Of a DNA stretch of 64,000 nt, positions 1-64,000 are shown piece by piece. Origin of the DNA: an uncultured Burkholderiales bacterium (GTDB lineage: Bacteria > Pseudomonadota > Gammaproteobacteria > Burkholderiales > Burkholderiaceae_C); NCBI GenBank assembly GCA_903822825.1, contig CAIJQQ010000060.1, forward strand, positions 124,001 through 188,000. The letters run 5' to 3'. The notes under the pieces were generated by a model. That model was not told the origin of the DNA, did no database searches, and was given only the letters and a program-made list of their open reading frames with translations. Each line of letters opens with the position of its first letter. The first letter of the stretch is position 1. The position numbers were made by a program, and so were the translations under genes.

Positions 1-689
1 AAAGGATGGGTGTGTGAATAACCACGCTGGGTGGAATAGGCCATGGCCAACAAAAAGCCTTCGTCGCCACGCGCCAGGTTTTGCAGGCGGGTGGCGCGAC
101 CGGCCGGAAAACGCAGCGGCTCACGCGTCAAATCAGAGGGTGCGGGGTCGCCCGTCAGCGGCTCAAAGCGCTCGATCAAGCCTTCTTGGTTGAGCAAGTC
201 CACCACGCGGGGCACGGCTTCGGGGACCTTGTCCACCAGCGGCGCGGCCACGGCATCGGATGTGCTGTCCAGCGTTTGCGCCTCGGCCAGCAAACTGAAG
301 TCCAGCAGGCGCTGGGTGTAGTCGTAAGTGGGGCCCAACACCTGGCCGCCGGGCAAGTCTTTGAAAGTGGCCGAAATGCGGCGGTCCAACTGCATGTGGG
401 TGGTGTCCAGCGGACAGGTGCTTCCCAAACGCGGCAAGGTGGCACGGTAGGCGCGCAGCAAAAAGATGGCCTCGACCAAGTCGCCACTGGCTTGTTTGAT
501 GGCAAGGGAGGCCAATTCAGGGTCGTACACCGAGCCTTCTGTCATGACGCGGTCCACCGACAGCTTGAGCTGTTGGCAGATCTGGCGCACAGTGAGTTCG
601 GGCTGGGCGCTGTCACCACGGCGCTGCACGGCCAGCAGCTTGTAGCTGTTGAGGATGGCGGTTTCTCCGCCTTTGACGGCAACGTACAT
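1..689 (-). CDS. phnI: PhnI, C-P lyase core subunit (3' end outside window)
   Basis: PhnI is a core subunit of the PhnGHIJ carbon-phosphorus lyase complex and acts with PhnG and PhnH in the first step, coupling phosphonate to ATP-derived ribose. The frame is open from the ATG at 689 to the window edge, giving about 229 residues of a roughly 360-residue family. The N-terminus MYVAVKGGE and the later LVEAIFLLRAYR segment are characteristic of PhnI. The start lies one base after the phnH stop, as expected for translational coupling. The C-terminal part and any following phnJ lie beyond position 1 and cannot be assessed. Confidence 0.93.
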   Translation of the reverse strand, partial: MYVAVKGGETAILNSYKLLAVQRRGDSAQPELTVRQICQQLKLSVDRVMTEGSVYDPELASLAIKQASGDLVEAIFLLRAYRATLPRLGSTCPLDTTHMQLDRRISATFKDLPGGQVLGPTYDYTQRLLDFSLLAEAQTLDSTSDAVAAPLVDKVPEAVPRVVDLLNQEGLIERFEPLTGDPAPSDLTREPLRFPAGRATRLQNLARGDEGFLLAMAYSTQRGYSHTHP

Positions 690-690
690 G

Positions 691-1308
691 TCAAGACTCC
701 GTGGCGGGCAAGATGCGGGCAGTGCGCGGCAGACCCGACACTTGCTTGGCGGTGCTGAAAAACACATCCACACCCCTGGGAAAACTGGCGTGGTTGTCGG
801 CCCATTGCGGCGTGAAATCGCTGGGTAAGCCGCGCGCGTGCAAATTTCGCTCTGACTCAATACCGGGGCCTTGCAATCGCCAAGCACCGGCATTGCTGTG
901 CAGACTGTCCACTTCAAGCACGCAAGTGGCAGACTGGTCGGGGTAAGCATCGCTGCCCTTTTGCAGGCTTGTCAGCTGGGGCATGTCGTCACCCTGTGCC
1001 ACCCACAAGAACTGAGCGGCTGACGCATCGGTCACGATCTGGCAGCCGGTGTGAAAGCGCAACCAGGCCGGCGCATCACTGCGGGCCAAAGCCGGTGACA
1101 GCCACAAGGTGGTGTCGGTATCGAGCAAGCCCAGCAACAGTGCTGCTGCTGCGCCATGGCCTTGGCGCGGCAACGCGGTATCGAGTGGCATGTCGAACAC
1201 GCGGCCGGGGTGCGACAAGGCCTCGAGCGCCACGCGAAACACCGCTTGGCTGCCAAAGGCCTCGTGGTCAAACCCGGCCACGATGCTTTGCAAATCGGCG
1301 GCGTTCAT
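691..1308 (-). CDS. phnH: PhnH, C-P lyase core subunit
   Basis: PhnH is a 205-residue subunit of the C-P lyase core complex. Length and overall sequence fit the family: an N-terminal AFRVALEALSHPGRV-like segment, then a central region around a TLWLSPAL motif. It overlaps the phnG stop by 4 bases (ATGA) and ends one base before the phnI start, so phnG-phnH-phnI is a single translationally coupled operon on the minus strand. I see no frameshift or truncation. Confidence 0.92.
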   Translation of the reverse strand: MNAADLQSIVAGFDHEAFGSQAVFRVALEALSHPGRVFDMPLDTALPRQGHGAAAALLLGLLDTDTTLWLSPALARSDAPAWLRFHTGCQIVTDASAAQFLWVAQGDDMPQLTSLQKGSDAYPDQSATCVLEVDSLHSNAGAWRLQGPGIESERNLHARGLPSDFTPQWADNHASFPRGVDVFFSTAKQVSGLPRTARILPATES

Positions 1309-1814
1309 GCTTCGTCTCCCTCGTCATCAGCGCTGCCGGCTTCGCGGGCCACGGTGAGAAAGTCCACCTTGGTGGTCAGGGCGCGTTCGTGGCGCAAGGC
1401 CTGCTGCTGTTGCAGGTGTTCGCGCAAGGGCTTCAACAGTTTGTCTTCCAACGCATCGCGTTGCGTCGGGTCTTGCAACAGGGCGTCAGCCGTCGCGGCC
1501 AATTGTGCTTGCCGGTGGTTACGTCCCAGCACATAGGCCACACCCACTGGCGCATGGGCATCTGCACCGGCCAAGCGCAAAGCACAGCGGGTGACGGTGA
1601 TCTCGCCCAGATTGAACCGCTCGCCCGTGCCCCCTGCACGGCCCTGCACCATCATCAAACCCGCTTCGGGTTTGCGCAGCCATTGGGGGGCGGTGCTGAC
1701 TTGCTGGGGCAATGCACCGTCCAACAAGCTTTGGGGCGCTCTGGCCAGCAAAGCCATCCACTCGGGACGGGTGGTGGGCCGTTGCACGCCAAGATTGTCA
1801 AATGATTGAAACAT
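1305..1814 (-). CDS. phnG: PhnG, C-P lyase core subunit
   Basis: PhnG (about 169 residues here) is the first subunit of the C-P lyase core. Landmarks are the GLMMVQGRAGGTGERFNLGE segment and the following RCALRLAG; both are typical of PhnG, where the region contacts PhnI. I use the ATG at 1814, giving MFQSFDNLG. A longer in-frame GTG-type start would run into the divergent regulatory region that carries a GntR/HutC-type operator. It is the first gene of the minus-strand phn operon and probably shares a control region with phnF. Confidence 0.9.
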   Translation of the reverse strand: MFQSFDNLGVQRPTTRPEWMALLARAPQSLLDGALPQQVSTAPQWLRKPEAGLMMVQGRAGGTGERFNLGEITVTRCALRLAGADAHAPVGVAYVLGRNHRQAQLAATADALLQDPTQRDALEDKLLKPLREHLQQQQALRHERALTTKVDFLTVAREAGSADDEGDEA

Positions 1815-1833
1815 CGCTGTGGCACCCTCTGGC

Positions 1834-1845
1834 TTGTCTATACAA
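1834..1845. promoter_or_regulatory. Probable PhnF (GntR/HutC) operator
   Basis: TTGTCTATACAA is a near-perfect palindrome containing GT-C-TA-T-AC. This matches the operator consensus established for the HutC subfamily of GntR regulators (GT-N-TA-N-AC). It lies 20 bases upstream of the phnG start and about 90 bases upstream of the favoured phnF start, where a repressor could control both directions. Binding by the adjacent PhnF is inferred. Confidence 0.6.
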
Positions 1846-1932
1846 CTCAAACATGGTTGCCAGCTTAGGCAAGGCGTGTGTAGCTTTCATGACAAACCCA
1901 CACCTTGTTTGTCGACTTCTTTGGAGACTTCT

Positions 1933-2706
1933 TTGGCCACTCCTTTAGCGCTTGCGTCACCGCATCTCGAAGATACAAGACCCACGCAGCCTGAGCGCGA
2001 CAGCTTTTGGTCGCGCATTGCACAGCAATTGGCCGATGCCATTGGACAAGGCCAATACACCCCCGGTGAACGCTTGCCTTCTGAGCATGTTCTGGCCGAG
2101 CAGTTCGGCGTCAACCGCCACACCATTCGCCGCTCTTTGGCCCATCTGGGTCAACGCGGCTTGGTGCGCTCGACGCAAGGGCGGGGGACTTTTGTCGAGG
2201 CCTTTGCCGTCGACTTGGCGCTGGGCAAACGCACGCGTCACCGGCAAAGCCTGGCACAAGCGGGCGTGCGCGGGGGTTTGCAAATCTTGCAATCGCAAAC
2301 GGTGTTGGCCCTGGCCGATCAAGCCCAAGCGCTCAAGGTCAACACAGGCAGCCCCTTGCTTTGCCTGCAAGTGCTGGGTGAAGGCGCAGGGCAACCCCTG
2401 CATGTGAGCGAACGTTACTTTCCGCTACCGCGTTTTGCAGGCTTGGCCGATGCGGTGGCCCGAAGCGGCTCCATCACTGAAGCCTTTGCCCAGCATGGCG
2501 TGAGCGACTACCAACGGCAAGAAAGCCGAATCAGCGCCCGCTTGCCCAGTTCCGACGTGGCATCCTTGCTCTGCCAAGTGAATTCGCGGCCTGTGCTGCT
2601 GGTCAGCAGCGTGAACGTGGACCTGCAGGGCGTGCCCATTGAATTTGCGTTGGCCTGGTTTGCAGGCGACCGCGTGACCTTGACGGTGAAAAACGATGAA
2701 ATCTGA
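1933..2706 (+). CDS. phnF: PhnF, GntR/HutC-family regulator of phosphonate genes
   Basis: N-terminal winged helix of the GntR family: FWSRIAQQLADAIGQG, then GERLPSEHVLAEQFGVNRHT, then the recognition region TIRRSLAHLGQRGLV. It is followed by a UTRA effector domain as in HutC-type regulators. The frame is open from a GTG at 1819, but that start would span the palindromic operator at 1834-1845. The TTG at 1933 has GGAG six bases upstream and gives an N-terminus of normal length, so I prefer it; the start stays uncertain. It overlaps the next gene by 11 bases and is divergent from phnGHI, the usual arrangement for a local phn regulator. Confidence 0.85.
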   Translation: MATPLALASPHLEDTRPTQPERDSFWSRIAQQLADAIGQGQYTPGERLPSEHVLAEQFGVNRHTIRRSLAHLGQRGLVRSTQGRGTFVEAFAVDLALGKRTRHRQSLAQAGVRGGLQILQSQTVLALADQAQALKVNTGSPLLCLQVLGEGAGQPLHVSERYFPLPRFAGLADAVARSGSITEAFAQHGVSDYQRQESRISARLPSSDVASLLCQVNSRPVLLVSSVNVDLQGVPIEFALAWFAGDRVTLTVKNDEI

Positions 2707-3409
2707 ACACCCTTTGCCCTACCGCTGTGCGGTGTATTTTGTGCCCGAAGTCCACGGCTCCTGGTGGCAGGCGGGCAGCCAATGGCTGGGGCGCTGCGGG
2801 GCCAGCGGAGCGTCTTACCCGCCGCCGGACATTGCAGGTGTGGCGACCTCGGTATTTCAGGCCTGCACTGCCGACCCCCGGCGCTACGGCTGGCACGCCA
2901 CCTTGAAAGCGCCCTTTCGCTTGGCAGCTGGGCAAAGCCTTCACGCGGTGCAAAAAGCCATGCGAGAACTGGCCCTCAGCTTGCCCGCCTTTGACATGCC
3001 ACCCCTGCACGTCACCCGGATGGGAAGCTTTTTGGCGTTGGTGCCTCAAGGGGACCTCTCTCAGATCCAGGCCACTGCCGCGGCCTGTGTCACGAAGCTG
3101 CACCCCCTGGCCCAAGCCTTGAGCGTGGCGGATTTGGCGAGGCGCCGCAAAGCCCCTTTGACGCCAGAACAAGACCGCCTGTTGTTGGCTTGGGGCTACC
3201 CCTGGGTGTTTGACGAGTTTCGCTTTCACCTGTCTTTGACGGGCCCCTTGAACGAACTGTCGCCAGAGGTCCAAGACGCCTTGCAGGCCGCGGCAACAGC
3301 GCATTTCGAGGACCTGCCGATCTGCCGCTTTGGCCACTTGGCCTTGTTTGTAGAGCCCCAAGCGGGAGCCGATTTTGAATTGGTCGACACCATGGCCTTG
3401 ACCGCATGA
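2696..3409 (+). CDS. DUF1045 phosphonate-associated 2H phosphoesterase-like protein
   Basis: This 237-residue protein belongs to the DUF1045 family, which occurs in phosphonate operons. It carries the two signature motifs of 2H phosphoesterases, HATL at residues 67-70 and HLSL at 178-181, each contributing a catalytic histidine. The family probably acts on a cyclic or linear phosphoribosyl intermediate of C-P lyase metabolism, but its exact reaction is not settled. It overlaps phnF by 11 bases upstream and phnN by 4 bases (ATGA) downstream, so the three genes are co-translated. Confidence 0.85.
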   Translation: MKSEHPLPYRCAVYFVPEVHGSWWQAGSQWLGRCGASGASYPPPDIAGVATSVFQACTADPRRYGWHATLKAPFRLAAGQSLHAVQKAMRELALSLPAFDMPPLHVTRMGSFLALVPQGDLSQIQATAAACVTKLHPLAQALSVADLARRRKAPLTPEQDRLLLAWGYPWVFDEFRFHLSLTGPLNELSPEVQDALQAAATAHFEDLPICRFGHLALFVEPQAGADFELVDTMALTA

Positions 3410-3984
3410 ACCGGCGACTGATTTATGTGATGGGGCCTTCGGGCGCGGGCAAGGACAGCGTGTTGGGCTGGTTGCGCGAACACTTGCCTGCCGATTTCCC
3501 TGTGCATTGGGCAAGGCGCACCATCACCCGACCCGCGTCAGCGGGCGGCGAGGCGCACGAAGCGACCGATGCACAAGCCTTTGAGCATTTGCGCAGCCAA
3601 GGCGCCTTTGCGCTGACATGGCAGGCCAACGGTTTGCATTACGGTGTTCGACACACCGAATTGGCGCTCTTGCAACAAGGCCACTGGGTGCTGGTCAACG
3701 GCTCACGCGGCCACTTGCACCAGGCCTTGCAAAGCCATCCGGGCTTGCAGGTGGTCCACATCACAGCAGAACCCACTGTCCTGATGCAACGCCTGACGGC
3801 CCGTCAACGGGAATCACCTGATGAAATCCAGCAACGCGTCCAACGCGCCAGCACATGGACTGCACCCGAAGGGGCGATTCAGATTTCCAACAACGGTAGC
3901 TTGGAACAAGCCAGTCTGACTTTGTGGGCTGAACTTGAAAAAATGCCAAACTGGCCTGTGAGGCCTGCACCGGCCATTGGATGA
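3406..3984 (+). CDS. phnN: PhnN, ribose 1,5-bisphosphate phosphokinase
   Basis: PhnN phosphorylates ribose 1,5-bisphosphate with ATP to give PRPP, returning the ribose moiety released by C-P lyase to nucleotide metabolism. The 192-residue protein has the guanylate-kinase-like fold signature: a P-loop GPSGAGKDS at residues 10-18 and the RTITRPAS segment that binds the substrate phosphate. Start ATG at 3406 overlaps the preceding stop. It is the last gene of the plus-strand phnF operon. Confidence 0.92.
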   Translation: MNRRLIYVMGPSGAGKDSVLGWLREHLPADFPVHWARRTITRPASAGGEAHEATDAQAFEHLRSQGAFALTWQANGLHYGVRHTELALLQQGHWVLVNGSRGHLHQALQSHPGLQVVHITAEPTVLMQRLTARQRESPDEIQQRVQRASTWTAPEGAIQISNNGSLEQASLTLWAELEKMPNWPVRPAPAIG

Positions 3985-4038
3985 CCGATGCTTGCCTATG
4001 TGGTCTGTGCGCAGCAGCCGCAGCCGCAGTTCAGAAAA

Positions 4039-4067
4039 TCCAAACCCAACGGGTTGGCTTGTTTGGA
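4039..4067 (-). terminator. Candidate intrinsic terminator for the IclR-family gene
   Basis: TCCAAAC at 4039-4045 pairs with GTTTGGA at 4061-4067; the inner AACCC/GGGTT adds an alternative stem. On the minus strand the hairpin is followed by TTTTCTG, a short U-tract. It lies between convergent phnN and the regulator gene and could work for both. Confidence 0.4.
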
Positions 4068-4085
4068 AAAGCATCTGCGGTCAGC

Positions 4086-4862
4086 TTAGACAACGCCGTG
4101 GTGCACGCCCGAATTTGTTGCGGGCCGATGGGTGCGCATCTGTGCGGCCAACTCTGAAGCCCTGCTCAGCGGCAGCCGTGTGCGTGAAGCACCAATGGAC
4201 AGCGCAGCCACTGCGGCGCCGCCCAACTGCCAGTGCAAACCCACCGCAGCGATGCCGGCCGTGTTGCGGTAAGCAAAGCCGCGCTGGCGTGTGCTTTGCA
4301 CCCAGCGCATGAGTTGTGCACGCGTGACGCCTTCGAGTTCATAAGCTTCGCGGTGCTGTGCATGGTGCAGTTGGACCGTCGGATCATCCAGTGCGGCCAG
4401 CATGGCGATGCTGGCCACACCCAGGCCCAGCAAGCGCGTCTCGCCCACCGTCTGGCGAAAAGCAGGCACCGCATGCTCACCCTGCTCCAAATGCAGGCAG
4501 TGGCTGTAGTCGCCCAAGCGCAAGACCAAAAACACGTTGTCGCCGCTCAGGCGCGCCAGGGTCTTCATGGCGGGCTGGCACTGGCGGATCAAGGCCGCCT
4601 GCCCCAGACTCGCGGCGCCCCAGGCTGTGGCTTGCACGCCCAGGGTATAGCGGCCACTTTGTGCATCGCGCTCGAGCAGCCCGGCATGCTGCAGGCTGCC
4701 CAACATGCGCCAGGCGGTGGTGCGGTCCAGACCGCTGGCCTGCACCAAAGCCTGCAAAGTGGTGCCCTGATCGTGGTGGAAGGCGACCAGGTTCACCAAG
4801 CCCATGGCGCGTTCGATGCTCTGGGCACCCGGGCGAGCCCCAGGCAAGGTCGGGTGGTTCAT
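4086..4862 (-). CDS. IclR-family transcriptional regulator
   Basis: A 258-residue protein with an N-terminal winged helix (residues about 15-75: SIERAMGLVNLVAFH, then GLDRTTAWRMLGSLQHAGLLE) and an IclR effector domain containing the typical late GIAAVGLHWQLG segment. It is divergent from the acyl-CoA carboxylase operon with an inverted repeat between the two starts. A role as local repressor or activator of that operon is inferred from position. The effector is probably an acyl-CoA or acid of the pathway; nothing in the sequence identifies it. Confidence 0.88.
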   Translation of the reverse strand: MNHPTLPGARPGAQSIERAMGLVNLVAFHHDQGTTLQALVQASGLDRTTAWRMLGSLQHAGLLERDAQSGRYTLGVQATAWGAASLGQAALIRQCQPAMKTLARLSGDNVFLVLRLGDYSHCLHLEQGEHAVPAFRQTVGETRLLGLGVASIAMLAALDDPTVQLHHAQHREAYELEGVTRAQLMRWVQSTRQRGFAYRNTAGIAAVGLHWQLGGAAVAALSIGASRTRLPLSRASELAAQMRTHRPATNSGVHHGVV

Positions 4863-4888
4863 CGGTGAAACATCAGGGAAAGCACCAA

Positions 4889-4903
4889 GTGCACATTATG
4901 CAC
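4889..4903. promoter_or_regulatory. Inverted repeat, candidate IclR-family operator
   Basis: GTGCA at 4889-4893 and TGCAC at 4899-4903 form a perfect inverted repeat with 5-base spacer CATTA. It lies 26 bases from the regulator start and about 50 bases before the carboxylase start, the expected place for a divergent autoregulated operator. Confidence 0.5.
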
Positions 4904-4955
4904 ATCAGGTTGACCAGGCATGGTCACGGCACATGTGCTGCGCTGCAATCGGTGC

Positions 4956-6578
4956 ATGACCCCTTTTCAGACCCAGATTCATCCCGCGTCCCAAGCCTTT
5001 GCCGCGCAGCGCCAAGGCATGCTGGCCTTGATCGACGCCTGGCATGCGCTGGAGCAGCGCGCCACAGACGCCTCGGCCCAATCGGCCGGGCGCTTTGCCA
5101 AACGCGGCGCTTTGCTGCCCCGCGAGCGGCTGGCGCAACTGCTGGACCCCGGCGCACCGTTTTTGCCACTGGCCACGCTGGCCGGTTACGGCATGGACGA
5201 CCCGGACTTGTCGCGATGCGTGCCCGGCGGCTCGCAACTGGCAGGCATTGGCCAAGTCAGCGGCGTGCGCTGCATGGTGGTGGTGACCGACTCGGGCATC
5301 GACGCCGGGGCCCTGACCGAAGCGGGCAACCAAAAGCTCATGCGCTGCCAGGAGATCGCGTTGCAAAACAAGCTGCCCTTTGTGCACCTGGTCGAATCGG
5401 CAGGCTCCAACTTGCGTAAATACCGCGTTGAGAAATTCATCCGGGGCGGCGGCATGTTCTACAACCTGGCGCGCTTGTCGGCCGCTGGCCTGCCGGTGCT
5501 CACTGTGGTGCACGGCTCGTCCACCGCAGGCGGGGCTTACATGCCCGGCCTGTCGGATTACGTGATCATGGTGCGCGGTCAAGCCAAAGCCTTTTTGGCG
5601 GGGCCACCCTTGCTCAAAGCCGCCACGGGCGAGGTCGCCACCGACGAGGCGCTCGGCGGCACCGACATGCACGCCACCGTGAGCGGCCTGGCCGAATACG
5701 TGGCGCAAGACGACGCCCACGCGATTGCCCTGGCCCGCGATGTGCTCGCCGCCATCGACTGGCCCCTGGCGCAAGTGCCCCCGCCCAACCAAGCGCCGCG
5801 CCCGCCCCGGCTGAATCCCGACGACCTCGCGGGCGTGATGGTGCTGGAACACCGCCAGCCCATCGACATGCGCGAAGTCATTGCGCGGCTCGTGGACGAC
5901 TCGGCTTGGCTCGACTTCAAACCCGACTACGGCAGCGCCACCGTGTGCGGCCACGCCCGCATCGACGGTTATGCCCTGGCCTTCATCAGCAACAACGGCC
6001 CCATCGACCCGGCAGGCGCGACCAAGGCGGCGCAGTTCATCCACCTGTGCAACCAGTCGGGCACGCCCATCGTGTTTTTGCAAAACACCACCGGTTTCAT
6101 CGTGGGCCGCGCCTCCGAAGAGGCCGGCATGATCAAGCACGGGGCCAAGATGATCCAGGCGCTGAGCAACTCGCAGGTGCCCCACATCACCCTGCACTGC
6201 GGCGCGTCGTTTGGCGCGGGCAACTACGGCATGTGCGGGCGCGCCTTTCACCCGCACTTTTGTTTTTCGTGGCCCAACGCCCGATCGGCCGTGATGGGCG
6301 GCGAGCAGGCCGCCACCACGCTCGACATCGTGGCCCGACAGCAAGCCGAACGCAGCGGCAAAGCTGTGGACGAAGCCCGGCTGCTGGCGCAAAAAACCGA
6401 GATCGTGGGCCTGTTCGAGAGCCAGGCCAGTGCCTTCTACACCAGCGGGCATATGCTGGACGACGGCATCATCGACCCGCGCCAAACCCGCGAAGTGCTG
6501 TCGCTGGTCCTGGCCACCGTGCGCGAAGCCGCTGCACGCGCCCCGCACGCGATGCAGTTCGCCGTGCCCCGCTTCTGA
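4956..6578 (+). CDS. Acyl-CoA carboxylase beta subunit (carboxyltransferase; AtuC/LiuB-like)
   Basis: Carboxyltransferase subunit of a biotin-dependent acyl-CoA carboxylase, about 540 residues. The two crotonase-like halves are visible: an N-half with GSSTAGGAYMPGLSDY, where the backbone forms an oxyanion hole, and a C-half with IVFLQNTTGFIVG and GASFGAGNYGMCGRAF. This pattern is seen in methylcrotonyl- and geranyl-CoA carboxylases rather than propionyl-CoA carboxylase. I use the ATG at 4956 (MTPFQTQIHP); an in-frame ATG at 4920 is closer to the operator and adds residues not expected in the family. It is the first gene of a six-gene operon whose fourth gene is the biotin subunit. The substrate is probably a beta-methyl-branched enoyl-CoA. 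Confidence 0.88.
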   Translation: MTPFQTQIHPASQAFAAQRQGMLALIDAWHALEQRATDASAQSAGRFAKRGALLPRERLAQLLDPGAPFLPLATLAGYGMDDPDLSRCVPGGSQLAGIGQVSGVRCMVVVTDSGIDAGALTEAGNQKLMRCQEIALQNKLPFVHLVESAGSNLRKYRVEKFIRGGGMFYNLARLSAAGLPVLTVVHGSSTAGGAYMPGLSDYVIMVRGQAKAFLAGPPLLKAATGEVATDEALGGTDMHATVSGLAEYVAQDDAHAIALARDVLAAIDWPLAQVPPPNQAPRPPRLNPDDLAGVMVLEHRQPIDMREVIARLVDDSAWLDFKPDYGSATVCGHARIDGYALAFISNNGPIDPAGATKAAQFIHLCNQSGTPIVFLQNTTGFIVGRASEEAGMIKHGAKMIQALSNSQVPHITLHCGASFGAGNYGMCGRAFHPHFCFSWPNARSAVMGGEQAATTLDIVARQQAERSGKAVDEARLLAQKTEIVGLFESQASAFYTSGHMLDDGIIDPRQTREVLSLVLATVREAAARAPHAMQFAVPRF

Positions 6579-6599
6579 ATCTTTGAGGAAAGTCTCGCC

Positions 6600-7766
6600 A
6601 TGATTTACACCGCCGAACACCACGAATTGATGGCCAGCATCCGCCGCTTCATCAGCGCCGAAATCGACCCCTATGTCGACGAATGGGAAGCCGCCGAAAT
6701 CTTTCCCGCCCACGAGGTGTTTCGCAAGATGGGGCAGCTCGGCTTTTTGGGCATCACCAAACCCGAGGCCTATGGCGGCATGGGGCTGGACTTCAGCTAC
6801 GCCTTGGCTGCCGCCGAGGCCATTGGCCATGTGAAGGCCCAAGGCGTGGGCATGGGCATTGGCGTGCAGGCCAACATGGCCACCCCGGCTCTGGCCAGCT
6901 TTGGCTCGGACGAACTCAAGCGCGAATTTTTGGCCCCAGCGATTGCGGGCGAGGTGGTGTGCAGCATCGGCGTGAGCGAGCAAGGTGCGGGCTCGGACGT
7001 GTCTTCGCTCAAGACCCGTGCACGGCGCGACGGCGACGACTACGTGATCAGCGGCGCCAAGATGTGGATCACCAACGGCACGCAAGCCGACTGGATCTGC
7101 CTGCTGTGCAACACCTCGGACGGCCCCTCGCACAAGAACAAGTCGCTCATCATCGTGCCGCTCAAGGACGCGGCTGGCCGCCGCGCCAAGGGCATCGAAG
7201 TGCAAAAGATCAAAAAGTTCGGCATGTGGAGCTCAGACACCGCGCAGATCTTTTTTGACGAAGTGCGCGTGCCGGTGCGCCACCGCATTGGTGAAGAGGG
7301 CATGGGTTTCATCTACCAGATGAAGCAGTTCCAGGAAGAGCGCCTGGACGGCGCCGCGCGCCGCCTGGCCACGGTGGATCTGATCGAGGAAACCGCCACC
7401 TACCTGCGCCAGCGCGTGGCCTTTGGCAAGCCCTTGCTGGACAACCAGTTCATCCAGTACAAACTGGCCGAACTCAAGACCGAAATCGAAGCCCTGCGCG
7501 GCCTGATCTACATGGCCACGCACGCCTATGTGCAGGGGCAAGACGTGACCGAGCTGGCCTCGATGGCCAAGCTCAAGGCTGGACGCTTGGGGCGCGACGT
7601 GGCCGACTGGTGCATGCAGTTTCAGGGCGGCATGGGCTACACCTGGGACAACCGCGTCTCGCGTGCCTACCGCGACTACCGGCTCGGCTCGATCGGCGGC
7701 GGCGCCGACGAGGTGATGCTGATGGTCATTGCCCGCAAGATGGGGCTGATGGACCCGGCCAGTTGA
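6600..7766 (+). CDS. Acyl-CoA dehydrogenase (AtuD/LCAD-like)
   Basis: FAD-dependent acyl-CoA dehydrogenase, 388 residues, introducing the alpha-beta double bond. The order of domains is standard: N-terminal helices, a beta domain with GVSEQGAGSDVSSLKT and MWITNG, and a C-terminal helical domain. The usual YEGT catalytic-Glu motif near the C-terminus is replaced by GSIGGGADEVM. The base probably sits elsewhere, as in long-chain or isovaleryl-type enzymes. The start ATG at 6600 has GAGGAA about 10 bases upstream. In context it would make the enoyl-CoA that the flanking carboxylase uses. Confidence 0.9.
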   Translation: MIYTAEHHELMASIRRFISAEIDPYVDEWEAAEIFPAHEVFRKMGQLGFLGITKPEAYGGMGLDFSYALAAAEAIGHVKAQGVGMGIGVQANMATPALASFGSDELKREFLAPAIAGEVVCSIGVSEQGAGSDVSSLKTRARRDGDDYVISGAKMWITNGTQADWICLLCNTSDGPSHKNKSLIIVPLKDAAGRRAKGIEVQKIKKFGMWSSDTAQIFFDEVRVPVRHRIGEEGMGFIYQMKQFQEERLDGAARRLATVDLIEETATYLRQRVAFGKPLLDNQFIQYKLAELKTEIEALRGLIYMATHAYVQGQDVTELASMAKLKAGRLGRDVADWCMQFQGGMGYTWDNRVSRAYRDYRLGSIGGGADEVMLMVIARKMGLMDPAS

Positions 7767-7777
7767 AAGGGCAAGGC

Positions 7778-8644
7778 ATGGCGTTTGACAACCTTCTCGT
7801 TCAACGAGAACACGGCATGGTGTGGGTCACGCTGCACCACCCTGCAACGCGCAACGCGCTGTCGCCCGACATGGTGGCCGAGCTGTCGCAAACCATTGCG
7901 CAGGCGGCCGAGGACAGCAGCGTGCGTACTTTTGTGCTGCGTGGCAGCGCAGGCTTTTTCTGTGCGGGTGGCAATGTAGGCAACTTCCAGTCGCGCTTGC
8001 AAGCCAATGCGGATGAAGGCGAGGACCCCGTGGTCAGCCGCAACCGCGCTTTTGGCCATGTGCTGCAGGCCCTCACCGCCCTGCCCATGCCGGTGCTGGC
8101 GGTGGTCGAAGGTGCGGCCATGGGCGGCGGCATGGGTCTGGCCTGCTGCGCCGACATCGTGCTGGCCACCCAAGACGCCCGCTTTGCACTGAGTGAAACT
8201 GGTCTGGGCCTGATCCCCGCGCAGATTGCACCCTTTGTGCAGGCCCGCGTGGGCCGCCGTGTGGCGCTGCGCCTGGGCCTGAGCGGCGAACGTGTGAGCG
8301 GCGCGCTGGCACAGTCATTGGGCCTGGTGGATGCACTGGCCGCTGACAGCCAAGCGCTGAACGCCTTGCAAGCGCAGTGGCTCAACCGCATTTTGGCGTG
8401 CGGACCGCAGGCCAACCGTTCGCTCAAAGCACTGCTTTCACGCCCTGCATCAGACAACAGCTCCGATGCGCTCGGCGCATGGCTCGATGACGCGGCCCAA
8501 CGCTTTGCACAGTGCATGCGCAGTGAAGGCGCCGAGGGCATTGCAGCCTTGCGCGAACGCCGCACCCCGACCTGGGCAGTGACGTTGCAAGCCACCGACG
8601 TCGCGCGCCTGCATGGCCGCAGCGAACCCCTTACACCCCCTTGA
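7778..8644 (+). CDS. Enoyl-CoA hydratase/isomerase family protein (AtuE/LiuC-like)
   Basis: Crotonase-fold protein of 288 residues. The oxyanion-hole segments are GFFCAGGNVGNF and EGAAMGGGMGLACCADIV, followed by the SETGLGLIPAQIAPFV region that carries the catalytic glutamate in hydratases. I start it at the ATG at 7778, 12 bases after the dehydrogenase stop; the frame is open further upstream but inside that gene. Between the carboxylase subunits the expected role is hydration of the carboxylated glutaconyl-CoA-type intermediate, as AtuE and LiuC do. Confidence 0.88.
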   Translation: MAFDNLLVQREHGMVWVTLHHPATRNALSPDMVAELSQTIAQAAEDSSVRTFVLRGSAGFFCAGGNVGNFQSRLQANADEGEDPVVSRNRAFGHVLQALTALPMPVLAVVEGAAMGGGMGLACCADIVLATQDARFALSETGLGLIPAQIAPFVQARVGRRVALRLGLSGERVSGALAQSLGLVDALAADSQALNALQAQWLNRILACGPQANRSLKALLSRPASDNSSDALGAWLDDAAQRFAQCMRSEGAEGIAALRERRTPTWAVTLQATDVARLHGRSEPLTPP

Positions 8645-8651
8645 GCTGTCC

Positions 8652-10688
8652 ATGCCATTGAACAAAAACATCCGCCCCTTCCACACCGTACTGGTGGCCA
8701 ACCGGGGCGAGATTGCGCTGCGCGTGCTGCGCACCGTGCGCCGTCTGGGCTACGGCTCGGTGGCGGTGTATTCCGAAGCCGACCGGGACAGTCCCCATGT
8801 GCTGGCCGCCGACCGCGCCGTGTGCATTGGCCCGGCCGCACCCGCGCTGTCTTACCTGAACATCGACGCCGTCCTGACCGCCGCCCGCCGGGCCGGGGCC
8901 GATGCGGTTCACCCGGGCTACGGCTTTCTGTCGGAGAACGACAAGTTTGCCGACGCGGTGGACGCGGCAGGCTTGGTGTTCATTGGCCCCTCTGGCCAGA
9001 GCATCCGCGACATGGGCAACAAGGCCGGGGCCAAGCGCCTGATTCAAGGCTGGGGTATGCCCTGCATTCCCGGTTATGAAGGCGATCATCAAAGCGACGA
9101 AGCCTTCGTGCGCGAAGCGGCGCGGATCGGCTTTCCCGTCATGTGCAAGGCCGCAGCCGGTGGCGGCGGGCGCGGCATGCGAAGGGTGGACGCGCCCGAT
9201 GCGCTGCCCAGCGCGCTGGCCTCGGCCCGCTCGGAAGCACTCAGCGCTTTTGGTTCGGACGAGCTGATTCTGGAGCGCGCCGTTATCCACCCACGCCACG
9301 TCGAGATCCAGCTGTTGGCCGACAGCCATGGGCATGTTGTCCATTTAGGCGAGCGCGACTGCTCGGTGCAGCGCCGCCACCAAAAGCTGATCGAAGAAGC
9401 GCCATCGCCCGCCGTGAACGCCGAGCTGCGCGCACGCATGGGCCAGGTCGCCGTCGACAGCGCCCGCGCGATGGGCTACATCGGCGCAGGCACCATGGAG
9501 TTTTTGCTCGACGCCGAGGGGCAGTTTTACTTCATGGAAATGAACACCCGGCTGCAGGTCGAGCACGCGGTGACCGAAGCCATCACCGGGCTGGACCTGG
9601 TGGAATGGCAATTGCGCGTGGCTGCGGGCGAGGCGCTGACCTTTACGCAGCAGGACATCCAACTGGATGGTCATGCCATCGAAGTGCGGCTCACGGCCGA
9701 AGACGTGCCTGCAGGCTTTTTGCCGCAGACCGGCCCGGTGCTGCGCTGGCGGCCTCCCACGCCACAGAGCTCGGGTCACGACGTGCGCATTGACTCCGCG
9801 CTGGTCGAAGGCGGCGAGGTCAGCCCGCATTACGACTCGATGGTGGCCAAGCTGGTGGCGCACGGCCGCGACCGCGAAGAGGCCCGACGCAAACTGCTCT
9901 CGGCCGTGCGCCACTGCGTGCTGCTGGGCCTGCCGAGCAACCAGGGCTTTTTGGCCGATTGCCTGAGCGATGCTGTGTTCGTGCAAGGCACGGGCGTGCA
10001 CACCGGCTTTGTGGCCGAGCGCATGGGTTTGCCTCCGACCGCGCCTGTGCCCAGCGCACGCACCGTGGCGCTGGCCGCTCTGGCCGCGCAAATGCACAAC
10101 TTGCCTTGTGATGCACAAGGCCATCTGCAAGCCCCGGCAATGGCGCAAGGCCAGGCCATGGGTCTGCTGCAACTGGGCGAGCAGCGCTGGCATTACCGCA
10201 TCCAACACGCCGCTTCAGACCCAGTGACGGCATGGCAAGTGCAATGCACACCGCAAAGCGCAGCCGCTGAACCGTTCAGCTTGAGCCTCACGCATGTGCA
10301 GTGGCTGGACAGCGCGCGCAGCACCCTGGTCGTCGAATGCGACGGCCTGCGCGAGCAGATCTGCATCGCCCGCACCGACACCGGGGTGCAGCTGTTTCAT
10401 CAGGGTCGCGCCTGGGCTTTTGAGTGCCCGCCCACGCACCGTGCGATCGGGCCTCAAGCCGGCAGCGGCGCCGTGCTGGCCCCCCTCACGGCGCGTGTGC
10501 TGCAGGTGATGGTGACACCCGGCCAGAGCGTGCAAGCGGGCGAGAAATTGCTGGTGCTGGAAGCCATGAAAATGGAACACATGCTGACTGCGCCTTTCAA
10601 CGGCGTGGTGCGCGAACTGCTGGCACAAGCAGGAGGGCAGGCGCTCAAGGGTGCGCTGCTGTTGCAGATAGAGGTGGAATTGGTATGA
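8652..10688 (+). CDS. Acyl-CoA carboxylase alpha subunit (biotin carboxylase + BCCP)
   Basis: A 678-residue biotin-containing subunit. It begins with a biotin carboxylase domain (FHTVLVANRGEIALRVLRT, glycine-rich KAAAGGGGRGMR ATP loop, MEMNTRLQVEHAVTE), followed by a linker domain and a C-terminal biotinyl domain with EAMKMEH, where Lys640 is the biotin acceptor. The start at 8652 follows the hydratase stop by 7 bases. It overlaps the next gene by ATGA. Together with the beta subunit at 4956 it makes a complete carboxylase. Confidence 0.93.
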   Translation: MPLNKNIRPFHTVLVANRGEIALRVLRTVRRLGYGSVAVYSEADRDSPHVLAADRAVCIGPAAPALSYLNIDAVLTAARRAGADAVHPGYGFLSENDKFADAVDAAGLVFIGPSGQSIRDMGNKAGAKRLIQGWGMPCIPGYEGDHQSDEAFVREAARIGFPVMCKAAAGGGGRGMRRVDAPDALPSALASARSEALSAFGSDELILERAVIHPRHVEIQLLADSHGHVVHLGERDCSVQRRHQKLIEEAPSPAVNAELRARMGQVAVDSARAMGYIGAGTMEFLLDAEGQFYFMEMNTRLQVEHAVTEAITGLDLVEWQLRVAAGEALTFTQQDIQLDGHAIEVRLTAEDVPAGFLPQTGPVLRWRPPTPQSSGHDVRIDSALVEGGEVSPHYDSMVAKLVAHGRDREEARRKLLSAVRHCVLLGLPSNQGFLADCLSDAVFVQGTGVHTGFVAERMGLPPTAPVPSARTVALAALAAQMHNLPCDAQGHLQAPAMAQGQAMGLLQLGEQRWHYRIQHAASDPVTAWQVQCTPQSAAAEPFSLSLTHVQWLDSARSTLVVECDGLREQICIARTDTGVQLFHQGRAWAFECPPTHRAIGPQAGSGAVLAPLTARVLQVMVTPGQSVQAGEKLLVLEAMKMEHMLTAPFNGVVRELLAQAGGQALKGALLLQIEVELV

Positions 10689-12517
10689 ACACCGCAGCCA
10701 ACCATGCCACGCGTCGCGTGCGCATCGGCGGGGCCTGCGGCTTCTGGGGCGACTCGGCCATGGCCACGCCGCAGCTGTTGCAGGTGCCGGGCTTGCAATA
10801 TTTGGTCTATGACTACCTGGCCGAAACCACCATGGCCATCCTGGCCAAGGCGCGCGCCAAAGACCCGGCGCTGGGTTACGCCACCGACTTTGTGCAGACC
10901 GTCATGACGCCGCACCTAGCGGCTATCCACGCGCAGGGCATCAAGGTCATTGCCAACGCGGGCGGGCTGAACCCCGAAGGCTGCCGCGATGCGCTGCTGC
11001 AGCTTGCTGAAAAGCAAGGCATCGCGCTGCGTGTGGCCGTGGTCACGGGCGACGACTTGATGCCTCAGATGGACACGCTGCAGGCCCAAGGCTTGCGCAC
11101 CACCGCAGACCAGCCTCTGCCCGAGCAGCCCCTCTCGGCCAACGCCTATATCGGCGCACGCGGCATTGCCCAGGCGCTGGGCGCAGGGGCGGACGTGGTC
11201 ATCACCGGACGCTGCGTGGACAGCGCCGTGGTGCTGGGCGCGCTGGTGCACGAGTTCGGCTGGTCCTGGCAGGACTGGGACCGCCTGTCTGCCGGCACAC
11301 TGGCAGGTCACCTGATCGAGTGCGGCGCGCAGGCCACGGGCGGCCTGTTCACCGACTGGCAAGACGTGCCCGACTGGGCCAACATCGGCTATCCGGTGAT
11401 CGACGTGGCCCAAGACGGCTGCCTGGAACTGAGCAAGCCCGAAGGCACAGGCGGCCTGATCCACCCCGGTGCGGTGGCCGAACAAATCCTTTACGAAGTG
11501 GGCGACCCCGCGCAGTACCTGATGCCTGATGTGTGCTGCGACTGGCGGCATGTCCAAGTGGAACGAAGCAGCGATGACACTGTGAAGGTCAGCGGCGCAC
11601 GCGGCCTGCCCGCCCCCACACACTACAAAGCCAACGCCACTTGGCAAGACGGCTACCAGCTGCAGCTGATGATGGCCATTCGCGGCATCGACGCCCCCCT
11701 CAAGGCCGAGCGCACCGCGCAGGCCTTGCTGGCGCGCTCTCGCCTGTTGATGGCGCAGCAGGACTTGGGTGATTACAGCGACACCTGCGTGGAACTGCTG
11801 GGCGGAGAGTCACATTACGGCCCCCACGCACAGGCGCACACCGCCCGCGAAGTGGTGCTGCGCATCGCGGTGCGCCACACGCAGGCCAAAGCGCTGGCAG
11901 TGTTGCAACGCGAATGCGCGAGCAGCGGCACCTCGATGGGGCCAGGCACACGCTCTTCGTTTTCGGGGCGTGCTGATATTCAGCCCGTCATCAAGCTTTG
12001 TTCGTTTCTGGTGCCCAAGGGCCAGGTGCGCTTGCAGATGCTGCTGGGTGACGATGTGCAGGACGCGAGCGACGTGGAACTGCCACCAGCTGCCAGCGCG
12101 CTTCCCGTTGACAGCAATGCGCCAGCGACGCCCGAGACAACCACTGCAAGCGATGAGCCCCTGCTCAACTGCCGCCTGATCGACCTGGCCTGGGCGCGCA
12201 GTGGGGACAAGGGTGACGATGAAAACATTGGCGTGATCGCACGCCACGCCCGCGCATGGGCCTGGCTGCGCACACAGCTGCAGGCCGATCAGGTGCAGGC
12301 CTATTTCAGCCACCTGGTGCAAGGGCCGGTGTTGCGTTACGAAGTGCCTGGCTTGCAGGCGCTCAACTTTGTACTGCACCAAGCACTGGGCGGCGGCGGC
12401 GTGTGCAGCCTGCGCTCTGACCCCCTGGGCAAATCGTTTGCGCAGATGCTGCTGGACATGCCGCTGCGCGTGCCCGCCTCGGTGCTGAACGCACCCGCCA
12501 CTGGAGACACCCCATGA
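10685..12517 (+). CDS. AtuA-like acyclic terpene utilisation family protein (DUF1446)
   Basis: A 610-residue protein of the AtuA family. The N-terminal DUF1446 domain is recognisable from GGACGFWGDS near the start, the VIANAGGLNP motif and TGRCVDSAVVLG. A smaller C-terminal domain has DLAWARSGDKGDDENIGVIA. AtuA is required for citronellol/geraniol catabolism in Pseudomonas but its reaction is not established; cleavage or further processing of the branched hydroxyglutaryl-CoA has been suggested. Its start overlaps the carboxylase stop (ATGA) and its stop overlaps the CoA-transferase start, so its role is tied to this operon. Confidence 0.87.
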   Translation: MNTAANHATRRVRIGGACGFWGDSAMATPQLLQVPGLQYLVYDYLAETTMAILAKARAKDPALGYATDFVQTVMTPHLAAIHAQGIKVIANAGGLNPEGCRDALLQLAEKQGIALRVAVVTGDDLMPQMDTLQAQGLRTTADQPLPEQPLSANAYIGARGIAQALGAGADVVITGRCVDSAVVLGALVHEFGWSWQDWDRLSAGTLAGHLIECGAQATGGLFTDWQDVPDWANIGYPVIDVAQDGCLELSKPEGTGGLIHPGAVAEQILYEVGDPAQYLMPDVCCDWRHVQVERSSDDTVKVSGARGLPAPTHYKANATWQDGYQLQLMMAIRGIDAPLKAERTAQALLARSRLLMAQQDLGDYSDTCVELLGGESHYGPHAQAHTAREVVLRIAVRHTQAKALAVLQRECASSGTSMGPGTRSSFSGRADIQPVIKLCSFLVPKGQVRLQMLLGDDVQDASDVELPPAASALPVDSNAPATPETTTASDEPLLNCRLIDLAWARSGDKGDDENIGVIARHARAWAWLRTQLQADQVQAYFSHLVQGPVLRYEVPGLQALNFVLHQALGGGGVCSLRSDPLGKSFAQMLLDMPLRVPASVLNAPATGDTP

Positions 12518-13734
12518 GCGCCATCCTCGAAGGCATCAAGATCCTCGACCTGACCCGCGTGGTGGCGGGCCCCATGTGCACACAGATCCTGGCCGACATG
12601 GGCGCCACCGTCTACAAAATCGAAAAGCCCGGTGAAGGCGACGACACGCGGCGCATGGGGCCTTTTTTAAAAGACCCGGCCACTGGCCAGCCCAGCAACG
12701 ATTCGGCGCTGTACCTGGCTTACAACCGGGGCAAGCACTCGGTCACTGTGGACATTGCCACGCCCGAAGGCGCGCAGCTGGTGCGCGATCTGGCACTGCG
12801 ATGCGATGTGGTGATCGAGAACTACAAGGTGGGCTCGCTGGCCAAATATGGCCTCGACGAGGCCAGCTTGCGAGGCTTGAAGCCCGAGCTGATTTATTGC
12901 TCGGTCACCGGCTTCGGGCAGACCGGCCCTTATGCGCCCAAGCCAGCTTACGACTTCATCTTGCAAGGCATGGCCGGACCCATGAGCACCTGCGGTCTGC
13001 CCGACGACCAGCCCGGTGGCGGCCCCATGCGCACATCCATTCCGATGACCGACATGGTGACCGGTCTGTACGCCACCATCGGCATTTTGGGTGCGCTGAT
13101 GCACCGGCAAAAAACCGGCGAAGGCCAGGCCATCGACGCGGCCATGCTCGACGCCACCGTGGCCTTCAATGGGCACTTGGCCGTGGGCTACCTCATGAGC
13201 GGCAAATCCCCAAAGCGCGTGGGCAACACCAACCCGATCGCATCGCCCTCTGAAGTGTTTGACTGCGCTGACGGGCTCATCATCATCGCGGCAGGCAACA
13301 ACGGCCAGTTCCAGCAACTGTGCGCCGTGCTGGGCGCACCCGACATGCCCACCGACCCCCGTTTTGCCACCAACATGCAACGCATCGCCCACCGCAGCGA
13401 ACTGCAAGGCGCCTTGCAGGCCCTGGTGCGTGGCCGATCGCGGGCGCAGTTGCTGAAACAACTCGGTGACGCCACCGTTCCGGCCGGCCCGATCAACGAC
13501 ATGGCGCTGGTCTTTGCCGACCCGCAAACACAGCACCGCCAGCTGGTGGTGGAACTGCCTCACAGCTCAGGCCAGACCGTGCGCGTGGTGCGCAGCCCAC
13601 TGAATTGGTCGGCATCGCCCGTGACACACAAAGCGCCGCCAAGCTTGGGCGAGCACAGCGTGCAGACCCTGCGCGATGAACTGGGGCTGAGCGAGGCGCA
13701 ACTCCAAGGCTTGATTCGCAAAGGGATCATTTGA
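12514..13734 (+). CDS. CaiB/BaiF class III CoA-transferase
   Basis: A 406-residue family III CoA-transferase, which moves CoA between carboxylic acids through an aspartyl-CoA intermediate. The family landmarks are [21 protein letters not shown] at the N-terminus, [12 protein letters not shown], and the catalytic Asp180 in IPMTDMVTG. It overlaps the preceding AtuA-like gene by ATGA and ends the operon. The usual Atu cluster lacks such an enzyme; here it may activate the acid substrate or recycle CoA from an end product. Confidence 0.9.
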
Positions 13735-13762
13735 GGCGGCCTTGAGCAGGCAAAATCACCCC

Positions 13763-14035
13763 ATGAATGAGCTGCAACCCCAAGCCGAACAACCGCGCAA
13801 CCCGCTGCATGGCCTCACCCTGGAGGCCATCGTCCGGGCGCTCGAAGCGCATTACGGCTGGGCCGAGCTGGCCGAGCGAATTCCGGTGCGCTGCTTCACG
13901 CACGACCCCAGCGTCGGCTCCAGCCTGAAGTTTTTGCGCAAGACGCCTTGGGCTCGCGAGAAGGTCGAAGGCCTTTACCTTTACATGCTCAGAAGCGAAC
14001 AGCGCGCGCAACGCGCACAAGACGCTGGCCTGTAA
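13763..14035 (+). CDS. VF530/DUF2132 family small protein
   Basis: A 90-residue protein with the family core: [21 protein letters not shown], then [22 protein letters not shown]. The family is widespread in proteobacteria and has been implicated in DNA binding on structural grounds, without a proven role. The ATG at 13763 is preferred over a TTG at 13742 because the family core begins shortly after it. It is in line with the preceding operon, but a 28-base gap without overlap suggests it may be independent. Confidence 0.85.
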
Positions 14036-14147
14036 CACAGGTGTCTGGTCTCAGGGTTAACGCGATGTGGCCTTGGGGTGCCCCCCCTTACGATGGAATG
14101 AGAATTCCCGCCCTCGCGGGGTCAACCCTTTCATCAGCGGAGCAGCT

Positions 14148-14558
14148 ATGTACAGCCAATGGGCGCTTTCCATCGACGACGCCAAAGCCATCGCCAACGC
14201 CTGCAGGGCCTGTGCCGTTCAAAACGGCTGGAACGTGGTGATCGCCATCGTCGATGACGGCGGGCACACCATGTACCTCGAACGACTCGACGGCACCCAA
14301 AAAGCCTCCAGTGTGGTCGCCCAAGAAAAAGCCAAAACCGCCCTGCTGTTCAAGCGGCCCACGCAAGCCATCGAAGCCGTCGTGGCCAGCGGGCGCAACG
14401 TGATGATGATGCTGCCCGGCGCCACACCCATTGAAGGCGGCCTGCCCTTGGTGCGCGATGGCCAGTTTGTCGGCGCCATTGGCATCTCGGGCGTGCAGTC
14501 GTTTGAGGACGGCATTGTGGCCGCAGCAGGCATGGCGCATTTCGCCACCTTGAGCTGA
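14148..14558 (+). CDS. GlcG/HbpS-like heme-binding family protein (DUF336)
   Basis: A 136-residue protein of the GlcG/HbpS family: ALSIDDAKAIANACRACA, VVIAIVDDGGHTMYLERLDG, then GGLPLVRDGQFVGAIGISG. These proteins form small alpha/beta assemblies; some bind heme, and many lie beside catabolic genes with unknown function. The start ATG at 14148 has a GGAG eight bases upstream. It stands just before a Bug receptor gene, a frequent association in Burkholderiales. Confidence 0.85.
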   Translation: MYSQWALSIDDAKAIANACRACAVQNGWNVVIAIVDDGGHTMYLERLDGTQKASSVVAQEKAKTALLFKRPTQAIEAVVASGRNVMMMLPGATPIEGGLPLVRDGQFVGAIGISGVQSFEDGIVAAAGMAHFATLS

Positions 14559-14618
14559 CTCGCCTGCCAACGATTCACCCACTTTTTTTGCTCATCCATC
14601 CCCTCAGGAGACCCCACC

Positions 14619-15614
14619 ATGAAACGCCGTCATTTGCTCGCCCTGGCCACCACTGCCACACTCAGCAGCACACTCATATCGATGCCCAGTGCCTTTGCGC
14701 AAACTGCGGGCTACCCCAATCGCCCCATCAAGCTGGTGGTGCCGTTTCCCGCGGGCATCTCGCCCGATGTGGTGGCCCGCCTGATTGGCGACAAACTGAG
14801 CGTGGCCCTGGGCCAGCCCGTGGTGGTCGACAACAAACCCGGCGCAGGCGGCATGATCGGCGCCGTGGCTGCGGGCACCGCACCGGCCGATGGCTACACC
14901 CTTTTTTACAGCGTCAAGGCCTCGCACGCCATTGCCCCCAATGTGTACCGTGACGCCAAGTACAACCCGCCGCGTGACTTCAAGGCCGTCGCCCAAATTC
15001 TGCAAGTGCCCCATGTGCTGACCGCCACGCCCAAAGCGCCCTACAACAACATGAAAGAGTTGGTGGCCTACGCCAAGGCCAACCCCGGCAAGATCGACTT
15101 TGCTTCACTGGGTGTCGGTTCGCAGCCCCATGTGGCCTTGGAGGTGTGGTCGCAGCGCCTGGGCATCAAGCTCAACCACGTGCCCTACAAAACCAACCCC
15201 TCGCCCGATGTGATGAGCGGCCTGATCAGCCTGTCGGTCGAAGCCTCGACCACCGCCATTCCGCTCATCAAGGCGGGCAAGGTCAAGGCCTTGGGCATCT
15301 CGGGTGCGCAGCGCATCCCCGGCCTGCCCGACGTGCCCACCATGACCGAGTTTGACGCCAACCTCGACGTCAACGGCGTGATCGGCAGTTCGTGGCACGG
15401 CATCTTTGCGCCCACAGGCACCCCCAACGACATCATCGCCAAGCTCAACACCGAGATCGTCAAGATCGTGAAGCTGCCTGAAATCCAGAGCCGCCTGATT
15501 GACCTGGGCCTCACGCCCACGGGCACCAGCGCGGCTGCGCTCGACACCGTGGCCAACTCCGATTACGCCTTCTGGAACAAGGTGATCAACGATCTGGGCA
15601 TCAAGGCCGAATGA
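14619..15614 (+). CDS. Bug family periplasmic solute receptor (TctC-like)
   Basis: A 331-residue periplasmic receptor of the Bug family of tripartite tricarboxylate transporters. A signal peptide is visible (MKRRHLLALATTATL up to AFAQ). It is followed by the fold's first-strand motif YPNRPIKLVVPFPAG and the ligand-loop region VDNKPGAGGMIGAVAA. AGGAG stands 9 bases before the start. Such receptors bind carboxylates or amides, but the ligand cannot be predicted. No TctA/TctB membrane genes lie in the window. Confidence 0.9.
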   Translation: MKRRHLLALATTATLSSTLISMPSAFAQTAGYPNRPIKLVVPFPAGISPDVVARLIGDKLSVALGQPVVVDNKPGAGGMIGAVAAGTAPADGYTLFYSVKASHAIAPNVYRDAKYNPPRDFKAVAQILQVPHVLTATPKAPYNNMKELVAYAKANPGKIDFASLGVGSQPHVALEVWSQRLGIKLNHVPYKTNPSPDVMSGLISLSVEASTTAIPLIKAGKVKALGISGAQRIPGLPDVPTMTEFDANLDVNGVIGSSWHGIFAPTGTPNDIIAKLNTEIVKIVKLPEIQSRLIDLGLTPTGTSAAALDTVANSDYAFWNKVINDLGIKAE

Positions 15615-15636
15615 GGGCAAGCATGAGGACAGCAGC

Positions 15637-15975
15637 GTGATCGTTGAGCACCGCACTTACACCATCAAAGCACTGCGCACAGGCGACTTTTTGAAGCTCT
15701 ACGAGCGAGCAGCGCTGCCGCTGCAGCTCAAGTACCTGGGGCACTTGATCGGCTTTTATGTGTCTGAGATTGGTCCGCTCAACGAAGTGGTGCATCTGTG
15801 GGGCTTTACCAGCCTGGCCGAGCGCGAGCGCCGCCGCGCCCTGATGGAGGCCGACCCCGGCTGGGCGGTTTACCGCCAGGCGCTGCAAGATCTGGACGTG
15901 GTCGTGGAACAAAGCACCAAGATGCTGCGGTCCACGTCCTTCTCGCCCACCGCTTCATTGGAAGCGCCGCCATGA
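15637..15975 (+). CDS. NIPSNAP family protein
   Basis: A 112-residue dimeric alpha-beta barrel protein of the NIPSNAP type: IVEHRTYTIKALRTGDFLKLYE, then GFYVSEIGPLNEVVHLWGF, followed by RRRALMEADPGW. The family is often found in catabolic operons of Burkholderiales, sometimes annotated as monooxygenase-like, without a defined reaction. It starts with GTG and its stop overlaps the next ATG (ATGA), so it is coupled to the dehydrogenase that follows. Confidence 0.82.
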   Translation: MIVEHRTYTIKALRTGDFLKLYERAALPLQLKYLGHLIGFYVSEIGPLNEVVHLWGFTSLAERERRRALMEADPGWAVYRQALQDLDVVVEQSTKMLRSTSFSPTASLEAPP

Positions 15976-16886
15976 GCAGGGCGCCCCAAAAGACCCACAC
16001 CGCCCAACCCGCTTCGCCCATCCAGCGCGTGGGCATGTTGGGCGTGGGCATCATGGGCCGGGCCATGGCCGCCAACCTGGTCAAGGCGGGCTTTGTGGTC
16101 AGCGGCTACGACCCCGACCCCAAAACCATGAAACGCCTGAAAGCGGCCGGGGGCACACCCTGCGCCAGCGCGGGCGACATGGCAGGTACGGTTGACGTCA
16201 TCATTTGCGCATTGCCCAGCCCTGAAGCGCTGCACGGTGCGGCGCAGCAAATCGCCGCCTTTGGCCACCGCAAGCTGCTGGTGGTGGAAACCAGCACGCT
16301 CGACATCACCGACAAAACCGCCGCCCGCGATGCACTGCACGCGAAGGGCATCGTCATGCTTGACTGCCCCTTGTCGGGCACCGGTGCACAAGCGGTACAC
16401 AAAGACCTGACGGTGTACGCCAGCGGGCCCAAAGCCGCGATCAAAAAACTCGCGCCCGTCTTTGCAGGCTTTTCAAAAAACTGCTTTGACCTGGGCGCCT
16501 TTGGCAACGGCATGAAGATGAAGCTGATGGCCAACCTGCTGGTGGCCATCCACAACGTGTCCACCGCCGAAGCGTTGCTGCTGGGCCAGCGTTGGGGCAT
16601 CCAGCCGAAGGATGCGGTCAAAGTGCTGAGCGACGGCGCAGGCGGCTCGCGCATGCTGCAAGTGCGTGGCCCGCTGATGCATGGCCAAGGCTGGAACACG
16701 CCCACCATGAAGGTCGGCATCTGGCAAAAAGACATGAAGCTGATTGCCGCCGCACTGGCCGATGCTCAAGTGCCCGCACCGCTGTTTGCCGCGACCGTCC
16801 CCGTCTACAACGCCGCCATGGCGCTGGGGCACGCCGAGCACGACACGGCGGCGGTGTTTGATGTGTTGTCGAGGATGTCGTCTTAG
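15972..16886 (+). CDS. NAD(P)-dependent oxidoreductase, 3-hydroxyisobutyrate dehydrogenase family
   Basis: A 304-residue beta-hydroxyacid dehydrogenase. The Rossmann motif GMLGVGIMGRAMAANLVKAG lies near the N-terminus. The substrate-binding segment DCPLSGTGAQA corresponds to the family DAPVSGG motif, and GNGMKMKLMANLL carries the catalytic lysine. The second domain is all-helical as expected. It is coupled to the NIPSNAP gene and followed by a Bug receptor. Possible substrates are 3-hydroxyisobutyrate, tartronate semialdehyde or similar hydroxy acids; the departures from the canonical substrate motif leave this open. Confidence 0.87.
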   Translation: MSRAPQKTHTAQPASPIQRVGMLGVGIMGRAMAANLVKAGFVVSGYDPDPKTMKRLKAAGGTPCASAGDMAGTVDVIICALPSPEALHGAAQQIAAFGHRKLLVVETSTLDITDKTAARDALHAKGIVMLDCPLSGTGAQAVHKDLTVYASGPKAAIKKLAPVFAGFSKNCFDLGAFGNGMKMKLMANLLVAIHNVSTAEALLLGQRWGIQPKDAVKVLSDGAGGSRMLQVRGPLMHGQGWNTPTMKVGIWQKDMKLIAAALADAQVPAPLFAATVPVYNAAMALGHAEHDTAAVFDVLSRMSS

Positions 16887-16980
16887 TGTTCTCAGCCACA
16901 GGCAGATGACCGGAATCACCCACGGGGTGTTGAGCCAACCCTCTGAGATTTCAGGTGACAATACGGCCCCGGAGAAACAC

Positions 16981-17949
16981 ATGCAAATTTTCAATCGCCG
17001 CACCCCTTTGACCTTGCTTGCCGCCTTGGCCGCATCGGCGCTGCTGAAGCCTGTCTTCGCGCAAGACAATACCCTGCGCATCGTGGTCGGTTACCCACCG
17101 GGCGGCTCCAGTGATCGCATGGCCCGCATCGTGGCTGAAAAGCTTCAGAGCCGTCTGGGTACGCCTGTGATCGTAGACAACCGCCCTGGTGCCGGGGGAC
17201 GACTGGCGGCACAGCAAATCAAGGCGGGGACTCTTGGTCAAAATGTCCTGATGGTGGCCAACCCGGCCGTGATGGTCGTGGCACCGCAAGTCTTCAAGGA
17301 CAACGGTTACGACGCAGAAAAAGACTTTGTGCCTGTCTCGCATGTCAACGACTACGAATTTGCCATTGCCGTTGCCTCTGCTGTTCCCGTTCGCGAACTC
17401 AACCACCTCCTGGCATGGTTAAGAGCCAATCCAACGCAGGCGAATTTTGGTGTGCCTGCCACCGGAAGCTTGCCGCACTTTTTTGCATTGATGATCGGGG
17501 AAAAGGCCGGCGCGAGCACCCAAGTGGTTGGTTACCGTGGATCGGCTCCACTGACCACCGACCTGCTGGGTGGACAGATTCCTGTTGCAGTGGACACTTT
17601 CGACAGCTTGCTGGCGCAACATGAAGCGGGCAAATTGCGCATTTTGGCCACCTCGGGTCTGCAGCGCTCACCCATGGCGCCCAACATCCCAACCTTCAAG
17701 GAATCAGGCCTGAATCTGGCTGCCATGGGCTGGAACACGTTCTTCGCGCCGGCTGCGATGCCGACAGAAAGAGCGACCCGCTATGCCAGTGCCATTCACG
17801 CCATCATGAAAGACGCCGACACGCGACAGAAGTTCAAAGATGCCAAGATGATCCCTGTGGCTTCAAGTCAGACAGAGACAGCATCGATGCTCAAGGCCTA
17901 CCGCGCCCAGTGGGCGCCAGTGGTGCAGAAGTCGGGCTACCAGCCCTGA
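16981..17949 (+). CDS. Bug family periplasmic solute receptor
   Basis: A 322-residue Bug/TctC-type receptor with a signal peptide ending near LKPVFAQ. Family motifs are LRIVVGYPPGGSSDRMARIV and IVDNRPGAGGRLAAQQI. The start ATG at 16981 has GGAG seven bases upstream; the frame is open further upstream inside the previous gene. It is diverged from the receptor at 14619, so it probably has a different ligand. It converges on the AraC-family gene at 18012. Confidence 0.9.
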   Translation: MQIFNRRTPLTLLAALAASALLKPVFAQDNTLRIVVGYPPGGSSDRMARIVAEKLQSRLGTPVIVDNRPGAGGRLAAQQIKAGTLGQNVLMVANPAVMVVAPQVFKDNGYDAEKDFVPVSHVNDYEFAIAVASAVPVRELNHLLAWLRANPTQANFGVPATGSLPHFFALMIGEKAGASTQVVGYRGSAPLTTDLLGGQIPVAVDTFDSLLAQHEAGKLRILATSGLQRSPMAPNIPTFKESGLNLAAMGWNTFFAPAAMPTERATRYASAIHAIMKDADTRQKFKDAKMIPVASSQTETASMLKAYRAQWAPVVQKSGYQP

Positions 17950-18011
17950 GGTGCCGCCATGGCAGCCATCACCTTTGAAGATGCGCCTGAAGTCACGTAC
18001 TTTTTCATCCG

Positions 18012-18776
18012 TCAATCCATGCGGCTGAGCGCCCTGGAAAGCGTAGAAGGACTGGCGTAGCCTGTCCGGGCCGCAATTTTTTTCAAACCGATTCCGGTGT
18101 GTACCAATTGCCGTGCAATGGCGAGACGCAAATTTTCCAAATACTTTCCAGGCGAAACCTTCATCACCTCTTTGAAGTTGTTGGCAAATGACGTTCGCGA
18201 CATGCCTGCCAAGTGCGCCAGCAATTCCAATGTCCAAGGATGCGCAGGTTGGGTGTGCATGGCCACCAAACTCTTGGCAATTCGAGGATCGGACAAGGCC
18301 AAGAAAAGTCCTGAAGCTTGTTGTGGGCGAGATGTCAGATGCCGCAGCAAGCTGATCCACAAAATATCACCTGCCCGATTGATAAAAAGCGGTTGCCCAC
18401 ACCGACTGGCCTGCATTTCATTGGCAATCAGAGACATCACTTGCACAAGGGATGGATCAGCGTCCTTCATATCAATAGAGATGGGCTGAGACAACTCCGC
18501 TAAAAAGCTCGGTCCCATGGGCCCATCGAAAACGACTTCCAAACTCATCAGGCATTGCTGATCAGCTTCAAGGAGATTTTGCGGCGCGTGACCGGCTGGG
18601 CAAACCAGCAAAGACAGAGCGTCCAGTTCAATGGGCGAAAAGCCATTCGAGGAAGTCGCTGGGGTCACGGCCTGAACGATGTGCAAGGAAAACCCGTCCG
18701 CCTTTGCGGTGCGCGTGACTTTGGGGCTGAGCCCTTCCAACAAGGCCGTGAGTCGATCCAGGCGAGGCGTATCCAT
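18012..18776 (-). CDS. AraC-family transcriptional regulator
   Basis: About 254 residues: an N-terminal cupin-like effector domain of the AraC_N type (LLVCPAGHAPQNLLEADQ) and a C-terminal double helix-turn-helix with WTLELLAHLAGMSRTSFANN and IAARTGYASPSTLSRALSRM. The frame is open for 16 more codons upstream, but the ATG at 18776 leaves the repeat-rich control region untranslated. It is divergent from the AEC transporter, GST, GST and dehalogenase genes, so it is probably their local activator. Confidence 0.87.
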   Translation of the reverse strand: MDTPRLDRLTALLEGLSPKVTRTAKADGFSLHIVQAVTPATSSNGFSPIELDALSLLVCPAGHAPQNLLEADQQCLMSLEVVFDGPMGPSFLAELSQPISIDMKDADPSLVQVMSLIANEMQASRCGQPLFINRAGDILWISLLRHLTSRPQQASGLFLALSDPRIAKSLVAMHTQPAHPWTLELLAHLAGMSRTSFANNFKEVMKVSPGKYLENLRLAIARQLVHTGIGLKKIAARTGYASPSTLSRALSRMD

Positions 18777-18824
18777 TTGTACGAATTGCAAATTTATATG
18801 TACGTATTGTTGCACCACGTACAA
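18777..18824. promoter_or_regulatory. Repeated sites, probable AraC operator
   Basis: TGTACGAATTG at 18778-18788 and TGTACGTATTG at 18799-18809 are direct repeats exactly 21 bases apart, two helical turns, as AraC dimers need. A third half-site, CGTACAA at 18818-18824, is inverted relative to TTGTACG at 18777-18783. The cluster fills the gap between the divergent regulator and AEC transporter genes. Confidence 0.6.
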
Positions 18825-18869
18825 GATAATGCAATAAGTTGAGTGTGCCCACTCCCCGAGCCAGCGACC

Positions 18870-19745
18870 ATGTATTCAAAAATTGCATCCATCACCCTCC
18901 CCATCTTCACCCTGGTGTTGGTTGGCTTTCTGTACAGCCGCCGCGTCAAACCAGACCTGGGAGGAGCCAATAAGTTGGTGGTGGACATTGCACTGCCCGT
19001 CTTGATATTCATATCGCTGTCGGCCAAATCGTTTGCCCCGATGGCAGCCCTGTCGTTCACCGGGGCATCCATCATCTTGATTTTTTTGACTGGATTGATC
19101 GCTCGGCCGCTGGCCAAATTTTCAGGCGCATCGTTGCACGCATTCTTGCCCTGTGCCATGTTCACCAATGTGGGTCCGATTGGCATCCCTTTGATTGCCC
19201 TGGCCTACGGACCCGACGGCATGGCCACGGCGGTGGTGTTGTTGGTGATCTCCAACATTTTGCATTTCACACTCGGCGCAGGCGTGATGAGCGGCAAAGT
19301 GGACTGGCGCATGGTGTATGCGAACCCACTGGTTTGGGCCACAGTGCTGGGTGTGGCCAGTTCTCAATGGCAATTGGTTTTGCCTGAATGGGTTCAAACA
19401 TCCTGCACCCTGATTGGCGGTGTGCTGGTGCCCATGATGCTGATGTCTCTCGGGTCCAGACTGGCCAGCAGCCAAGTTGCTGACGCATGGGTGGGCGCGC
19501 AGTCTGGCGTGCTGATTTTGATCGTCAGACTCGCGGCAGTGGCTGTCACCCTTTGGCTCATCCCCTTGCAAGGGCTGGAGCGCGGCGCTTTGGTATTGTT
19601 TGCATGTTTACCACCCGCCGTCTTCAATTTCATGCTCGCCGACAAATTTCAGGTTGAGCCCAACAAGGTGGCGTCCACCGTCATCGTCGGTCATTTTCTG
19701 AGCCTGGCCTTTTTGCCGCTTGGTATTTGGCTTGCATTCATTTGA
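18870..19745 (+). CDS. AEC (auxin efflux carrier) family transporter
   Basis: A 291-residue membrane protein with about ten hydrophobic segments spread over its whole length, starting ITLPIFTLVLVGFLYSRR. The AEC family exports or imports small organic anions such as malate or malonate. The internal feature NVGPIGIPLIALAYG in the middle is the conserved discontinuous helix region of the family. I chose the ATG at 18870 rather than upstream in-frame codons. It heads a plus-strand group with two glutathione transferases and a dehalogenase, so a role in moving their substrate is likely. Confidence 0.86.
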   Translation: MYSKIASITLPIFTLVLVGFLYSRRVKPDLGGANKLVVDIALPVLIFISLSAKSFAPMAALSFTGASIILIFLTGLIARPLAKFSGASLHAFLPCAMFTNVGPIGIPLIALAYGPDGMATAVVLLVISNILHFTLGAGVMSGKVDWRMVYANPLVWATVLGVASSQWQLVLPEWVQTSCTLIGGVLVPMMLMSLGSRLASSQVADAWVGAQSGVLILIVRLAAVAVTLWLIPLQGLERGALVLFACLPPAVFNFMLADKFQVEPNKVASTVIVGHFLSLAFLPLGIWLAFI

Positions 19746-19777
19746 TTTTTTTCACCACACCCATAAAGGCATCCAAC

Positions 19778-20473
19778 ATGATCAAACTGCACTTTCACCC
19801 CACGCCCAACCCCTTCAAGATTGCGCTCTATTTGGAGGAAACAGGAACGCCTTACGAAGTCGTTCCCGTTGACACCCGCAAGGGGGAACAACACACGGCG
19901 GATTACAAAAAGATCAACCCCAATTCAAAAACACCGACGCTCCAAGATGGTGACATCACGGTTTTTGACAGCACGGCCATCTTGCTTTATTTGTCTGGAA
20001 AAACTGGCCAATTCCTCCCGGCCAACAATCCCAAAGACAGGGGTGAGATGCTGCAATGGTTGATGTTCATTGCGACCGGCATTGGGCCCTATTGCGGCCA
20101 ATCGGTGCACTTCAAACATTTCGCACCTGAACCGAAAGAGTACGCCGTCAACCGTTATGACTTCGAGGCCTGGAGGCACTGGAACATCATTGAAGAGCGC
20201 CTGGGAACGCACAAATACATGCTGGGCGACACCTACGGCATTGTGGACATGGCCTTGTGGCCTTGGGCCCGAATGATCCCAAGAATTCTGAATGAAGACG
20301 CCTTCAAGAGTCTGCCCAACGTCAAGCGATTTTTGGACGAAGTGAGTGAGCGGCCTGCCGCCAAAAGGGCGTTGGCTTTGCAGACCCAACACGAATTCAA
20401 GACCACCCTGGATGACGATGCGCTCAAGGCCATGTTTCCCTCCAACGAACGGCTCAAAAAAGCGGGGGCATGA
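19778..20473 (+). CDS. Glutathione S-transferase family protein (YfcG/YghU-like) 1
   Basis: A 231-residue GST. The N-terminal thioredoxin-like domain starts IKLHFHPTPNPFKIALYLEE, and NSKTPTLQDGD contains the cis-proline that binds glutathione. FDSTAILLYLSGKTG follows, then an all-helical C-terminal domain. The segment order fits Nu-class/YfcG-type enzymes, which have disulfide reductase activity rather than classic conjugation. It is separated from the next GST gene by only 3 bases; the two are related but clearly diverged. Confidence 0.88.
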   Translation: MIKLHFHPTPNPFKIALYLEETGTPYEVVPVDTRKGEQHTADYKKINPNSKTPTLQDGDITVFDSTAILLYLSGKTGQFLPANNPKDRGEMLQWLMFIATGIGPYCGQSVHFKHFAPEPKEYAVNRYDFEAWRHWNIIEERLGTHKYMLGDTYGIVDMALWPWARMIPRILNEDAFKSLPNVKRFLDEVSERPAAKRALALQTQHEFKTTLDDDALKAMFPSNERLKKAGA

Positions 20474-20476
20474 CAC

Positions 20477-21175
20477 ATGATTGACCTTTACTACTGGACT
20501 ACACCCAATGGTCACAAGATCACGATGTTCCTCGAAGAATCTGGTCTTGACTACAACATCAAACCCATCAACATCAGCAAGGGTGAACAATTTGACCCTG
20601 CTTTTTTGAAGATCGCGCCCAACAACCGCATACCGGCCATCGTTGACCAATCACCCACAGGGGGTGGTGAGCCGATGGGCATTTTTGAATCAGGCGCCAT
20701 TCTTTTGTACTTGGCAGACAAGACTCAAAAATGGATTCCACAAGATTTGCGTGGCAGAAATGAATGCCTGCAATGGCTGTTCTGGCAAATGGGCGGCTTG
20801 GGGCCTATGGCGGGACAAAACCACCACTTTGTTCAATACGCACCTGAGCCATTGCCTTACGCCATCGAGCGTTACGTCAAAGAAACTTCGCGTTTGTATG
20901 GCGTCTTGAACAAACACCTGGCGGATGGCCGCGATTACATTTGCGGCGACTATTCCATTGCCGACATGGCGGCCTATCCATGGGTGGTTCCGCACGAACG
21001 ACAGCGCCAGGACATGGGGCAGTTTCCCGCGCTGGCCTTGTGGTTTGATCGGGTTAAAAACCGTCCAGCGACCCAGCGGGCGTATGAGTTGGCCAAGTCC
21101 ATCAACACAGCGCCCACCGTGGACCAAAACGCCAAGTCCATTTTGTTTGGCCAAGATACCAAGACCGTTGTTTGA
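20477..21175 (+). CDS. Glutathione S-transferase family protein (YfcG/YghU-like) 2
   Basis: A 232-residue GST starting MIDLYYWTTPNGHKITMFLEE; the TPNGHKI segment carries the threonine/asparagine pair typical of Nu-class enzymes. Later landmarks are NNRIPAIVDQS with the cis-proline, ESGAILLYLADKT, and QWLFWQMGGLGPMAGQ in the helical domain. Its partner at 19778 shares the plan, suggesting an old tandem duplication. It lies directly upstream of the haloacid dehalogenase. Confidence 0.9.
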   Translation: MIDLYYWTTPNGHKITMFLEESGLDYNIKPINISKGEQFDPAFLKIAPNNRIPAIVDQSPTGGGEPMGIFESGAILLYLADKTQKWIPQDLRGRNECLQWLFWQMGGLGPMAGQNHHFVQYAPEPLPYAIERYVKETSRLYGVLNKHLADGRDYICGDYSIADMAAYPWVVPHERQRQDMGQFPALALWFDRVKNRPATQRAYELAKSINTAPTVDQNAKSILFGQDTKTVV

Positions 21176-21195
21176 CATTCACCGATAGAACTTCC

Positions 21196-21891
21196 ATGAC
21201 CATCAAAGCAGTTGTTTTTGACGCTTACGGCACATTGTTTGACGTCTACTCCATCCAAGTCCTGGCTGATTCACTTTATCCAGGCCAAGGGGCTGACATT
21301 GCCGTGAAGTGGCGTGACAAGCAGATTGAATACACCCGGCTGATCACACAGTCAGACCCGCACAGCGCGAAGGGCAGTCGGTACTTTCGCCCGTTTTGGG
21401 AGTTGACGCGCTTGTCCTTGGAATACACCTTGGACCGCCTCAAGTTGGATCGCGCATCTGGGCAGGTTGAAAAACTGATGCAGCAATATGCCCACCTCAC
21501 GCCATTTACAGAAAATTTGGCTGTGCTGCAAAAGATCAAATCCATGGGCATCACGACGGCCATCCTTTCGAACGGCAGCGTGGACATGCTGACTTCGGCC
21601 ATCCAGAGCGCGGGCATGGAAGACGTTTTAGACCACGTCATCTCAGTCGATCCGATTCGGCTGTTCAAGACTTCGCCAGAAAGCTACGGCTTGGTACAAA
21701 AAACCATTGCGGTCAACAAGGACGAAGTCCTTTTCGTATCCAGCAATGCATGGGATGCATTGGGCGCCACATGGTTTGGCTTCATGACGCATTGGGTCAA
21801 TCGGCAAGGTTTGCCATTTGAGGCGTTGACACCGCAGCCGCACTTTTCTGGGCCTGATCTCAATTCGGTCATGACTTCGTTGGGTGATTAG
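21196..21891 (+). CDS. L-2-haloacid dehalogenase (HAD type II)
   Basis: A 231-residue HAD-superfamily enzyme that hydrolyses L-2-haloacids to D-2-hydroxyacids through an aspartyl ester. All active-site residues known from L-DEX enzymes can be placed: Asp9 nucleophile and Thr13 in DAYGTLFDV, Arg40, the Ser/Asn of LSNGS, Lys and Tyr in FKTSPESY, and Ser, Asn and Asp in SSNAWD. This makes the assignment stronger than for a generic HAD phosphatase. The start ATG at 21196 is used. It ends the AraC-linked module. Confidence 0.88.
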   Translation: MTIKAVVFDAYGTLFDVYSIQVLADSLYPGQGADIAVKWRDKQIEYTRLITQSDPHSAKGSRYFRPFWELTRLSLEYTLDRLKLDRASGQVEKLMQQYAHLTPFTENLAVLQKIKSMGITTAILSNGSVDMLTSAIQSAGMEDVLDHVISVDPIRLFKTSPESYGLVQKTIAVNKDEVLFVSSNAWDALGATWFGFMTHWVNRQGLPFEALTPQPHFSGPDLNSVMTSLGD

Positions 21892-21986
21892 ACCGGCTTG
21901 CAAGCGCAAATTTCCAATCCAAACGCCAGCTTACCCACAGATGCTTTGAGGACCTTGTCATGTGCCATTGAGGGCGGGTCAGAACT

Positions 21987-22934
21987 TCAAGCTTTTTGAG
22001 CCGCCACCCTCGCGCTTGTGACGGCCACCAACAAGCCCGTCATGACCAAAATTAATCCGATGGCCTCCATAACCGCTGGCACATGGCCCAAGACGGGCCA
22101 GGCCATCAATGCGGCAAGACCCGGCGCCAGTGCCGGGAAAACCGCCGCACGCGACGGGCCGAGCAGCGACACCATTTTTGAATAGGTGTAGAGCGTTCCA
22201 GCACCTGCAATGACACCTTGCACCAACACCTCGACCCAGAACACAAACGGCACTGCCTTGACCAAACCTTCACCCCCTGTGAACCACGCATACGCTGGCA
22301 CATAGGTGAGCAAAGCGCTGATCGAGATCACCGCTGTGGCCAGCAACGGGTCCAGTCGGTGCTTGCGCAGCACGATGCCAAAGCCCGCCCACAAGGTGCC
22401 CGCAGCCAAAAACATGGCATCGCCGATCGCAGCACGCGGGGTCAGGCTGGACGCCTCCACCCCGGACACCAGCACCAAGCCAGCCAAAACCACAGCAATG
22501 CCCAACAGGCGGCGCATGGTCATGCGGTCGCCCAACACCACCGCGCCGAGCACCATGCCCATCACACTCATGGCCGTGAACGGGAAAACCGCCGCATGGC
22601 TGGGCGGGGCAAATTGCAGCGCACCAAACATCAACAAACCAAAGGGTGTGCCCGCCAGCAAGGCCACCGACAACCACACCCGCCAACGCGTGGTGAACTG
22701 CGCCATGTCACGCCAACACGCCAAGACCAGCACAGGCAGCATCAAAATGCCCGCCACACCAAAGCGCAACACCGTGAGGTCTGGTGAGGACAAACCATGC
22801 GCAATGCCCCAGCGGGCAAACACGGTGTACAGCGAACCAATGCTGGCAGCAACCAAGCCCACGGCGATGCCTCGGGCAAATTGGCTGGAATCGGTCTGTC
22901 CTGCCTGCATGTCAGACAGCGTGCGGGTGTTCAT
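21987..22934 (-). CDS. EamA/DMT family transporter
   Basis: A 315-residue inner-membrane protein with about ten hydrophobic segments arranged as two EamA repeats: GIAVGLVAASIGSLYTVFARWG opens the first, and FLAAGTLWAGFGIVLRKHR opens the second. DMT exporters move amino acids, nucleosides or drugs; the substrate is unknown. The ATG at 22934 has an AAGGA on the minus strand 8 bases upstream. It is divergent from a LysR regulator that probably controls it. Confidence 0.87.
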   Translation of the reverse strand: MNTRTLSDMQAGQTDSSQFARGIAVGLVAASIGSLYTVFARWGIAHGLSSPDLTVLRFGVAGILMLPVLVLACWRDMAQFTTRWRVWLSVALLAGTPFGLLMFGALQFAPPSHAAVFPFTAMSVMGMVLGAVVLGDRMTMRRLLGIAVVLAGLVLVSGVEASSLTPRAAIGDAMFLAAGTLWAGFGIVLRKHRLDPLLATAVISISALLTYVPAYAWFTGGEGLVKAVPFVFWVEVLVQGVIAGAGTLYTYSKMVSLLGPSRAAVFPALAPGLAALMAWPVLGHVPAVMEAIGLILVMTGLLVAVTSARVAAQKA

Positions 22935-23010
22935 GGAGGCGTCCTTGCACAAGTGATGGCTTGGAGTTTGATTCGATCCCAACAATTTCACTAGGCCTCT
23001 GATCAGACTA

Positions 23011-23027
23011 TGATTTATTCCAAATCA
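23011..23027. promoter_or_regulatory. Inverted repeat, candidate LysR operator
   Basis: TGATTT at 23011-23016 and AAATCA at 23022-23027 form a perfect inverted repeat around ATTCC. The form fits the LysR-type T-N11-A box, and it lies 19 bases before the LysR start and about 75 bases upstream of the divergent DMT transporter. Confidence 0.5.
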
Positions 23028-23046
23028 GAATGAATGGGGAAGAACC

Positions 23047-23955
23047 ATGGACAGATTGGCGGCCATGCAGACCTTTGTGCGGGTGGTGGAGAGCGGCAGT
23101 TTTTCGGCCGTGGCCCGCGAGACACGCAGCACGCAAAGCGGCGTGAGCAAACAAGTCGCAGCGCTTGAACGTGAACTGGGCGCCAAGCTGCTCAGCCGCA
23201 GCACCCGTTCATTGGCATTGACCGAGGCAGGTGAGCGTTACTTCGCTCAGGCGCGTCGCCTGGTGGCCGAAATCGCCGAAGCGGAGGCCACGCTGTTGCA
23301 GGGCGAACAGCAATTGAGTGGCTGGCTGCGCGTGGCCGCTTCGGTGGGCTACGGCAGGCTCCAACTGATGCCACTGGTGAAGAGTTTCCTCGCTGCACAC
23401 CCCAAGGTCAAAATGGATCTGCGGCTCAACGATGGCTTCATCGACCTGATTGAAGAAGGCATTGACGTGGCGGTGCGGATCGGCGAACTGGCCGACAGCT
23501 CCCTGTTGGCCAAGCGCATCGGCACCACCCAACGCGTGCTGCTCGCCAGCCACGAATATCTGAGCACATTGCCTCAAGGCCTGAAAGCGCCGCGCGTGCC
23601 GCAGGACTTGCTGCAACACAACTGCATCGTCTATTCGGAACTGGCCACGCAAAACGCCTGGACATTCACTGCGGGTCCGGGTGCGGCAGAACCCGAGGGC
23701 TCACAGGTCACCATCCGTGCGCAAGGTAATCTGCAAACCAACAGCAGTGAAGTGGTTCGCACCTCCGTGCTCTCGGGCATGGGCATCGGCTATTCGCCCA
23801 CCTGGCTGTTTGAAAAAGAGCTGGCCAACGGCGAGTTGCAAGTGCTGTTGCCCGACTGGCCCGCACCATCGCTGCCGATCCACCTGGTGAGCCCACCCCA
23901 AAGGCGTCAGTCCGCCAAGGTGCAGGCGTTTGCGCGGCATGTGTCGGGCGAGTGA
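23047..23955 (+). CDS. LysR-family transcriptional regulator
   Basis: A 302-residue LTTR of the CrgA/AaeR-like branch. The N-terminal helix-turn-helix has MQTFVRVVESGSFSAVARE and TQSGVSKQVAALERELGAKL. The effector domain contains DLRLNDGFIDLIEEGIDVAVRIG, characteristic of this branch. It is divergent from the DMT transporter with a palindromic site between them. The gene converges on a LysR gene remnant at 23992. Confidence 0.9.
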   Translation: MDRLAAMQTFVRVVESGSFSAVARETRSTQSGVSKQVAALERELGAKLLSRSTRSLALTEAGERYFAQARRLVAEIAEAEATLLQGEQQLSGWLRVAASVGYGRLQLMPLVKSFLAAHPKVKMDLRLNDGFIDLIEEGIDVAVRIGELADSSLLAKRIGTTQRVLLASHEYLSTLPQGLKAPRVPQDLLQHNCIVYSELATQNAWTFTAGPGAAEPEGSQVTIRAQGNLQTNSSEVVRTSVLSGMGIGYSPTWLFEKELANGELQVLLPDWPAPSLPIHLVSPPQRRQSAKVQAFARHVSGE

Positions 23956-23991
23956 GGCCATTGCATGCGCTTGTCCTGATGCTGCAGACAC

Positions 23992-24181
23992 TTAGGCAAT
24001 GGCATGCCTTGCATCCTCTGACAACAGATCAATCAAGTCCCGCGCAAAGTTGGGCAGCTCGTCCAGGCTGCGCACGCAAATCTGCATGGAGCGCAGCGCC
24101 CACGCGTCGGACAGTGGCACCAAGCGGATGGCCATGCTGCGGGCGTGGCGGCGAGCGGCCGATTCGGGCAGCACGCCCACG
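23992..24181 (-). pseudogene. 3' remnant of a LysR-family gene
   Basis: Minus-strand frame encoding only the C-terminal 62 residues of a LysR regulator, from VGVLPESAARRHARSM to SEDARHAIA. It matches the C-terminus of the intact LysR gene at 26252-27163, apart from one substitution and a different last few residues. Upstream of 24181 the match stops abruptly and the frame is closed by a stop three codons later. No start codon or DNA-binding domain is present, so this is a broken copy. Confidence 0.85.
24011..24181. repeat. 171-bp direct repeat, left copy
   Basis: This segment matches 26274-26444 in the same orientation with about 6 mismatches by my alignment (about 96% identity). Both copies are C-terminal coding sequence of a LysR gene. 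They bracket 2.1 kb carrying a single lipoprotein gene. Confidence 0.88.
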
Positions 24182-24511
24182 TAAAGCGCTCACACTTGCA
24201 ATTGAGCCCCTTGATCACAACTTGAAGACGATGCCAAAGTAGGCATTAAATTCAACACTATTGATCCGGCACGCTGACGGTTGAAATGTGCGCGAAATCT
24301 CATCTTTTAGATCGGCACTCGCAGAGTTCGACATGATGGGTTTCGGCACAGGCCCATGTCGGGGTCTTCGACCGCCGACAACAACTTTGAGCATTGAATA
24401 CTTCATACGGCCGAATCAATAAGAATGTGTTAATTAATCAAAAATTGAATACTTTGGAAATATTTATAGAGGTAAGATTTCTTCAGCTTTAAATTGCTGC
24501 CAAGGAAAACA
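24182..24511. other. Non-coding or degraded region upstream of the lipoprotein gene
   Basis: About 330 bases with no convincing gene. The first part holds a short minus-strand frame (24215-24406) ending in NAYFGIVFKL, which looks a little like the last strand of an outer-membrane barrel but has no support beyond that. The last 90 bases are strongly AT-rich, unlike the surroundings, and must hold the lipoprotein promoter. I could not choose a -35/-10 pair with acceptable spacing. Confidence 0.5.
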
Positions 24512-26134
24512 ATGCCCACATTCCATTTGCTATCAATGTCCACCGTCAAACTGACGGCAATGAGCACAGCCTTCCTATTGATCTCCGCCTGTGGTGGTGG
24601 TGGTGGTTCGACCAATATTACTGAAACGAACTCGAGTACATGGCCGAGTTCTGGGAGCTATGAGGTGGTATTGAAGCCATCAGGCTCATTAACAGCAAAC
24701 CCAATACAAATGTCTCTTTCGCTGGTGCATGCCTCTACACCTGAAACTGAATACCAGATCGACACATCAAGTGCAGCTACACAACTGGGTGAGTCTTTGA
24801 ATCAAGGTCAATGGAACCCAACAAAGGGTCAGTTCACTGATTTGCAGAATACGGCTTACGTTGATAACCGCAATGGCACTGTGCGCGTCACCTTACTGCA
24901 GGCCAATGGTTCACGTCCCACTCAATGGACTGCCCCAGCCGCCGACTTGTGCGGCACCAGTCAGTTGGCGAGAAACTTTTCCAAACCTTTTGCCAGTCAA
25001 CTGATTGTTGACACTCCTGGCGTCGACGGCTTGTGCAACACCAGCGATGACGGACAAATACTGGTCACATTTTCAGATGTTGGTGTGCCGTCCATCTCCA
25101 CTGTGTCATCTAAATATCGATATTTGGGTTACTTGCGCTCACCCACTACGGGACAACCCACTCATTGGCTTGTTACCTGGAAAAACGGCGGGCAAATTGA
25201 GTTATGGTCTATTGATCAACCCGGAACAACCCCGATTGAATCCAGTGTCTCTACAGTTACGCCTCAATTTTCCAGTGTGGCTAACCTGTCAGATTTGATT
25301 CTCTACACGCAAGACGGTCTGCTGAAAGCCATGCGAATGGTCAACGGAACGCCTAGTATTTCAAATGTTTCTGCGTTGTCAGGAACTTCCGGCTGGAAAC
25401 TGGCGGGCAACGATGCGACGCACGCTTATGCATATTTCAGTTCTGGCGCCAGCACCTCATGCACAGGCACTTGGCGAATTACCTCTGTTTCGAGATCTGC
25501 CGCATCTGCCAATACTTTGGCCACAGGCACCGGAAGCTTGGTCGCAGCGACCACTCTGAATGGCGCTGTGTACGGCACTGTCTGCTCGGGTAGCACAGGG
25601 TCATTGATCAAAGTGGATACCACAACAGGTAACCAAACCGTCTTAAAGGCGCCATCGTCCACAATTTATACGGCCTCGTCCTTGTCTGGTGCATTGGCCG
25701 TGACGGGAATTTCTTCCATCAACGGTAGCTGGTCCCTGAGTTTCCTGGACCCATCTGACAACTTAATTTACGACGCTGGCAACGCCATGGTCTATGGAAC
25801 TAATGAGACCACTTACGAAACGTCCAGCAACACATTTACGGGTGACAGTGTTTATGTTGTGCCGCAGACTTTGGCAGGCGGTATGTTAAGGCGTTGGGAC
25901 GTCGCAAGTAGCACCATGATCACAGTGGGCACCCTCCCAACGGCTACCGATTTGGGTGGTACTGCTGGCAATCTCGTTTTCGCAAGTCCTCTGAACCCCA
26001 GTTCATTGCTCGGAGGAACCTTTGTGGCACGAATTTCTTCAGACACTCAAATTCAAACATCTGACAGCAGGGTCTACACGCTTCTTCCCAAAGCCAGCAA
26101 AAGCCTAGTCCTGACTACGAAGCAGGTTAAGTGA
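24512..26134 (+). CDS. Orphan lipoprotein of unknown function, foreign composition
   Basis: A 540-residue protein with a lipoprotein signal peptide: a hydrophobic stretch TAMSTAFLLIS followed by lipobox LISAC and then GGGGG. The mature part is rich in Ser, Thr, Gly and Asn, with repeated short strands and several WxLxxW-like stretches suggesting a beta-rich fold. I recognise no family. AAGGA lies 5 bases before the ATG at 24512; a later ATG at 24536 would still leave a full signal peptide. Composition is visibly richer in A and T than neighbours, and the gene is framed by direct repeats, both signs of recent acquisition. No partner gene accompanies it. Confidence 0.75.
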   Translation: MPTFHLLSMSTVKLTAMSTAFLLISACGGGGGSTNITETNSSTWPSSGSYEVVLKPSGSLTANPIQMSLSLVHASTPETEYQIDTSSAATQLGESLNQGQWNPTKGQFTDLQNTAYVDNRNGTVRVTLLQANGSRPTQWTAPAADLCGTSQLARNFSKPFASQLIVDTPGVDGLCNTSDDGQILVTFSDVGVPSISTVSSKYRYLGYLRSPTTGQPTHWLVTWKNGGQIELWSIDQPGTTPIESSVSTVTPQFSSVANLSDLILYTQDGLLKAMRMVNGTPSISNVSALSGTSGWKLAGNDATHAYAYFSSGASTSCTGTWRITSVSRSAASANTLATGTGSLVAATTLNGAVYGTVCSGSTGSLIKVDTTTGNQTVLKAPSSTIYTASSLSGALAVTGISSINGSWSLSFLDPSDNLIYDAGNAMVYGTNETTYETSSNTFTGDSVYVVPQTLAGGMLRRWDVASSTMITVGTLPTATDLGGTAGNLVFASPLNPSSLLGGTFVARISSDTQIQTSDSRVYTLLPKASKSLVLTTKQVK

Positions 26135-26251
26135 ACTTTGTTCAATCCGTCCAACTGGCAGCATCAGTGAATTGCAGCTTGATGCGCTTCTAGAAACTGT
26201 CCTGCCAAGGCGTCTTCTGATGCCTTGGCAAACACTAACCCGCTCAAATGC

Positions 26252-27163
26252 CTAGACTGGTACAGCCAAGCGCGCATCCTCTGACAACAAATCAATCAAG
26301 TCCCGCGCAAAGTTGGGCAGCTCGTCCAGGCTGCGCACGCAAATCTGCATGGAGCGCAGCGCCCACGGGTCGGACAGGGGCACCAGACGGATGGCCATGC
26401 TGCGGGCGTGGCGGCGGGCGGCCGATTCGGGCAGCACGCCCACGCCCACGCCGGCTTCGATCATGCGGCAGGCCGACTCGAAACTGCTGACCTGGATGCG
26501 CACTTTGAGCGGCTTGTTGAGTTGCTCGCACTCGCGGTTGAGGAAGGCATGCAGGGCGCTGGCTTCGTGCAAGCCCACATGGTCAAACTCCAGCGCGTCG
26601 ATCAGCGGCATGCTGGGCAAGTCGGCCACAGGGTGGTGCTCGGGCACCACGAGCACCAGGCTGTCTGACCGGTAGGGCAAGGTCTGCAGGCTTTCGGTGC
26701 GCACCGACCCGGCCACGATGCCGATGTCGGTCTTGCCGTCGATGACAGCGCGCACGATTTCGTTCGACAGTTTTTCTTGCAGGTCGATGTTCACATCGGG
26801 GTGCGTGGCCAGGTAGCGCTTGAGCACCTCGGGCAAAAACTCGCCCAGGGCCGTGGTGTTGGCGTACACGCGCAGGTGGCCTTTGATGCCGCTGGCGTAT
26901 TCCTGCAGGTCGCCACGCAGGTGTTCGATCTGGCCAAGCACCAGGCGCGCGCGGTGCACAAAGGCTTGCCCCGGAGGGGTGAGCGTCACGCCCTGGCTGT
27001 GGCGGTTGAGCAGCTTGGCGCCGATGCTTTCTTCAAGGTTCTTGATGCGCGTGCTGGCCGCAGGCAGCGAGATGTGCGAAGCCTCAGCCCCCTTGGTGAG
27101 GCTGTTGGCTTCGGCCACCCGCACCATCAGGCGCAAATCCACCAGATCGAAATGAACAGACAT
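26252..27163 (-). CDS. LysR-family transcriptional regulator (intact copy)
   Basis: A 303-residue LTTR. The HTH region is FDLVDLRLMVRVAEANSLT and ISLPAASTRIKNLEESIGAKLL. The effector domain has KGHLRVYANTTALGEFLP and, near the end, SFESACRMIEAGVGVGVLPESAARR. Its last 55 or so codons are duplicated at 24011-24181. It is divergent from the metallo-beta-lactamase gene, 167 bases away, and may regulate it, although nothing specific shows this. Confidence 0.9.
   Translation of the reverse strand: MSVHFDLVDLRLMVRVAEANSLTKGAEASHISLPAASTRIKNLEESIGAKLLNRHSQGVTLTPPGQAFVHRARLVLGQIEHLRGDLQEYASGIKGHLRVYANTTALGEFLPEVLKRYLATHPDVNIDLQEKLSNEIVRAVIDGKTDIGIVAGSVRTESLQTLPYRSDSLVLVVPEHHPVADLPSMPLIDALEFDHVGLHEASALHAFLNRECEQLNKPLKVRIQVSSFESACRMIEAGVGVGVLPESAARRHARSMAIRLVPLSDPWALRSMQICVRSLDELPNFARDLIDLLSEDARLAVPV
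26274..26444. repeat. 171-bp direct repeat, right copy
   Basis: Right partner of the repeat at 24011-24181, lying inside the intact LysR gene. Outside both ends the sequences diverge at once. On the gene's 3' side the two copies have different tails (LAVPV here, HAIA on the left). Confidence 0.88.
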
Positions 27164-27330
27164 GCGGTGATTGTGCCAGCGGGGTGCGGCTCTTTCGGCG
27201 GCGCGTCACATTCGGCTCACCCCTCAGGCGTAAGCACCCTTGGCGCTGGCAGCGCGCTGTGTTAGCGTGAAGTGCATCGGCTCACCCCACGGCGCAGCCG
27301 AGTCCAAACAGCTCACATTCAGGAGACCCC

Positions 27331-28509
27331 ATGATCCGAACAGCCATCCTCAGCAGCCTGGCTTTGGCCTCGCTCGTTGCCTGCACCACAGGCTCGCAAC
27401 CGCCCGTCTCAGTGGATCAATATGTGGAGGATGCGCGCCGCATTGCGGGCGAAGATCTGAAGTTCCTCATGCCTGTGTGCAATCCGCAACCGGCTGTGCG
27501 TGCTGCGCCCAGCGCGGCCATGGACGAGTCGCTGGCCAAGCTGATCAACCAGCCGCCGCCCGCACCCGGCCAGGCTTTCGACAACCTGTATTACGTGGGC
27601 GCAACCTGGGTCAGCGCTTGGGTGCTCAAGACGAGCGAAGGCTTGATCCTGATCGATGCGCTCAACAACAAGAAGGAAGCGGCCGACCTTATCGAGGGCG
27701 GCATGCGCCGTCTGGGGCTGGACCCGGCGCAGATTCGCTACGTGCTCGTCACGCATGGCCACGGCGACCACTACGGTGGCGCGCAGATGATCGCCGAGCG
27801 TTACGGCGCCCGCGTGGTCGCCAGCGAGATCGATTGGAAGATGATGGAAACCGGTCTGGAGTTCGACTCCAAGATGTGGGACCGCCCACCCCAACGCGAC
27901 ATCGCCATCAAGGACGGCGACACGCTCACATTGGGCGACACCACCGTGCGCTTTGTGATCACCCCCGGCCACACGCTGGGCACCATCTCGCCTGTGTTCG
28001 ACGTGCGCGATGGCGGCAGGGTGCACAAGGCCATGATTTGGGGCGGCACCTCATTCAACTTTGGCCGCGACATGCTCCGCTTGGATGGCTACATTGCGCA
28101 AACCGAACGGATGCGCGAGCTGTCAGCGCGCTGGGGCATCGACGTGCCTTTGAGCAACCACCCGGGCTTTGACGGCACGGTGGCCAAGCTCAAGGCGCGC
28201 GCCAGCGCACCAGCGGGCACCAACCCCTTCGTCAGCGGTCAGCCAGTGGTGGACCGGGCCATGCGCGTGCTCAACACCTGCGCCCGCGCCCAAAAAGCCA
28301 GATTCCTGCTCATGGCGGGTGGCGAGGGCGGCGATGTCTACGCCGCAACCACGGGTCTGACTGGCCCAGCGGCTGCGCATGCCGAAGACGAGCACGTCAC
28401 CGCAGGCATGCAGGCGCTGGCCAACAACCATGCTGCCGCGCCACTGGCGTTTCCCTACAGCCCCTATGCGGGGGCTCACACGGGATCGATGGCGCGCAGC
28501 GAACACTGA
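27331..28509 (+). CDS. Metallo-beta-lactamase-fold lipoprotein (B3-like)
   Basis: A 392-residue protein with a lipoprotein signal (IRTAILSSLALASLVAC, Cys18) and an MBL-fold domain. The first zinc motif is THGHGDHYGG (HxHxDH), and the third ligand is in VITPGHTLGT, as in subclass B3 enzymes and related hydrolases. An extra C-terminal stretch of about 120 residues follows the fold. It may be a beta-lactamase, lactonase or thioesterase-like enzyme; sequence alone does not decide. The start is preceded by AGGAG (9 bases). It converges on the MmgE/PrpD gene. Confidence 0.85.
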   Translation: MIRTAILSSLALASLVACTTGSQPPVSVDQYVEDARRIAGEDLKFLMPVCNPQPAVRAAPSAAMDESLAKLINQPPPAPGQAFDNLYYVGATWVSAWVLKTSEGLILIDALNNKKEAADLIEGGMRRLGLDPAQIRYVLVTHGHGDHYGGAQMIAERYGARVVASEIDWKMMETGLEFDSKMWDRPPQRDIAIKDGDTLTLGDTTVRFVITPGHTLGTISPVFDVRDGGRVHKAMIWGGTSFNFGRDMLRLDGYIAQTERMRELSARWGIDVPLSNHPGFDGTVAKLKARASAPAGTNPFVSGQPVVDRAMRVLNTCARAQKARFLLMAGGEGGDVYAATTGLTGPAAAHAEDEHVTAGMQALANNHAAAPLAFPYSPYAGAHTGSMARSEH

Positions 28510-28520
28510 GCGCGCTGTAT

Positions 28521-28550
28521 CAGGCCCACCGCCTCTCGCGGTGCGGCCTG
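28521..28550. terminator. Candidate bidirectional terminator hairpin
   Basis: CAGGCC at 28521 pairs with GGCCTG ending 28550, with inner ACCGC/GCGGT around CTCTC. It lies between the convergent MBL and MmgE/PrpD genes. There is no clear U-tract, so strength is doubtful. Confidence 0.35.
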
Positions 28551-28561
28551 CCTCGGCCCGC

Positions 28562-29914
28562 TCATGACAGCAGTGCGCCGACCTTGGGCCAAGTGGCCAC
28601 TTGCCAGAGCGCGTCCACGCTTTGGCGCATGGCCTCAGGCGTGGCACCGCCGCTGAAGGCGGCCAGGCGCAAGGCTTTGTCGGTGATCTCTTGACGCGAA
28701 AGGGTGTTGCCCGGGTCGCCCTTGGGCTCGTCCACGCGGCCGTGCAGCACGCGGCCGTCGGTGGTGGTGACGGTGACTTTGCCGATCCAGCGCTTGGGGT
28801 AGGCGCTGTCCACTTCGGCATCGAGTTGCATCGTGACCTTGTCGCGCAGGGCCTGCGTCTGCTGGCTCAAAAAGTCGCGGTCAAATTCGGTCAGGCCCGC
28901 GTGGCCGTGCTGCGCCACCAGCGCCACCACCGTGCCCATCGAGAACTTGCTCTGGTGCACCGTGGTGGGCTGAACCACCGGGCCCAGCACGTCGATCGCG
29001 CCTTGGTGCACATGGGTCACCACTTGGGCCAGGTCATCGAGCTTCAAGCCATTCGTCTGCATGACGTGCAGCAGCGCATCGGCCGCCGGGTGGGTGTGGC
29101 GGCAGCTGGCGTGGTACTTGAACGAGGTCTCGGCCGTGGCCCAGCGCGTGCCCAGACCGTCCACCAAGCGGCTCGGATCGGCGTCGCTCGACATGCCCAC
29201 AGCCATGCCCTGCGGGCCTTCCAAAATTTCTGCCGCGCCGGTGAAACCGTCTTTGGCCAGGTACGCCGACATGAGGCCCGCTGCTGCGGCGTGCGCGGTG
29301 TGCAGCTGCTTGCTGTCAGCGGCGGTGCGCAAGAACTCCCACAAGCCCGCCGACTGCGTGCCCGCTGAGCCGAGCGCGTGCAGCATCTGCTGTGCGTTCA
29401 GGCCCAACAAGTGGCCCACGGCAGCAGCAGATGCCAAGGTACCTGCGGTGCCGGTGGTGTGGAACACGCGGTAGTGCGAACGCCCCAAAAACTCACCCAC
29501 GCGGATGCCAACTTCGTAGCCCACCACCGAAGCAGCCAACAGCTGCTTGCCGCTCGCGCCCAGGGCTTGGGCCACCGCCACAGCGGGAGGAAACACCACC
29601 GTGGCCGGGTGGAACACCGAGCCGTTGTGCACATCGTCTTGCTCGGCCACATGCGAGGCAGCGGCGTTGGCCATGGCCGCTAAATACGGCGTGGTGCGTG
29701 CGCCGTTGATGATGACTTCGGACGGACCCTCTGCTGGCCCCATGGCCTGCGCAAAGCGGGTGATGGTCTCCACAGGTCGCGTGCCGTGACCGGCCACGGC
29801 CGAGCCGAACCAGTCGACCAGCAGGTCTTCGATCTTGCTTACCACGGGCGCAGGGATGTCCTCGAAGCGCAGCGCGGATGCAAAGGCGGCGAGTTGGGCG
29901 GTGTTGGATGTCAT
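28562..29914 (-). CDS. MmgE/PrpD family protein
   Basis: A 450-residue protein of the family that includes 2-methylcitrate dehydratase and cis-aconitate decarboxylase. The helical N-domain has the active-site segment EQDDVHNGSVFHPATVV. The later FKYHASCRHTHPAADALL is the conserved motif with two histidines of the second domain. Most proteins beside CoA-transferase genes in Burkholderiales have unknown substrates. It is the last gene of the minus-strand block and lies downstream of a class III CoA-transferase, separated by a REP element. Confidence 0.9.
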   Translation of the reverse strand: MTSNTAQLAAFASALRFEDIPAPVVSKIEDLLVDWFGSAVAGHGTRPVETITRFAQAMGPAEGPSEVIINGARTTPYLAAMANAAASHVAEQDDVHNGSVFHPATVVFPPAVAVAQALGASGKQLLAASVVGYEVGIRVGEFLGRSHYRVFHTTGTAGTLASAAAVGHLLGLNAQQMLHALGSAGTQSAGLWEFLRTAADSKQLHTAHAAAAGLMSAYLAKDGFTGAAEILEGPQGMAVGMSSDADPSRLVDGLGTRWATAETSFKYHASCRHTHPAADALLHVMQTNGLKLDDLAQVVTHVHQGAIDVLGPVVQPTTVHQSKFSMGTVVALVAQHGHAGLTEFDRDFLSQQTQALRDKVTMQLDAEVDSAYPKRWIGKVTVTTTDGRVLHGRVDEPKGDPGNTLSRQEITDKALRLAAFSGGATPEAMRQSVDALWQVATWPKVGALLS

Positions 29915-29965
29915 GCGGTCTCCTTGTTGAGGTTCAAGTCTTCTGTCATTTTGTAGATGCAGCGC

Positions 29966-30080
29966 CCTGTGTGGGAGCGGCGTCCTGTGTGGGAGCGGCG
30001 TCCTGTGTGGGAGCGGCGCCCTCGCCGCGATGGGCCTTTAGCAGACCACGACCCCCTCGCCCCGAGGGCGGAGCTGCTAC
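29966..30080 (-). repeat. REP-like element a with three 18-bp tandem units
   Basis: The full element spans about 30007-30080 in minus orientation. It carries a GCGGCG/CGCCGC hairpin, a CCCTCG/CGAGGG hairpin and outer arms GTGGGAGC and a partly matching GAGCTGCTAC. It is preceded by two extra copies of an 18-bp unit (starts 29966, 29984; third at 30002 merges with the element). The same family recurs six more times up to 50.2 kb. Confidence 0.75.
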
Positions 30081-30091
30081 AAATTCACGAT

Positions 30092-31273
30092 TCATATGGC
30101 TTGCGCATCCCGCAGCGCTTGCACCGCCGCATCGTCCAGCCCCAGCTCGCGCAAGATGGCCCCGGTGTGCTCGCCCACGGCGGGCACGGGGTCCATGCGG
30201 TAGTCGTATCGGTTGTTGCGCCCAGGCGGCAGGAGAGCAGGAATGTCCCCAGCGGGCGAAACCACGCTGTGCCACCGTTGGCGCGCCTTGAGCTGCGGGT
30301 GCGCCCAGACGCCTGCCATGTCGTTCATGCGGGCGTTGGCGATTTGTGCCTGGTCCAGCCGTGCTTCGACCTCGGCCGTGCTCATGGTGGCGAACATGCC
30401 CAAGATCAGTTGTTGCAGCTCGGCGCGGTTGGCGTTGCGCAGCGCGTTGGTGCAAAAGCGCGCATCGCTGGCCAAAGCCGCATCGCCCAGCACCACTTCG
30501 CAAAACACTTTCCACTCGCGCTCGTTTTGCAGGCCCAGCATCACGGTGCCGCCGTCGCCCGCCGCAAACGGGCCATAGGGGTAGATGCTGGCGTGCGAGG
30601 CGGCCGTGCGCGGTGGCGGTGCGGCGCCTTCAAAAGCGTAGTAAAGCGGGTAGCCCATCCACTCGCTCAGGGCTTCGAGCATGGACACGTCAATGTGGCT
30701 GCCCTGGCCGGTCTTGCCGCGCAGCAGCAGGGCCGAGAGGATGTTGGTGTAGGCGTACATGCCCGCCGCGATGTCGGCCATCGAGTTGCCCGCCTTGGAC
30801 GGCGCATCGGGCGTGCCGGTGATCGACAACAAACCCGCTTCGCTTTGGATCAAGAGGTCGTAGGCTTTTTTGTCGCGGTAGGGACCGTCTTCGCCATAGC
30901 CCGAGATGTCGCAGACGATCAGCTTCGGGTGCGTCGCATTGAGCGCTTCAAACGACAGGCCCATGCGGGCGGCCGCGCCGGGCGCGAGGTTTTGCACCAG
31001 CACGTCAGCATCTTTGAGCAGCCCGCGCAGCACGGCCATGGCCTCGGGGTTTTTGAGGTCGAGCGTGAGGCTTTCTTTGGAGCGGTTGGTCCACACAAAG
31101 TGCGAGGCCTGGCCGCGCACCCGCGTGTCGTAGGCACGGGCAAAGTCGCCTGAGCCGGGCCGCTCGACCTTGATGACGCGTGCGCCCAAGTCGGCCAGTT
31201 GCCGCGTGCAAAACGGCGCGGCGATCGCGTGTTCGAGTGAGACGACGGTGATGCCGTCCAGGGGTCTGGTCAT
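30092..31273 (-). CDS. CaiB/BaiF class III CoA-transferase
   Basis: A 393-residue family III CoA-transferase. Landmarks are VVSLEHAIAAPFCTRQLADLGA, CDISGYGEDGPY, and catalytic Asp167 in NSMADIAAG. The ATG at 31273 (MTRPLDGITVV) is preferred over one three codons upstream. It stands between an acyl-CoA dehydrogenase and an MmgE/PrpD gene, each separated by a REP element. It probably activates a carboxylic acid using succinyl-CoA or acetyl-CoA; itaconate-, mesaconate- or methylsuccinate-type acids are conceivable from context. Confidence 0.9.
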   Translation of the reverse strand: MTRPLDGITVVSLEHAIAAPFCTRQLADLGARVIKVERPGSGDFARAYDTRVRGQASHFVWTNRSKESLTLDLKNPEAMAVLRGLLKDADVLVQNLAPGAAARMGLSFEALNATHPKLIVCDISGYGEDGPYRDKKAYDLLIQSEAGLLSITGTPDAPSKAGNSMADIAAGMYAYTNILSALLLRGKTGQGSHIDVSMLEALSEWMGYPLYYAFEGAAPPPRTAASHASIYPYGPFAAGDGGTVMLGLQNEREWKVFCEVVLGDAALASDARFCTNALRNANRAELQQLILGMFATMSTAEVEARLDQAQIANARMNDMAGVWAHPQLKARQRWHSVVSPAGDIPALLPPGRNNRYDYRMDPVPAVGEHTGAILRELGLDDAAVQALRDAQAI

Positions 31274-31322
31274 CGTGTGCACCTTAATGGGACGGAGCGA
31301 TGGTTCGTGGTCCGCGGAGGAG

Positions 31323-31400
31323 CCATCGCGGCGGGGGCGCCGCTCCTACAGAGGGGCTGAACGCCCATGGTGGGAGCCCCGCACTCGGGGCGATGGGTGG
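31323..31400. repeat. REP-like element b (permuted)
   Basis: CATCGCGGCGGGGGCGCCGCTCC with its hairpin (31323-31350) is followed by GTGGGAGCCCCGC and CTCGGGGCGATGGG (31369-31400). The order of the two halves is swapped compared with elements c, d, e and g, as if two neighbouring copies had recombined. Confidence 0.7.
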
Positions 31401-31424
31401 CGGTCTGCGAAAGCACGATGAACA

Positions 31425-32585
31425 TCAAAACGAGCGGGGAAGCCCGAGGATGTGCTCGGCCACGTAGCTGAAGATCATGTTGGTCGAGACCGGAGCGACT
31501 TGGTACAAGCGCGTCTCGCGGAACTTGCGCTCAATGTCGTATTCGCAAGCAAAGCCAAAGCCGCCGTGCGTTTGCAGGCAGACGTTGGCCGCTTCCCAGC
31601 TGGCCTTGGCCGCGAGGTACTTGGCCATGTTGGCTTCGGCCCCGGCGTTTTGCATGGCGTCGATTTTTTCGCAGGCCTTCCAGCGCATCAGGTTGGCGGC
31701 TTCCAGCTCGATGAATGCGTCGGCAATCGGGAACTGCACGCCCTGGTTTTGGCCAATGGGGCGGCCAAACACCACGCGGTCTTTGGCGTATTTGGTGGCG
31801 CGGTCGATGAACCAGTAGCCGTCGCCAATGCACTCGGCGGCGATCAGCACGCGCTCAGCGTTCAGGCCGTCAAGCAAGGTTTTGAAGCCCTTGCCCTCTT
31901 CGCCCAGGAGCGCGTCTTCGGGGATTTCGAGGTTGTCAAAAAACAGCTCGTTGGTCTCGTGGTTGACCATGTTCAGGATGGGGCGCACGGTGAGGCCGTT
32001 GCCAATCGCTTGCTTGAGGTCGATCAGGAAACACGACAGACCTTCTGAGCGTTTCTTCACTTGGTCGGCAGGCGTGGTGCGGGCCAACAAAATCATCAGG
32101 TCGCTGTGCTGGATGCGCGAGATCCAGACCTTCTGGCCGTTGATCACCCAACGACCGTCCTTGCGCACGGAGGTGGTTTTGAGCTTGGTGGTGTCCGATC
32201 CCGTGGTGGGCTCGGTCACGCCCATGGACTGGATGCGCAACTCGCCCGTGGCGATCTTGGGCAAGAGCGTGTTTTTCTGCGCGTCAGATCCGCTGCGCAC
32301 GATGGAATTCATCACGTACATCTGGCCGTGGCACGCGCCCGAGTTGCCGCCCGAACGGTTGATCTCTTCCATGATCACCGAGGCCTCGGCCATGGTCAGG
32401 CCCGAGCCGCCGTATTGCTGCGGGATCAGCGCGGCCATCCAACCGGCTTTGGTCAGCGCATCGACAAACGCTTCGGGGTAGGCACGTTTTTCGTCGACCT
32501 TGCGGTGGTACTCGTCAGGGAACTGGGCGCACAGGGCGCGCACGGCGTCGCGGATGTCTTGGTATTGGTCGGGTGCGGTGTGCAT
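31425..32585 (-). CDS. Acyl-CoA dehydrogenase
   Basis: A 386-residue FAD acyl-CoA dehydrogenase. FAD/substrate motifs are MGVTEPTTGSDTTKLKTTSV, VINGQKVWISRI and LQTHGGFGFACEYDIER. The C-terminal catalytic motif is not the usual YEGT but QVAPVSTNMI, seen in a subgroup of proteins whose substrate is unknown; the base may come from another helix. It follows a FAS1-like dehydratase gene 36 bases upstream on the same strand. Confidence 0.9.
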   Translation of the reverse strand: MHTAPDQYQDIRDAVRALCAQFPDEYHRKVDEKRAYPEAFVDALTKAGWMAALIPQQYGGSGLTMAEASVIMEEINRSGGNSGACHGQMYVMNSIVRSGSDAQKNTLLPKIATGELRIQSMGVTEPTTGSDTTKLKTTSVRKDGRWVINGQKVWISRIQHSDLMILLARTTPADQVKKRSEGLSCFLIDLKQAIGNGLTVRPILNMVNHETNELFFDNLEIPEDALLGEEGKGFKTLLDGLNAERVLIAAECIGDGYWFIDRATKYAKDRVVFGRPIGQNQGVQFPIADAFIELEAANLMRWKACEKIDAMQNAGAEANMAKYLAAKASWEAANVCLQTHGGFGFACEYDIERKFRETRLYQVAPVSTNMIFSYVAEHILGLPRSF

Positions 32586-32621
32586 GGTTTTGATTCGGTA
32601 AAAAGTGTCAGGTCAAAAGTT

Positions 32622-33500
32622 TCAGGCCAGCGTGGCTTGCGCTTGCATGGTCAGCCAGCCTTCGTGGTCGCAGGCCCACAGCTCAACCGTCTTGCCATCG
32701 GCAGACGGAAGGCCGTTCAAACGGAAGGGGTGCAGGTCAAAAGTGGGGCGCACGGCACGGAACTGGAACGAGGTCACGCGGGCCTCAGGCATTTGGCGGC
32801 GAACCAGGTCCACCAGCAAGGTCGCGATCAGCGGGCCGTGCACGATGAGGCCGGGGTAGCCTTCTTCTTGCGTGACATAGCTGCGGTCGTAGTGAATGCG
32901 GTGGCCGTTGAAGGTGAGCGCCGAATAGCGAAACAGCGAGACCGGATCGGGCACGAACTCGCGCTGCCAGGGCGCACCCGTCTCGGCCGCGGTGGGAGCA
33001 ACTTCGGGCGTGCCGGGCATTGCTGCTGCGCGGTACACGATGTCGTGCGTTTCGGTCAGGCACAGGCCCTGGGCATTGCTGAAAGCATGCTCGACTTCGA
33101 CAAACAGCAGGTCGCCCGTGCGGCCCGACTTGTGCTTGACCGATGCGATGCGCGATTGCTTTTGTGCAGCGTCGCCCACACGCAACGGGTTGCTTTGCCA
33201 CTGCAGACGGCCGCCAGCCCACATGCGGCGCGGCAGCGGTACGGGTGGCAAAAAGCCCCCGCGCAAGGGGTGGCCGTCGGGCCCGATCTGGCTTTGCCGC
33301 GCCTGCGGCAAGAAGTACAGCCAGTGCCACAGCGGTGGCACCTCGCTGCCAGCGGTTTGGTGGACGTCGTCGCGGTCCAGCAGCGCGCTTTGGCCGCGCA
33401 AGGGGGCGGCGCTGATCTCGTCGGTCAGCGTTTCGCTGCGGCCTTCCCAGCTGCGCAAGTGGGCCACTTGGGCGGCGTCAAGGGTGGTGGGGGTGTTCAT
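32622..33500 (-). CDS. MaoC/FAS1-like dehydratase (mesaconyl/itaconyl-CoA hydratase-like)
   Basis: A 292-residue double-hotdog protein. The N-terminal half is a degenerate FAS1-like dehydratase domain; the C-terminal half has SALTFNGHRIHYDRSYV, a variant of the hydratase-2 motif with a histidine that may act in catalysis, and GYPGLIVHGPLIATLLVDL. The plan matches HTD2-type dehydratases and mesaconyl-C4-CoA or itaconyl-CoA hydratases. The frame is open far upstream through two REP elements, but the ATG at 33500 is the sensible start. Confidence 0.85.
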   Translation of the reverse strand: MNTPTTLDAAQVAHLRSWEGRSETLTDEISAAPLRGQSALLDRDDVHQTAGSEVPPLWHWLYFLPQARQSQIGPDGHPLRGGFLPPVPLPRRMWAGGRLQWQSNPLRVGDAAQKQSRIASVKHKSGRTGDLLFVEVEHAFSNAQGLCLTETHDIVYRAAAMPGTPEVAPTAAETGAPWQREFVPDPVSLFRYSALTFNGHRIHYDRSYVTQEEGYPGLIVHGPLIATLLVDLVRRQMPEARVTSFQFRAVRPTFDLHPFRLNGLPSADGKTVELWACDHEGWLTMQAQATLA

Positions 33501-33595
33501 GGCCGTATCTTCGCTGAGTTCAGGGCCGCCTGAGCCCGATGGGGTCTGTCTTTGCGAAAGCCCGTCTTTGGCGAGCAATAAGGGTGCATGGTTGT

Positions 33596-33667
33596 GTAGG
33601 CGCCCCGCCCTCGGGGCGAAGGCTTGAGGTCTTCGCAAGCCCATCGCGGCGGGGGCGCCGCTCCTAC
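33596..33667 (+). repeat. REP-like element c
   Basis: Three arms: CCCCG/CGGGG, GGCTTG/CAAGCC in the spacer, and GCGGCG/CGCCGC. The outer ends are GTAGG and CCTAC. The spacer arm makes this copy and copy d look like a cruciform with three hairpins. Confidence 0.78.
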
Positions 33668-33703
33668 GGGGGGGTGCCATGACGTGGACAGATGCATCTC
33701 TTT

Positions 33704-33775
33704 GTGGGAGCCCCGCCCTCGGGGCGAAGGCTTGAGGTCTGCGCAAGCCCATCGCGGCGGGGGCGCCGCTCCTGC
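33704..33775 (+). repeat. REP-like element d
   Basis: Near copy of element c, 108 bases further on in the same orientation, with the same three hairpin arms and outer GTGGGAGC/GCTCCTGC. The spacing suggests a local tandem duplication. Confidence 0.78.
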
Positions 33776-33809
33776 AGGGGGATAGAGGGACGCGATCATG
33801 GCTCGGGTT

Positions 33810-35327
33810 TCACAGCTGGCTGTAATGCTCGACCAGCTCGCGCTTGAGCACTTTGCCGCTCAGGGTCATGGGCATCTCGGCCACCAGCGTCACCATCGAA
33901 GGCCGTTTGTAGGGCGACAGGTGTTCATGGGCATGGGCCTTGAGGGCGTCCAGGTCGATTTGCGCACCGGGCTTGGGCTCGATGAAGGCCAGGATGTCTT
34001 CGTTGCCGTCGGCCGTTTTGCGCCCAGCCACCGCCGCACGCTGCACACCGGGCCAGGCCAGAAAAACGGCTTCGACCTCGCCGGGGTACACATTGAAACC
34101 GGAGCGGATGATCATTTCCTTGAGACGCCCCACCACCTGCAACGCGCCGTCGGCGTCTTGTCGGCCCAGGTCGCCGCTGGCGTACCAGCCGCCGGGCTTG
34201 AGGACCTGTGCAGTGATCTCAGGGTCGCGGAAGTAACCGGGCATCAAGCCCACACCGCGCATCCAGATTTCGCCGGTTTCGCCAGCCGGCAAGTCTTGCC
34301 CTTGGGGCCCGATGATGCGCAGCTCGGCCCCTTCGACCAAATAACCGGCGCTGGTGTCATCGCGCCACTCGCCCCGGCGGCACAGGGTCAATGCGCCTGC
34401 GTATTCCGACAGACCGTAACCATGGTGCAAGGGCTGCTTGAAGCGCGCCTCGATGGCTTGTTTGACACTCAGGTCCAGCGGCGCAGCGCCGGTGTACATG
34501 TAACGCAAGTCGGGCGCTGCGGGGTGATCAATGCCCTGGGCATCGAGCCAAGCGAGCAGCCGGGTGAACATGGCGGGCGGGCCTTGCAACTGCGTCATGC
34601 CTTCATGGGCCAGCGCATCAAAAACATCGGCCGCGTCAAATTGGCTGCGCATGAGCAGGCCAGCCCCAGCGTGCAGCGAGGCCATGAGCACGGTGCCCAG
34701 ACCGAAGATGTGCGTCATCGGCAAGTAGGCATACGAACGGTCTGCAGGCACCAATTGGCGCGACTGCGCCGACACCTTGCCGAACTGCAACAAGCCCACG
34801 TGCGTGAGCATCACGCCCTTGGGCTGGCCGGTGGTGCCCGAGGTGAAGATGATGGCGGCCACGCGCTCGGCCAGGTCGCCCGTTTGCGCCGTGGCTTGCG
34901 CATCCGCCAGCGTGCGTTGCAAAGCAGGCAGCACGCTGGCACGGGTGTTGTACTGCGCGGCATGCTGGCGCGCAGCGGGTGACACGCCCACCGTGAAATA
35001 CAACACACGGGCATCGGCCTTGGCGGCAAAGCCTGCCAGCTCAGACGCCGTCATGCGCGCATTGACCCCGCAAGCCCAAGCCCCCACACGGCTGCAAGCC
35101 AGCACCAGCGCCACATGCTCGGGGCAGTTTTCTGCGGCCACCAGCACGCGGTCGCCCACACGCACACCGGTTTCGCGCAACTCGGCTTCAAGTGCGTCCA
35201 CTTGCTGCGCCAACTCTTGCATGGTCATCACCCTGTCTGGCATGAAGAGAAAGGGGTGGTTCGGCGCCTGCTGGACGCGCTCGTCAAACAGCTGATGGAT
35301 TCGGGTGTGTGGGGACGTGTGAAACAT
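33810..35327 (-). CDS. Acyl-CoA ligase (AMP-binding, class I)
   Basis: A 505-residue adenylate-forming enzyme activating a carboxylic acid with ATP and CoA. Motifs are IIFTSGTTGQPKGVMLTH (A3 phosphate loop), YGLSEYAG (A5), and WYASGDLGRQDADGAL. GRLKEMIIRSGFNVYPGEVE follows (A8), then a catalytic lysine near GKVLKREL at the end. It starts 3 bases after the stop of the Bug receptor gene, so the receptor and ligase may be one unit for import and activation. The acid is not predictable. Confidence 0.92.
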   Translation of the reverse strand: MFHTSPHTRIHQLFDERVQQAPNHPFLFMPDRVMTMQELAQQVDALEAELRETGVRVGDRVLVAAENCPEHVALVLACSRVGAWACGVNARMTASELAGFAAKADARVLYFTVGVSPAARQHAAQYNTRASVLPALQRTLADAQATAQTGDLAERVAAIIFTSGTTGQPKGVMLTHVGLLQFGKVSAQSRQLVPADRSYAYLPMTHIFGLGTVLMASLHAGAGLLMRSQFDAADVFDALAHEGMTQLQGPPAMFTRLLAWLDAQGIDHPAAPDLRYMYTGAAPLDLSVKQAIEARFKQPLHHGYGLSEYAGALTLCRRGEWRDDTSAGYLVEGAELRIIGPQGQDLPAGETGEIWMRGVGLMPGYFRDPEITAQVLKPGGWYASGDLGRQDADGALQVVGRLKEMIIRSGFNVYPGEVEAVFLAWPGVQRAAVAGRKTADGNEDILAFIEPKPGAQIDLDALKAHAHEHLSPYKRPSMVTLVAEMPMTLSGKVLKRELVEHYSQL

Positions 35328-35330
35328 GTT

Positions 35331-36320
35331 TTATTCGAACGCCATGCCCTTGGTCACTTCGGCCCACAGCGCGTGCTCGCGGCGCATGCGCTCGGCCAAA
35401 TCTGCAGGTTTGGCGTTCCAGATGACATAGCCTTGGTCGATCCAGCGCTTGCGCAAGTCGGCGTCTTGCAAAGTGCGGCCCGTGGCAGCGGCGATGCGTT
35501 GGCTCGCCTCAGCACTCATGCCCAACGGGCCGTACAGGCCATACCAACCGCCGATGTCGTAGTCGCGGATGCCCAGCTCGGACATGCTCGGCAACTGGGG
35601 CAACGCCGGGTTGCGTTCTTTGGACGTCACCGCCAGCGGGCGCACCTTGCCGCCGTCGATGTAGGACTTCGCACCGCCAACGATGTCAAACATCATCTGG
35701 ATCTGCCCACCCATCACATCGGTCATGGCCGGGGCGTTGCCTTTGTAGGGCACATGGGTCATGGTGATGCCCGCACGGCGCGCGAACAGCTCGCCGCTCA
35801 GGTGGTTGGACGCGCCCATGCCCGCCGAGCCATAGGCCAGCTGACCGGGGTTGGCCTTGGCATGCGCCACCAGCTCGGACAGGGTCTTGAAGGGTTGGTT
35901 TTGGTTGATCACAAGCACATTGGCGTAACTCAAAATGGGCGCCAGCGGCGTCAGGTCCTTGAGCGGATCAAAAGCCATGGCTTTGAGCACATGCGGGCTG
36001 ATGGTCATGGTGGGGCTGGCCGCGAAATAAATCTCCTGGCCATTAGGAGCAGCTTTGACCACGCTGTTGCCCGCGACCGCACCGCCTGCGCCCAAGCGGT
36101 TTTCCACAATCACTGGCTGGCCCAGCTCACGGCTGAACACGGGGGCGAACACGCGCGCGGCCGAGTCCACCGGGCCGCCTGCGGCGTAACCCACGATGAG
36201 TTTGACGGTGGGGCCTGTGCTCTGGCTCTGAGCCCAAGCAGCACCGCCCAGTCCAGTCATGGCTGCGCACAATGCACTCACCAGACCCCGGCGGGCAAGA
36301 AGATGTTTCAAAGGGCTCAT
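35331..36320 (-). CDS. Bug family periplasmic solute receptor
   Basis: A 329-residue TctC-like receptor with a signal peptide ending at GGAAWAQ. Motifs are VKLIVGYAAGGPVDSAARVF and IVENRLGAGGAVAGNSV. It lies directly upstream of an acyl-CoA ligase, which suggests that the ligand is a carboxylic acid later activated to its CoA ester. An unusual 23-codon frame precedes it at 36355-36426. Confidence 0.9.
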   Translation of the reverse strand: MSPLKHLLARRGLVSALCAAMTGLGGAAWAQSQSTGPTVKLIVGYAAGGPVDSAARVFAPVFSRELGQPVIVENRLGAGGAVAGNSVVKAAPNGQEIYFAASPTMTISPHVLKAMAFDPLKDLTPLAPILSYANVLVINQNQPFKTLSELVAHAKANPGQLAYGSAGMGASNHLSGELFARRAGITMTHVPYKGNAPAMTDVMGGQIQMMFDIVGGAKSYIDGGKVRPLAVTSKERNPALPQLPSMSELGIRDYDIGGWYGLYGPLGMSAEASQRIAAATGRTLQDADLRKRWIDQGYVIWNAKPADLAERMRREHALWAEVTKGMAFE

Positions 36321-36354
36321 GGGGTGTCTCCTGTTGTGGTTGGAATCATGTTCT

Positions 36355-36426
36355 TCAGCGGCTCAAGCCCAGCAACTTGGCAAACGCCACTTTGTCGTAC
36401 AAGGTGGAAGTGTCGATCTCGCTCAT
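36355..36426 (-). CDS. Possible 23-residue small protein
   Basis: A short frame encoding 23 residues that starts MSEIDTSTLYDKVAFAK and ends in LLGLSR. It has a good Shine-Dalgarno, AGGAAGA on the minus strand 4 to 5 bases before its ATG, overlapping the stop codon of the nitronate monooxygenase gene, so translation could be coupled. The sequence fits no family I know. It may be a small protein, a leader peptide of the Bug gene (35 bases further on), or the remnant of a longer gene. Confidence 0.4.
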   Translation of the reverse strand: MSEIDTSTLYDKVAFAKLLGLSR

Positions 36427-36436
36427 CCGGTCTTCC

Positions 36437-38390
<1,954 letters not shown>

Positions 38391-38435
38391 GTCTTGTCTC
38401 CTTGGTTTGTTGTCGTGAACGCGTGCTTTCAATGT

Positions 38436-39602
38436 TCAGCCGCGCGCCTCGCGCACCATGTTGCGGCCAATGATGATTTGTTGTATCTGGGTCGTACCCT
38501 CATACAAGCGGAACAAACGCACATCGCGGTAAAAGCGCTCGATGCCGTACTCCGACAGATAACCCGCGCCGCCCAAAATTTGCACCGCACGGTCGGCCAC
38601 GCGGCCGCACATCTCGGACGCGAACATCTTGCAGCACGAGGCCTCGGTGGACACGCTGCGGCCTTCGTCGCGTTTGCGGGCTGCATCGATCACCATGCAC
38701 TCGGCCGCGTACAACTCGGCCTTGCTGTCGGCCAGCATGGCCTGCACCAGCTGGAACTCGGCGATCGGCTGACCGAACTGTTTGCGGTCAATGGCGTAAC
38801 GCAGCGCGTCGTCCAGGATGCGCTGGGCCACGCCCACGCACACAGCGGCCAGGTGGATGCGGCCTTTTTCGAGCACCTTCATCGCGGTCTTGAAGCCCTG
38901 GCCCTCTTTGTCTCCGATCAGGTTGGCGGCAGGCACGCGCACGTTGTCAAACATCACGTCGCAAGTGTGTGCGCCTTTTTGGCCCATCTTCTTGTCGTTT
39001 TTGCCCAGGCTGATGCCGGGCGATTGGGCGTCGACGATGAAGGCCGACACACCGCCCGCGCCCTTGTCGGCCGGGTTGGTGCGCGCCATGAGCGTGAAGA
39101 TTTTGGAGTGTGGCGCGTTGGTGATGTAGCGCTTGGTGCCGTTGACGATGTAATGATCTCCCTCGCTGTCCGTGCCTCGGATGGCCGTGGTGCGCAGCGA
39201 GGCCGCGTCCGAACCCGCGTCGGGTTCGGTCAAAGCAAACGAAGCTGACAACTCGCCCGTGGCCAGCTTAGGCAGGTAATAGGCTTTTTGCGCTTCGGTG
39301 CCGTCCATCAGGATGCCTTGCGAGCCGATGCCCACCGTGGTGCCGATCACCGAGCGGAAAGCGGGAGAGGTCTTGCACAGCTCGAACAAAAGGCGCGATT
39401 CTTCTTCCATGGTCAGCTCCAAGCCGCCATAGGACTCGGGGATGGTCAGGCCAAACAGGCCCATCTCGCGCATCTCTTGCACGATGGCTGGCGGGATCTC
39501 GTCGGTGTCTGCGACTTCGTTCTCGGCAGGCACCAGCCGCTCGCGCACAAAACGGCGCACGGTGTCAAGCAAGGCTTCAAAGGTTTCTGGGTCTCGGATC
39601 AT
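38436..39602 (-). CDS. Acyl-CoA dehydrogenase (SCAD/BCAD type)
   Basis: A 388-residue acyl-CoA dehydrogenase with a full set of canonical motifs: FALTEPDAGSDAASLRTTAI, YIVNGTKRYITNA, ILGGAGYLSEYGIERFYRDV, and LYEGTTQIQQIIIGRNMV, whose glutamate is the catalytic base. It begins 18 bases after the DUF35-thiolase fusion, so the two may share an mRNA. Short or branched acyl-CoAs are its likely substrates. Confidence 0.92.
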   Translation of the reverse strand: MIRDPETFEALLDTVRRFVRERLVPAENEVADTDEIPPAIVQEMREMGLFGLTIPESYGGLELTMEEESRLLFELCKTSPAFRSVIGTTVGIGSQGILMDGTEAQKAYYLPKLATGELSASFALTEPDAGSDAASLRTTAIRGTDSEGDHYIVNGTKRYITNAPHSKIFTLMARTNPADKGAGGVSAFIVDAQSPGISLGKNDKKMGQKGAHTCDVMFDNVRVPAANLIGDKEGQGFKTAMKVLEKGRIHLAAVCVGVAQRILDDALRYAIDRKQFGQPIAEFQLVQAMLADSKAELYAAECMVIDAARKRDEGRSVSTEASCCKMFASEMCGRVADRAVQILGGAGYLSEYGIERFYRDVRLFRLYEGTTQIQQIIIGRNMVREARG

Positions 39603-39620
39603 GGTGAATTCAGGAAGTTT

Positions 39621-41234
39621 TTACAAAGTTTCAAAAGTGCCGAGGATGGCCGTGGACTGGCTCGACAGCGTGCCGCCGTTGCCGTGGGCCAGCGCAGTCT
39701 GCACGCCGGGCACTTGGCGATCGCCGCCTTCGCCGCGCAGCTGACGCACGGCCTCGATCACGGTGAAGATGCCGTACATGCCCGGGTGCGTGCACGACAG
39801 ACCGCCGCCGTTGGTGTTGACCGCCAAGCGGCCACCGGGTGCGATCGCACCACCTTCGACAAATGCGCCGCCTTCGCCTTTTTTGCAAAAGCCCAGGTCT
39901 TCCAGAAACAGCAAGGTGTTGATGGTGAAAGCGTCATAGAGCTGCACCACGCCCATGTCACTCGGCTTCATGCCGGCCATGGCAAAAGCTTCGCGGCCGG
40001 ACTGGCTGGCCGATGTGACGGTGAGGTCGTGCATGGCCGAAATCTGGCGGTTCCAGTTGGCGGTGGCGTTGCCCAGCACGTACACCGGTTTTTTGGGCAG
40101 GTCGCGTGCACGGTCGGCGCGCACCAGCACGAAGGCGCCGCCGCCGTCGGTGACCAGGCAGCAGTCGCGCACAGACAAGGGGTCAGACACCATGCGGGCC
40201 TTGAGCACCTCGTCAATCGACAGCGCGTCGCGCATGAAGGCTTCGGGGTTGAGCTGCGCCCAGGCGCGGGCAGCCACGGCCACTTCGGCCAGCTGGCGGC
40301 GGGTGGTGCCGTACTCGTGCATGTGCCGGCGCGTGGCCAGCGCATAGGCACTCAGCGGCTGCATCGGGGCGTAGGGGGTTTCGTAGGGCTGCGGGTCCAT
40401 CACGCGGCGGGCCTGAGCGATCTCGGCGCGGCCAAAGGTGGACGTGCGCTGCGTGCTGCCGTAGCACACCAGCACGGCGTTGCACTGGCCTGACTGCAAA
40501 GCCATCATCGCAGGCAGGAGGTGCGCCACAAAGCTGGAGCCGCCGAGCATGGTGCCGTTGATGTAGCGGGGGTTGATGCCCAAATACTCGGTCACCGGCA
40601 TGGGCCACATGGTGGACAGCACACTGGCGGTACACAGGCCGTCGATGTCGCTCATCTTCAAACCGGCATCGGCCACGGCGGCGTGCGCGGCGCGGGCCAG
40701 CACTTCCATCTCGGTAAAACCCGGGGCCTCGCCACAACCGAAGGTGGCCACACCCGCGATGGCGGCGCTGCCGCGCAAAGCCTTGAGACCGGTGGACGAA
40801 TGCACCGCTGCCGATGCGGCCGGGCCACGGGGCACGGGCTTGGCAGAAGTGGCGGCGGTGCTGGCCGGGTCAAACACCACCAAGCCTTGCCCATTATCAA
40901 CGGCCACGCGGGCCTGCACCCGCTGGCCCACCTGCACGGCGTCGACGGGGTCTATTTCAACCCGGCTCATCAAGCGCACGCCTTCGTCCAGGTCGATCAG
41001 GCAGACGTTGTAGTCACCGCCCGCGTCGAGCTTGCGGCGCACGGTGGTGACGGAATACACGGTGCCCAAGCCCGCAGGGGCCACCAGCGCGAGATGGCTG
41101 CTGCCGCAGTGCGGGCAGACCTCACGCGGAAAGTAAATGTGTTGACTGCAATCACCGCATTGCTGAATCAGAAATCGGCCTTCGGCCAGGGCCGCCTGAT
41201 GTTGGGCTTGCACGCCTTGTGGGTTGTCGCTCAT
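39621..41234 (-). CDS. Fused DUF35 (Zn-ribbon/OB-fold) - thiolase-like lipid-transfer protein
   Basis: A 537-residue fusion. Residues 1 to about 130 are a DUF35 module with rubredoxin-type zinc ribbon (Cys26, Cys29, Cys40, Cys43) and an OB-fold, LGTVYSVTTVRRKL. After a Ser/Ala/Pro linker comes a thiolase-fold domain (residues 150-537: IAGVATFGCGEAPGFTEME, HPGMYGIFTVIEAVRQLRG). The nucleophilic Cys of thiolases is absent: the equivalent region reads GTMLGGSSF. DUF35 proteins partner the aldolase Ltp2 in steroid side-chain cleavage as separate chains, so a retro-aldolase role is a reasonable inference. It overlaps no gene but lies within 10-20 bases of both neighbours. Confidence 0.85.
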   Translation of the reverse strand: MSDNPQGVQAQHQAALAEGRFLIQQCGDCSQHIYFPREVCPHCGSSHLALVAPAGLGTVYSVTTVRRKLDAGGDYNVCLIDLDEGVRLMSRVEIDPVDAVQVGQRVQARVAVDNGQGLVVFDPASTAATSAKPVPRGPAASAAVHSSTGLKALRGSAAIAGVATFGCGEAPGFTEMEVLARAAHAAVADAGLKMSDIDGLCTASVLSTMWPMPVTEYLGINPRYINGTMLGGSSFVAHLLPAMMALQSGQCNAVLVCYGSTQRTSTFGRAEIAQARRVMDPQPYETPYAPMQPLSAYALATRRHMHEYGTTRRQLAEVAVAARAWAQLNPEAFMRDALSIDEVLKARMVSDPLSVRDCCLVTDGGGAFVLVRADRARDLPKKPVYVLGNATANWNRQISAMHDLTVTSASQSGREAFAMAGMKPSDMGVVQLYDAFTINTLLFLEDLGFCKKGEGGAFVEGGAIAPGGRLAVNTNGGGLSCTHPGMYGIFTVIEAVRQLRGEGGDRQVPGVQTALAHGNGGTLSSQSTAILGTFETL

Positions 41235-41243
41235 CGTGGCTCC

Positions 41244-42164
41244 TTAAATGGGGTCCCAGCTGAACACATCGCCCGAGCGGTCCAGGTCAAAGAAGCTGGA
41301 CTGGAGGGCGGGCATGGCTTGGTCCAAAACCGATTGCGGTGTCCAGCCCTCGCTGCGGTGCACTGAGCGGATGGGGCGCGGCTGGCTCATCAAAAAGATT
41401 TCGTTGTTGCGCACGGCAAAGACCTGGCCGTTCACATGGGCCGAGGCGTCGCTGGCCAGGGCCACGGCCATGGGCGCGATCTTGGCGGGCGTCATTTGCT
41501 TGATGCGCTCGACGCGGGCTTGCTCTTCGGGCGTCTCGGTCGGGATCGAGCCGATCATGCGGCTCCAGGCAAAGGGCGAGATGCAGTTGGAGCGCACCTT
41601 GAACTTTTGCATGTCGAGCGCAATCGACTTGGACAGCGCGGTCACGCCCAGCTTGGCCGCCGAGTAGTTGGCCTGACCGAAGTTGCCCACCAGCCCCGAG
41701 GTCGAGGTCATGTGGATGTAGTTGCCGCTTTCCTGCTCCTTGAAGTGCGGCGCAGCGGCGCGGCTGACGTAAAACGCGCCATACAAATGCACCTTGAGCA
41801 CGGCGTCCCACTCGTCCATGCTCATCTTGTGGAAGAAGCGGTCGCGCAAGATGCCTGCGTTGTTGACCACCACGTCGATGCGGCCAAAGCTGTCGATGGC
41901 CGTTTGGACGATGCGGGCCGCGCCTGCAGCGTCAGACACGCTGTCGGTGTTGGCAGCGGCCTGACCACCCATGGCTTTGATCTCGTCCACCACTTTATGC
42001 GCCGGACCTGCGTCTTGTCCTTCGCCCGAGACGGACGCGCCAATGTCGTTGACCACCACCTTGGCGCCTTCGCGCGCCATGGCCAAGGCGATGTCGCGGC
42101 CAATGCCGCCGCCTGCGCCGGTGACCACGACAACTTTGTTTTCAACCAATCGGGCTTTGCTCAT
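41244..42164 (-). CDS. SDR family oxidoreductase (17beta-HSD4-like 3-hydroxyacyl-CoA dehydrogenase)
   Basis: A 306-residue short-chain dehydrogenase. NAD motif VVTGAGGGIGRDIALAMA, then NNAGILRDRFFHKM, catalytic TSTSG and YSAAK. The substrate of the 17beta-HSD4 D-bifunctional protein dehydrogenase domain shares NNAGILRD and the extended C-terminal part, here ending in SSFFDLDRSGDVFSWDPI. It probably oxidises a 3-hydroxyacyl-CoA. Adjacent DUF35-thiolase begins 9 bases further on; the two look co-transcribed. Confidence 0.88.
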   Translation of the reverse strand: MSKARLVENKVVVVTGAGGGIGRDIALAMAREGAKVVVNDIGASVSGEGQDAGPAHKVVDEIKAMGGQAAANTDSVSDAAGAARIVQTAIDSFGRIDVVVNNAGILRDRFFHKMSMDEWDAVLKVHLYGAFYVSRAAAPHFKEQESGNYIHMTSTSGLVGNFGQANYSAAKLGVTALSKSIALDMQKFKVRSNCISPFAWSRMIGSIPTETPEEQARVERIKQMTPAKIAPMAVALASDASAHVNGQVFAVRNNEIFLMSQPRPIRSVHRSEGWTPQSVLDQAMPALQSSFFDLDRSGDVFSWDPI

Positions 42165-42335
42165 TTTTTCTCCTGTGGGTGCCGGGGTGCGGGCCGCTCA
42201 GGGTCTGCGCACCCCATGGGGGTTGATGTATCTTGATGTGTTCAGTGATTCTGAACAATCTTCGAATGCTGAAGCGGGGGTTTTGGATTGCCGAACTCAG
42301 GGATTGCCCTTGGTTTCGGCACTGCTTTTTTGCAC

Positions 42336-42443
42336 AATCCCCGCCCTCGGGGCGATGCAGCCTGTTGTGGGAGCCCCGCCCTCGGGGCGATGGTGGTGGT
42401 CTGCGGGCGCTGCATCGCGGCGGGAGCGCCGCTCCCACAACAG
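42336..42443 (+). repeat. REP-like element e with extra half unit
   Basis: The main part has outer 13-base arms CTGTTGTGGGAGC (42362-42374) and GCTCCCACAACAG (42431-42443), a perfect match. The two inner hairpins CCCCG/CGGGG and GCGGCG/CGCCGC are present. It is preceded by a stray half unit, CCCCGCCCTCGGGGCGATGC, at about 42339-42358. Confidence 0.8.
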
Positions 42444-42449
42444 AACACC

Positions 42450-43265
42450 TCAGTCCTTGAGCGCGGGCCAGGCAAACAGCGGTGCCTGTTTGTCCAGGAA
42501 CCGGGCCACGGCTTCGCGGTGCTCAGCGGTGCCTGCGGCCAATGACTGGGCTTGCGCTTCTGAGCTCAGCATGTCTTGCAAGCCGCCGCCCAAGGCGTTG
42601 TTGAGGCTGCGCTTGATGAGCGCCACGGCGGCGGGAGAAGCGCCCACAAAGCTGCGGGCCATGGCTTGGGCACGGGGCAGCAGTTGCCCGGGCTCGTGCA
42701 ACTCCATCACGATGCCCAGTCGCAAGGCCTCGTGGGCGTCGATGTCGCGGGCCGAGAGCATGATTTCTTTGGCACGCTGCACACCCACCACGCGGGGCAG
42801 GGTGTAGAGCGCGCCCACATCGGGCACCAGACCGACCTTGAGGAAGGACATGTTGAACCAGGTGCGCGGCGTGGCCAGCACAAAGTCGGCCGACAAGGCC
42901 AGACTAAAACCCGCTCCGGCGGCCGCACCGTCGACCGCCGCGATCACCGGGCGGTCGAGCGTCAGCAGCACTTGCACCCACTCGTGCAGCGTCTCCATGC
43001 GGCCCAACCAGCCACCGTTGTCGAGCTTGGCCGCCGCGATGTTTTTCAGGTCACCGCCCGAGCAAAAATGCCCGCCCGCGCCCGTCAGCACCACGGCGCG
43101 GATGGTGCGGTCGTGTTGGATGTGTTGCAAGGCCACCGCCAACTCGTCGCGCATGGCGGGTTCGAGCGCGTTGCGTTTGCTGGGGCTGTCAAAGGTGATG
43201 GTGGCGACCTGGTCGGTCACATCGAACTGCAGCAAAGAGGGGGAGCTTTTGGAGGAGATGATCAT
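42450..43265 (-). CDS. Enoyl-CoA hydratase/isomerase family protein
   Basis: A 271-residue crotonase-fold enzyme. Oxyanion segments are GGHFCSGGDLKNI and DGAAAGAGFSLALSADFV, followed by the FLKVGLVPDVGALYTLPR region. The glutamate usual at the first position is here replaced, so isomerase rather than hydratase activity is possible. It overlaps the preceding SDR by 4 bases (ATGA), so the two are coupled. Confidence 0.88.
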   Translation of the reverse strand: MIISSKSSPSLLQFDVTDQVATITFDSPSKRNALEPAMRDELAVALQHIQHDRTIRAVVLTGAGGHFCSGGDLKNIAAAKLDNGGWLGRMETLHEWVQVLLTLDRPVIAAVDGAAAGAGFSLALSADFVLATPRTWFNMSFLKVGLVPDVGALYTLPRVVGVQRAKEIMLSARDIDAHEALRLGIVMELHEPGQLLPRAQAMARSFVGASPAAVALIKRSLNNALGGGLQDMLSSEAQAQSLAAGTAEHREAVARFLDKQAPLFAWPALKD

Positions 43266-44053
43266 GAGAGGCTTCCTGAGTAATCGCGGCCACCGGCCAG
43301 GGAACTGCCACCGTCCACCGCCATGATGGCGCCGGTGACGAATGCGGCGTGCGAGGACGCCAAAAACAGCGCCATGTCGGCGATCTCTTCCACCCGCCCC
43401 ATGCGCTGCAGGGGCACGGACTGCGTCATGCGTTGCAGCGCTTCGGGCGTGGGTGCCAAGCGGCGAATGCCTTCGGTGTCAGCGATCGGGCCGGGCACGA
43501 TCGAGTTCACGCGCACGCCTTCAGGCCCCCATTCCATGGCCAGCACCCGCGTGAGCATGTCCACGCCCGCCTTGGCCGCGCACACATGGGCTTGCAGCTT
43601 GGTGGGGTTGAAAGCCTGTGGCGCCGAGATGTTGATCACACAAGCACCCGGTCGGCGCAGGTGCTCGAAGCCCGCACGCAGCACATGGAAGGTGCCGTTC
43701 AGGTCAATGTCGACGACCGTCTTGAAGCCCTTGGCCGACATGCCCAAAGCAGGCGCCAAAAAGTTTCCTGCAGCGCCCGAGATCAGCACGTCAAACGGGC
43801 CAATCGCGTCACGCGCTTGCTGCAGCGCATCGGCAATGCCTGCAGCGTCACGCACATCGGCGCTGTAGCCTTCGATTTGCGTGCCATGTTGGCGCAACTG
43901 GTCCACCGCTTGGGCCACGCGCTCGGCGTTGCGGCTGGCAATCGCCACCCTGGCCCCGGCCTGCGCAAACGCGGTGGCGATGCCCAGGTTGATGCCGCTG
44001 CTGCCACCGGCCACAAACACCGACTGGCCGTTGAAACTCAATGGGATGCGCAT
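43262..44053 (-). CDS. SDR family oxidoreductase, 2,4-dienoyl-CoA reductase 2-like
   Basis: A 263-residue short-chain dehydrogenase with SVFVAGGSSGINLGIATAFA, ISGAAGNFLAPALGMS and NISAPQAF. The usual YxxxK is replaced by HVCAAKAGVDMLTR, and EWGPEGVRVNSIVPGPI follows. These deviations match the peroxisomal 2,4-dienoyl-CoA reductases, which lack the SDR tyrosine. A role in processing double bonds of an unsaturated or branched chain fits with the neighbouring enoyl-CoA hydratase gene, which overlaps by 4 bases. ATG at 44053 with AGGAG upstream is chosen. Confidence 0.85.
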   Translation of the reverse strand: MRIPLSFNGQSVFVAGGSSGINLGIATAFAQAGARVAIASRNAERVAQAVDQLRQHGTQIEGYSADVRDAAGIADALQQARDAIGPFDVLISGAAGNFLAPALGMSAKGFKTVVDIDLNGTFHVLRAGFEHLRRPGACVINISAPQAFNPTKLQAHVCAAKAGVDMLTRVLAMEWGPEGVRVNSIVPGPIADTEGIRRLAPTPEALQRMTQSVPLQRMGRVEEIADMALFLASSHAAFVTGAIMAVDGGSSLAGGRDYSGSLS

Positions 44054-44089
44054 GGGGTCTCCTGCTGGAAAAAGTGGCATGTTTTATCT

Positions 44090-44162
44090 GTAGGAGCGGC
44101 GCCCCCGCCGCGATGGGGCATCCGCCAACCACCACCCATCGCCCCGGGGGCGGGGCTCCTGC
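44090..44162 (-). repeat. REP-like element f
   Basis: Element of the same family in opposite orientation: GTAGGAGCGGCG first, then CGGGGCTCCTGC. Inner hairpins GCGGCG/CGCCGC-type and CCCCG/CGGGG-type are both present. It lies between the acyl-CoA ligase and the SDR, downstream of the ligase. Confidence 0.78.
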
Positions 44163-44174
44163 ATGAATGACGGG

Positions 44175-45889
44175 TCATGGGATCACCTGCGGGGTGGACA
44201 CGGCCAGACGCGCGTGTTCTTGTTCTTGCAATTGCCGCCACAGGATCTTGCCCGTGCCCGACTTGGGCAGCACGTCCACGAAGCGCACGGTGCGCGGGGT
44301 TTTATAAACGGCCATGTGCTCGCGGCTCCAGTCGATGACGTCTTGCTCGGTGACTTGGCCTTTGAAGGCAGGCTTGAGCACCAGGAGGGCCATCACGTTT
44401 TCGCCGCGCTGGGTGTCGGGCACGGCGATGACGCAGGCCTCGTGGACCGCCGGGTGTTCGTAGAGCGTGTTTTCCACTTCAGCGGGCCAGACCTTGAAGC
44501 CCGAGACGTTGACCATGCGCTTGAGGCGGTCGCGCATGAAGAAGTAACCCTCTTCGTCCACGCTGGCCAGGTCGCCCGTGCGGAAAAAGGTTTGGCCACC
44601 GAGCTCAAAAAATGAGGTCTGGTTGGCGCTCTCGTTTTGCCAGTAGCCGCGCATCAGTTGCGGGCCGCGCGTGACCAACTCGCCCACTTCGCCCACGGGC
44701 AACTCGCGCAGGGTTTCCGGGTCCACGATGCGCGCGTCCACACCGGGGGTGATGACGCCCAAGCACTGGCGCTTGCCGCGTGCCGGTGGGTTGCCCAGCA
44801 AAAAGGAGGCGGTCTCGGTCATGCCGTAGGCTTCGTTGTAGGCGATGCCAAAACGCGTTTGCAGCAAGTTCGCCACCGTCTCGGGCATGGCGGCACCGCC
44901 GCCCGACAGGGTGGACAAGCTGCTCAGGTCGCGCTGCGCAGCAGCCGGGTTGGCAAAGAAGTCGATCAGCATGGCCGGTGGGGCCGACCAGGTCGTGACG
45001 CGGTGGTGCTCGATCAGGCGCGCCGCTGAGGCCGCATGCCAGCGCGGCAGCATGACCACCGTGGCGCCCAGCGTGATCGGCACGTTCAGGCCGCCCTGCA
45101 TGCCCAGCATGTGAAAGAGCGGCGCGACGGCCAGAAACACCGAGTCCATGTGCAGGCCGCGCCAGACCTGCGAGGACATGTTGGAGGCCAACACCGTGGC
45201 GTGGGTGTGCATGCAGCCCTTGGGGTGACCGGTGGTGCCCGAGGTGTAGGGCAGCACACACAGGTCATGGCTGCCCGGGTGCTCTGCGGGTGCGGGCAAG
45301 GCTTGTGCAATGGCGTCTTCAAGCCCGTGCAGGCCCGGGGCCTCAGTCCACTGGCGCGGGGCGAACACCACATCCGGCACCGCATCCGGCACTTCGTCGC
45401 TGACGGGCTGCGCGGGCAGGCCTTCTGAATACGCATGCACCAACACGGCTTGCAAAGCACCACCATCGCCCGGCTGCAGCAGCGGCATGACCTGGGGCAA
45501 CAACTCTTGCGCCACCATGGCCACGCGTGCGCCGCTGTCTTGCATGTAGTAGCGGATTTCGCTGGGCGTGCACATGGCGTTGACCGGCACCACCACCGCA
45601 CCGGCGCGCATGATGCCGTAGTAGGCCGCCACGTATTGCGGGCAGTTCTGGCTCATCAGCAAAACCCGGTCACCGCGCTGCACACCCAGCCGCTGGGTGA
45701 GGTAACCGGCCAGCGCCTCCACGCGTGCGAGCAGCGCCGCGTAGGTCAGCGTGCTGCCGCAAAAAATCACGGCAGGCTTGTTCGGAAAGCGCTCGGCCGC
45801 GACCTGCACGTAATGCGTGAGCGGCACCTGCGGCAAGCTCAGCGTGCGCGGAACGCCTTTGGGCCAGAAGGGTGTGGACGATGGGCTCA

Positions 45890-45890
<1 letters not shown>
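44175..45890 (-). CDS. Long-chain-type acyl-CoA ligase (AMP-binding)
   Basis: A 571-residue adenylate-forming acyl-CoA synthetase. Motifs are VLPYTSGTTGHPKGCMHTHA, NEAYGMTETASFLL, FFRTGDLASVDEEGYF, DRLKRMVNVSGFKVWPAEVE, and a C-terminal PKSGTGKILWRQL that holds the catalytic lysine. The ATG at 45890 lies one base into the TGA of the upstream dehydrogenase gene, so the two are translationally coupled. It is likely the entry ligase of the operon running from 49992 to 44175. Confidence 0.92.
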
Positions 45891-47041
<1,151 letters not shown>

Positions 47042-47048
47042 ATGCGCC

Positions 47049-47876
47049 TCAGGGACGGCCGCCGCCGCAAACCAGCACCTGGCCGCTGACATAGTTGGAT
47101 TCGGGAATGCAAAACATGTAGACCGCGCCTGCGGCTTCTTCGGGTGTGCCGCCCCGGCCCAGCGGGATGGTGGATTCGGCGGCCTTCAAGCGATCAGGCT
47201 GCACGCCGACGGCGATGGTGCGGCCCTGAATCTCCACGCTGGCGTCACCTGCCGTCAGGGGTTGTGTCAGGCGCGTCATGATCAGGCCAAAGGCCACGCT
47301 GTTGACGTTGACCTTGTAGCGGCCCCACTCTTTGGCCATGGCCTTGGTCAATCCGTTGATGCCGGCCTTGGCCGCCGCGTAGTTCGCTTGGCCTGCGTTG
47401 CCGTACACGCCCGAGGTGGACGAGATGTTGACCACCTTGCGGTGCTTGGATATGCCCGCTTCGGCCTCTTTTTTGGCCGCGTCGCGGATGAAGTTAGACG
47501 CTGCGCGCAAGATGCGAAACGGTGCCGTCATGTGCACGGCCAGCATGGCATCCCACTGCTCGTCGCTCATTTTTTGCAGCACGTTGTCCCAGGTGTAACC
47601 GGCGTTGTTGACGATGATGTCGATGCCGCCAAAGTTGTCTAGCGCGGCCCGGACAAAACGTTCGCCAAAGTCGGTGTCGGTCACACTGCCAATGCAGGCC
47701 ACGGCCTGGCCACCGCTGGCGATGATGTCGGCCACGGTCTGCTCGGCTGGGGCTTGGTCGAGGTCGTTGATGACGACGCGGGCGCCTTCGCTGGCGAGCT
47801 TGAGCGCGATTTCACGGCCGATGCCGCGACCGGAGCCTGACACCAGGGCCACCTGGCCTTCGAGTTTGCGGGTCAT
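47049..47876 (-). CDS. SDR family oxidoreductase (3-hydroxyacyl-CoA/ACP dehydrogenase-like)
   Basis: A 275-residue SDR with the NAD(P) motif LVSGSGRGIGREIALKLA, NNAGYTWDNVLQKM, and active-site ISSTSGVYGNAGQANYAAAKAG. It resembles FabG/17beta-HSD8-type enzymes. The NAG-x-T-W-D-N-x-L-x-K-M pattern resembles D-bifunctional-type dehydrogenase domains. In this operon it would oxidise the 3-hydroxyacyl-CoA produced by the MaoC pair upstream (35 bases). Confidence 0.88.
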   Translation of the reverse strand: MTRKLEGQVALVSGSGRGIGREIALKLASEGARVVINDLDQAPAEQTVADIIASGGQAVACIGSVTDTDFGERFVRAALDNFGGIDIIVNNAGYTWDNVLQKMSDEQWDAMLAVHMTAPFRILRAASNFIRDAAKKEAEAGISKHRKVVNISSTSGVYGNAGQANYAAAKAGINGLTKAMAKEWGRYKVNVNSVAFGLIMTRLTQPLTAGDASVEIQGRTIAVGVQPDRLKAAESTIPLGRGGTPEEAAGAVYMFCIPESNYVSGQVLVCGGGRP

Positions 47877-47911
47877 GGGGAATCCTTTGAATGGAGATTT
47901 TTAAAACGGGT

Positions 47912-48331
47912 TCAGGCCAGTGCGATGACGGCGTCGCCGGTCAGCTTGACCTGGCCTTCGGCGTTGGCGGTGGTGAGCGACAGGCGCACGCGGCGCTCGC
48001 CATCGACTTCAAACTTTTCGGTCACTTGGCCGGTGCAGGTGATCTTTTCGTGCACCTGGGTCATGGCGGCAAAGCGCACGCTGTAGTCGCGAATGGCCGT
48101 TTGCGGCACCCAGTTGGTGAGCAGGCGGGCCAGCCAGCCCATGGACAACATGCCGTGCGCGATCACGTCGGGCAAGCCCGCGATGGCAGCAAAGTCGGTG
48201 TCGACGTGGATCGGGTTGTGGTCGCCCGAAGCGCCGCAGTACAGCGCCAGCGTGAGGCGCGAGACGGGTGGCAGCTCCAGCGCAGGAATGGTGTCGCCCA
48301 CTTGCAGGGCATCAAAAGAGGGGAGTGTCAT
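47912..48331 (-). CDS. MaoC family (R)-hydratase, catalytic half
   Basis: A 139-residue single-hotdog protein with a complete hydratase-2 motif YCGASGDHNPIHVD (residues 31-44), in which Asp37 and His42 are the expected catalytic pair. IAHGMLSMGWLARLL follows. It is 10 bases downstream of a second hotdog gene that lacks these residues. The two probably form a heterodimer that hydrates 2-enoyl-CoAs to (R)-3-hydroxyacyl-CoAs. Confidence 0.88.
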   Translation of the reverse strand: MTLPSFDALQVGDTIPALELPPVSRLTLALYCGASGDHNPIHVDTDFAAIAGLPDVIAHGMLSMGWLARLLTNWVPQTAIRDYSVRFAAMTQVHEKITCTGQVTEKFEVDGERRVRLSLTTANAEGQVKLTGDAVIALA

Positions 48332-48341
48332 GGGGGTTTCC

Positions 48342-48785
48342 TTATCCGTGGCGCAAAACGGTCACGGCGCGCAAGTCGGCCACATGCTCGCCACGCTGGT
48401 TGCTCACGCGGGTTTTGCGCAACACGAATTCGAGTGCACCGCCTTTTTTGTCATAGATGTCTTCGATGCGCTGTTCAAAACGCAGCACATCGCCCGCATA
48501 AGCCATGCGGTGAAATGTGAAGCCCTGCTCGCCGTGCAGCAGCTTGCGGTAGTCCATGCCCAGCAGGTTGCGGATCGCGGCCGGGTCGGGCGACTCCATC
48601 TCAAGGCAAAACAAAAACGTGGGCGGCACAGGCAAGGCCGGGTGCCCGGCGGCGCGGGCGGCGGCTTCGTCGGTGTAGACCGGGTCGGTCTGCCCCGTGG
48701 CCTTGGCAAAAAAGCGCAAGCGGCCTTTTTCGACCAAGACCTTGAAGGCGGGCATGGTGTGGCCGATGAATTGGCGGTCGATCAT
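48342..48785 (-). CDS. MaoC-like / FAS1-type dehydratase, non-catalytic partner
   Basis: A 147-residue hotdog protein of the FAS1-like dehydratase N-terminal class. At the motif position it reads FAKATGQTDPVYTDEAAA, retaining the fold but not the Asp/His pair. In heteromeric hydratases such as ChsH1/ChsH2 one subunit is degenerate in the same way. The ATG at 48785 is 13 bases after the thiolase stop; the longer open frame lies over that gene and is rejected. Confidence 0.85.
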   Translation of the reverse strand: MIDRQFIGHTMPAFKVLVEKGRLRFFAKATGQTDPVYTDEAAARAAGHPALPVPPTFLFCLEMESPDPAAIRNLLGMDYRKLLHGEQGFTFHRMAYAGDVLRFEQRIEDIYDKKGGALEFVLRKTRVSNQRGEHVADLRAVTVLRHG

Positions 48786-48798
48786 GGTCAGGCCCCCT

Positions 48799-49992
48799 TC
48801 AGACTTTTTGGTACAGCGTGACCACGCAAGCACCGCCCAAGCCCAGGTTGTGCTGCAGTGCCAAACGTGCGCCTTCGACCTGGCGCTGATCGGCCTTGCC
48901 GCGCAACTGCGAGACCAGCTCGTAGCACTGCGCCAGCCCGGTGGCCCCCAGCGGGTGGCCCTTGGACAGCAGGCCGCCAGAGGGGTTGGTGACGATGCGC
49001 CCGCCATAGGTGTTGTCGCCGTCGACGATGAACTTTTCGGCGGTGCCTTCGGGCGTGAGGCCCAGGCCTTCGTAGGTGATGAGTTCATTGGCCGTGAAGC
49101 AGTCGTGCAGCTCGACCACGTCGAGGTCTTCGGGGCCGATGCCTGCGGCTTCGTACACTTGGCTTGCCGCGTTGGCCGTCATGTCGTAGCCCACCACGCG
49201 GCGCATGTCGTCGCTGTCAAAGGTGCTGGGGGTGTCGGTGGTCATGGCCTGCGCAGCGATGACCACGCTGGCGTCGAGCTTGTGCTTTTTGGCAAAGTCG
49301 GCCGAGCAGACGATGGCGGCAGCTGCGCCGCAGGTGGGTGGGCAGCACTGGTAGCGCGTGAGCGGGCCAAACACGGTGGGCGAAGCCATCACCTCTTCGA
49401 GCGTGAGCGTCTGGCGGAACACGGCCAGCGGGTTGCGCGCCGCGTGCTGGCGCGCCTTGACCGAGATGCGGCCAAAGGTGTCGGCGCGGATGCCGTATTC
49501 CAACATGTAGTCCATGCCCGCACCGCCAAAGAACTGCGCAGCACGTGGCGCGGCCGGGTCAAACCCTTGGTGCGCGGTCATGGCCTCGGCAAAGCGGGTC
49601 ATGGGCGATGGGCGATCGTCATACGCGCCTTTGAGGGCGCCGGGCACCATCTGCTCAAAGCCCAGCGCGATGGCGCATTCGACCATGCCGCTCTCGACCG
49701 CTTGTCGCGCCAGGAACAGCGCGCTCGAGCCGGTAGAACAGTTGTTGTTGAGGTTGAAGACCGGGATGCCGGTCAGGCCCACGCCGTAGATGGCGGCCTG
49801 CCCGGCGGTGGAGTCGCCATAAACGTAGCCCACATAGGCCTGCTGCACGGCGTCGTAGGGCACGCCCGCGTCGTCGAGCGCCAGCTTGGCCGCACGCGCA
49901 CCCATGAGGTTGTAGGACTCGCTGGCCCCGGGTTTGGTGAAGGGGATCATGCCCACGCCGACGACGTGAACAGCGCGCTTGCTCACGGCCAT
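48799..49992 (-). CDS. SCP-x-type thiolase
   Basis: A 397-residue thiolase of the sterol carrier protein x type. The nucleophile is Cys85 in NLNNNCSTGSSAL; CFTANELITYEGLGL and GHPLGATGLAQCYELV follow. The C-terminal HNLGLGGACVVTLY replaces the CxG motif of ordinary thiolases, as in animal SCPx, which cleaves branched 3-oxoacyl-CoAs. It is the first gene of the operon running down to the ligase at 44175, and a probable operator lies 80-100 bases upstream. Confidence 0.9.
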   Translation of the reverse strand: MAVSKRAVHVVGVGMIPFTKPGASESYNLMGARAAKLALDDAGVPYDAVQQAYVGYVYGDSTAGQAAIYGVGLTGIPVFNLNNNCSTGSSALFLARQAVESGMVECAIALGFEQMVPGALKGAYDDRPSPMTRFAEAMTAHQGFDPAAPRAAQFFGGAGMDYMLEYGIRADTFGRISVKARQHAARNPLAVFRQTLTLEEVMASPTVFGPLTRYQCCPPTCGAAAAIVCSADFAKKHKLDASVVIAAQAMTTDTPSTFDSDDMRRVVGYDMTANAASQVYEAAGIGPEDLDVVELHDCFTANELITYEGLGLTPEGTAEKFIVDGDNTYGGRIVTNPSGGLLSKGHPLGATGLAQCYELVSQLRGKADQRQVEGARLALQHNLGLGGACVVTLYQKV

Positions 49993-50055
49993 GCTTGCTC
50001 CTTGAAAGGCTTCGATACGGACAAAGTATCGAGCGGCAAGGAGGCTTCACCAATC

Positions 50056-50090
50056 GCCAATCAGGTCAAGATGATTGGCAGGAAATGACA
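50056..50090. promoter_or_regulatory. Inverted repeat and shared 17-bp motif upstream of thiolase operon
   Basis: GCCAATCA (50056-50063) and TGATTGGC (50072-50079) are a perfect inverted repeat with an 8-base spacer. It overlaps ATTGGCAGGAAATGACA at 50074-50090, which recurs with two changes at 52567-52583 before the racemase gene. Both copies have the same orientation and similar distance (82 and 98 bases) from the start they precede. The AraC-family protein coded between them is the likely binder. Confidence 0.6.
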
Positions 50091-50114
50091 TTTTGTGATG
50101 ACAAGGACCCCCTG

Positions 50115-50189
50115 TGTGGGAGCCCCGCCCTCGGGGCGAATGTCTGTGGGCTGCGGGTGCTCTATCGCGGCGAGGGCGCCGCTCCCACA
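50115..50189 (+). repeat. REP-like element g
   Basis: Outer arms TGTGGGAGC (50115-50123) and GCTCCCACA (50181-50189) pair perfectly. Inner hairpins are CCCCG/CGGGG (50123-50136) and GCGGCG/CGCCGC (50167-50182). It lies just downstream of the AraC-family gene's stop. Confidence 0.8.
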
Positions 50190-50200
50190 AAGAAAAACGC

Positions 50201-51265
50201 TCAAGCCAGCGCTTCGTCCACCGCCGGTTCGTTGTGCGCCTGGCGGTAGGCGCCGGGGGTCAAGCCCGTCCAGGCCTTGAAGGCGCGGTGGAAGGTGCTG
50301 GCTTCTGAAAAGCCCACGCGGGCGGCCACTTCCAATAGCGGCAAATCGGACTGAGTGAGGAACTCGACGGCCACGTCGCGGCGCAGGGCGTCTTTGATCA
50401 TTTGGTAGCCCTGGCCTTCGCGCTGCAGGCGGCGGCGCAGGGTCTGGGGCGTGGTGGCCAGCATGTCGCTGACGGCTTCGAGTGAGGGCATTTCTTCGGC
50501 CAGGTAGCGGCGCAGCATGCGGCGGATGCGTTCGGTCAGGCTGGCTTGGTCGCGGTACTTGACCAGCAGGCAGGCCGGGGCCTGGTGCAAAAACGCTTCC
50601 ACGCTTTCGGTGTTTTGCACCACGGGCAGGTCAAGCCATTTGGCATCAAAGCGGTAGCCCCATTCACCCGCCATCAGGTGGATGGGCGCCTGAAACAGTT
50701 TGGACGCATCGCTGCGGCGGGCCACTTCGCTGTCTTGGTAGACGACTTCATCCACCGGGATGCGCCGCGCCGCCAGCCAGCACAAGACGCCATAGCTGAG
50801 GAACATGAAGACCCGCACGGCATAGGCCTGGCGGTCGTTCAGGGCGTGGCGCGGACTCATGCGCAGATACGCCACGCCGCCGCTGACCACCAGGCGCGGC
50901 ACAAAGTCGGGCAGCAGCGCGTGGTAGTAACGCAGCCCGGCGCGCAGGGCGTCGCCCAGTTTTCGGTGGCCCACCAGCATGCGGCAGCCCATGGCAAACG
51001 AGCCCAGAGGCAGCGCTGTGGTGCTCAGGCCCCAGAACTCGTCGCGGTGGTGGCGCACCAGCGCCGTCATCAGGCGGGCAAATTGCGTCTGGGTGACGCG
51101 CGCCAGCTTGGATTCGAGCATCGCAGGCAGGATGCCCGCACGGCGCAGCACGGTGGCACGCTGGTCTTCGTCCTCGATGGCCATGAGCATCTGCACCACT
51201 TGGTAAGCCGCGATGGTGTGCTGAATGCTGTGTTGGGTGGGCGTGGCGTTGGGGGGGCGGTTCAT
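50201..51265 (-). CDS. AraC-family regulator with arabinose-binding-like N-domain (OruR/ArgR type)
   Basis: A 354-residue regulator. The long N-terminal domain (residues about 20-220) is the Arabinose_bd type found in ArgR/OruR of Pseudomonas, and the C-terminal AraC HTH has AVSDMLATTPQTLRRRLQREG and LEVAARVGFSEASTFHRAFKAWTG. The ATG at 51265 is preferred over a TTG at 51280. It sits between the racemase gene and the thiolase operon, both preceded by the same motif, and is probably their activator. Confidence 0.88.
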   Translation of the reverse strand: MNRPPNATPTQHSIQHTIAAYQVVQMLMAIEDEDQRATVLRRAGILPAMLESKLARVTQTQFARLMTALVRHHRDEFWGLSTTALPLGSFAMGCRMLVGHRKLGDALRAGLRYYHALLPDFVPRLVVSGGVAYLRMSPRHALNDRQAYAVRVFMFLSYGVLCWLAARRIPVDEVVYQDSEVARRSDASKLFQAPIHLMAGEWGYRFDAKWLDLPVVQNTESVEAFLHQAPACLLVKYRDQASLTERIRRMLRRYLAEEMPSLEAVSDMLATTPQTLRRRLQREGQGYQMIKDALRRDVAVEFLTQSDLPLLEVAARVGFSEASTFHRAFKAWTGLTPGAYRQAHNEPAVDEALA

Positions 51266-51290
51266 GGCTCGGTCGGTCAAGACAGTGCCT

Positions 51291-52469
51291 CTATCCTACG
51301 ACTTTGCGTTGGCACAAAACATCAATCTCGGCGTCATCGAGTCCCGCAGCGGTCAGCAGCTCGCGGGTGTGCTGGCCCTGCTGGGGCGCGGGGCGCTGCA
51401 CTTCAAAACGGTAGCCGCTCATCTGCACGGGCATGGCCATTTGTGTCATGGTCTCGCCCTGCGCGGTCTGCACCTGCACCCACATGCCCCGGTCCTGAAA
51501 GTGCGGTAGCTGTTGCGCCTCGTCGAGCTTGAGCACAGGAGTCACGCAGCAGTCGGCACCTGCCAGGACCTGCGACCAGTGGGCCAGCGAGTGGGCCTGC
51601 ACGGCCTGAGCCACTTCGCGCCGCACCCAGTCGTTCAAGGCCTGCGTTTTGGGGATGTGGTGCTCGGCCAAATCCGGGCGACCCAGCAGGGTGCAAAAGG
51701 TGTCCCAGAACTTGTGCTCGAAAGCGCCCACGGCCAGGTAGCGGCCGTCTTGCGTGGGGTACAGGCCATAGCAGGGCAGCGCCCCGGTGAGCTTGTCGCC
51801 ACCGGGCGCGGGCACGCGGCCCCGGCTGTGCAGGCCAGCGAGCGGGATGACCGCGTGGGCCAGCACGCCGTCGGCAATGGCCACGTCCACATGGCGCCCT
51901 TGGCCGGTGCGCTGCGCGTCAAACAACGCGGCCAAGATGCCCGTGACGGCGGGCATGGTGCCGCCGAGCAAGTCGCCCAAGGGCAGGTTGGACAGGGCCA
52001 GCTCGCCAGCGGGCGTGCCCACTTGGTCGGCCACGCCGGCATAGCCGCAGTAGTTCAGATCGTGCCCGGCCTTTTGGCTCAGCGGCCCGGTCTGGCCGTA
52101 GCCGCTGATGCTGCAGTACACCAGGCGCGGGTTGCGTGCACACACCTCGTCGTAACCCAAACCCAGCCGCGCCATCACGCCGGGGCGAAAGCCTTCAACC
52201 AGCACGTCGGCGGTTTCGCACAGCTTGAGCAAAAGCTGCACGCCTTCGGGGTGCTTCAGGTCCAGGCGCATGCCGCGTTTGTTGCGGTTGAGCATTTCGC
52301 GCACCGCAGGCGATGCGTAGTCGCCAGCGCCCAAGTCTTCGATCTTGATGACGTCGGCGCCAAGGTCAGCCAAGTGCAAAGTGCACATGGGGCCGGGCAG
52401 CAGGCGGGTGAGGTCGAGCACGCGCACGCCTTGCAGCGGTGGGCGGTTCAAGCCGGAATTCAAATGCAT
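51291..52469 (-). CDS. Alpha-methylacyl-CoA racemase (CaiB/BaiF family)
   Basis: A 392-residue CoA-transferase-family enzyme that carries racemase landmarks: AGHDLNYCGYAG with His136, and GDLLGGTMPAVTGILAALF with Asp166; in AMACR/Mcr these two residues act as the acid-base pair. The N-terminus LQGVRVLDLTRLLPGPMCTLHLADLGADVIKIE is also typical. AMACR inverts the methyl-bearing carbon of 2-methyl-branched acyl-CoAs so that they can be oxidised. The ATG at 52469 with GGAG upstream is chosen. It is the first gene of the minus-strand acyl-CoA block. Confidence 0.88.
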   Translation of the reverse strand: MHLNSGLNRPPLQGVRVLDLTRLLPGPMCTLHLADLGADVIKIEDLGAGDYASPAVREMLNRNKRGMRLDLKHPEGVQLLLKLCETADVLVEGFRPGVMARLGLGYDEVCARNPRLVYCSISGYGQTGPLSQKAGHDLNYCGYAGVADQVGTPAGELALSNLPLGDLLGGTMPAVTGILAALFDAQRTGQGRHVDVAIADGVLAHAVIPLAGLHSRGRVPAPGGDKLTGALPCYGLYPTQDGRYLAVGAFEHKFWDTFCTLLGRPDLAEHHIPKTQALNDWVRREVAQAVQAHSLAHWSQVLAGADCCVTPVLKLDEAQQLPHFQDRGMWVQVQTAQGETMTQMAMPVQMSGYRFEVQRPAPQQGQHTRELLTAAGLDDAEIDVLCQRKVVG

Positions 52470-52566
52470 TGTTTCGTCTCCTGCAGCCGCGTTTGCATGT
52501 GCGGGCGGCACCCACAGATTGCACCCAGACGGGCGCGCTTGTGCAATCGCGCCAAGCCTCAAAGGC

Positions 52567-52583
52567 ATTGGCAGAAAGTGACA
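52567..52583. promoter_or_regulatory. Second copy of the 17-bp motif, upstream of racemase gene
   Basis: ATTGGCAGAAAGTGACA, 15 of 17 bases identical to 50074-50090 and in the same orientation. It lies 98 bases upstream of the racemase start. It probably is an AraC-family operator; on the minus strand it reads TGTCA-N6-GCCAAT, the kind of half-site seen for ArgR/OruR-type proteins. Confidence 0.55.
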
Positions 52584-52668
52584 GGGGTACAAGTTCAGCA
52601 GGCTTAGGCGCTTGGGCACCCTGTTGGCTATTCACAGGTCGAGTACGACAAAAGCTTGGCTCTCAAGA

Positions 52669-52697
52669 TTGACACATTGATTTTCAGTAGCTACATT
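52669..52697 (+). promoter_or_regulatory. Promoter of brnTA
   Basis: TTGACA at 52669-52674 is followed by a 17-base spacer and TACATT at 52692-52697. Predicted initiation is within a base or two of the brnT ATG (52705), so the message would be nearly leaderless. A TATAAT at 52701-52706 overlaps the start codon and would fire too late. Confidence 0.5.
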
Positions 52698-52704
52698 TAA
52701 TATA

Positions 52705-52974
52705 ATGCGTATCGAGTTCGATCCCATCAAAGGCGCCTCTAACCAGATCAAACATGGTTTATCACTGGGCATGGCCGATGAACTCGATTGGGAGTCCGCG
52801 TTGGTGTGGGTTGATGATCGGTTTGAGTACAACGAGCTGCGAATGATCGCGCTCGCACCCAAGACCGAAACCCTGTACTTCGTGGCATTTGTTGACCGGG
52901 CAACAGCGCGAAGAATCATCAGCCTTCGCCGTGCCAATCGACGCGAGGTAAAGCACTATGTCGAAAATTTCTAA
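52705..52974 (+). CDS. brnT: BrnT family toxin (RNase)
   Basis: An 89-residue protein of the BrnT family: MRIEFDPIKGASNQIKHG at the N-terminus, WESALVWVDDRFEYNELRMIALAPK in the middle, and RRIISLRRANRREVKHY at the end. BrnT is a ribonuclease toxin with a RelE-like fold; the last motif holds the conserved arginines. The next gene overlaps it by 17 bases and encodes the matching antitoxin. Composition near the start is AT-rich. It lies between two metabolic blocks, a common place for mobile TA pairs. Confidence 0.9.
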   Translation: MRIEFDPIKGASNQIKHGLSLGMADELDWESALVWVDDRFEYNELRMIALAPKTETLYFVAFVDRATARRIISLRRANRREVKHYVENF

Positions 52975-53254
52975 GCGCCCCACAGTGCGCATGCCCAGCT
53001 TTCAAGAGGACAAGGCCATCACCGCCGCAGCCCGGAGCGATCCGGATGCGCAGCCACTCACGCTCACCCAATTGAAGGCCATGGTCCCGCTCAAAAGTTT
53101 GCGCGGCCGCCCCAAGTCCGAAAACAAAAAACAACTTGTCTCGGTGCGCTACAGCCCCGAGGTACTGGCCTATTTCAAGTCCACGGGCGACGGCTGGCAG
53201 TCGCTCATGGACAGCGTGCTGCGCCAATATGTATCCAGCCAGTCACGGCCCTAA
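52958..53254 (+). CDS. brnA: BrnA family antitoxin
   Basis: A 98-residue protein of the BrnA family: the N-terminal toxin-binding part, then the C-terminal ribbon-helix-helix part KKQLVSVRYSPEVLAYFKSTGDGWQSLMDSVLRQYV. BrnA neutralises BrnT and, as a dimer of the complex, represses its own promoter. The ATG at 52958 overlaps the brnT coding sequence by 17 bases. Confidence 0.9.
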   Translation: MSKISKRPTVRMPSFQEDKAITAAARSDPDAQPLTLTQLKAMVPLKSLRGRPKSENKKQLVSVRYSPEVLAYFKSTGDGWQSLMDSVLRQYVSSQSRP

Positions 53255-53293
53255 GCCCGGCATCCCCGATAATCACACCTTGATATTTCCAAC

Positions 53294-53321
53294 GGCCCGC
53301 AGGCACTGCGGGCCATTTTTT
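53294..53321 (+). terminator. Intrinsic terminator between brnA and dapD
   Basis: GGCCCGCAG (53294-53302) pairs perfectly with CTGCGGGCC (53306-53314) around GCA, followed by ATTTTTT (53315-53321). It is a textbook terminator, but it ends only 11 bases before the dapD start, inside the place where the dapD leader should be. Confidence 0.8.
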
Positions 53322-53332
53322 CGGAGCAACCC

Positions 53333-54310
53333 ATGAGCACTTTCCAAACCACCGGCGCTCGCGCCACGGGCCTGGCCACTCTGGCCGCTGACGGCACCGT
53401 GCTGGACACCTGGTTCCCAGCACCCGAACTGGCAGGCGATGTGGCCGCCAGCGGCAGCACCCGCTTGAGCGAAGCCGACGCTGTGGCAGCCCTGGGCGCT
53501 GACGTGGCCAAGGCGCTCACTGCCTGCGCTGTGCGCGGCACCAGCGTGGTGGCTGTGCGCACCGAGATCAAATCGCTGGCCGACGCGCCTGCCGACACGC
53601 ACGACGCCTACTTGCGCCTGCACCTGCTGAGCCACCGTTTGGTGTTGCCGCACGGCGCCAACGTGACCGGCATCTTTGGCCTGCTGGCCAACGTGGCCTG
53701 GACCAACTTCGGCCCTTGCGCTGTGAGCGAAGTGCCTGCTGCCCGCATGAAGGCACGCGCCAACGGCCGCATGCTCGAAATCAAGGGCGTGGACAAGTTC
53801 CCACAGATGACCGACTACGTGATCCCGTCTGGCGTGCGCATTGCCAACGCCGACCGCGTGCGCCTGGGCGCGCACCTGGCCAGCGGCACCACCGTCATGC
53901 ACGAGGGTTTTTGCAACTTCAACGCGGGCCCCCTGGGCGCCAGCAGGGTCGAAGGCCGCATCAGCGCGGGCGTGGTGGTGGATGACGCGAGCGACATCGG
54001 CGGCGGCGCGTCCATCATGGGCACGCTGTCAGGTGGCGGCAAAGAAGTCATCAAGGTCGGCAAGCGCTGCCTGCTGGGCGCCAACGCCGGCATCGGCATC
54101 TCGTTGGGCGACGACTGCATCGTCGAAGCCGGTTGCTACATCACCGGCGGCAGCCGCGTGCAGCTGCCCGACGGCAGCCTGATGAAAGCCAAAGAGCTGT
54201 CCGGCAAAAACGGCATCCTGTTCCGCCGCGATTCACAGTCGGGTGCATTGCACGCCATTCCGCGCAACAAGAGCTGGGGCGAGCTGAATGCTGAGTTGCA
54301 CAAGAACTGA
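53333..54310 (+). CDS. dapD: DapD-type tetrahydrodipicolinate N-succinyltransferase, long form
   Basis: A 325-residue enzyme of the long DapD class, which makes N-succinyl-2-amino-6-oxopimelate in lysine and peptidoglycan biosynthesis. The C-terminal left-handed beta-helix can be read as hexapeptide repeats around VRLGAHLASGTTVMHEGF, ISAGVVVDDASDIGGGASIM and KRCLLGANAGIGISLGDDC. The N-terminal domain has SHRLVLPHGANVTGIFGLL. CGGAG precedes the ATG. It lies alone, not with dapE or dapC. Confidence 0.93.
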   Translation: MSTFQTTGARATGLATLAADGTVLDTWFPAPELAGDVAASGSTRLSEADAVAALGADVAKALTACAVRGTSVVAVRTEIKSLADAPADTHDAYLRLHLLSHRLVLPHGANVTGIFGLLANVAWTNFGPCAVSEVPAARMKARANGRMLEIKGVDKFPQMTDYVIPSGVRIANADRVRLGAHLASGTTVMHEGFCNFNAGPLGASRVEGRISAGVVVDDASDIGGGASIMGTLSGGGKEVIKVGKRCLLGANAGIGISLGDDCIVEAGCYITGGSRVQLPDGSLMKAKELSGKNGILFRRDSQSGALHAIPRNKSWGELNAELHKN

Positions 54311-54325
54311 TTTCAGGTTCTGCTC

Positions 54326-54368
54326 AAAACAAACGGCGTGCACGCGACAGCGGCACGCCGTTTGTTTT
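54326..54368. terminator. Bidirectional terminator between dapD and acetoacetyl-CoA synthetase
   Basis: A 16-base perfect stem, AAAACAAACGGCGTGC (54326-54341) with GCACGCCGTTTGTTTT (54353-54368), around an 11-base loop. Both arms are A/T-rich on the outside, so it works in both directions. It reaches into the stop codon of the convergent synthetase gene. Confidence 0.88.
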
Positions 54369-56460
54369 ACGCCTTGGCCAAATGCTGCTTGGCCAGCTCC
54401 ACATACCAGTCCAGGCAAGCGGGGTTGGCCATCGCGTCTTTGTTGACGACCTTTTCCAGTGGCTGGCCGAGCATGAGTTTCTTGATAGGCAACTCTTGCT
54501 TTTTGCCAGACAGCGTGCGTGGGATCTCGGCGACCTGGAAGATTTCGTTCGGAATGAAGCGCGGGCTGAGCGCCACCTTGATGGCGTTGTTGAGCTTGGC
54601 TTTGATCGCGTCGTCAAACACCGTGCCTGGGCGCAGCACCACAAAGAGTGGCATGTAGCTTTCCTTGCCCAGATACTCCAGGTCCACCACCATCGAGTCC
54701 ATGACTTCGGGCAGGGCCTCGACTGCGCTGTACAGCTCGCTGGTGCCCATGCGCAGGCCGTAGCGGTTGATGGTGGCGTCGCTGCGGCCAAAGATCACAC
54801 AGCCTTCGCCCTCGCCTTGCGCATTGCCAATGCGCAGCCAGTCGCCATGTCGCCAGACACCGCCCATGCTGGCCGGGCCGTCGCCGCCACCGGGCTTTCG
54901 ACCATGGCCTGCGGGGTACATCTCAAAGTAGCTGCTCAAATAACGGGCGTTCTCTTTGTCACCCCAAAAGAAAAGTGGCATCGAGGGAATGGGCTGCGTG
55001 CAAACCAGCTCGCCCACTTCGCCTTTGACCGGCTCGCCGGCCTCGTTCCACGATTCCACCGCCGCGCCGAGCATGCGGCACTGCATGACGCCGGGCTCTT
55101 GCGGCAGCTCGCGGTGGCCGCCCACAAAGGCACCCGCAAAGTCTGTGCCGCCCGAGATGTTGCACCACCAGATGTCGGTGCCGATCTTATTGAACTCTTC
55201 GGTGCCCCAGCTTTGAGTTTCAGGGGACAAGGGCGAGCCGGTGGTGCCCAAAGCGCGGATCAGCGACAGGTCGCCGCAACGCGAGAGGTCGACCCCGACC
55301 TTTTGGCAGTTGGCAAAGAAGGCCGCGCCCGCGCCAAAGAAGGTGACTTTTTCTTCGGAGGCCATGCGCCACAAAATGCCCCAGTCGGGGTTGTCTTTGC
55401 TGCCGCCAGGGTTGCCGTCATAAATCACGCAGGTCACGCCGTTGAGCAAGCCTGCGACCTGCGCATTCCACATGACCCAACCGGTGGAGCTGTACCAGTG
55501 AAAGCGCTCGCCAAAACTGTTGCGGTGGTAGCTGCAGCCCACATCGTTGTGCAAAATTTTGTTGGCCAGTGCCACGATCACGGTGCCGCCGTGGCCGTGC
55601 ACGATGGGCTTGGGCAAGCCGGTCGTGCCGCTTGAATAGACGATCCACAGCGGGTGGTCAAAGGGCAACCACAAGGGCTCGAAGGCCTGCACATCGGCAT
55701 CGTCTCGGGCGGTGACGGTCGACATGGGCACGCTGGCGGCCACGTCGCACTGAGCGATGTCCACCGTGCCCAGGTTGTCATGGACGATGACGTGCTGCAC
55801 GCTGGGCAACGCGTCTTTGAGTTCCTGCACCACAGCCATGCGGTCAAAGTCGCGGCCGCCATAGCTCACCCCATCGACCGCGATCAGGATCTTGGGCTCA
55901 ATTTGTTGGAAGCGGTCGAGCACGGCGTTGGTGCCCATGTCTGGGGCGCAAATGCTCCACACCCCGCCCACACTGATGGTGGCCAAAAACGCCACCATGG
56001 CCTCAGGGATATTGGGCAAGTAAGCGGCCACGCGGTCACCCGGCTGCACGCCCTGGGCTTGCAGGTGCAGGGCCATCGCGGCCACTTGGCGGCGCAGCTC
56101 GGGCCAGCTCATTTCGCGGCGCAGGCCTTTTTCGTTGATGCTGATGACCGCCGGGAACCCGGCTGCGTGGGCAGCCTGCACATGGCGCAGCACCTGGTGA
56201 GCGTAGTTGGTCTTGGCACCAGGAAACCACTTGGCGCCCGGCATGGCGTTGTTGGCCAGCACCGCCGTGTGCGGGGTGGGCGACTGCATCTCAAAGTAGT
56301 CCCAGATGCTTTGCCAGAACGCATCGAGCTCGCTCACCGACCAGTGCCAGAGGTCGTTGTAGGTGTCGAAGGTCAGGCCGCGCTGGTCGCGCAGCCAGTT
56401 TTGGTAAAGACGGATCTGGGGCACATAAGGTGCTTGGCTCGGGGTGACGGCGGTGTTCAT
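54367..56460 (-). CDS. Acetoacetate-CoA ligase (acetoacetyl-CoA synthetase)
   Basis: A 697-residue AMP-binding enzyme of the acetoacetyl-CoA synthetase type. Motifs are LWIVYSSGTTGLPKPIVHGHG and RFHWYSSTGWVMWNAQVAGLL, with WWCNISGGTDFAGAFVGG in the later catalytic part; a final lysine is in PRTLSGKKQELPIKKLMLG. It converts acetoacetate to acetoacetyl-CoA, linking ketone and polyhydroxybutyrate metabolism. ATG at 56460. Confidence 0.92.
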   Translation of the reverse strand: MNTAVTPSQAPYVPQIRLYQNWLRDQRGLTFDTYNDLWHWSVSELDAFWQSIWDYFEMQSPTPHTAVLANNAMPGAKWFPGAKTNYAHQVLRHVQAAHAAGFPAVISINEKGLRREMSWPELRRQVAAMALHLQAQGVQPGDRVAAYLPNIPEAMVAFLATISVGGVWSICAPDMGTNAVLDRFQQIEPKILIAVDGVSYGGRDFDRMAVVQELKDALPSVQHVIVHDNLGTVDIAQCDVAASVPMSTVTARDDADVQAFEPLWLPFDHPLWIVYSSGTTGLPKPIVHGHGGTVIVALANKILHNDVGCSYHRNSFGERFHWYSSTGWVMWNAQVAGLLNGVTCVIYDGNPGGSKDNPDWGILWRMASEEKVTFFGAGAAFFANCQKVGVDLSRCGDLSLIRALGTTGSPLSPETQSWGTEEFNKIGTDIWWCNISGGTDFAGAFVGGHRELPQEPGVMQCRMLGAAVESWNEAGEPVKGEVGELVCTQPIPSMPLFFWGDKENARYLSSYFEMYPAGHGRKPGGGDGPASMGGVWRHGDWLRIGNAQGEGEGCVIFGRSDATINRYGLRMGTSELYSAVEALPEVMDSMVVDLEYLGKESYMPLFVVLRPGTVFDDAIKAKLNNAIKVALSPRFIPNEIFQVAEIPRTLSGKKQELPIKKLMLGQPLEKVVNKDAMANPACLDWYVELAKQHLAKA

Positions 56461-56516
56461 GGGGCCGAGGGTATCAGCGGGTGTGCACCGTTGTCACTCG
56501 GTCAAACCCGCCAACG

Positions 56517-56530
56517 TACACCTAGGTGAC
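56517..56530. promoter_or_regulatory. Palindrome upstream of acetoacetyl-CoA synthetase
   Basis: CACCTAGGTG (56519-56528) is a perfect 10-base palindrome within TACACCTAGGTGAC. It lies about 60 bases upstream of the ligase start, in the gap after the cobalamin adenosyltransferase gene, and could be an operator. Confidence 0.35.
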
Positions 56531-56550
56531 AGGGCGGGAGCGGGCTGGCA

Positions 56551-57111
56551 TCACTCAGCGGGCTTCATGCGCTGGCTTTTCCAGTACACATCGTCACCAC
56601 CATTCAGGCGGTTGAGCACGCGGGCCAGCACGAACATCAAGTCAGACAAGCGGTTGAGGTATTGGCGTGGGGTGTCGTTGAGCGCTTCTTCGTTGCCCAG
56701 CGCCACACAAGCTCGTTCGGCACGTCGGGCCACGGTGCGGCAAACGTGCGCTTGCGACGCGCCACGGCTGCCTGCGGGCAAAATGAACTCTTCGAGCTTG
56801 GGCAGCTGGGCATTGTATTTTTCCAAGGCCTCGTCCAATGCCGCCACCGCCTCTTCCTTGAGCAATTCAAAGCCAGGAATCGACAACTCGCCACCCAGGT
56901 TGAACAACTGGTGCTGCACCTCCACCAACAACTCGCGCAAGTCGGTGGGCATGTCTTCGCAAAGCAAGAGGCCGATGTGGGAGTTGAGTTCATCCACCTC
57001 GCCCATGGCGTGCACACGCAAGCTGTTTTTGGACACGCGCTGGTTGTTGCCCAGGCCCGTGGTGCCGTTGTCACCCGTGCGGGTGGCGATTTGTGTGAGT
57101 CGGTTGCCCAT
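56551..57111 (-). CDS. Cob(I)alamin adenosyltransferase (PduO type)
   Basis: A 186-residue ATP:corrinoid adenosyltransferase of the PduO class, which makes adenosylcobalamin for B12-dependent enzymes such as methylmalonyl-CoA mutase. The ATP-binding TRTGDNGTTGLGNNQ motif and the later RTVARRAERACVAL helix, plus YLNRLSDLMFVLAR, mark it clearly. Gene start ATG at 57111. It is upstream of the acetoacetyl-CoA ligase on the same strand with a 90-base gap. No B12 riboswitch is evident. Confidence 0.92.
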   Translation of the reverse strand: MGNRLTQIATRTGDNGTTGLGNNQRVSKNSLRVHAMGEVDELNSHIGLLLCEDMPTDLRELLVEVQHQLFNLGGELSIPGFELLKEEAVAALDEALEKYNAQLPKLEEFILPAGSRGASQAHVCRTVARRAERACVALGNEEALNDTPRQYLNRLSDLMFVLARVLNRLNGGDDVYWKSQRMKPAE

Positions 57112-57260
57112 GTGACTGTCTCTGCAATGATTGGTGGTCTTGCGTCATTGTCTGTCATGTGGCCTGTGGCTGTCTGACAAAGGACAAACAGAACCGTCTT
57201 GAGCGCTTAAACTGGCAACAGAAGCACCGACCCGCGCCCGTCGCACAAGGAGACACCCCC

Positions 57261-58688
57261 ATGAACGCCCCCACCGCCACCGCCCACTTGGCCCCCGAAG
57301 TTGCGCAGCGCGCTGTGCCCGAAGCCTTTTTGACGGCCCTGAAGGCCCGCTTTGGCAACAACTGCTCCACCGCTTTGGTGGTGCGCGAGCAGCATGGCCG
57401 CGACGAGTCGGCTTTCACGCATGTGCCGCCACCGGCTGCGGTGGTGTTTGCCGAAAACACCCAAGACGTCTCCGATGCTGTGAAGCTGTGTGCCGAGCAC
57501 CAGGTGCCGGTCATCCCTTTTGGCGTGGGCTCTTCGCTCGAAGGCCACTTGCTGGCGGTTCAAGGCGGCATCAGCATTGACCTCACGCGCATGAACAAGG
57601 TGCTGGCCATCAATGCCGAAGACCTGACGGTGACGGTGCAGCCGGGCGTGACGCGCAAGCAGCTCAACGAAGAGATCAAATCGACCGGCTTGTTCTTCCC
57701 GATCGACCCAGGCGCAGACGCGACCATTGGCGGCATGAGCGCCACCCGAGCCAGCGGCACCAACGCCGTGCGTTACGGCACCATGCGCGAGAACGTGCTG
57801 GCGCTCGAAGTGGTGACTTCGTCGGGCGAAGTGATCCGCACCGGCACCCGTGCCAAAAAATCCAGCGCAGGCTACGACCTGACCCGCTTGATGGTGGGCA
57901 GCGAGGGCACCCTGGGCGTGATGACCGAAATCACCGTGCGCCTGTACCCGCTGCCGGAAGCCATCTCTGCGGCCATTTGCTCGTTCCCGAGCATCGAAGC
58001 CGCTGTGCGCACCGTGATCCAGACCATCCAGCTGGGCGTGCCGATCGCCCGCGTGGAGTTGATCGACCACAACACCGTGCGCATGGTCAACGCCTATGCC
58101 AAGCTGGGTCTGCGCGAAGAAGCTTTGCTGCTGATGGAGTTCCACGGCTCGCCAGCGGGCGTGAAAGAACAAGCCGAAACGGTGCAGGAAATCGCCAGCG
58201 AATTCGGTGGCAACGCGTTTGAATGGGCCACCACGCCCGAAGAGCGCACGCGCCTGTGGACCGCCAGGCACAACGCCTATTTTGCTGCCGTGCAAAGCCG
58301 GCCCGGCTGCCGCGCCATCAGCACCGACACCTGCGTGCCCATCAGTCGCCTGGCCGATTGCCTTTTGGATTCAGTCATAGAAACCGATGCCAGCGGCATC
58401 CCCTACTTTTTGGTTGGCCATGTGGGCGACGGCAACTTCCACTTCGGTTATTTGATCGACCCCAACAACGCCCAAGAGTGCGAAACCGCAGAAGCCCTGA
58501 ACCACAAGTTGGTCAGCCGAGCTCTGAGCCTGGGCGGCACCTGCACCGGCGAGCATGGCATTGGCCTGCACAAGATGGACTTCTTGCGCACCGAAACGGG
58601 TGAAGGCGCCGTCGACATGATGCGCACCATCAAGCGCGCGCTGGACCCGCTCAACATCATGAACCCAGGTAAGATTTTTTCGATGTGA
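57261..58688 (+). CDS. D-lactate dehydrogenase/FAD-linked oxidase (cytochrome-type)
   Basis: A 475-residue FAD-binding oxidoreductase of the D-lactate/glycolate dehydrogenase family. FAD domain motifs are VIPFGVGSSLEGHLLA, FFPIDPGADATIGGMSATRASG and SSAGYDLTRLMVGSEGTLGV. The C-terminal domain has LVGHVGDGNFH and TCTGEHGIGLHK. It oxidises D-lactate or a related 2-hydroxyacid and passes electrons to the respiratory chain. ATG at 57261 preceded by AAGGAG. It is divergent from the adenosyltransferase gene. Confidence 0.91.
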   Translation: MNAPTATAHLAPEVAQRAVPEAFLTALKARFGNNCSTALVVREQHGRDESAFTHVPPPAAVVFAENTQDVSDAVKLCAEHQVPVIPFGVGSSLEGHLLAVQGGISIDLTRMNKVLAINAEDLTVTVQPGVTRKQLNEEIKSTGLFFPIDPGADATIGGMSATRASGTNAVRYGTMRENVLALEVVTSSGEVIRTGTRAKKSSAGYDLTRLMVGSEGTLGVMTEITVRLYPLPEAISAAICSFPSIEAAVRTVIQTIQLGVPIARVELIDHNTVRMVNAYAKLGLREEALLLMEFHGSPAGVKEQAETVQEIASEFGGNAFEWATTPEERTRLWTARHNAYFAAVQSRPGCRAISTDTCVPISRLADCLLDSVIETDASGIPYFLVGHVGDGNFHFGYLIDPNNAQECETAEALNHKLVSRALSLGGTCTGEHGIGLHKMDFLRTETGEGAVDMMRTIKRALDPLNIMNPGKIFSM

Positions 58689-58692
58689 AAGA

Positions 58693-58718
58693 CGCGAGGC
58701 CTTTTCACAGGCCTCGCG
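58693..58718. terminator. Bidirectional terminator between dld-like gene and amidase
   Basis: CGCGAGGCCT (58693-58702) pairs with AGGCCTCGCG (58709-58718), a 10-base perfect stem with a 6-base loop, between convergent genes. U-tracts are weak on both sides (TCTTTCAC on the minus strand). Confidence 0.65.
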
Positions 58719-58730
58719 CAATTCAAGACA

Positions 58731-60344
58731 TCAGACCGCAGGCGCTTTGACCGAACCCAAAATCAGCTCGATGCCCATGCCAATGGCCAGCAAGTTGGTG
58801 TCCGAGCCCAAAGGGCCGTCAATTTGCATGCCAACCGGCAAACCGCCAGCTGTCAGACCCGCAGGAATCGACAGGCTGGGGATGCCGGCGTTGGTGCAGG
58901 GATCGGTGTTGCGGATGCAAGTGACAAAGGTGTCTTTGTCTTTTTGTTCAACACCGCCAACGGTGTAGCTGAGGTTTTTGGAACCATTGGCGGCGTCGAT
59001 CTTGGGCGCTGCCAACAGGGTCGTTGGGAACAACACGCACTCCACGCCTTGCGCAGCAAAATAGTCTTTGTAGAGTTTTTGCAGTTGCGCGCGGGCACCT
59101 GTCGTGGGGACCATGGCCGTGGCATAAGCGGCGCCATAATAATCAACGGCAATCGCGCCAAAAGCACCGACCACGTCTGGACTGGCCAATCCGGCTTGCA
59201 CTTGTGCAACGGTGGTGACTGGCGCACCGTTCGCAGTCAAGTAGGCAGGGATCGCAGCGACGGGTTCGTGCAGTGCAATCGGGAAAGACATCGAATCGTT
59301 GAGCGCCATGATGCCGGTCAAGTCGGCGTCCACAAACACCACGCCGGCATCTGCCAGCTTTTGCTTCGCTGCAATTGCCACTGGTTTGACGCCGTCGTCC
59401 AGACCCGCCCAGAAGGCGGCGGGAATACCAACTTTCAGCCCTTTGAGCGCTTTGGCCGTGGGCGCAGCGCCGCCCGTGATGACCGCGTCGAGCAAGGCAA
59501 TGTCTGCAACGGTGCGACCCATGGGGCCCACGGTGTCGCGTGTGGTGCTGATCGGCAGCGCGTCTGTCGCCGTGTCTGGGTAGCGGCGACCCTTGCCAGC
59601 ACCATCACCCACCGATGGACGGAACCCTGCAATACCGCAAAAAGATGAAGGCACGCGTGTGGAGCCCCCTGTGTCGGTGCCCAAACCTGCTGGCGCAAAG
59701 CGTGCGGCAACTGCAATGGCTGTACCGCCCGATGAACCGCCGGGGATGCGGCTGGTGTCATAGGGATTTTTGGCCGGGCGAGTGGCTTCTTTGGTGATGG
59801 GGTCAATGCCCAGGGTGAAGTTGGTCGAGGTGATGCCAAAGGCCCACTCGTGCAGGTTGGATTTGCCCAAAATGATGGCGCCTGCGTCCAGCAGTTTCTG
59901 CACCGAAGGGGCGTTGGTTTTGGGCTGGAAGTTGCGCAGCGAAGAAGTGCCGCCCGTGGTCTTCATGCCTTTGGTGTTGATGTTGTCTTTGACCACCATC
60001 GGCAAACCGGCCAAGGCACCCATGGTTTTGCCTGCAGCGCGATCGGCATCGACCTGCTTGGCTGCGGCCATCGCACCGGCCTCGTCGATGTAAATCATGG
60101 CATTGAGGTCCGACGCCGCCTTGGCCCGAGCGATCAATGTGGTGACATAGGTCGTTGCGGTCAAGGTGCCCGCTTTGTAAGCCGCGAGGGCTTGGGTGGC
60201 GGTCAAGTCCAGTTGTTCCTGACCGGTCAATGGCGTGGCGCCAGAACTGCCGCCACAAGCGCTCAAAGTTGCGCCGCCCATCAGGGTGGCGGCCGAAACG
60301 GCTCCGGTGGTTTTGAAAAAGTCGCGACGTGAAGTGGCTGTCAT
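58731..60344 (-). CDS. Tat-exported amidase-signature lipoprotein
   Basis: A 537-residue amidase-signature enzyme. The N-terminus MTATSRRDFFKTTGAVSA has a twin-arginine motif, and its hydrophobic region ends in LSACGGSSG, so it is probably a Tat-exported lipoprotein. The Ser-cisSer-Lys triad is visible: Lys119 in GLPMVVKDN, the serines of PGGSSGGTA (near 205), and the nucleophile Ser228 in TDTGGSTRVP. Members hydrolyse amides, and some act on peptidoglycan-like or aryl amides. The ATG at 60344 has AGGAG upstream. It follows the LuxR regulator gene by 103 bases. Confidence 0.9.
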   Translation of the reverse strand: MTATSRRDFFKTTGAVSAATLMGGATLSACGGSSGATPLTGQEQLDLTATQALAAYKAGTLTATTYVTTLIARAKAASDLNAMIYIDEAGAMAAAKQVDADRAAGKTMGALAGLPMVVKDNINTKGMKTTGGTSSLRNFQPKTNAPSVQKLLDAGAIILGKSNLHEWAFGITSTNFTLGIDPITKEATRPAKNPYDTSRIPGGSSGGTAIAVAARFAPAGLGTDTGGSTRVPSSFCGIAGFRPSVGDGAGKGRRYPDTATDALPISTTRDTVGPMGRTVADIALLDAVITGGAAPTAKALKGLKVGIPAAFWAGLDDGVKPVAIAAKQKLADAGVVFVDADLTGIMALNDSMSFPIALHEPVAAIPAYLTANGAPVTTVAQVQAGLASPDVVGAFGAIAVDYYGAAYATAMVPTTGARAQLQKLYKDYFAAQGVECVLFPTTLLAAPKIDAANGSKNLSYTVGGVEQKDKDTFVTCIRNTDPCTNAGIPSLSIPAGLTAGGLPVGMQIDGPLGSDTNLLAIGMGIELILGSVKAPAV

Positions 60345-60447
60345 GGGTTGGTCTCCTGTTGATGGTGACGCCGTCAATGGCGTCGCTCCATGCTAGGAAA
60401 ACCCGTGAAACAAGGACATCCTCAAGTCTGAGGATGTCCAAGCGGGA

Positions 60448-61182
60448 TCATGGGCTCAATTTGTGAACCAATGCGGCCCGGTTGCCAACGCCTACCTTGC
60501 GAAACGCGTTGTCCAGGTGGGTTCGTACGGTGGTGGTTGAAATTTCAAGTTTGCGCGCGATTTCTTTGTCCGACAGTCCGAGCATCACCAAGCGCGCCGT
60601 GTCTTGCTCACGTGTGGTCAGGCGCTGCGACAACAAGTTCATGGTGGGTGCGTTGGTGCCTTTTGGGGTCTGTGCTCGGGCCAGCGCTGTGACAAAAGCC
60701 GGTTGCAACATGTCGAGCAAGCGCATTTCATCCTGTGTGAAATTTTCTCGGCGTCTGTCGCGCCAAATGCGCATGTCTCCCAAATTCTGGCCTTGATGCC
60801 ACGCGTAAAGGTTCACCCCCCAATACAGGCCATCCTTGTTCAGAAAGTCGTTGAAAAACTCGGTTTTCTTCAATGCTTCATGGGGCAGGACATCGGTGGC
60901 ACGCACCGCCACCTGGTAGCGCTGCATCAGCGGCGTGATCGGATCGTTGAATTGGTAGTAATTTTCATAGGCCCGCAGGTTCATGGGGTCCATGTTGATT
61001 TGCGTGGGTTGCGCAAAAGATTGTTCAAGAGGCTGCCAGACAAAGCTCGCATAAAACTGCGCCCCGAGCAACTGCATGACGAGGTCGCCCATGATTTTAC
61101 GAATTTCGTTTTCCTCGTGGGGCTCGGTCAACGTTTGCATGATTTGACCGAGCAAGGTAGCCTGTTTTGAGCTCAGGTACAT
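60448..61182 (-). CDS. LuxR-family regulator
   Basis: A 244-residue protein with an unassigned N-terminal effector domain and a C-terminal LuxR HTH: LSQRLTTREQDTARLVMLGLSDKEIARKLEISTTTVRTHLDNAFRKVGV. The N-terminal domain is about 150 residues, has several aromatic residues (YENYYQFNDPITPLMQRY) and resembles autoinducer-binding-like or GAF-like folds. ATG at 61182 is favoured over a longer in-frame start inside the intergenic region. It is in line with the hybrid kinases and the amidase. Confidence 0.87.
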   Translation of the reverse strand: MYLSSKQATLLGQIMQTLTEPHEENEIRKIMGDLVMQLLGAQFYASFVWQPLEQSFAQPTQINMDPMNLRAYENYYQFNDPITPLMQRYQVAVRATDVLPHEALKKTEFFNDFLNKDGLYWGVNLYAWHQGQNLGDMRIWRDRRRENFTQDEMRLLDMLQPAFVTALARAQTPKGTNAPTMNLLSQRLTTREQDTARLVMLGLSDKEIARKLEISTTTVRTHLDNAFRKVGVGNRAALVHKLSP

Positions 61183-61280
61183 GGTTGTCAGGTGTTGAGG
61201 GGATGTGCAGATTACATACCGACCTGCTGCAATGGGCCACGGGGTTTGCCCCATCCCCCATTTCAAGGAGCCAGAAGCCG

Positions 61281-63032
61281 TCACGGCATGCGCAGCAGCT
61301 GCTCGATCTTCTCGCAAAGCGCCGCGGGCTCAAAGGGCTTGAGCATCACCTCATTGAGACCGGCCATTTTAAATCGCTCCAGGTCCACCGGGTTGACGTT
61401 GGCCGTGAGGCCCAGCACGGGCAGCTGGCTCAAGCGCGGATCGGTGCCCATGCGCAGCGCGGCCGTGGCGGCAATGCCGTCCATCACGGGCATCACCATG
61501 TCCATGAGCACCAGGTCCACCGGCTCGGTGTGCAGCAGGTCAAGGGCTTGCTGCCCGTTCACCGCTTCGAGCACCGTGCACGCAGGCCAGGCACTTTGCA
61601 AGACCTTCTTGACCAGGAGGCGGTTGATGGGGTGATCGTCAGCCACCAAAAAGTGCCAAGCGGTCTGGGCCGTTTGGACCTCCAGTTTGTGACTGGTCTT
61701 TTTCTGCAGGGGTGCTGGCACGGCCGTCAGCGGCAAGCGCAGCCAGAAGTGCGAACCCTGTCCGGGTTCGCTTTCAAAACCCATCTCTCCACCCAGCAGG
61801 TGGGCCAATTTTTGCGAAATGGCCAGACCCAGGCCATTGCCGCCGTAACGGGCCTGCGTGTCGTCTTCGGCTTGGCTAAAGCGTTTGAAAATGTTCAGCT
61901 GTCGCGCTTTGGGAATGCCAATTCCCGTGTCCTGCACCGAAAACAACACCCCCGGGTTTTGCCATTGCACACGCAGCACCACCGCGCCCTGGTGGGTGAA
62001 TTTGAGGGCGTTGCCCAACAGGTTCACCAACACCTGCATCAGGCGGTGGCGGTCGGTGTGGACCCAGGCAGGCAACTGTTCGTCCAGCTCAATGTGGTAA
62101 TCGAGCTCCATGCTTTTGACCCGCGGCTTGAAGAGTTCAAAGGCGTGTTCAACCACACGGCGCAGCTCAAAGGTTTCCGGCTGCACCACCAGTTTGCCCG
62201 CCTGCAACTGAGAATAGTCAAGGATGTCGTTGATCACCGTCATCAGGTGATCGGCCGATTGGCGCGTGTGGTTGAGCACTTTGAGCGCTTCGGGCTTGCC
62301 CTGAACGCTGGACAGCAGCAAAGCATTGAAGCCCAAAATGGCGTTCATGGGCGTGCGCAGCTCATGGCTCACCGTGGCGATGAAGTGCTCGCGCATCTGC
62401 AGCGTCAACTCCAGTTCCTGGCGTTTGGCCTCCAGCTCTTGTTGATAGCGCAAACTTTTCTTCACGGCAATGACGTGCAAACGGTCATAGATCAGGGGCA
62501 CGATGATGAGCATGCCAGTGACCAGGCTGAAAGTGACCCACGACGAAATGGCGTGTTCAGGGCCGGGCTCGAATGCCGGCACCAGCCCAAAGTGGTTGGC
62601 CAATGCGATGGCCGCCTGCCCCAGCCACACCAGGCCAAGCCAAGCCAGGCCCGCACGGCGGCTGATGACATAAAACGGCGTCAAAGGCAGGATCAACAGC
62701 CAAGTCAGTCGCGGTGAAAACACACCGCCTGCGTTCCAGACGGCATAGGCCAGCACACAAGCGCCTGCTGCTGTGCCTAAATGCACCCCCCAAGACAGCG
62801 GCATGCCAAAGTTGATCAACAGCAGCAGCAGCGACAGCCAGGCGGCCATCGACAAAAACAAAGGCGTGGCATTGTGGTACGGACTGATGGCCGAATACAC
62901 CAGCATGATGGCGATGACCAGGCTCACGAAGAACACGATGTAGGGCATCTTGCCTTCGCGGTAAGGTCCAGGCATTCGCGCGACAATGCGCTCAAAGCCT
63001 TGCTGCAATGCGCCTTTGATCTGCACAATCAC
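61281..63032 (-). CDS. Hybrid sensor histidine kinase with six TM segments
   Basis: A 583-residue membrane histidine kinase. About six hydrophobic segments occupy residues 29-182 with no large periplasmic domain, so it probably senses within or near the membrane. A coiled linker follows, then the dimerisation H-box FIATVSHELRTPMN (His223), N-box LVNLLGNALKF, G1 DTGIGIP and G2 GNGLGLAI. A receiver domain holds Asp511 in VLMDMVMPVMDG and its lysine in MLKPFEP. It starts with a GTG overlapping the previous gene by 4 bases. Confidence 0.92.
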   Translation of the reverse strand: MIVQIKGALQQGFERIVARMPGPYREGKMPYIVFFVSLVIAIMLVYSAISPYHNATPLFLSMAAWLSLLLLLINFGMPLSWGVHLGTAAGACVLAYAVWNAGGVFSPRLTWLLILPLTPFYVISRRAGLAWLGLVWLGQAAIALANHFGLVPAFEPGPEHAISSWVTFSLVTGMLIIVPLIYDRLHVIAVKKSLRYQQELEAKRQELELTLQMREHFIATVSHELRTPMNAILGFNALLLSSVQGKPEALKVLNHTRQSADHLMTVINDILDYSQLQAGKLVVQPETFELRRVVEHAFELFKPRVKSMELDYHIELDEQLPAWVHTDRHRLMQVLVNLLGNALKFTHQGAVVLRVQWQNPGVLFSVQDTGIGIPKARQLNIFKRFSQAEDDTQARYGGNGLGLAISQKLAHLLGGEMGFESEPGQGSHFWLRLPLTAVPAPLQKKTSHKLEVQTAQTAWHFLVADDHPINRLLVKKVLQSAWPACTVLEAVNGQQALDLLHTEPVDLVLMDMVMPVMDGIAATAALRMGTDPRLSQLPVLGLTANVNPVDLERFKMAGLNEVMLKPFEPAALCEKIEQLLRMP

Positions 63033-64000
63033 CCCCGCGCCTTCAGCACATGGTGGCTCACGCAGCGCACCAGCATCTGCAAGTCCATGGGCTTGTCCAG
63101 CACATCGCTCATGCCCGCGTCCTTGCAGCGCTGCCGGTCCACCGGGTTGGTGTTGGCGGTGAGTGCAATGATGGGCATGCGGGCGGTGATCTGCGGAAAC
63201 TGTTGCCGGATTTGCTGTGTCAGCGCCATGCCGTCCATCTCGGGCATGACCATGTCGACCAAAGCCACGTCAAACACTTGCCCACCGAGCAGGGACAAGG
63301 CTTTGGCCGCGCTGTCGAGCGTGACAATTTCTGCGCGCGGCCAACACTTTTGGATTTGAAGCCTCGCCACCATCAAGTTCATGGCGTTGTCGTCGACCAA
63401 CAAAATGCGCAAGGCTTCATCTGTAGGCAAGGTGTCATCCGCTTGCTGGGTGTTGTAAGCCGTTTGGGCCTGCACCAAGGGAACGTGAAACCAGAAGGTG
63501 GCTCCCTCCCCCTCCAAGCTGCGCACGCCAATTTGGCCGCCGTGCAGCTCAACCAGCTTTTCGCAAATGGACAGCCCCAAGCCCGTGCCGCCATAGGCGC
63601 GGGTGGTCTGCACGTCCGCGTGCTCAAAGCGCCTGAAGATGTGCGCCTGCTGGTCCAGCGCGATGCCGCGTCCGGTGTCGCACACCTCAAAGTTCAAGCG
63701 GTCATGCCCGGCATGGATGTGCAGCAACACTTCTCCTTGCGCCGAGAACTTGAGCGCGTTGCTCAGGAGGTTGCGCAGGACCTGAAGCAAACGCTGGCGG
63801 TCGGCCCTCACCCGCTTGGGCAGCGCCGGGTCCAACGTGCCGTGCCAGCCAATGCCTTTTTCGTGCGCCTTGTCCCGGCCAGCCTGCAGGGCCTCGTCCA
63901 TCAGGGCGCGCAGATCGAAGTCTTCGAGGTGCAGCATCAGCTTGCCGGCTTGCAGCTGTGAAAAATCCAGAATGTCGTTCACGACATGCAGCAAATGGGC
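63029..64000 (-). CDS. Second hybrid sensor histidine kinase (5' part outside window)
   Basis: The C-terminal 324 or so residues of a hybrid kinase, continuing past position 64000. Visible are the end of the dimerisation domain (HVVNDILDFSQLQAGKLML), N-box LRNLLSNALKF, G1 DTGRGIA, G2 GTGLGLSI, and a receiver with ALVDMVMPEMDG and VLDKPMD. Its kinase core and receiver share many motif words with the kinase at 61281, so the two are tandem paralogues; they overlap by 4 bases. The sensor part and H-box lie outside the window. Confidence 0.9.
   Translation of the reverse strand, partial: AHLLHVVNDILDFSQLQAGKLMLHLEDFDLRALMDEALQAGRDKAHEKGIGWHGTLDPALPKRVRADRQRLLQVLRNLLSNALKFSAQGEVLLHIHAGHDRLNFEVCDTGRGIALDQQAHIFRRFEHADVQTTRAYGGTGLGLSICEKLVELHGGQIGVRSLEGEGATFWFHVPLVQAQTAYNTQQADDTLPTDEALRILLVDDNAMNLMVARLQIQKCWPRAEIVTLDSAAKALSLLGGQVFDVALVDMVMPEMDGMALTQQIRQQFPQITARMPIIALTANTNPVDRQRCKDAGMSDVLDKPMDLQMLVRCVSHHVLKARG

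Follow-up and report, generated by a model that had tools for sequence, protein, structure and literature searches.

The window analysed here (the whole stretch of 64,000 nucleotides, from a source genome that is 89% complete) contains a run of 21 minus-strand genes at positions 28562–52469, and the close series of reading frames covering this interval bears out the one-strand block proposed in the initial annotation. Ten long plus-strand ORFs scanned inside the block yielded no Pfam family at E ≤ 0.001. Since the gene order is seen again in other genera, the block is more than a chance arrangement. Profile matches agree with the families previously named (a MaoC pair, SDRs, three acyl-CoA dehydrogenases and two ligases); the genes not previously listed encode an AraC regulator, a crotonase, a FabG-like SDR, two TctC proteins, an NMO/FabK-like flavoprotein, a third MaoC protein and an MmgE/PrpD protein.

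The gene at 51291–52469 encodes a CoA_transf_3 protein with predicted AMACR/MCR-type 2-methylacyl-CoA racemase activity. Its structure-homologue scores are 221.8 bits for MCR, 185 for SUGCT, 135–161 for formyl-CoA transferases and approximately 82 for CaiB, and the catalytic pair, H136 (within GHDLNY) and D166, is located exactly where the initial annotation had placed it. In a phylogenetic tree the protein falls in a 22-row clade (support 96/91) with MCR, which is the sole reference racemase and is represented by a partial sequence on a long branch, and apart from E. coli Frc, YfdE and CaiB, which argues against a placement with oxalate or carnitine transferases, an outcome the earlier reading had named as contrary to it. 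The tree also included nine of the genome's 12 other family members (eight loci and the second CaiB-family gene of the block), and the His is missing from all nine. Among 20 chosen AMACR homologues and the window's own, 15 rows formed a supported clade (100/99), all from genomes holding SCPx or the module described below, while the fetched neighbourhoods of the six homologues outside it are without SCPx. The second CaiB-family gene (30092–31282, CoA_transf_3) does not encode a racemase; it belongs to the class III CoA-transferases on the Frc/SUGCT side, with YD replacing HD.

The AraC-family gene (50201–51280; Arabinose_bd and HTH_18) follows the racemase gene by 10 bp and precedes an SCPx-type (SCP2-thiolase type 1) 3-oxoacyl-CoA thiolase (48799–49992), which matches NCBIfam PRK08256, 'lipid-transfer protein', at 687.5 bits (cut-off 436) and the structure 6hsj at 455 bits. 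It carries the Cys85 nucleophile, HDCF at 296, His346 of GHP and, at 381, the HNLGLGG motif noted earlier; at 397 aa it comprises thiolase domains alone, the test for a C-terminal SCP2 domain being negative. The MaoC-type hydratase pair consists of subunit 1 (48342–48785; FAS1_DH_region, ATG start seen), which has a weak MFE-2 hydratase-2 N match of 28.1 bits, and subunit 2 (47912–48331; domain and NCBIfam matches, HadB-like below cut-off). Domain matches and an intact YAAAK motif make the FabG-like SDR (47049–47876) a candidate 3R-hydroxyacyl-CoA dehydrogenase, while a second SDR (41244–42164), with YSAAK intact, is 17beta-HSD4/MFE-2-like (best structure matches 2et6, 1gz6 and 1zbq). In the third, DECR2-like SDR (43262–44080; PRK07576 above cut-off, best structure match 4fc6, a peroxisomal 2,4-dienoyl-CoA reductase) the YxxxK Tyr is a Val, confirming the replacement reported previously. 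AMACR, MFE-2-type SDR, hydratase 2 and SCPx are thus all present, as separate genes, and the homologue search proposed in the initial annotation found that the closest solved structures of four block proteins are MCR, SCP2-thiolase, MFE-2/17beta-HSD4 and DECR2, that is, peroxisomal-pathway enzymes or their bacterial counterparts.

Domain matches further identify the acyl-CoA dehydrogenases ACAD1 (45890–47092), ACAD2 (38436–39602) and ACAD3 (31425–32585), one of which has a weak ACOX_C_alpha1 match, a crotonase-fold enoyl-CoA hydratase/isomerase (42450–43265) and two AMP-forming acyl-CoA ligases, FadD1 (44175–45893; long-chain type PRK08314, above cut-off) and FadD2 (33810–35327). FabG-, HadA- and HadB-like models match the SDR and the MaoC pair, all below their cut-offs, and could be taken to indicate a biosynthetic route to branched lipids or polyketide-like products; the three dehydrogenases, two CoA ligases and SCP2-type thiolase make such a route highly improbable, as does the fact that no scanned gene of the block encodes a ketosynthase or a carrier protein.

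Between ACAD2 and FadD2, domain matches place two TctC (Bug) substrate-binding proteins (37419–38432 and 35331–36320) on either side of an NMO/FabK-like flavoprotein (36437–37411) that is close to P. aeruginosa PA1024. The two receptors hint at uptake of polar carboxylates, an observation counted against the main reading given below. The last four genes, at the 28.5–33.7 kb end, are a more loosely linked module comprising a third MaoC-type hydratase (MaoC3, 32622–33752), which resembles 8huc and 8khg (the latter named itaconyl-CoA hydratase), ACAD3, the CoA-transferase and an MmgE/PrpD family protein (28562–29914; domain matches, not a PrpD equivalog). Because the MaoC3 frame begins in repeat DNA, its true start is probably near 33500.

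To assess recurrence, a module locus was defined by at least four of six module genes, giving 28 loci/genomes with the 16 closest loci left out. AMACR is encoded in 23 of these genomes (all at E ≤ 1e-130), lying within 11 kb of SCPx in 18 and at a distance of 18–49 kb or on another contig in five more; the remaining five have no AMACR at threshold. Within the genus, SCPx occurs in 17 of 60 genomes and in 14 of the 16 that encode AMACR, and where both are found they share one contig and strand in 13 of 14 cases. Across the order, with no more than 7 candidates scored per genome, an AMACR match at E ≤ 1e-110 was found in at least 20 of 250 genomes. SCPx-centred loci from seven genomes of other genera in the family, picked without use of the fusion gene discussed below, contain the MaoC pair (7/7), AraC (5/7) and AMACR (3/7), and in many relatives the AraC gene lies between AMACR and SCPx. 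The check suggested earlier, for conservation of the block as a unit in other Comamonadaceae, thus showed that it recurs there with AMACR attached. Of 18 AMACR homologues from other Burkholderiales (50–56% identity), just one is near SCPx, so the module cannot be predicted from the presence of a broadly similar AMACR.

These data also bear on the notion that two or three unrelated operons merely lie in tandem: one from AMACR–SCPx to the crotonase, one of the MFE-2-like SDR, the fusion and ACAD2, and one of MaoC3, ACAD3, the CoA-transferase and MmgE. The intervals between them measure 208 bp, 285 bp and at most ~300 bp, the second set occurs without the first in several relatives, and the third is often missing. 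We consider this rather unlikely, as many genera keep the first set in one unbroken run with the MFE-2-like SDR, the fusion and ACAD2, and genes of the third adjoin AMACR in Ramlibacter sp. WS9 and, partly, in Alcanivorax limicola; moreover, the gaps hold a repeat found genome-wide and therefore need not mark operon borders.

The protein encoded at 39621–41234 combines a DUF35 region (ChsH2 zinc ribbon and OB) with a thiolase-fold chain, and matches NCBIfam PRK06158, acetyl-CoA acetyltransferase, at 673.6 bits (cut-off 421). Its earlier designation as a DUF35-thiolase fusion holds for the fusion and the fold family; a thiolase role does not follow, since the nucleophilic Cys is absent and the protein groups with the steroid aldolases Ltp2 and Sal. 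Among 80 loci, the nucleophilic Cys is missing and TM[LIV]GGSSF and YDAF are kept in all; judged roughly by length, 33 of them have DUF35 and the thiolase-fold chain in a single protein. Ala435 occupies the position of the Cys in Sal YDCY and His483 that of Ltp2 Tyr344/Sal Gln352; as the second catalytic residue of both enzymes is missing, the fusion was classed as aldolase-like and neither Sal nor Ltp2. An aldolase-type enzyme is more probable than a thiolase. Two observations weigh against the aldolase reading, namely the acetyl-CoA acetyltransferase label of the family and the adjoining SDR, which could supply a true thiolase.

The grouping with Ltp2 and Sal invites a steroid or bile-acid interpretation, in which the side chain would be handled by AMACR and SCPx, a C22/C17 hydroxy ester would be cleaved by the DUF35-aldolase, and the ring genes would lie in another part of the genome; DUF35 domains join steroid side-chain aldolases to their hydratases, as one report describes (PMC12329534). 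The fusion is far nearer to 4u4e (366 bits), a 'thiolase' of unstated role, than to Sal 9myr (202) or Ltp2 6ok1 (186), and lacks the Cys of Sal and the second Tyr of Ltp2. Consistent with the absence of ring-degrading genes noted earlier, KshA, the sole ring-degradation marker searched, had no match over the cut-off in the 89%-complete source genome (best 22.8 bits against 23.3), and we regard steroids as an improbable substrate.

Convergent to the block, a plus-strand cluster at 4920–13734 encodes a carboxyltransferase, an acyl-CoA dehydrogenase, an enoyl-CoA hydratase, a biotin carboxylase, AtuA and a class III CoA-transferase. Carboxyltransferase, biotin carboxylase and AtuA thus occur together, as in clusters for acyclic terpene (Atu) or leucine (Liu) utilisation, although none of the scanned proteins reaches its NCBIfam cut-off (165.5 bits against 426 for the gamma-carboxygeranoyl-CoA hydratase model). 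Of 24 fusion-carrying genomes of the genus, 7 have AtuA linked to the block, the convergent linkage not being visible in the assembly for the other 17. Since 53 of 60 genomes in the genus have AtuA, finding the gene is in itself of little significance; the AtuA/biotin-carboxylase neighbour, which the initial annotation did not mention in this finding, nonetheless tilts the block toward isoprenoids.

Taken together, the block probably encodes a real branched-chain degradation pathway, with plants or algae only perhaps as the source of its isoprenoids. Our main reading, to which we assign a probability of about 0.5, is a catabolic unit for alpha-methyl-branched acyl chains, most probably isoprenoid-derived acids, with a peroxisome-like mode of working. 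The sequence itself shows the families, catalytic residues, gene order and conservation; the activities, stereochemistry, step order, substrate and aldolase role that follow are predictions from it. A ligase would form the CoA ester of the branched acid and AMACR would invert the 2-methyl centre, allowing an (S)-specific acyl-CoA dehydrogenase to act; the MaoC pair would hydrate the product to a (3R)-hydroxyacyl-CoA for oxidation by the FabG- or MFE-2-like SDR, after which the SCPx thiolase would liberate propionyl-CoA. The DECR2-like reductase and crotonase may handle double bonds pre-existing in the chain, and the DUF35-fused protein may be a second, retro-aldol-type C–C cleavage enzyme where thiolysis is impossible. 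The earlier proposal of an isoprenoid, sterol or other 2-methyl-branched acid stands as regards the peroxisome-like enzyme set, the grouping of AMACR with MCR and the recurrence; dehydrogenases replace oxidases, however, and the sequence leaves the substrate class undecided. PhyH had no match in the 89%-complete source genome, which leaves alpha-oxidation of phytanate without support.

AMACR- and SCPx-type enzymes are not specific to isoprenoids, and ibuprofen clusters include an SCPx-type gene. The set might accordingly act on the side chain of other 2-methyl or 2-aryl acids (e.g. arylpropionic, cyclic or naphthenic); we hold this possible but unlikely, since no ring-hydroxylating dioxygenase occurs among the scanned window ORFs and the DECR2-like reductase and MFE-2-like SDR better suit an unsaturated aliphatic chain. 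A bolder, doubtful extension of the isoprenoid reading is that the block forms a complete carboxylation-free route for regular isoprenoids. Its AMACR–SCPx half would thiolyse alpha-methyl units and the fusion, as a third thiolase-fold aldolase type without Cys (Tyr433 as base, His483 as acid) fed by the MaoC pair, would cleave tertiary 3-hydroxy-3-methylacyl-CoA, so that beta-methyl branches would need no Atu carboxylase. Some Limnohabitans loci have lost SCPx and kept the MaoC pair and fusion, which fits a hydratase-aldolase pair.

To our knowledge, the bacterial genes for the use of methyl-branched acids, a carbon class that includes chlorophyll side chains and isoprenoid alkanes, are poorly mapped. 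If the main reading is correct, freshwater Limnohabitans and Variovorax-type bacteria gain a defined, linked gene set for these acids, peroxisomal branched-chain logic is assembled in bacteria as a single linked unit, and the fusion would present an aldolase-like active site (Tyr and His) unlike those of Sal and Ltp2.

With Sal and Ltp2 the fusion shares the thiolase fold, the lack of a Cys nucleophile, the catalytic Tyr of YDxx and an association with DUF35; it differs in having YDAF with His at the Ltp2 Tyr344/Sal Gln352 position, and in carrying DUF35 on the thiolase-fold chain rather than on a MaoC hydratase. The neighbouring cluster resembles the Atu/Liu carboxylase route in its carboxyltransferase, biotin carboxylase, AtuA, hydratase and dehydrogenase, yet is separate from the block, convergent to it and below the NCBIfam equivalog cut-offs. 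The racemase belongs to the same family as M. tuberculosis MCR, with which it shares the His/Asp pair, and as Mcr of Gordonia, reportedly the rubber degrader of the mcr mutant work; what sets it apart is the linkage of its gene with the SCPx module and an AraC regulator. Mcr mutants of that degrader lost growth on polyisoprene and methyl-branched isoprenoids, according to a later account (PMC8538451, citing Arenskoetter 2008), which counts in favour of the isoprenoid reading. In one run the block brings together homologues of AMACR, of the MFE-2 portions for SDR and hydratase 2, of the SCPx thiolase and of DECR2. Peroxisomal branched-chain beta-oxidation likewise uses AMACR, the D-bifunctional protein/MFE-2, SCPx and DECR2, but takes its first step with oxidases where the block has acyl-CoA dehydrogenases; in the block the MFE-2 parts are separate genes, SCPx is without the SCP2 domain, and a DUF35-aldolase-like protein, a CoA-transferase and an MmgE/PrpD protein are added.

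The source genome (2.92 Mb in 66 contigs, 89.1% complete, with the window on contig 60) is considered Limnohabitans-like since the nearest named relatives of its DUF35-thiolase-fold fusion, among the matches listed, are records of Limnohabitans and other Comamonadaceae with 90–96% identity. The one-strand block claimed in the initial annotation at 28562-52469 was borne out, minus-strand reading frames covering the entire span, and none of the ten long plus-strand ORFs scanned within it matched a Pfam family. In transcription order, the block encodes the racemase AMACR (51291-52469), an AraC regulator, SCPx, MaoC1, MaoC2, a FabG-like SDR, ACAD1, FadD1, a DECR2-like SDR, a crotonase, an MFE-2-like SDR (41244-42164), the fusion (39621-41234), ACAD2, TctC, an NMO-like flavoprotein (36437-37411), another TctC, FadD2, a third MaoC-type hydratase (MaoC3), ACAD3, a second CaiB-family protein (CaiB2; 30092-31282) and MmgE/PrpD. 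Scans of 28000-47000 returned no promoter-like site (1.9 expected) and 21 terminator-like sites (18.1 expected). A REP-like palindromic repeat with the core GAGCCCCGCCCTCGGGGCGA was observed in intergenic gaps of the block, at window positions 30057, 31372, 33598, 33706, 42369, 44139 and 50118 (seven matches in the window with at most three mismatches versus 0.00 expected); genome-wide its core has 84 matches with at most two mismatches, the reversed control having none. The MaoC3 frame (32622-33752) opens within two 89-nt direct repeats (33585-33781) that give rise to a repeated peptide, and the true start is probably near 33500. Elsewhere, phosphonate-metabolism genes were noted at the left end of the window (2696-3984), where PhnN exceeds its cut-off and a putative phosphonate protein falls narrowly short of its own, while 58731-63994 holds two adjacent histidine-kinase ATPase and receiver-domain proteins beside a LuxR-type regulator and an amidase.

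We conclude that the block is a real, conserved unit. Across at least 80 loci selected by fusion homology and examined with 10-kb flanks, the order SCPx-MaoC1-MaoC2-FabG-ACAD1-FadD1-(DECR2)-crotonase-SDR-fusion-ACAD2 recurs, with occasional absence or displacement of single genes, in Simplicispira, Curvibacter, Polaromonas, Rhodoferax, Ramlibacter, Variovorax, Methylibium and Alcanivorax limicola; recurrence in other Comamonadaceae, which had been proposed as a check at the outset, was found across several genera. In two records titled Akkermansia muciniphila (L019) and Hymenobacter (L050), contigs match the block's fusion at 91% and 79% identity, respectively; these are probably misbinned Comamonadaceae contigs.

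Outside the 16 closest loci, 28 of 64 (among the matches listed) hold at least four of the six genes of module A, the half of the block running from AMACR-SCPx to the crotonase. AMACR is encoded in 23 of these 28 module genomes, all at E ≤ 1e-130, genome searches giving no match in the other five. It lies within 11 kb of SCPx in 18, three within the initial loci and 15 by a wider fetch (one of these on the opposite strand); of the remainder, one is 18 kb and one approximately 49 kb away on the same contig, and three are on separate contigs, of which one is a 4-kb fragment. Three module loci are within the genus or titled Limnohabitans (L032, whose genome is G042; L042, equivalent by coordinates to G008; and L045), and their removal leaves AMACR in 22 of 25 and within 11 kb of SCPx in 17 of 25. 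The background is an AMACR match at E ≤ 1e-110 in at least 20 of 250 genomes of the order, two from the genus, a lower bound with at most seven candidates scored per genome. AMACR had been missed beside the module in the fusion-centred loci because the 10-kb flanks cut it off, and the possibility that its linkage is confined to Limnohabitans was dropped when SCPx- and module-centred searches showed that other genera also have it next to the module; starting from AMACR itself, a search of the order yielded 18 homologues outside the genus, with SCPx nearby only in L108, on the opposite strand. Seven SCPx genomes from other genera of the family, found without the fusion (L128 among them being the Methylibium genome of L075), contain in the fetched stretches the MaoC pair (7/7), AraC (5/7), AMACR (3/7) and the fusion (4/7, plus one weak 41% piece). 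On a Variovorax plasmid (L130) AMACR starts 6.6 kb before SCPx; a Cupriavidus plasmid locus has only the SCPx and FabG of the module, plus a distant ligase and TctC.

Among 60 genomes sampled within the genus, AMACR was found in 16, SCPx in 17 and both in 14, and the fusion in 24, 16 of which also have SCPx. Where both occur, they share a strand in 13 genomes, lying no more than 6 kb apart in 12 and 13 kb apart in one; the fourteenth genome carries them on different contigs. Four close loci (L011, L016, L019 and L021) lack SCPx, FabG, ACAD1, FadD1 and the DECR2-like gene and keep the MaoC pair, crotonase, SDR, fusion and ACAD2; the similarly reduced L017 has a short SCPx remnant ahead of MaoC1, and in L015 (7713-8813) the AraC regulator and the crotonase are joined in a single open frame, as would follow from loss of the stretch from SCPx to DECR2. 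These reduced loci may share one loss event. The distal end of the block is more loosely linked: MaoC3, ACAD3, CaiB2 and MmgE occur in 8, 15, 8 and 13 of 64 relatives on the same strand, and in 8, 18, 11 and 17 on either strand (10-kb flanks; matches listed). In Ramlibacter sp. WS9 (L161) these genes adjoin AMACR, as some of them do in Alcanivorax limicola (L175).

The best solved relatives of the racemase are AMACR/MCR entries (221.8 bits), ahead of a probable racemase FAR (187), SUGCT (185), formyl-CoA transferases (135–161) and CaiB (approximately 82), and the His136 and Asp166 first read from the sequence are both at those positions. A 36-protein tree places it with MCR and 20 AMACR homologues, hand-picked from genus (4 of 16), order (7 of 18) and module-genome (9 of 23) matches, with support of 96/91. 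E. coli YfdE, Frc and CaiB fall outside this clade, as do nine family members of the same genome (eight loci plus CaiB2, out of 12 others, the locus at window 12514-13734 being entered twice). A position with oxalate/carnitine transferases, named initially as evidence against a racemase, was therefore not recovered. All 22 rows on the racemase side have the catalytic His, which the remaining 14 lack; the His/Asp pattern is surer than the exact joins of the long MCR and CaiB branches. CaiB2 sides with the transferases (it matches 4ed9, SUGCT and formyl-CoA transferase with 214–220 bits, against 69 for MCR) and has YD where the racemase has HD.

Concerning the other enzymes, the closest solved structure to SCPx is an SCP2-thiolase type 1 (6hsj, 455 bits), while the MFE-2-like SDR best matches 2et6, 1gz6 (17beta-HSD4) and 1zbq, and the DECR2-like SDR a peroxisomal 2,4-dienoyl-CoA reductase. 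The only matches of MaoC3 are 8huc and 8khg, of which 8khg carries the name itaconyl-CoA hydratase. The NMO-like flavoprotein, closest to P. aeruginosa PA1024 (433 bits), is encoded in 12 of 16 close loci versus 4 of 64 others (10-kb flanks; among the matches listed) and may be a lineage-specific addition.

The fused domains of the DUF35-thiolase protein were confirmed, residues 14-110 being DUF35 zinc-ribbon and OB domains and the remainder thiolase-fold, but this is not the ordinary thiolase that the name implies: the Cys-nucleophile stretch reads TM[LIV]GGSSF and the HDCF position YDAF, with the HPG His kept, in 80 of 80 loci among the matches listed. By a crude length test, the two parts share a single frame in 33 and are separate in 47 of these. 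The thiolase-fold part best matches 4u4e (366 bits), followed by 9myr (202) and 6ok1 (186), the CtSal-DUF35 and Ltp2-DUF35 structures, respectively (PMC12329534). It clusters with the 4u4e/Sal/Ltp2 side, apart from two SCP2-thiolases (support 100/100), in a tree of 12 of the 80 homologues where the Sal and Ltp2 branches are long and the inner order is not settled. According to the same paper, the catalytic residues are Tyr302 and Cys304 in Sal, whose activity is abolished by Cys304Ala, and Tyr294 and Tyr344 in Ltp2 (PMC12329534). The fusion retains the catalytic Tyr but has Ala in place of the Cys of Sal, and has His at the alignment column of Ltp2 Tyr344. NCBIfam assigns the family to acetyl-CoA acetyltransferase (673.6 bits, cut-off 421) and the adjoining SDR gene could supply a 3-oxoacyl substrate, which would suit a true thiolase; both points speak against our proposal, drawn solely from its motifs and kinship, that the fusion is an aldolase-like enzyme using a Tyr/His pair.

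The substrate assignment is the weakest part of the proposed mechanism. Atu enzymes degrade acyclic terpenes, and omega-oxidised isoprenoids yield 2-methyl acids. On the plus strand, 4920-13734 encodes a carboxyltransferase, acyl-CoA dehydrogenase, hydratase, biotin carboxylase, AtuA and CoA-transferase, the hydratase matching models including gamma-carboxygeranoyl-CoA hydratase far below cut-off. Within the genus, 7 of the 24 genomes with the fusion have an AtuA gene convergent with it, 15–31 kb beyond it and on the same contig; since AtuA occurs in 53 of 60 genus genomes, its presence is not specific. Mutation of mcr in a rubber degrader is reported to abolish its growth on polyisoprene and on methyl-branched isoprenoids (PMC8538451). 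Phytanate alpha-oxidation and steroid degradation were rejected, PhyH not being found and no KshA exceeding its cut-off in the 89.1%-complete genome.

Family and residue evidence suggests that the substrate would be activated to a CoA ester, racemised, dehydrogenated, hydrated to the (3R)-hydroxyacyl-CoA, oxidised and finally cleaved by thiolysis to give propionyl-CoA. The fusion, by motif and kinship, may perform an aldolase step. The novelty is the linked unit and its unusual DUF35 fusion; no description of the unit was found in the open-licence literature within the terms searched. Compared with peroxisomal branched-chain beta-oxidation, the block has no oxidase, SCP2 domain or fused MFE-2 and hence is not a strict member of that pathway; what stands of the peroxisome-like pathway put forward in the initial annotation is a resemblance, in that the block, judged by protein families and residues, appears to work like the peroxisomal system.
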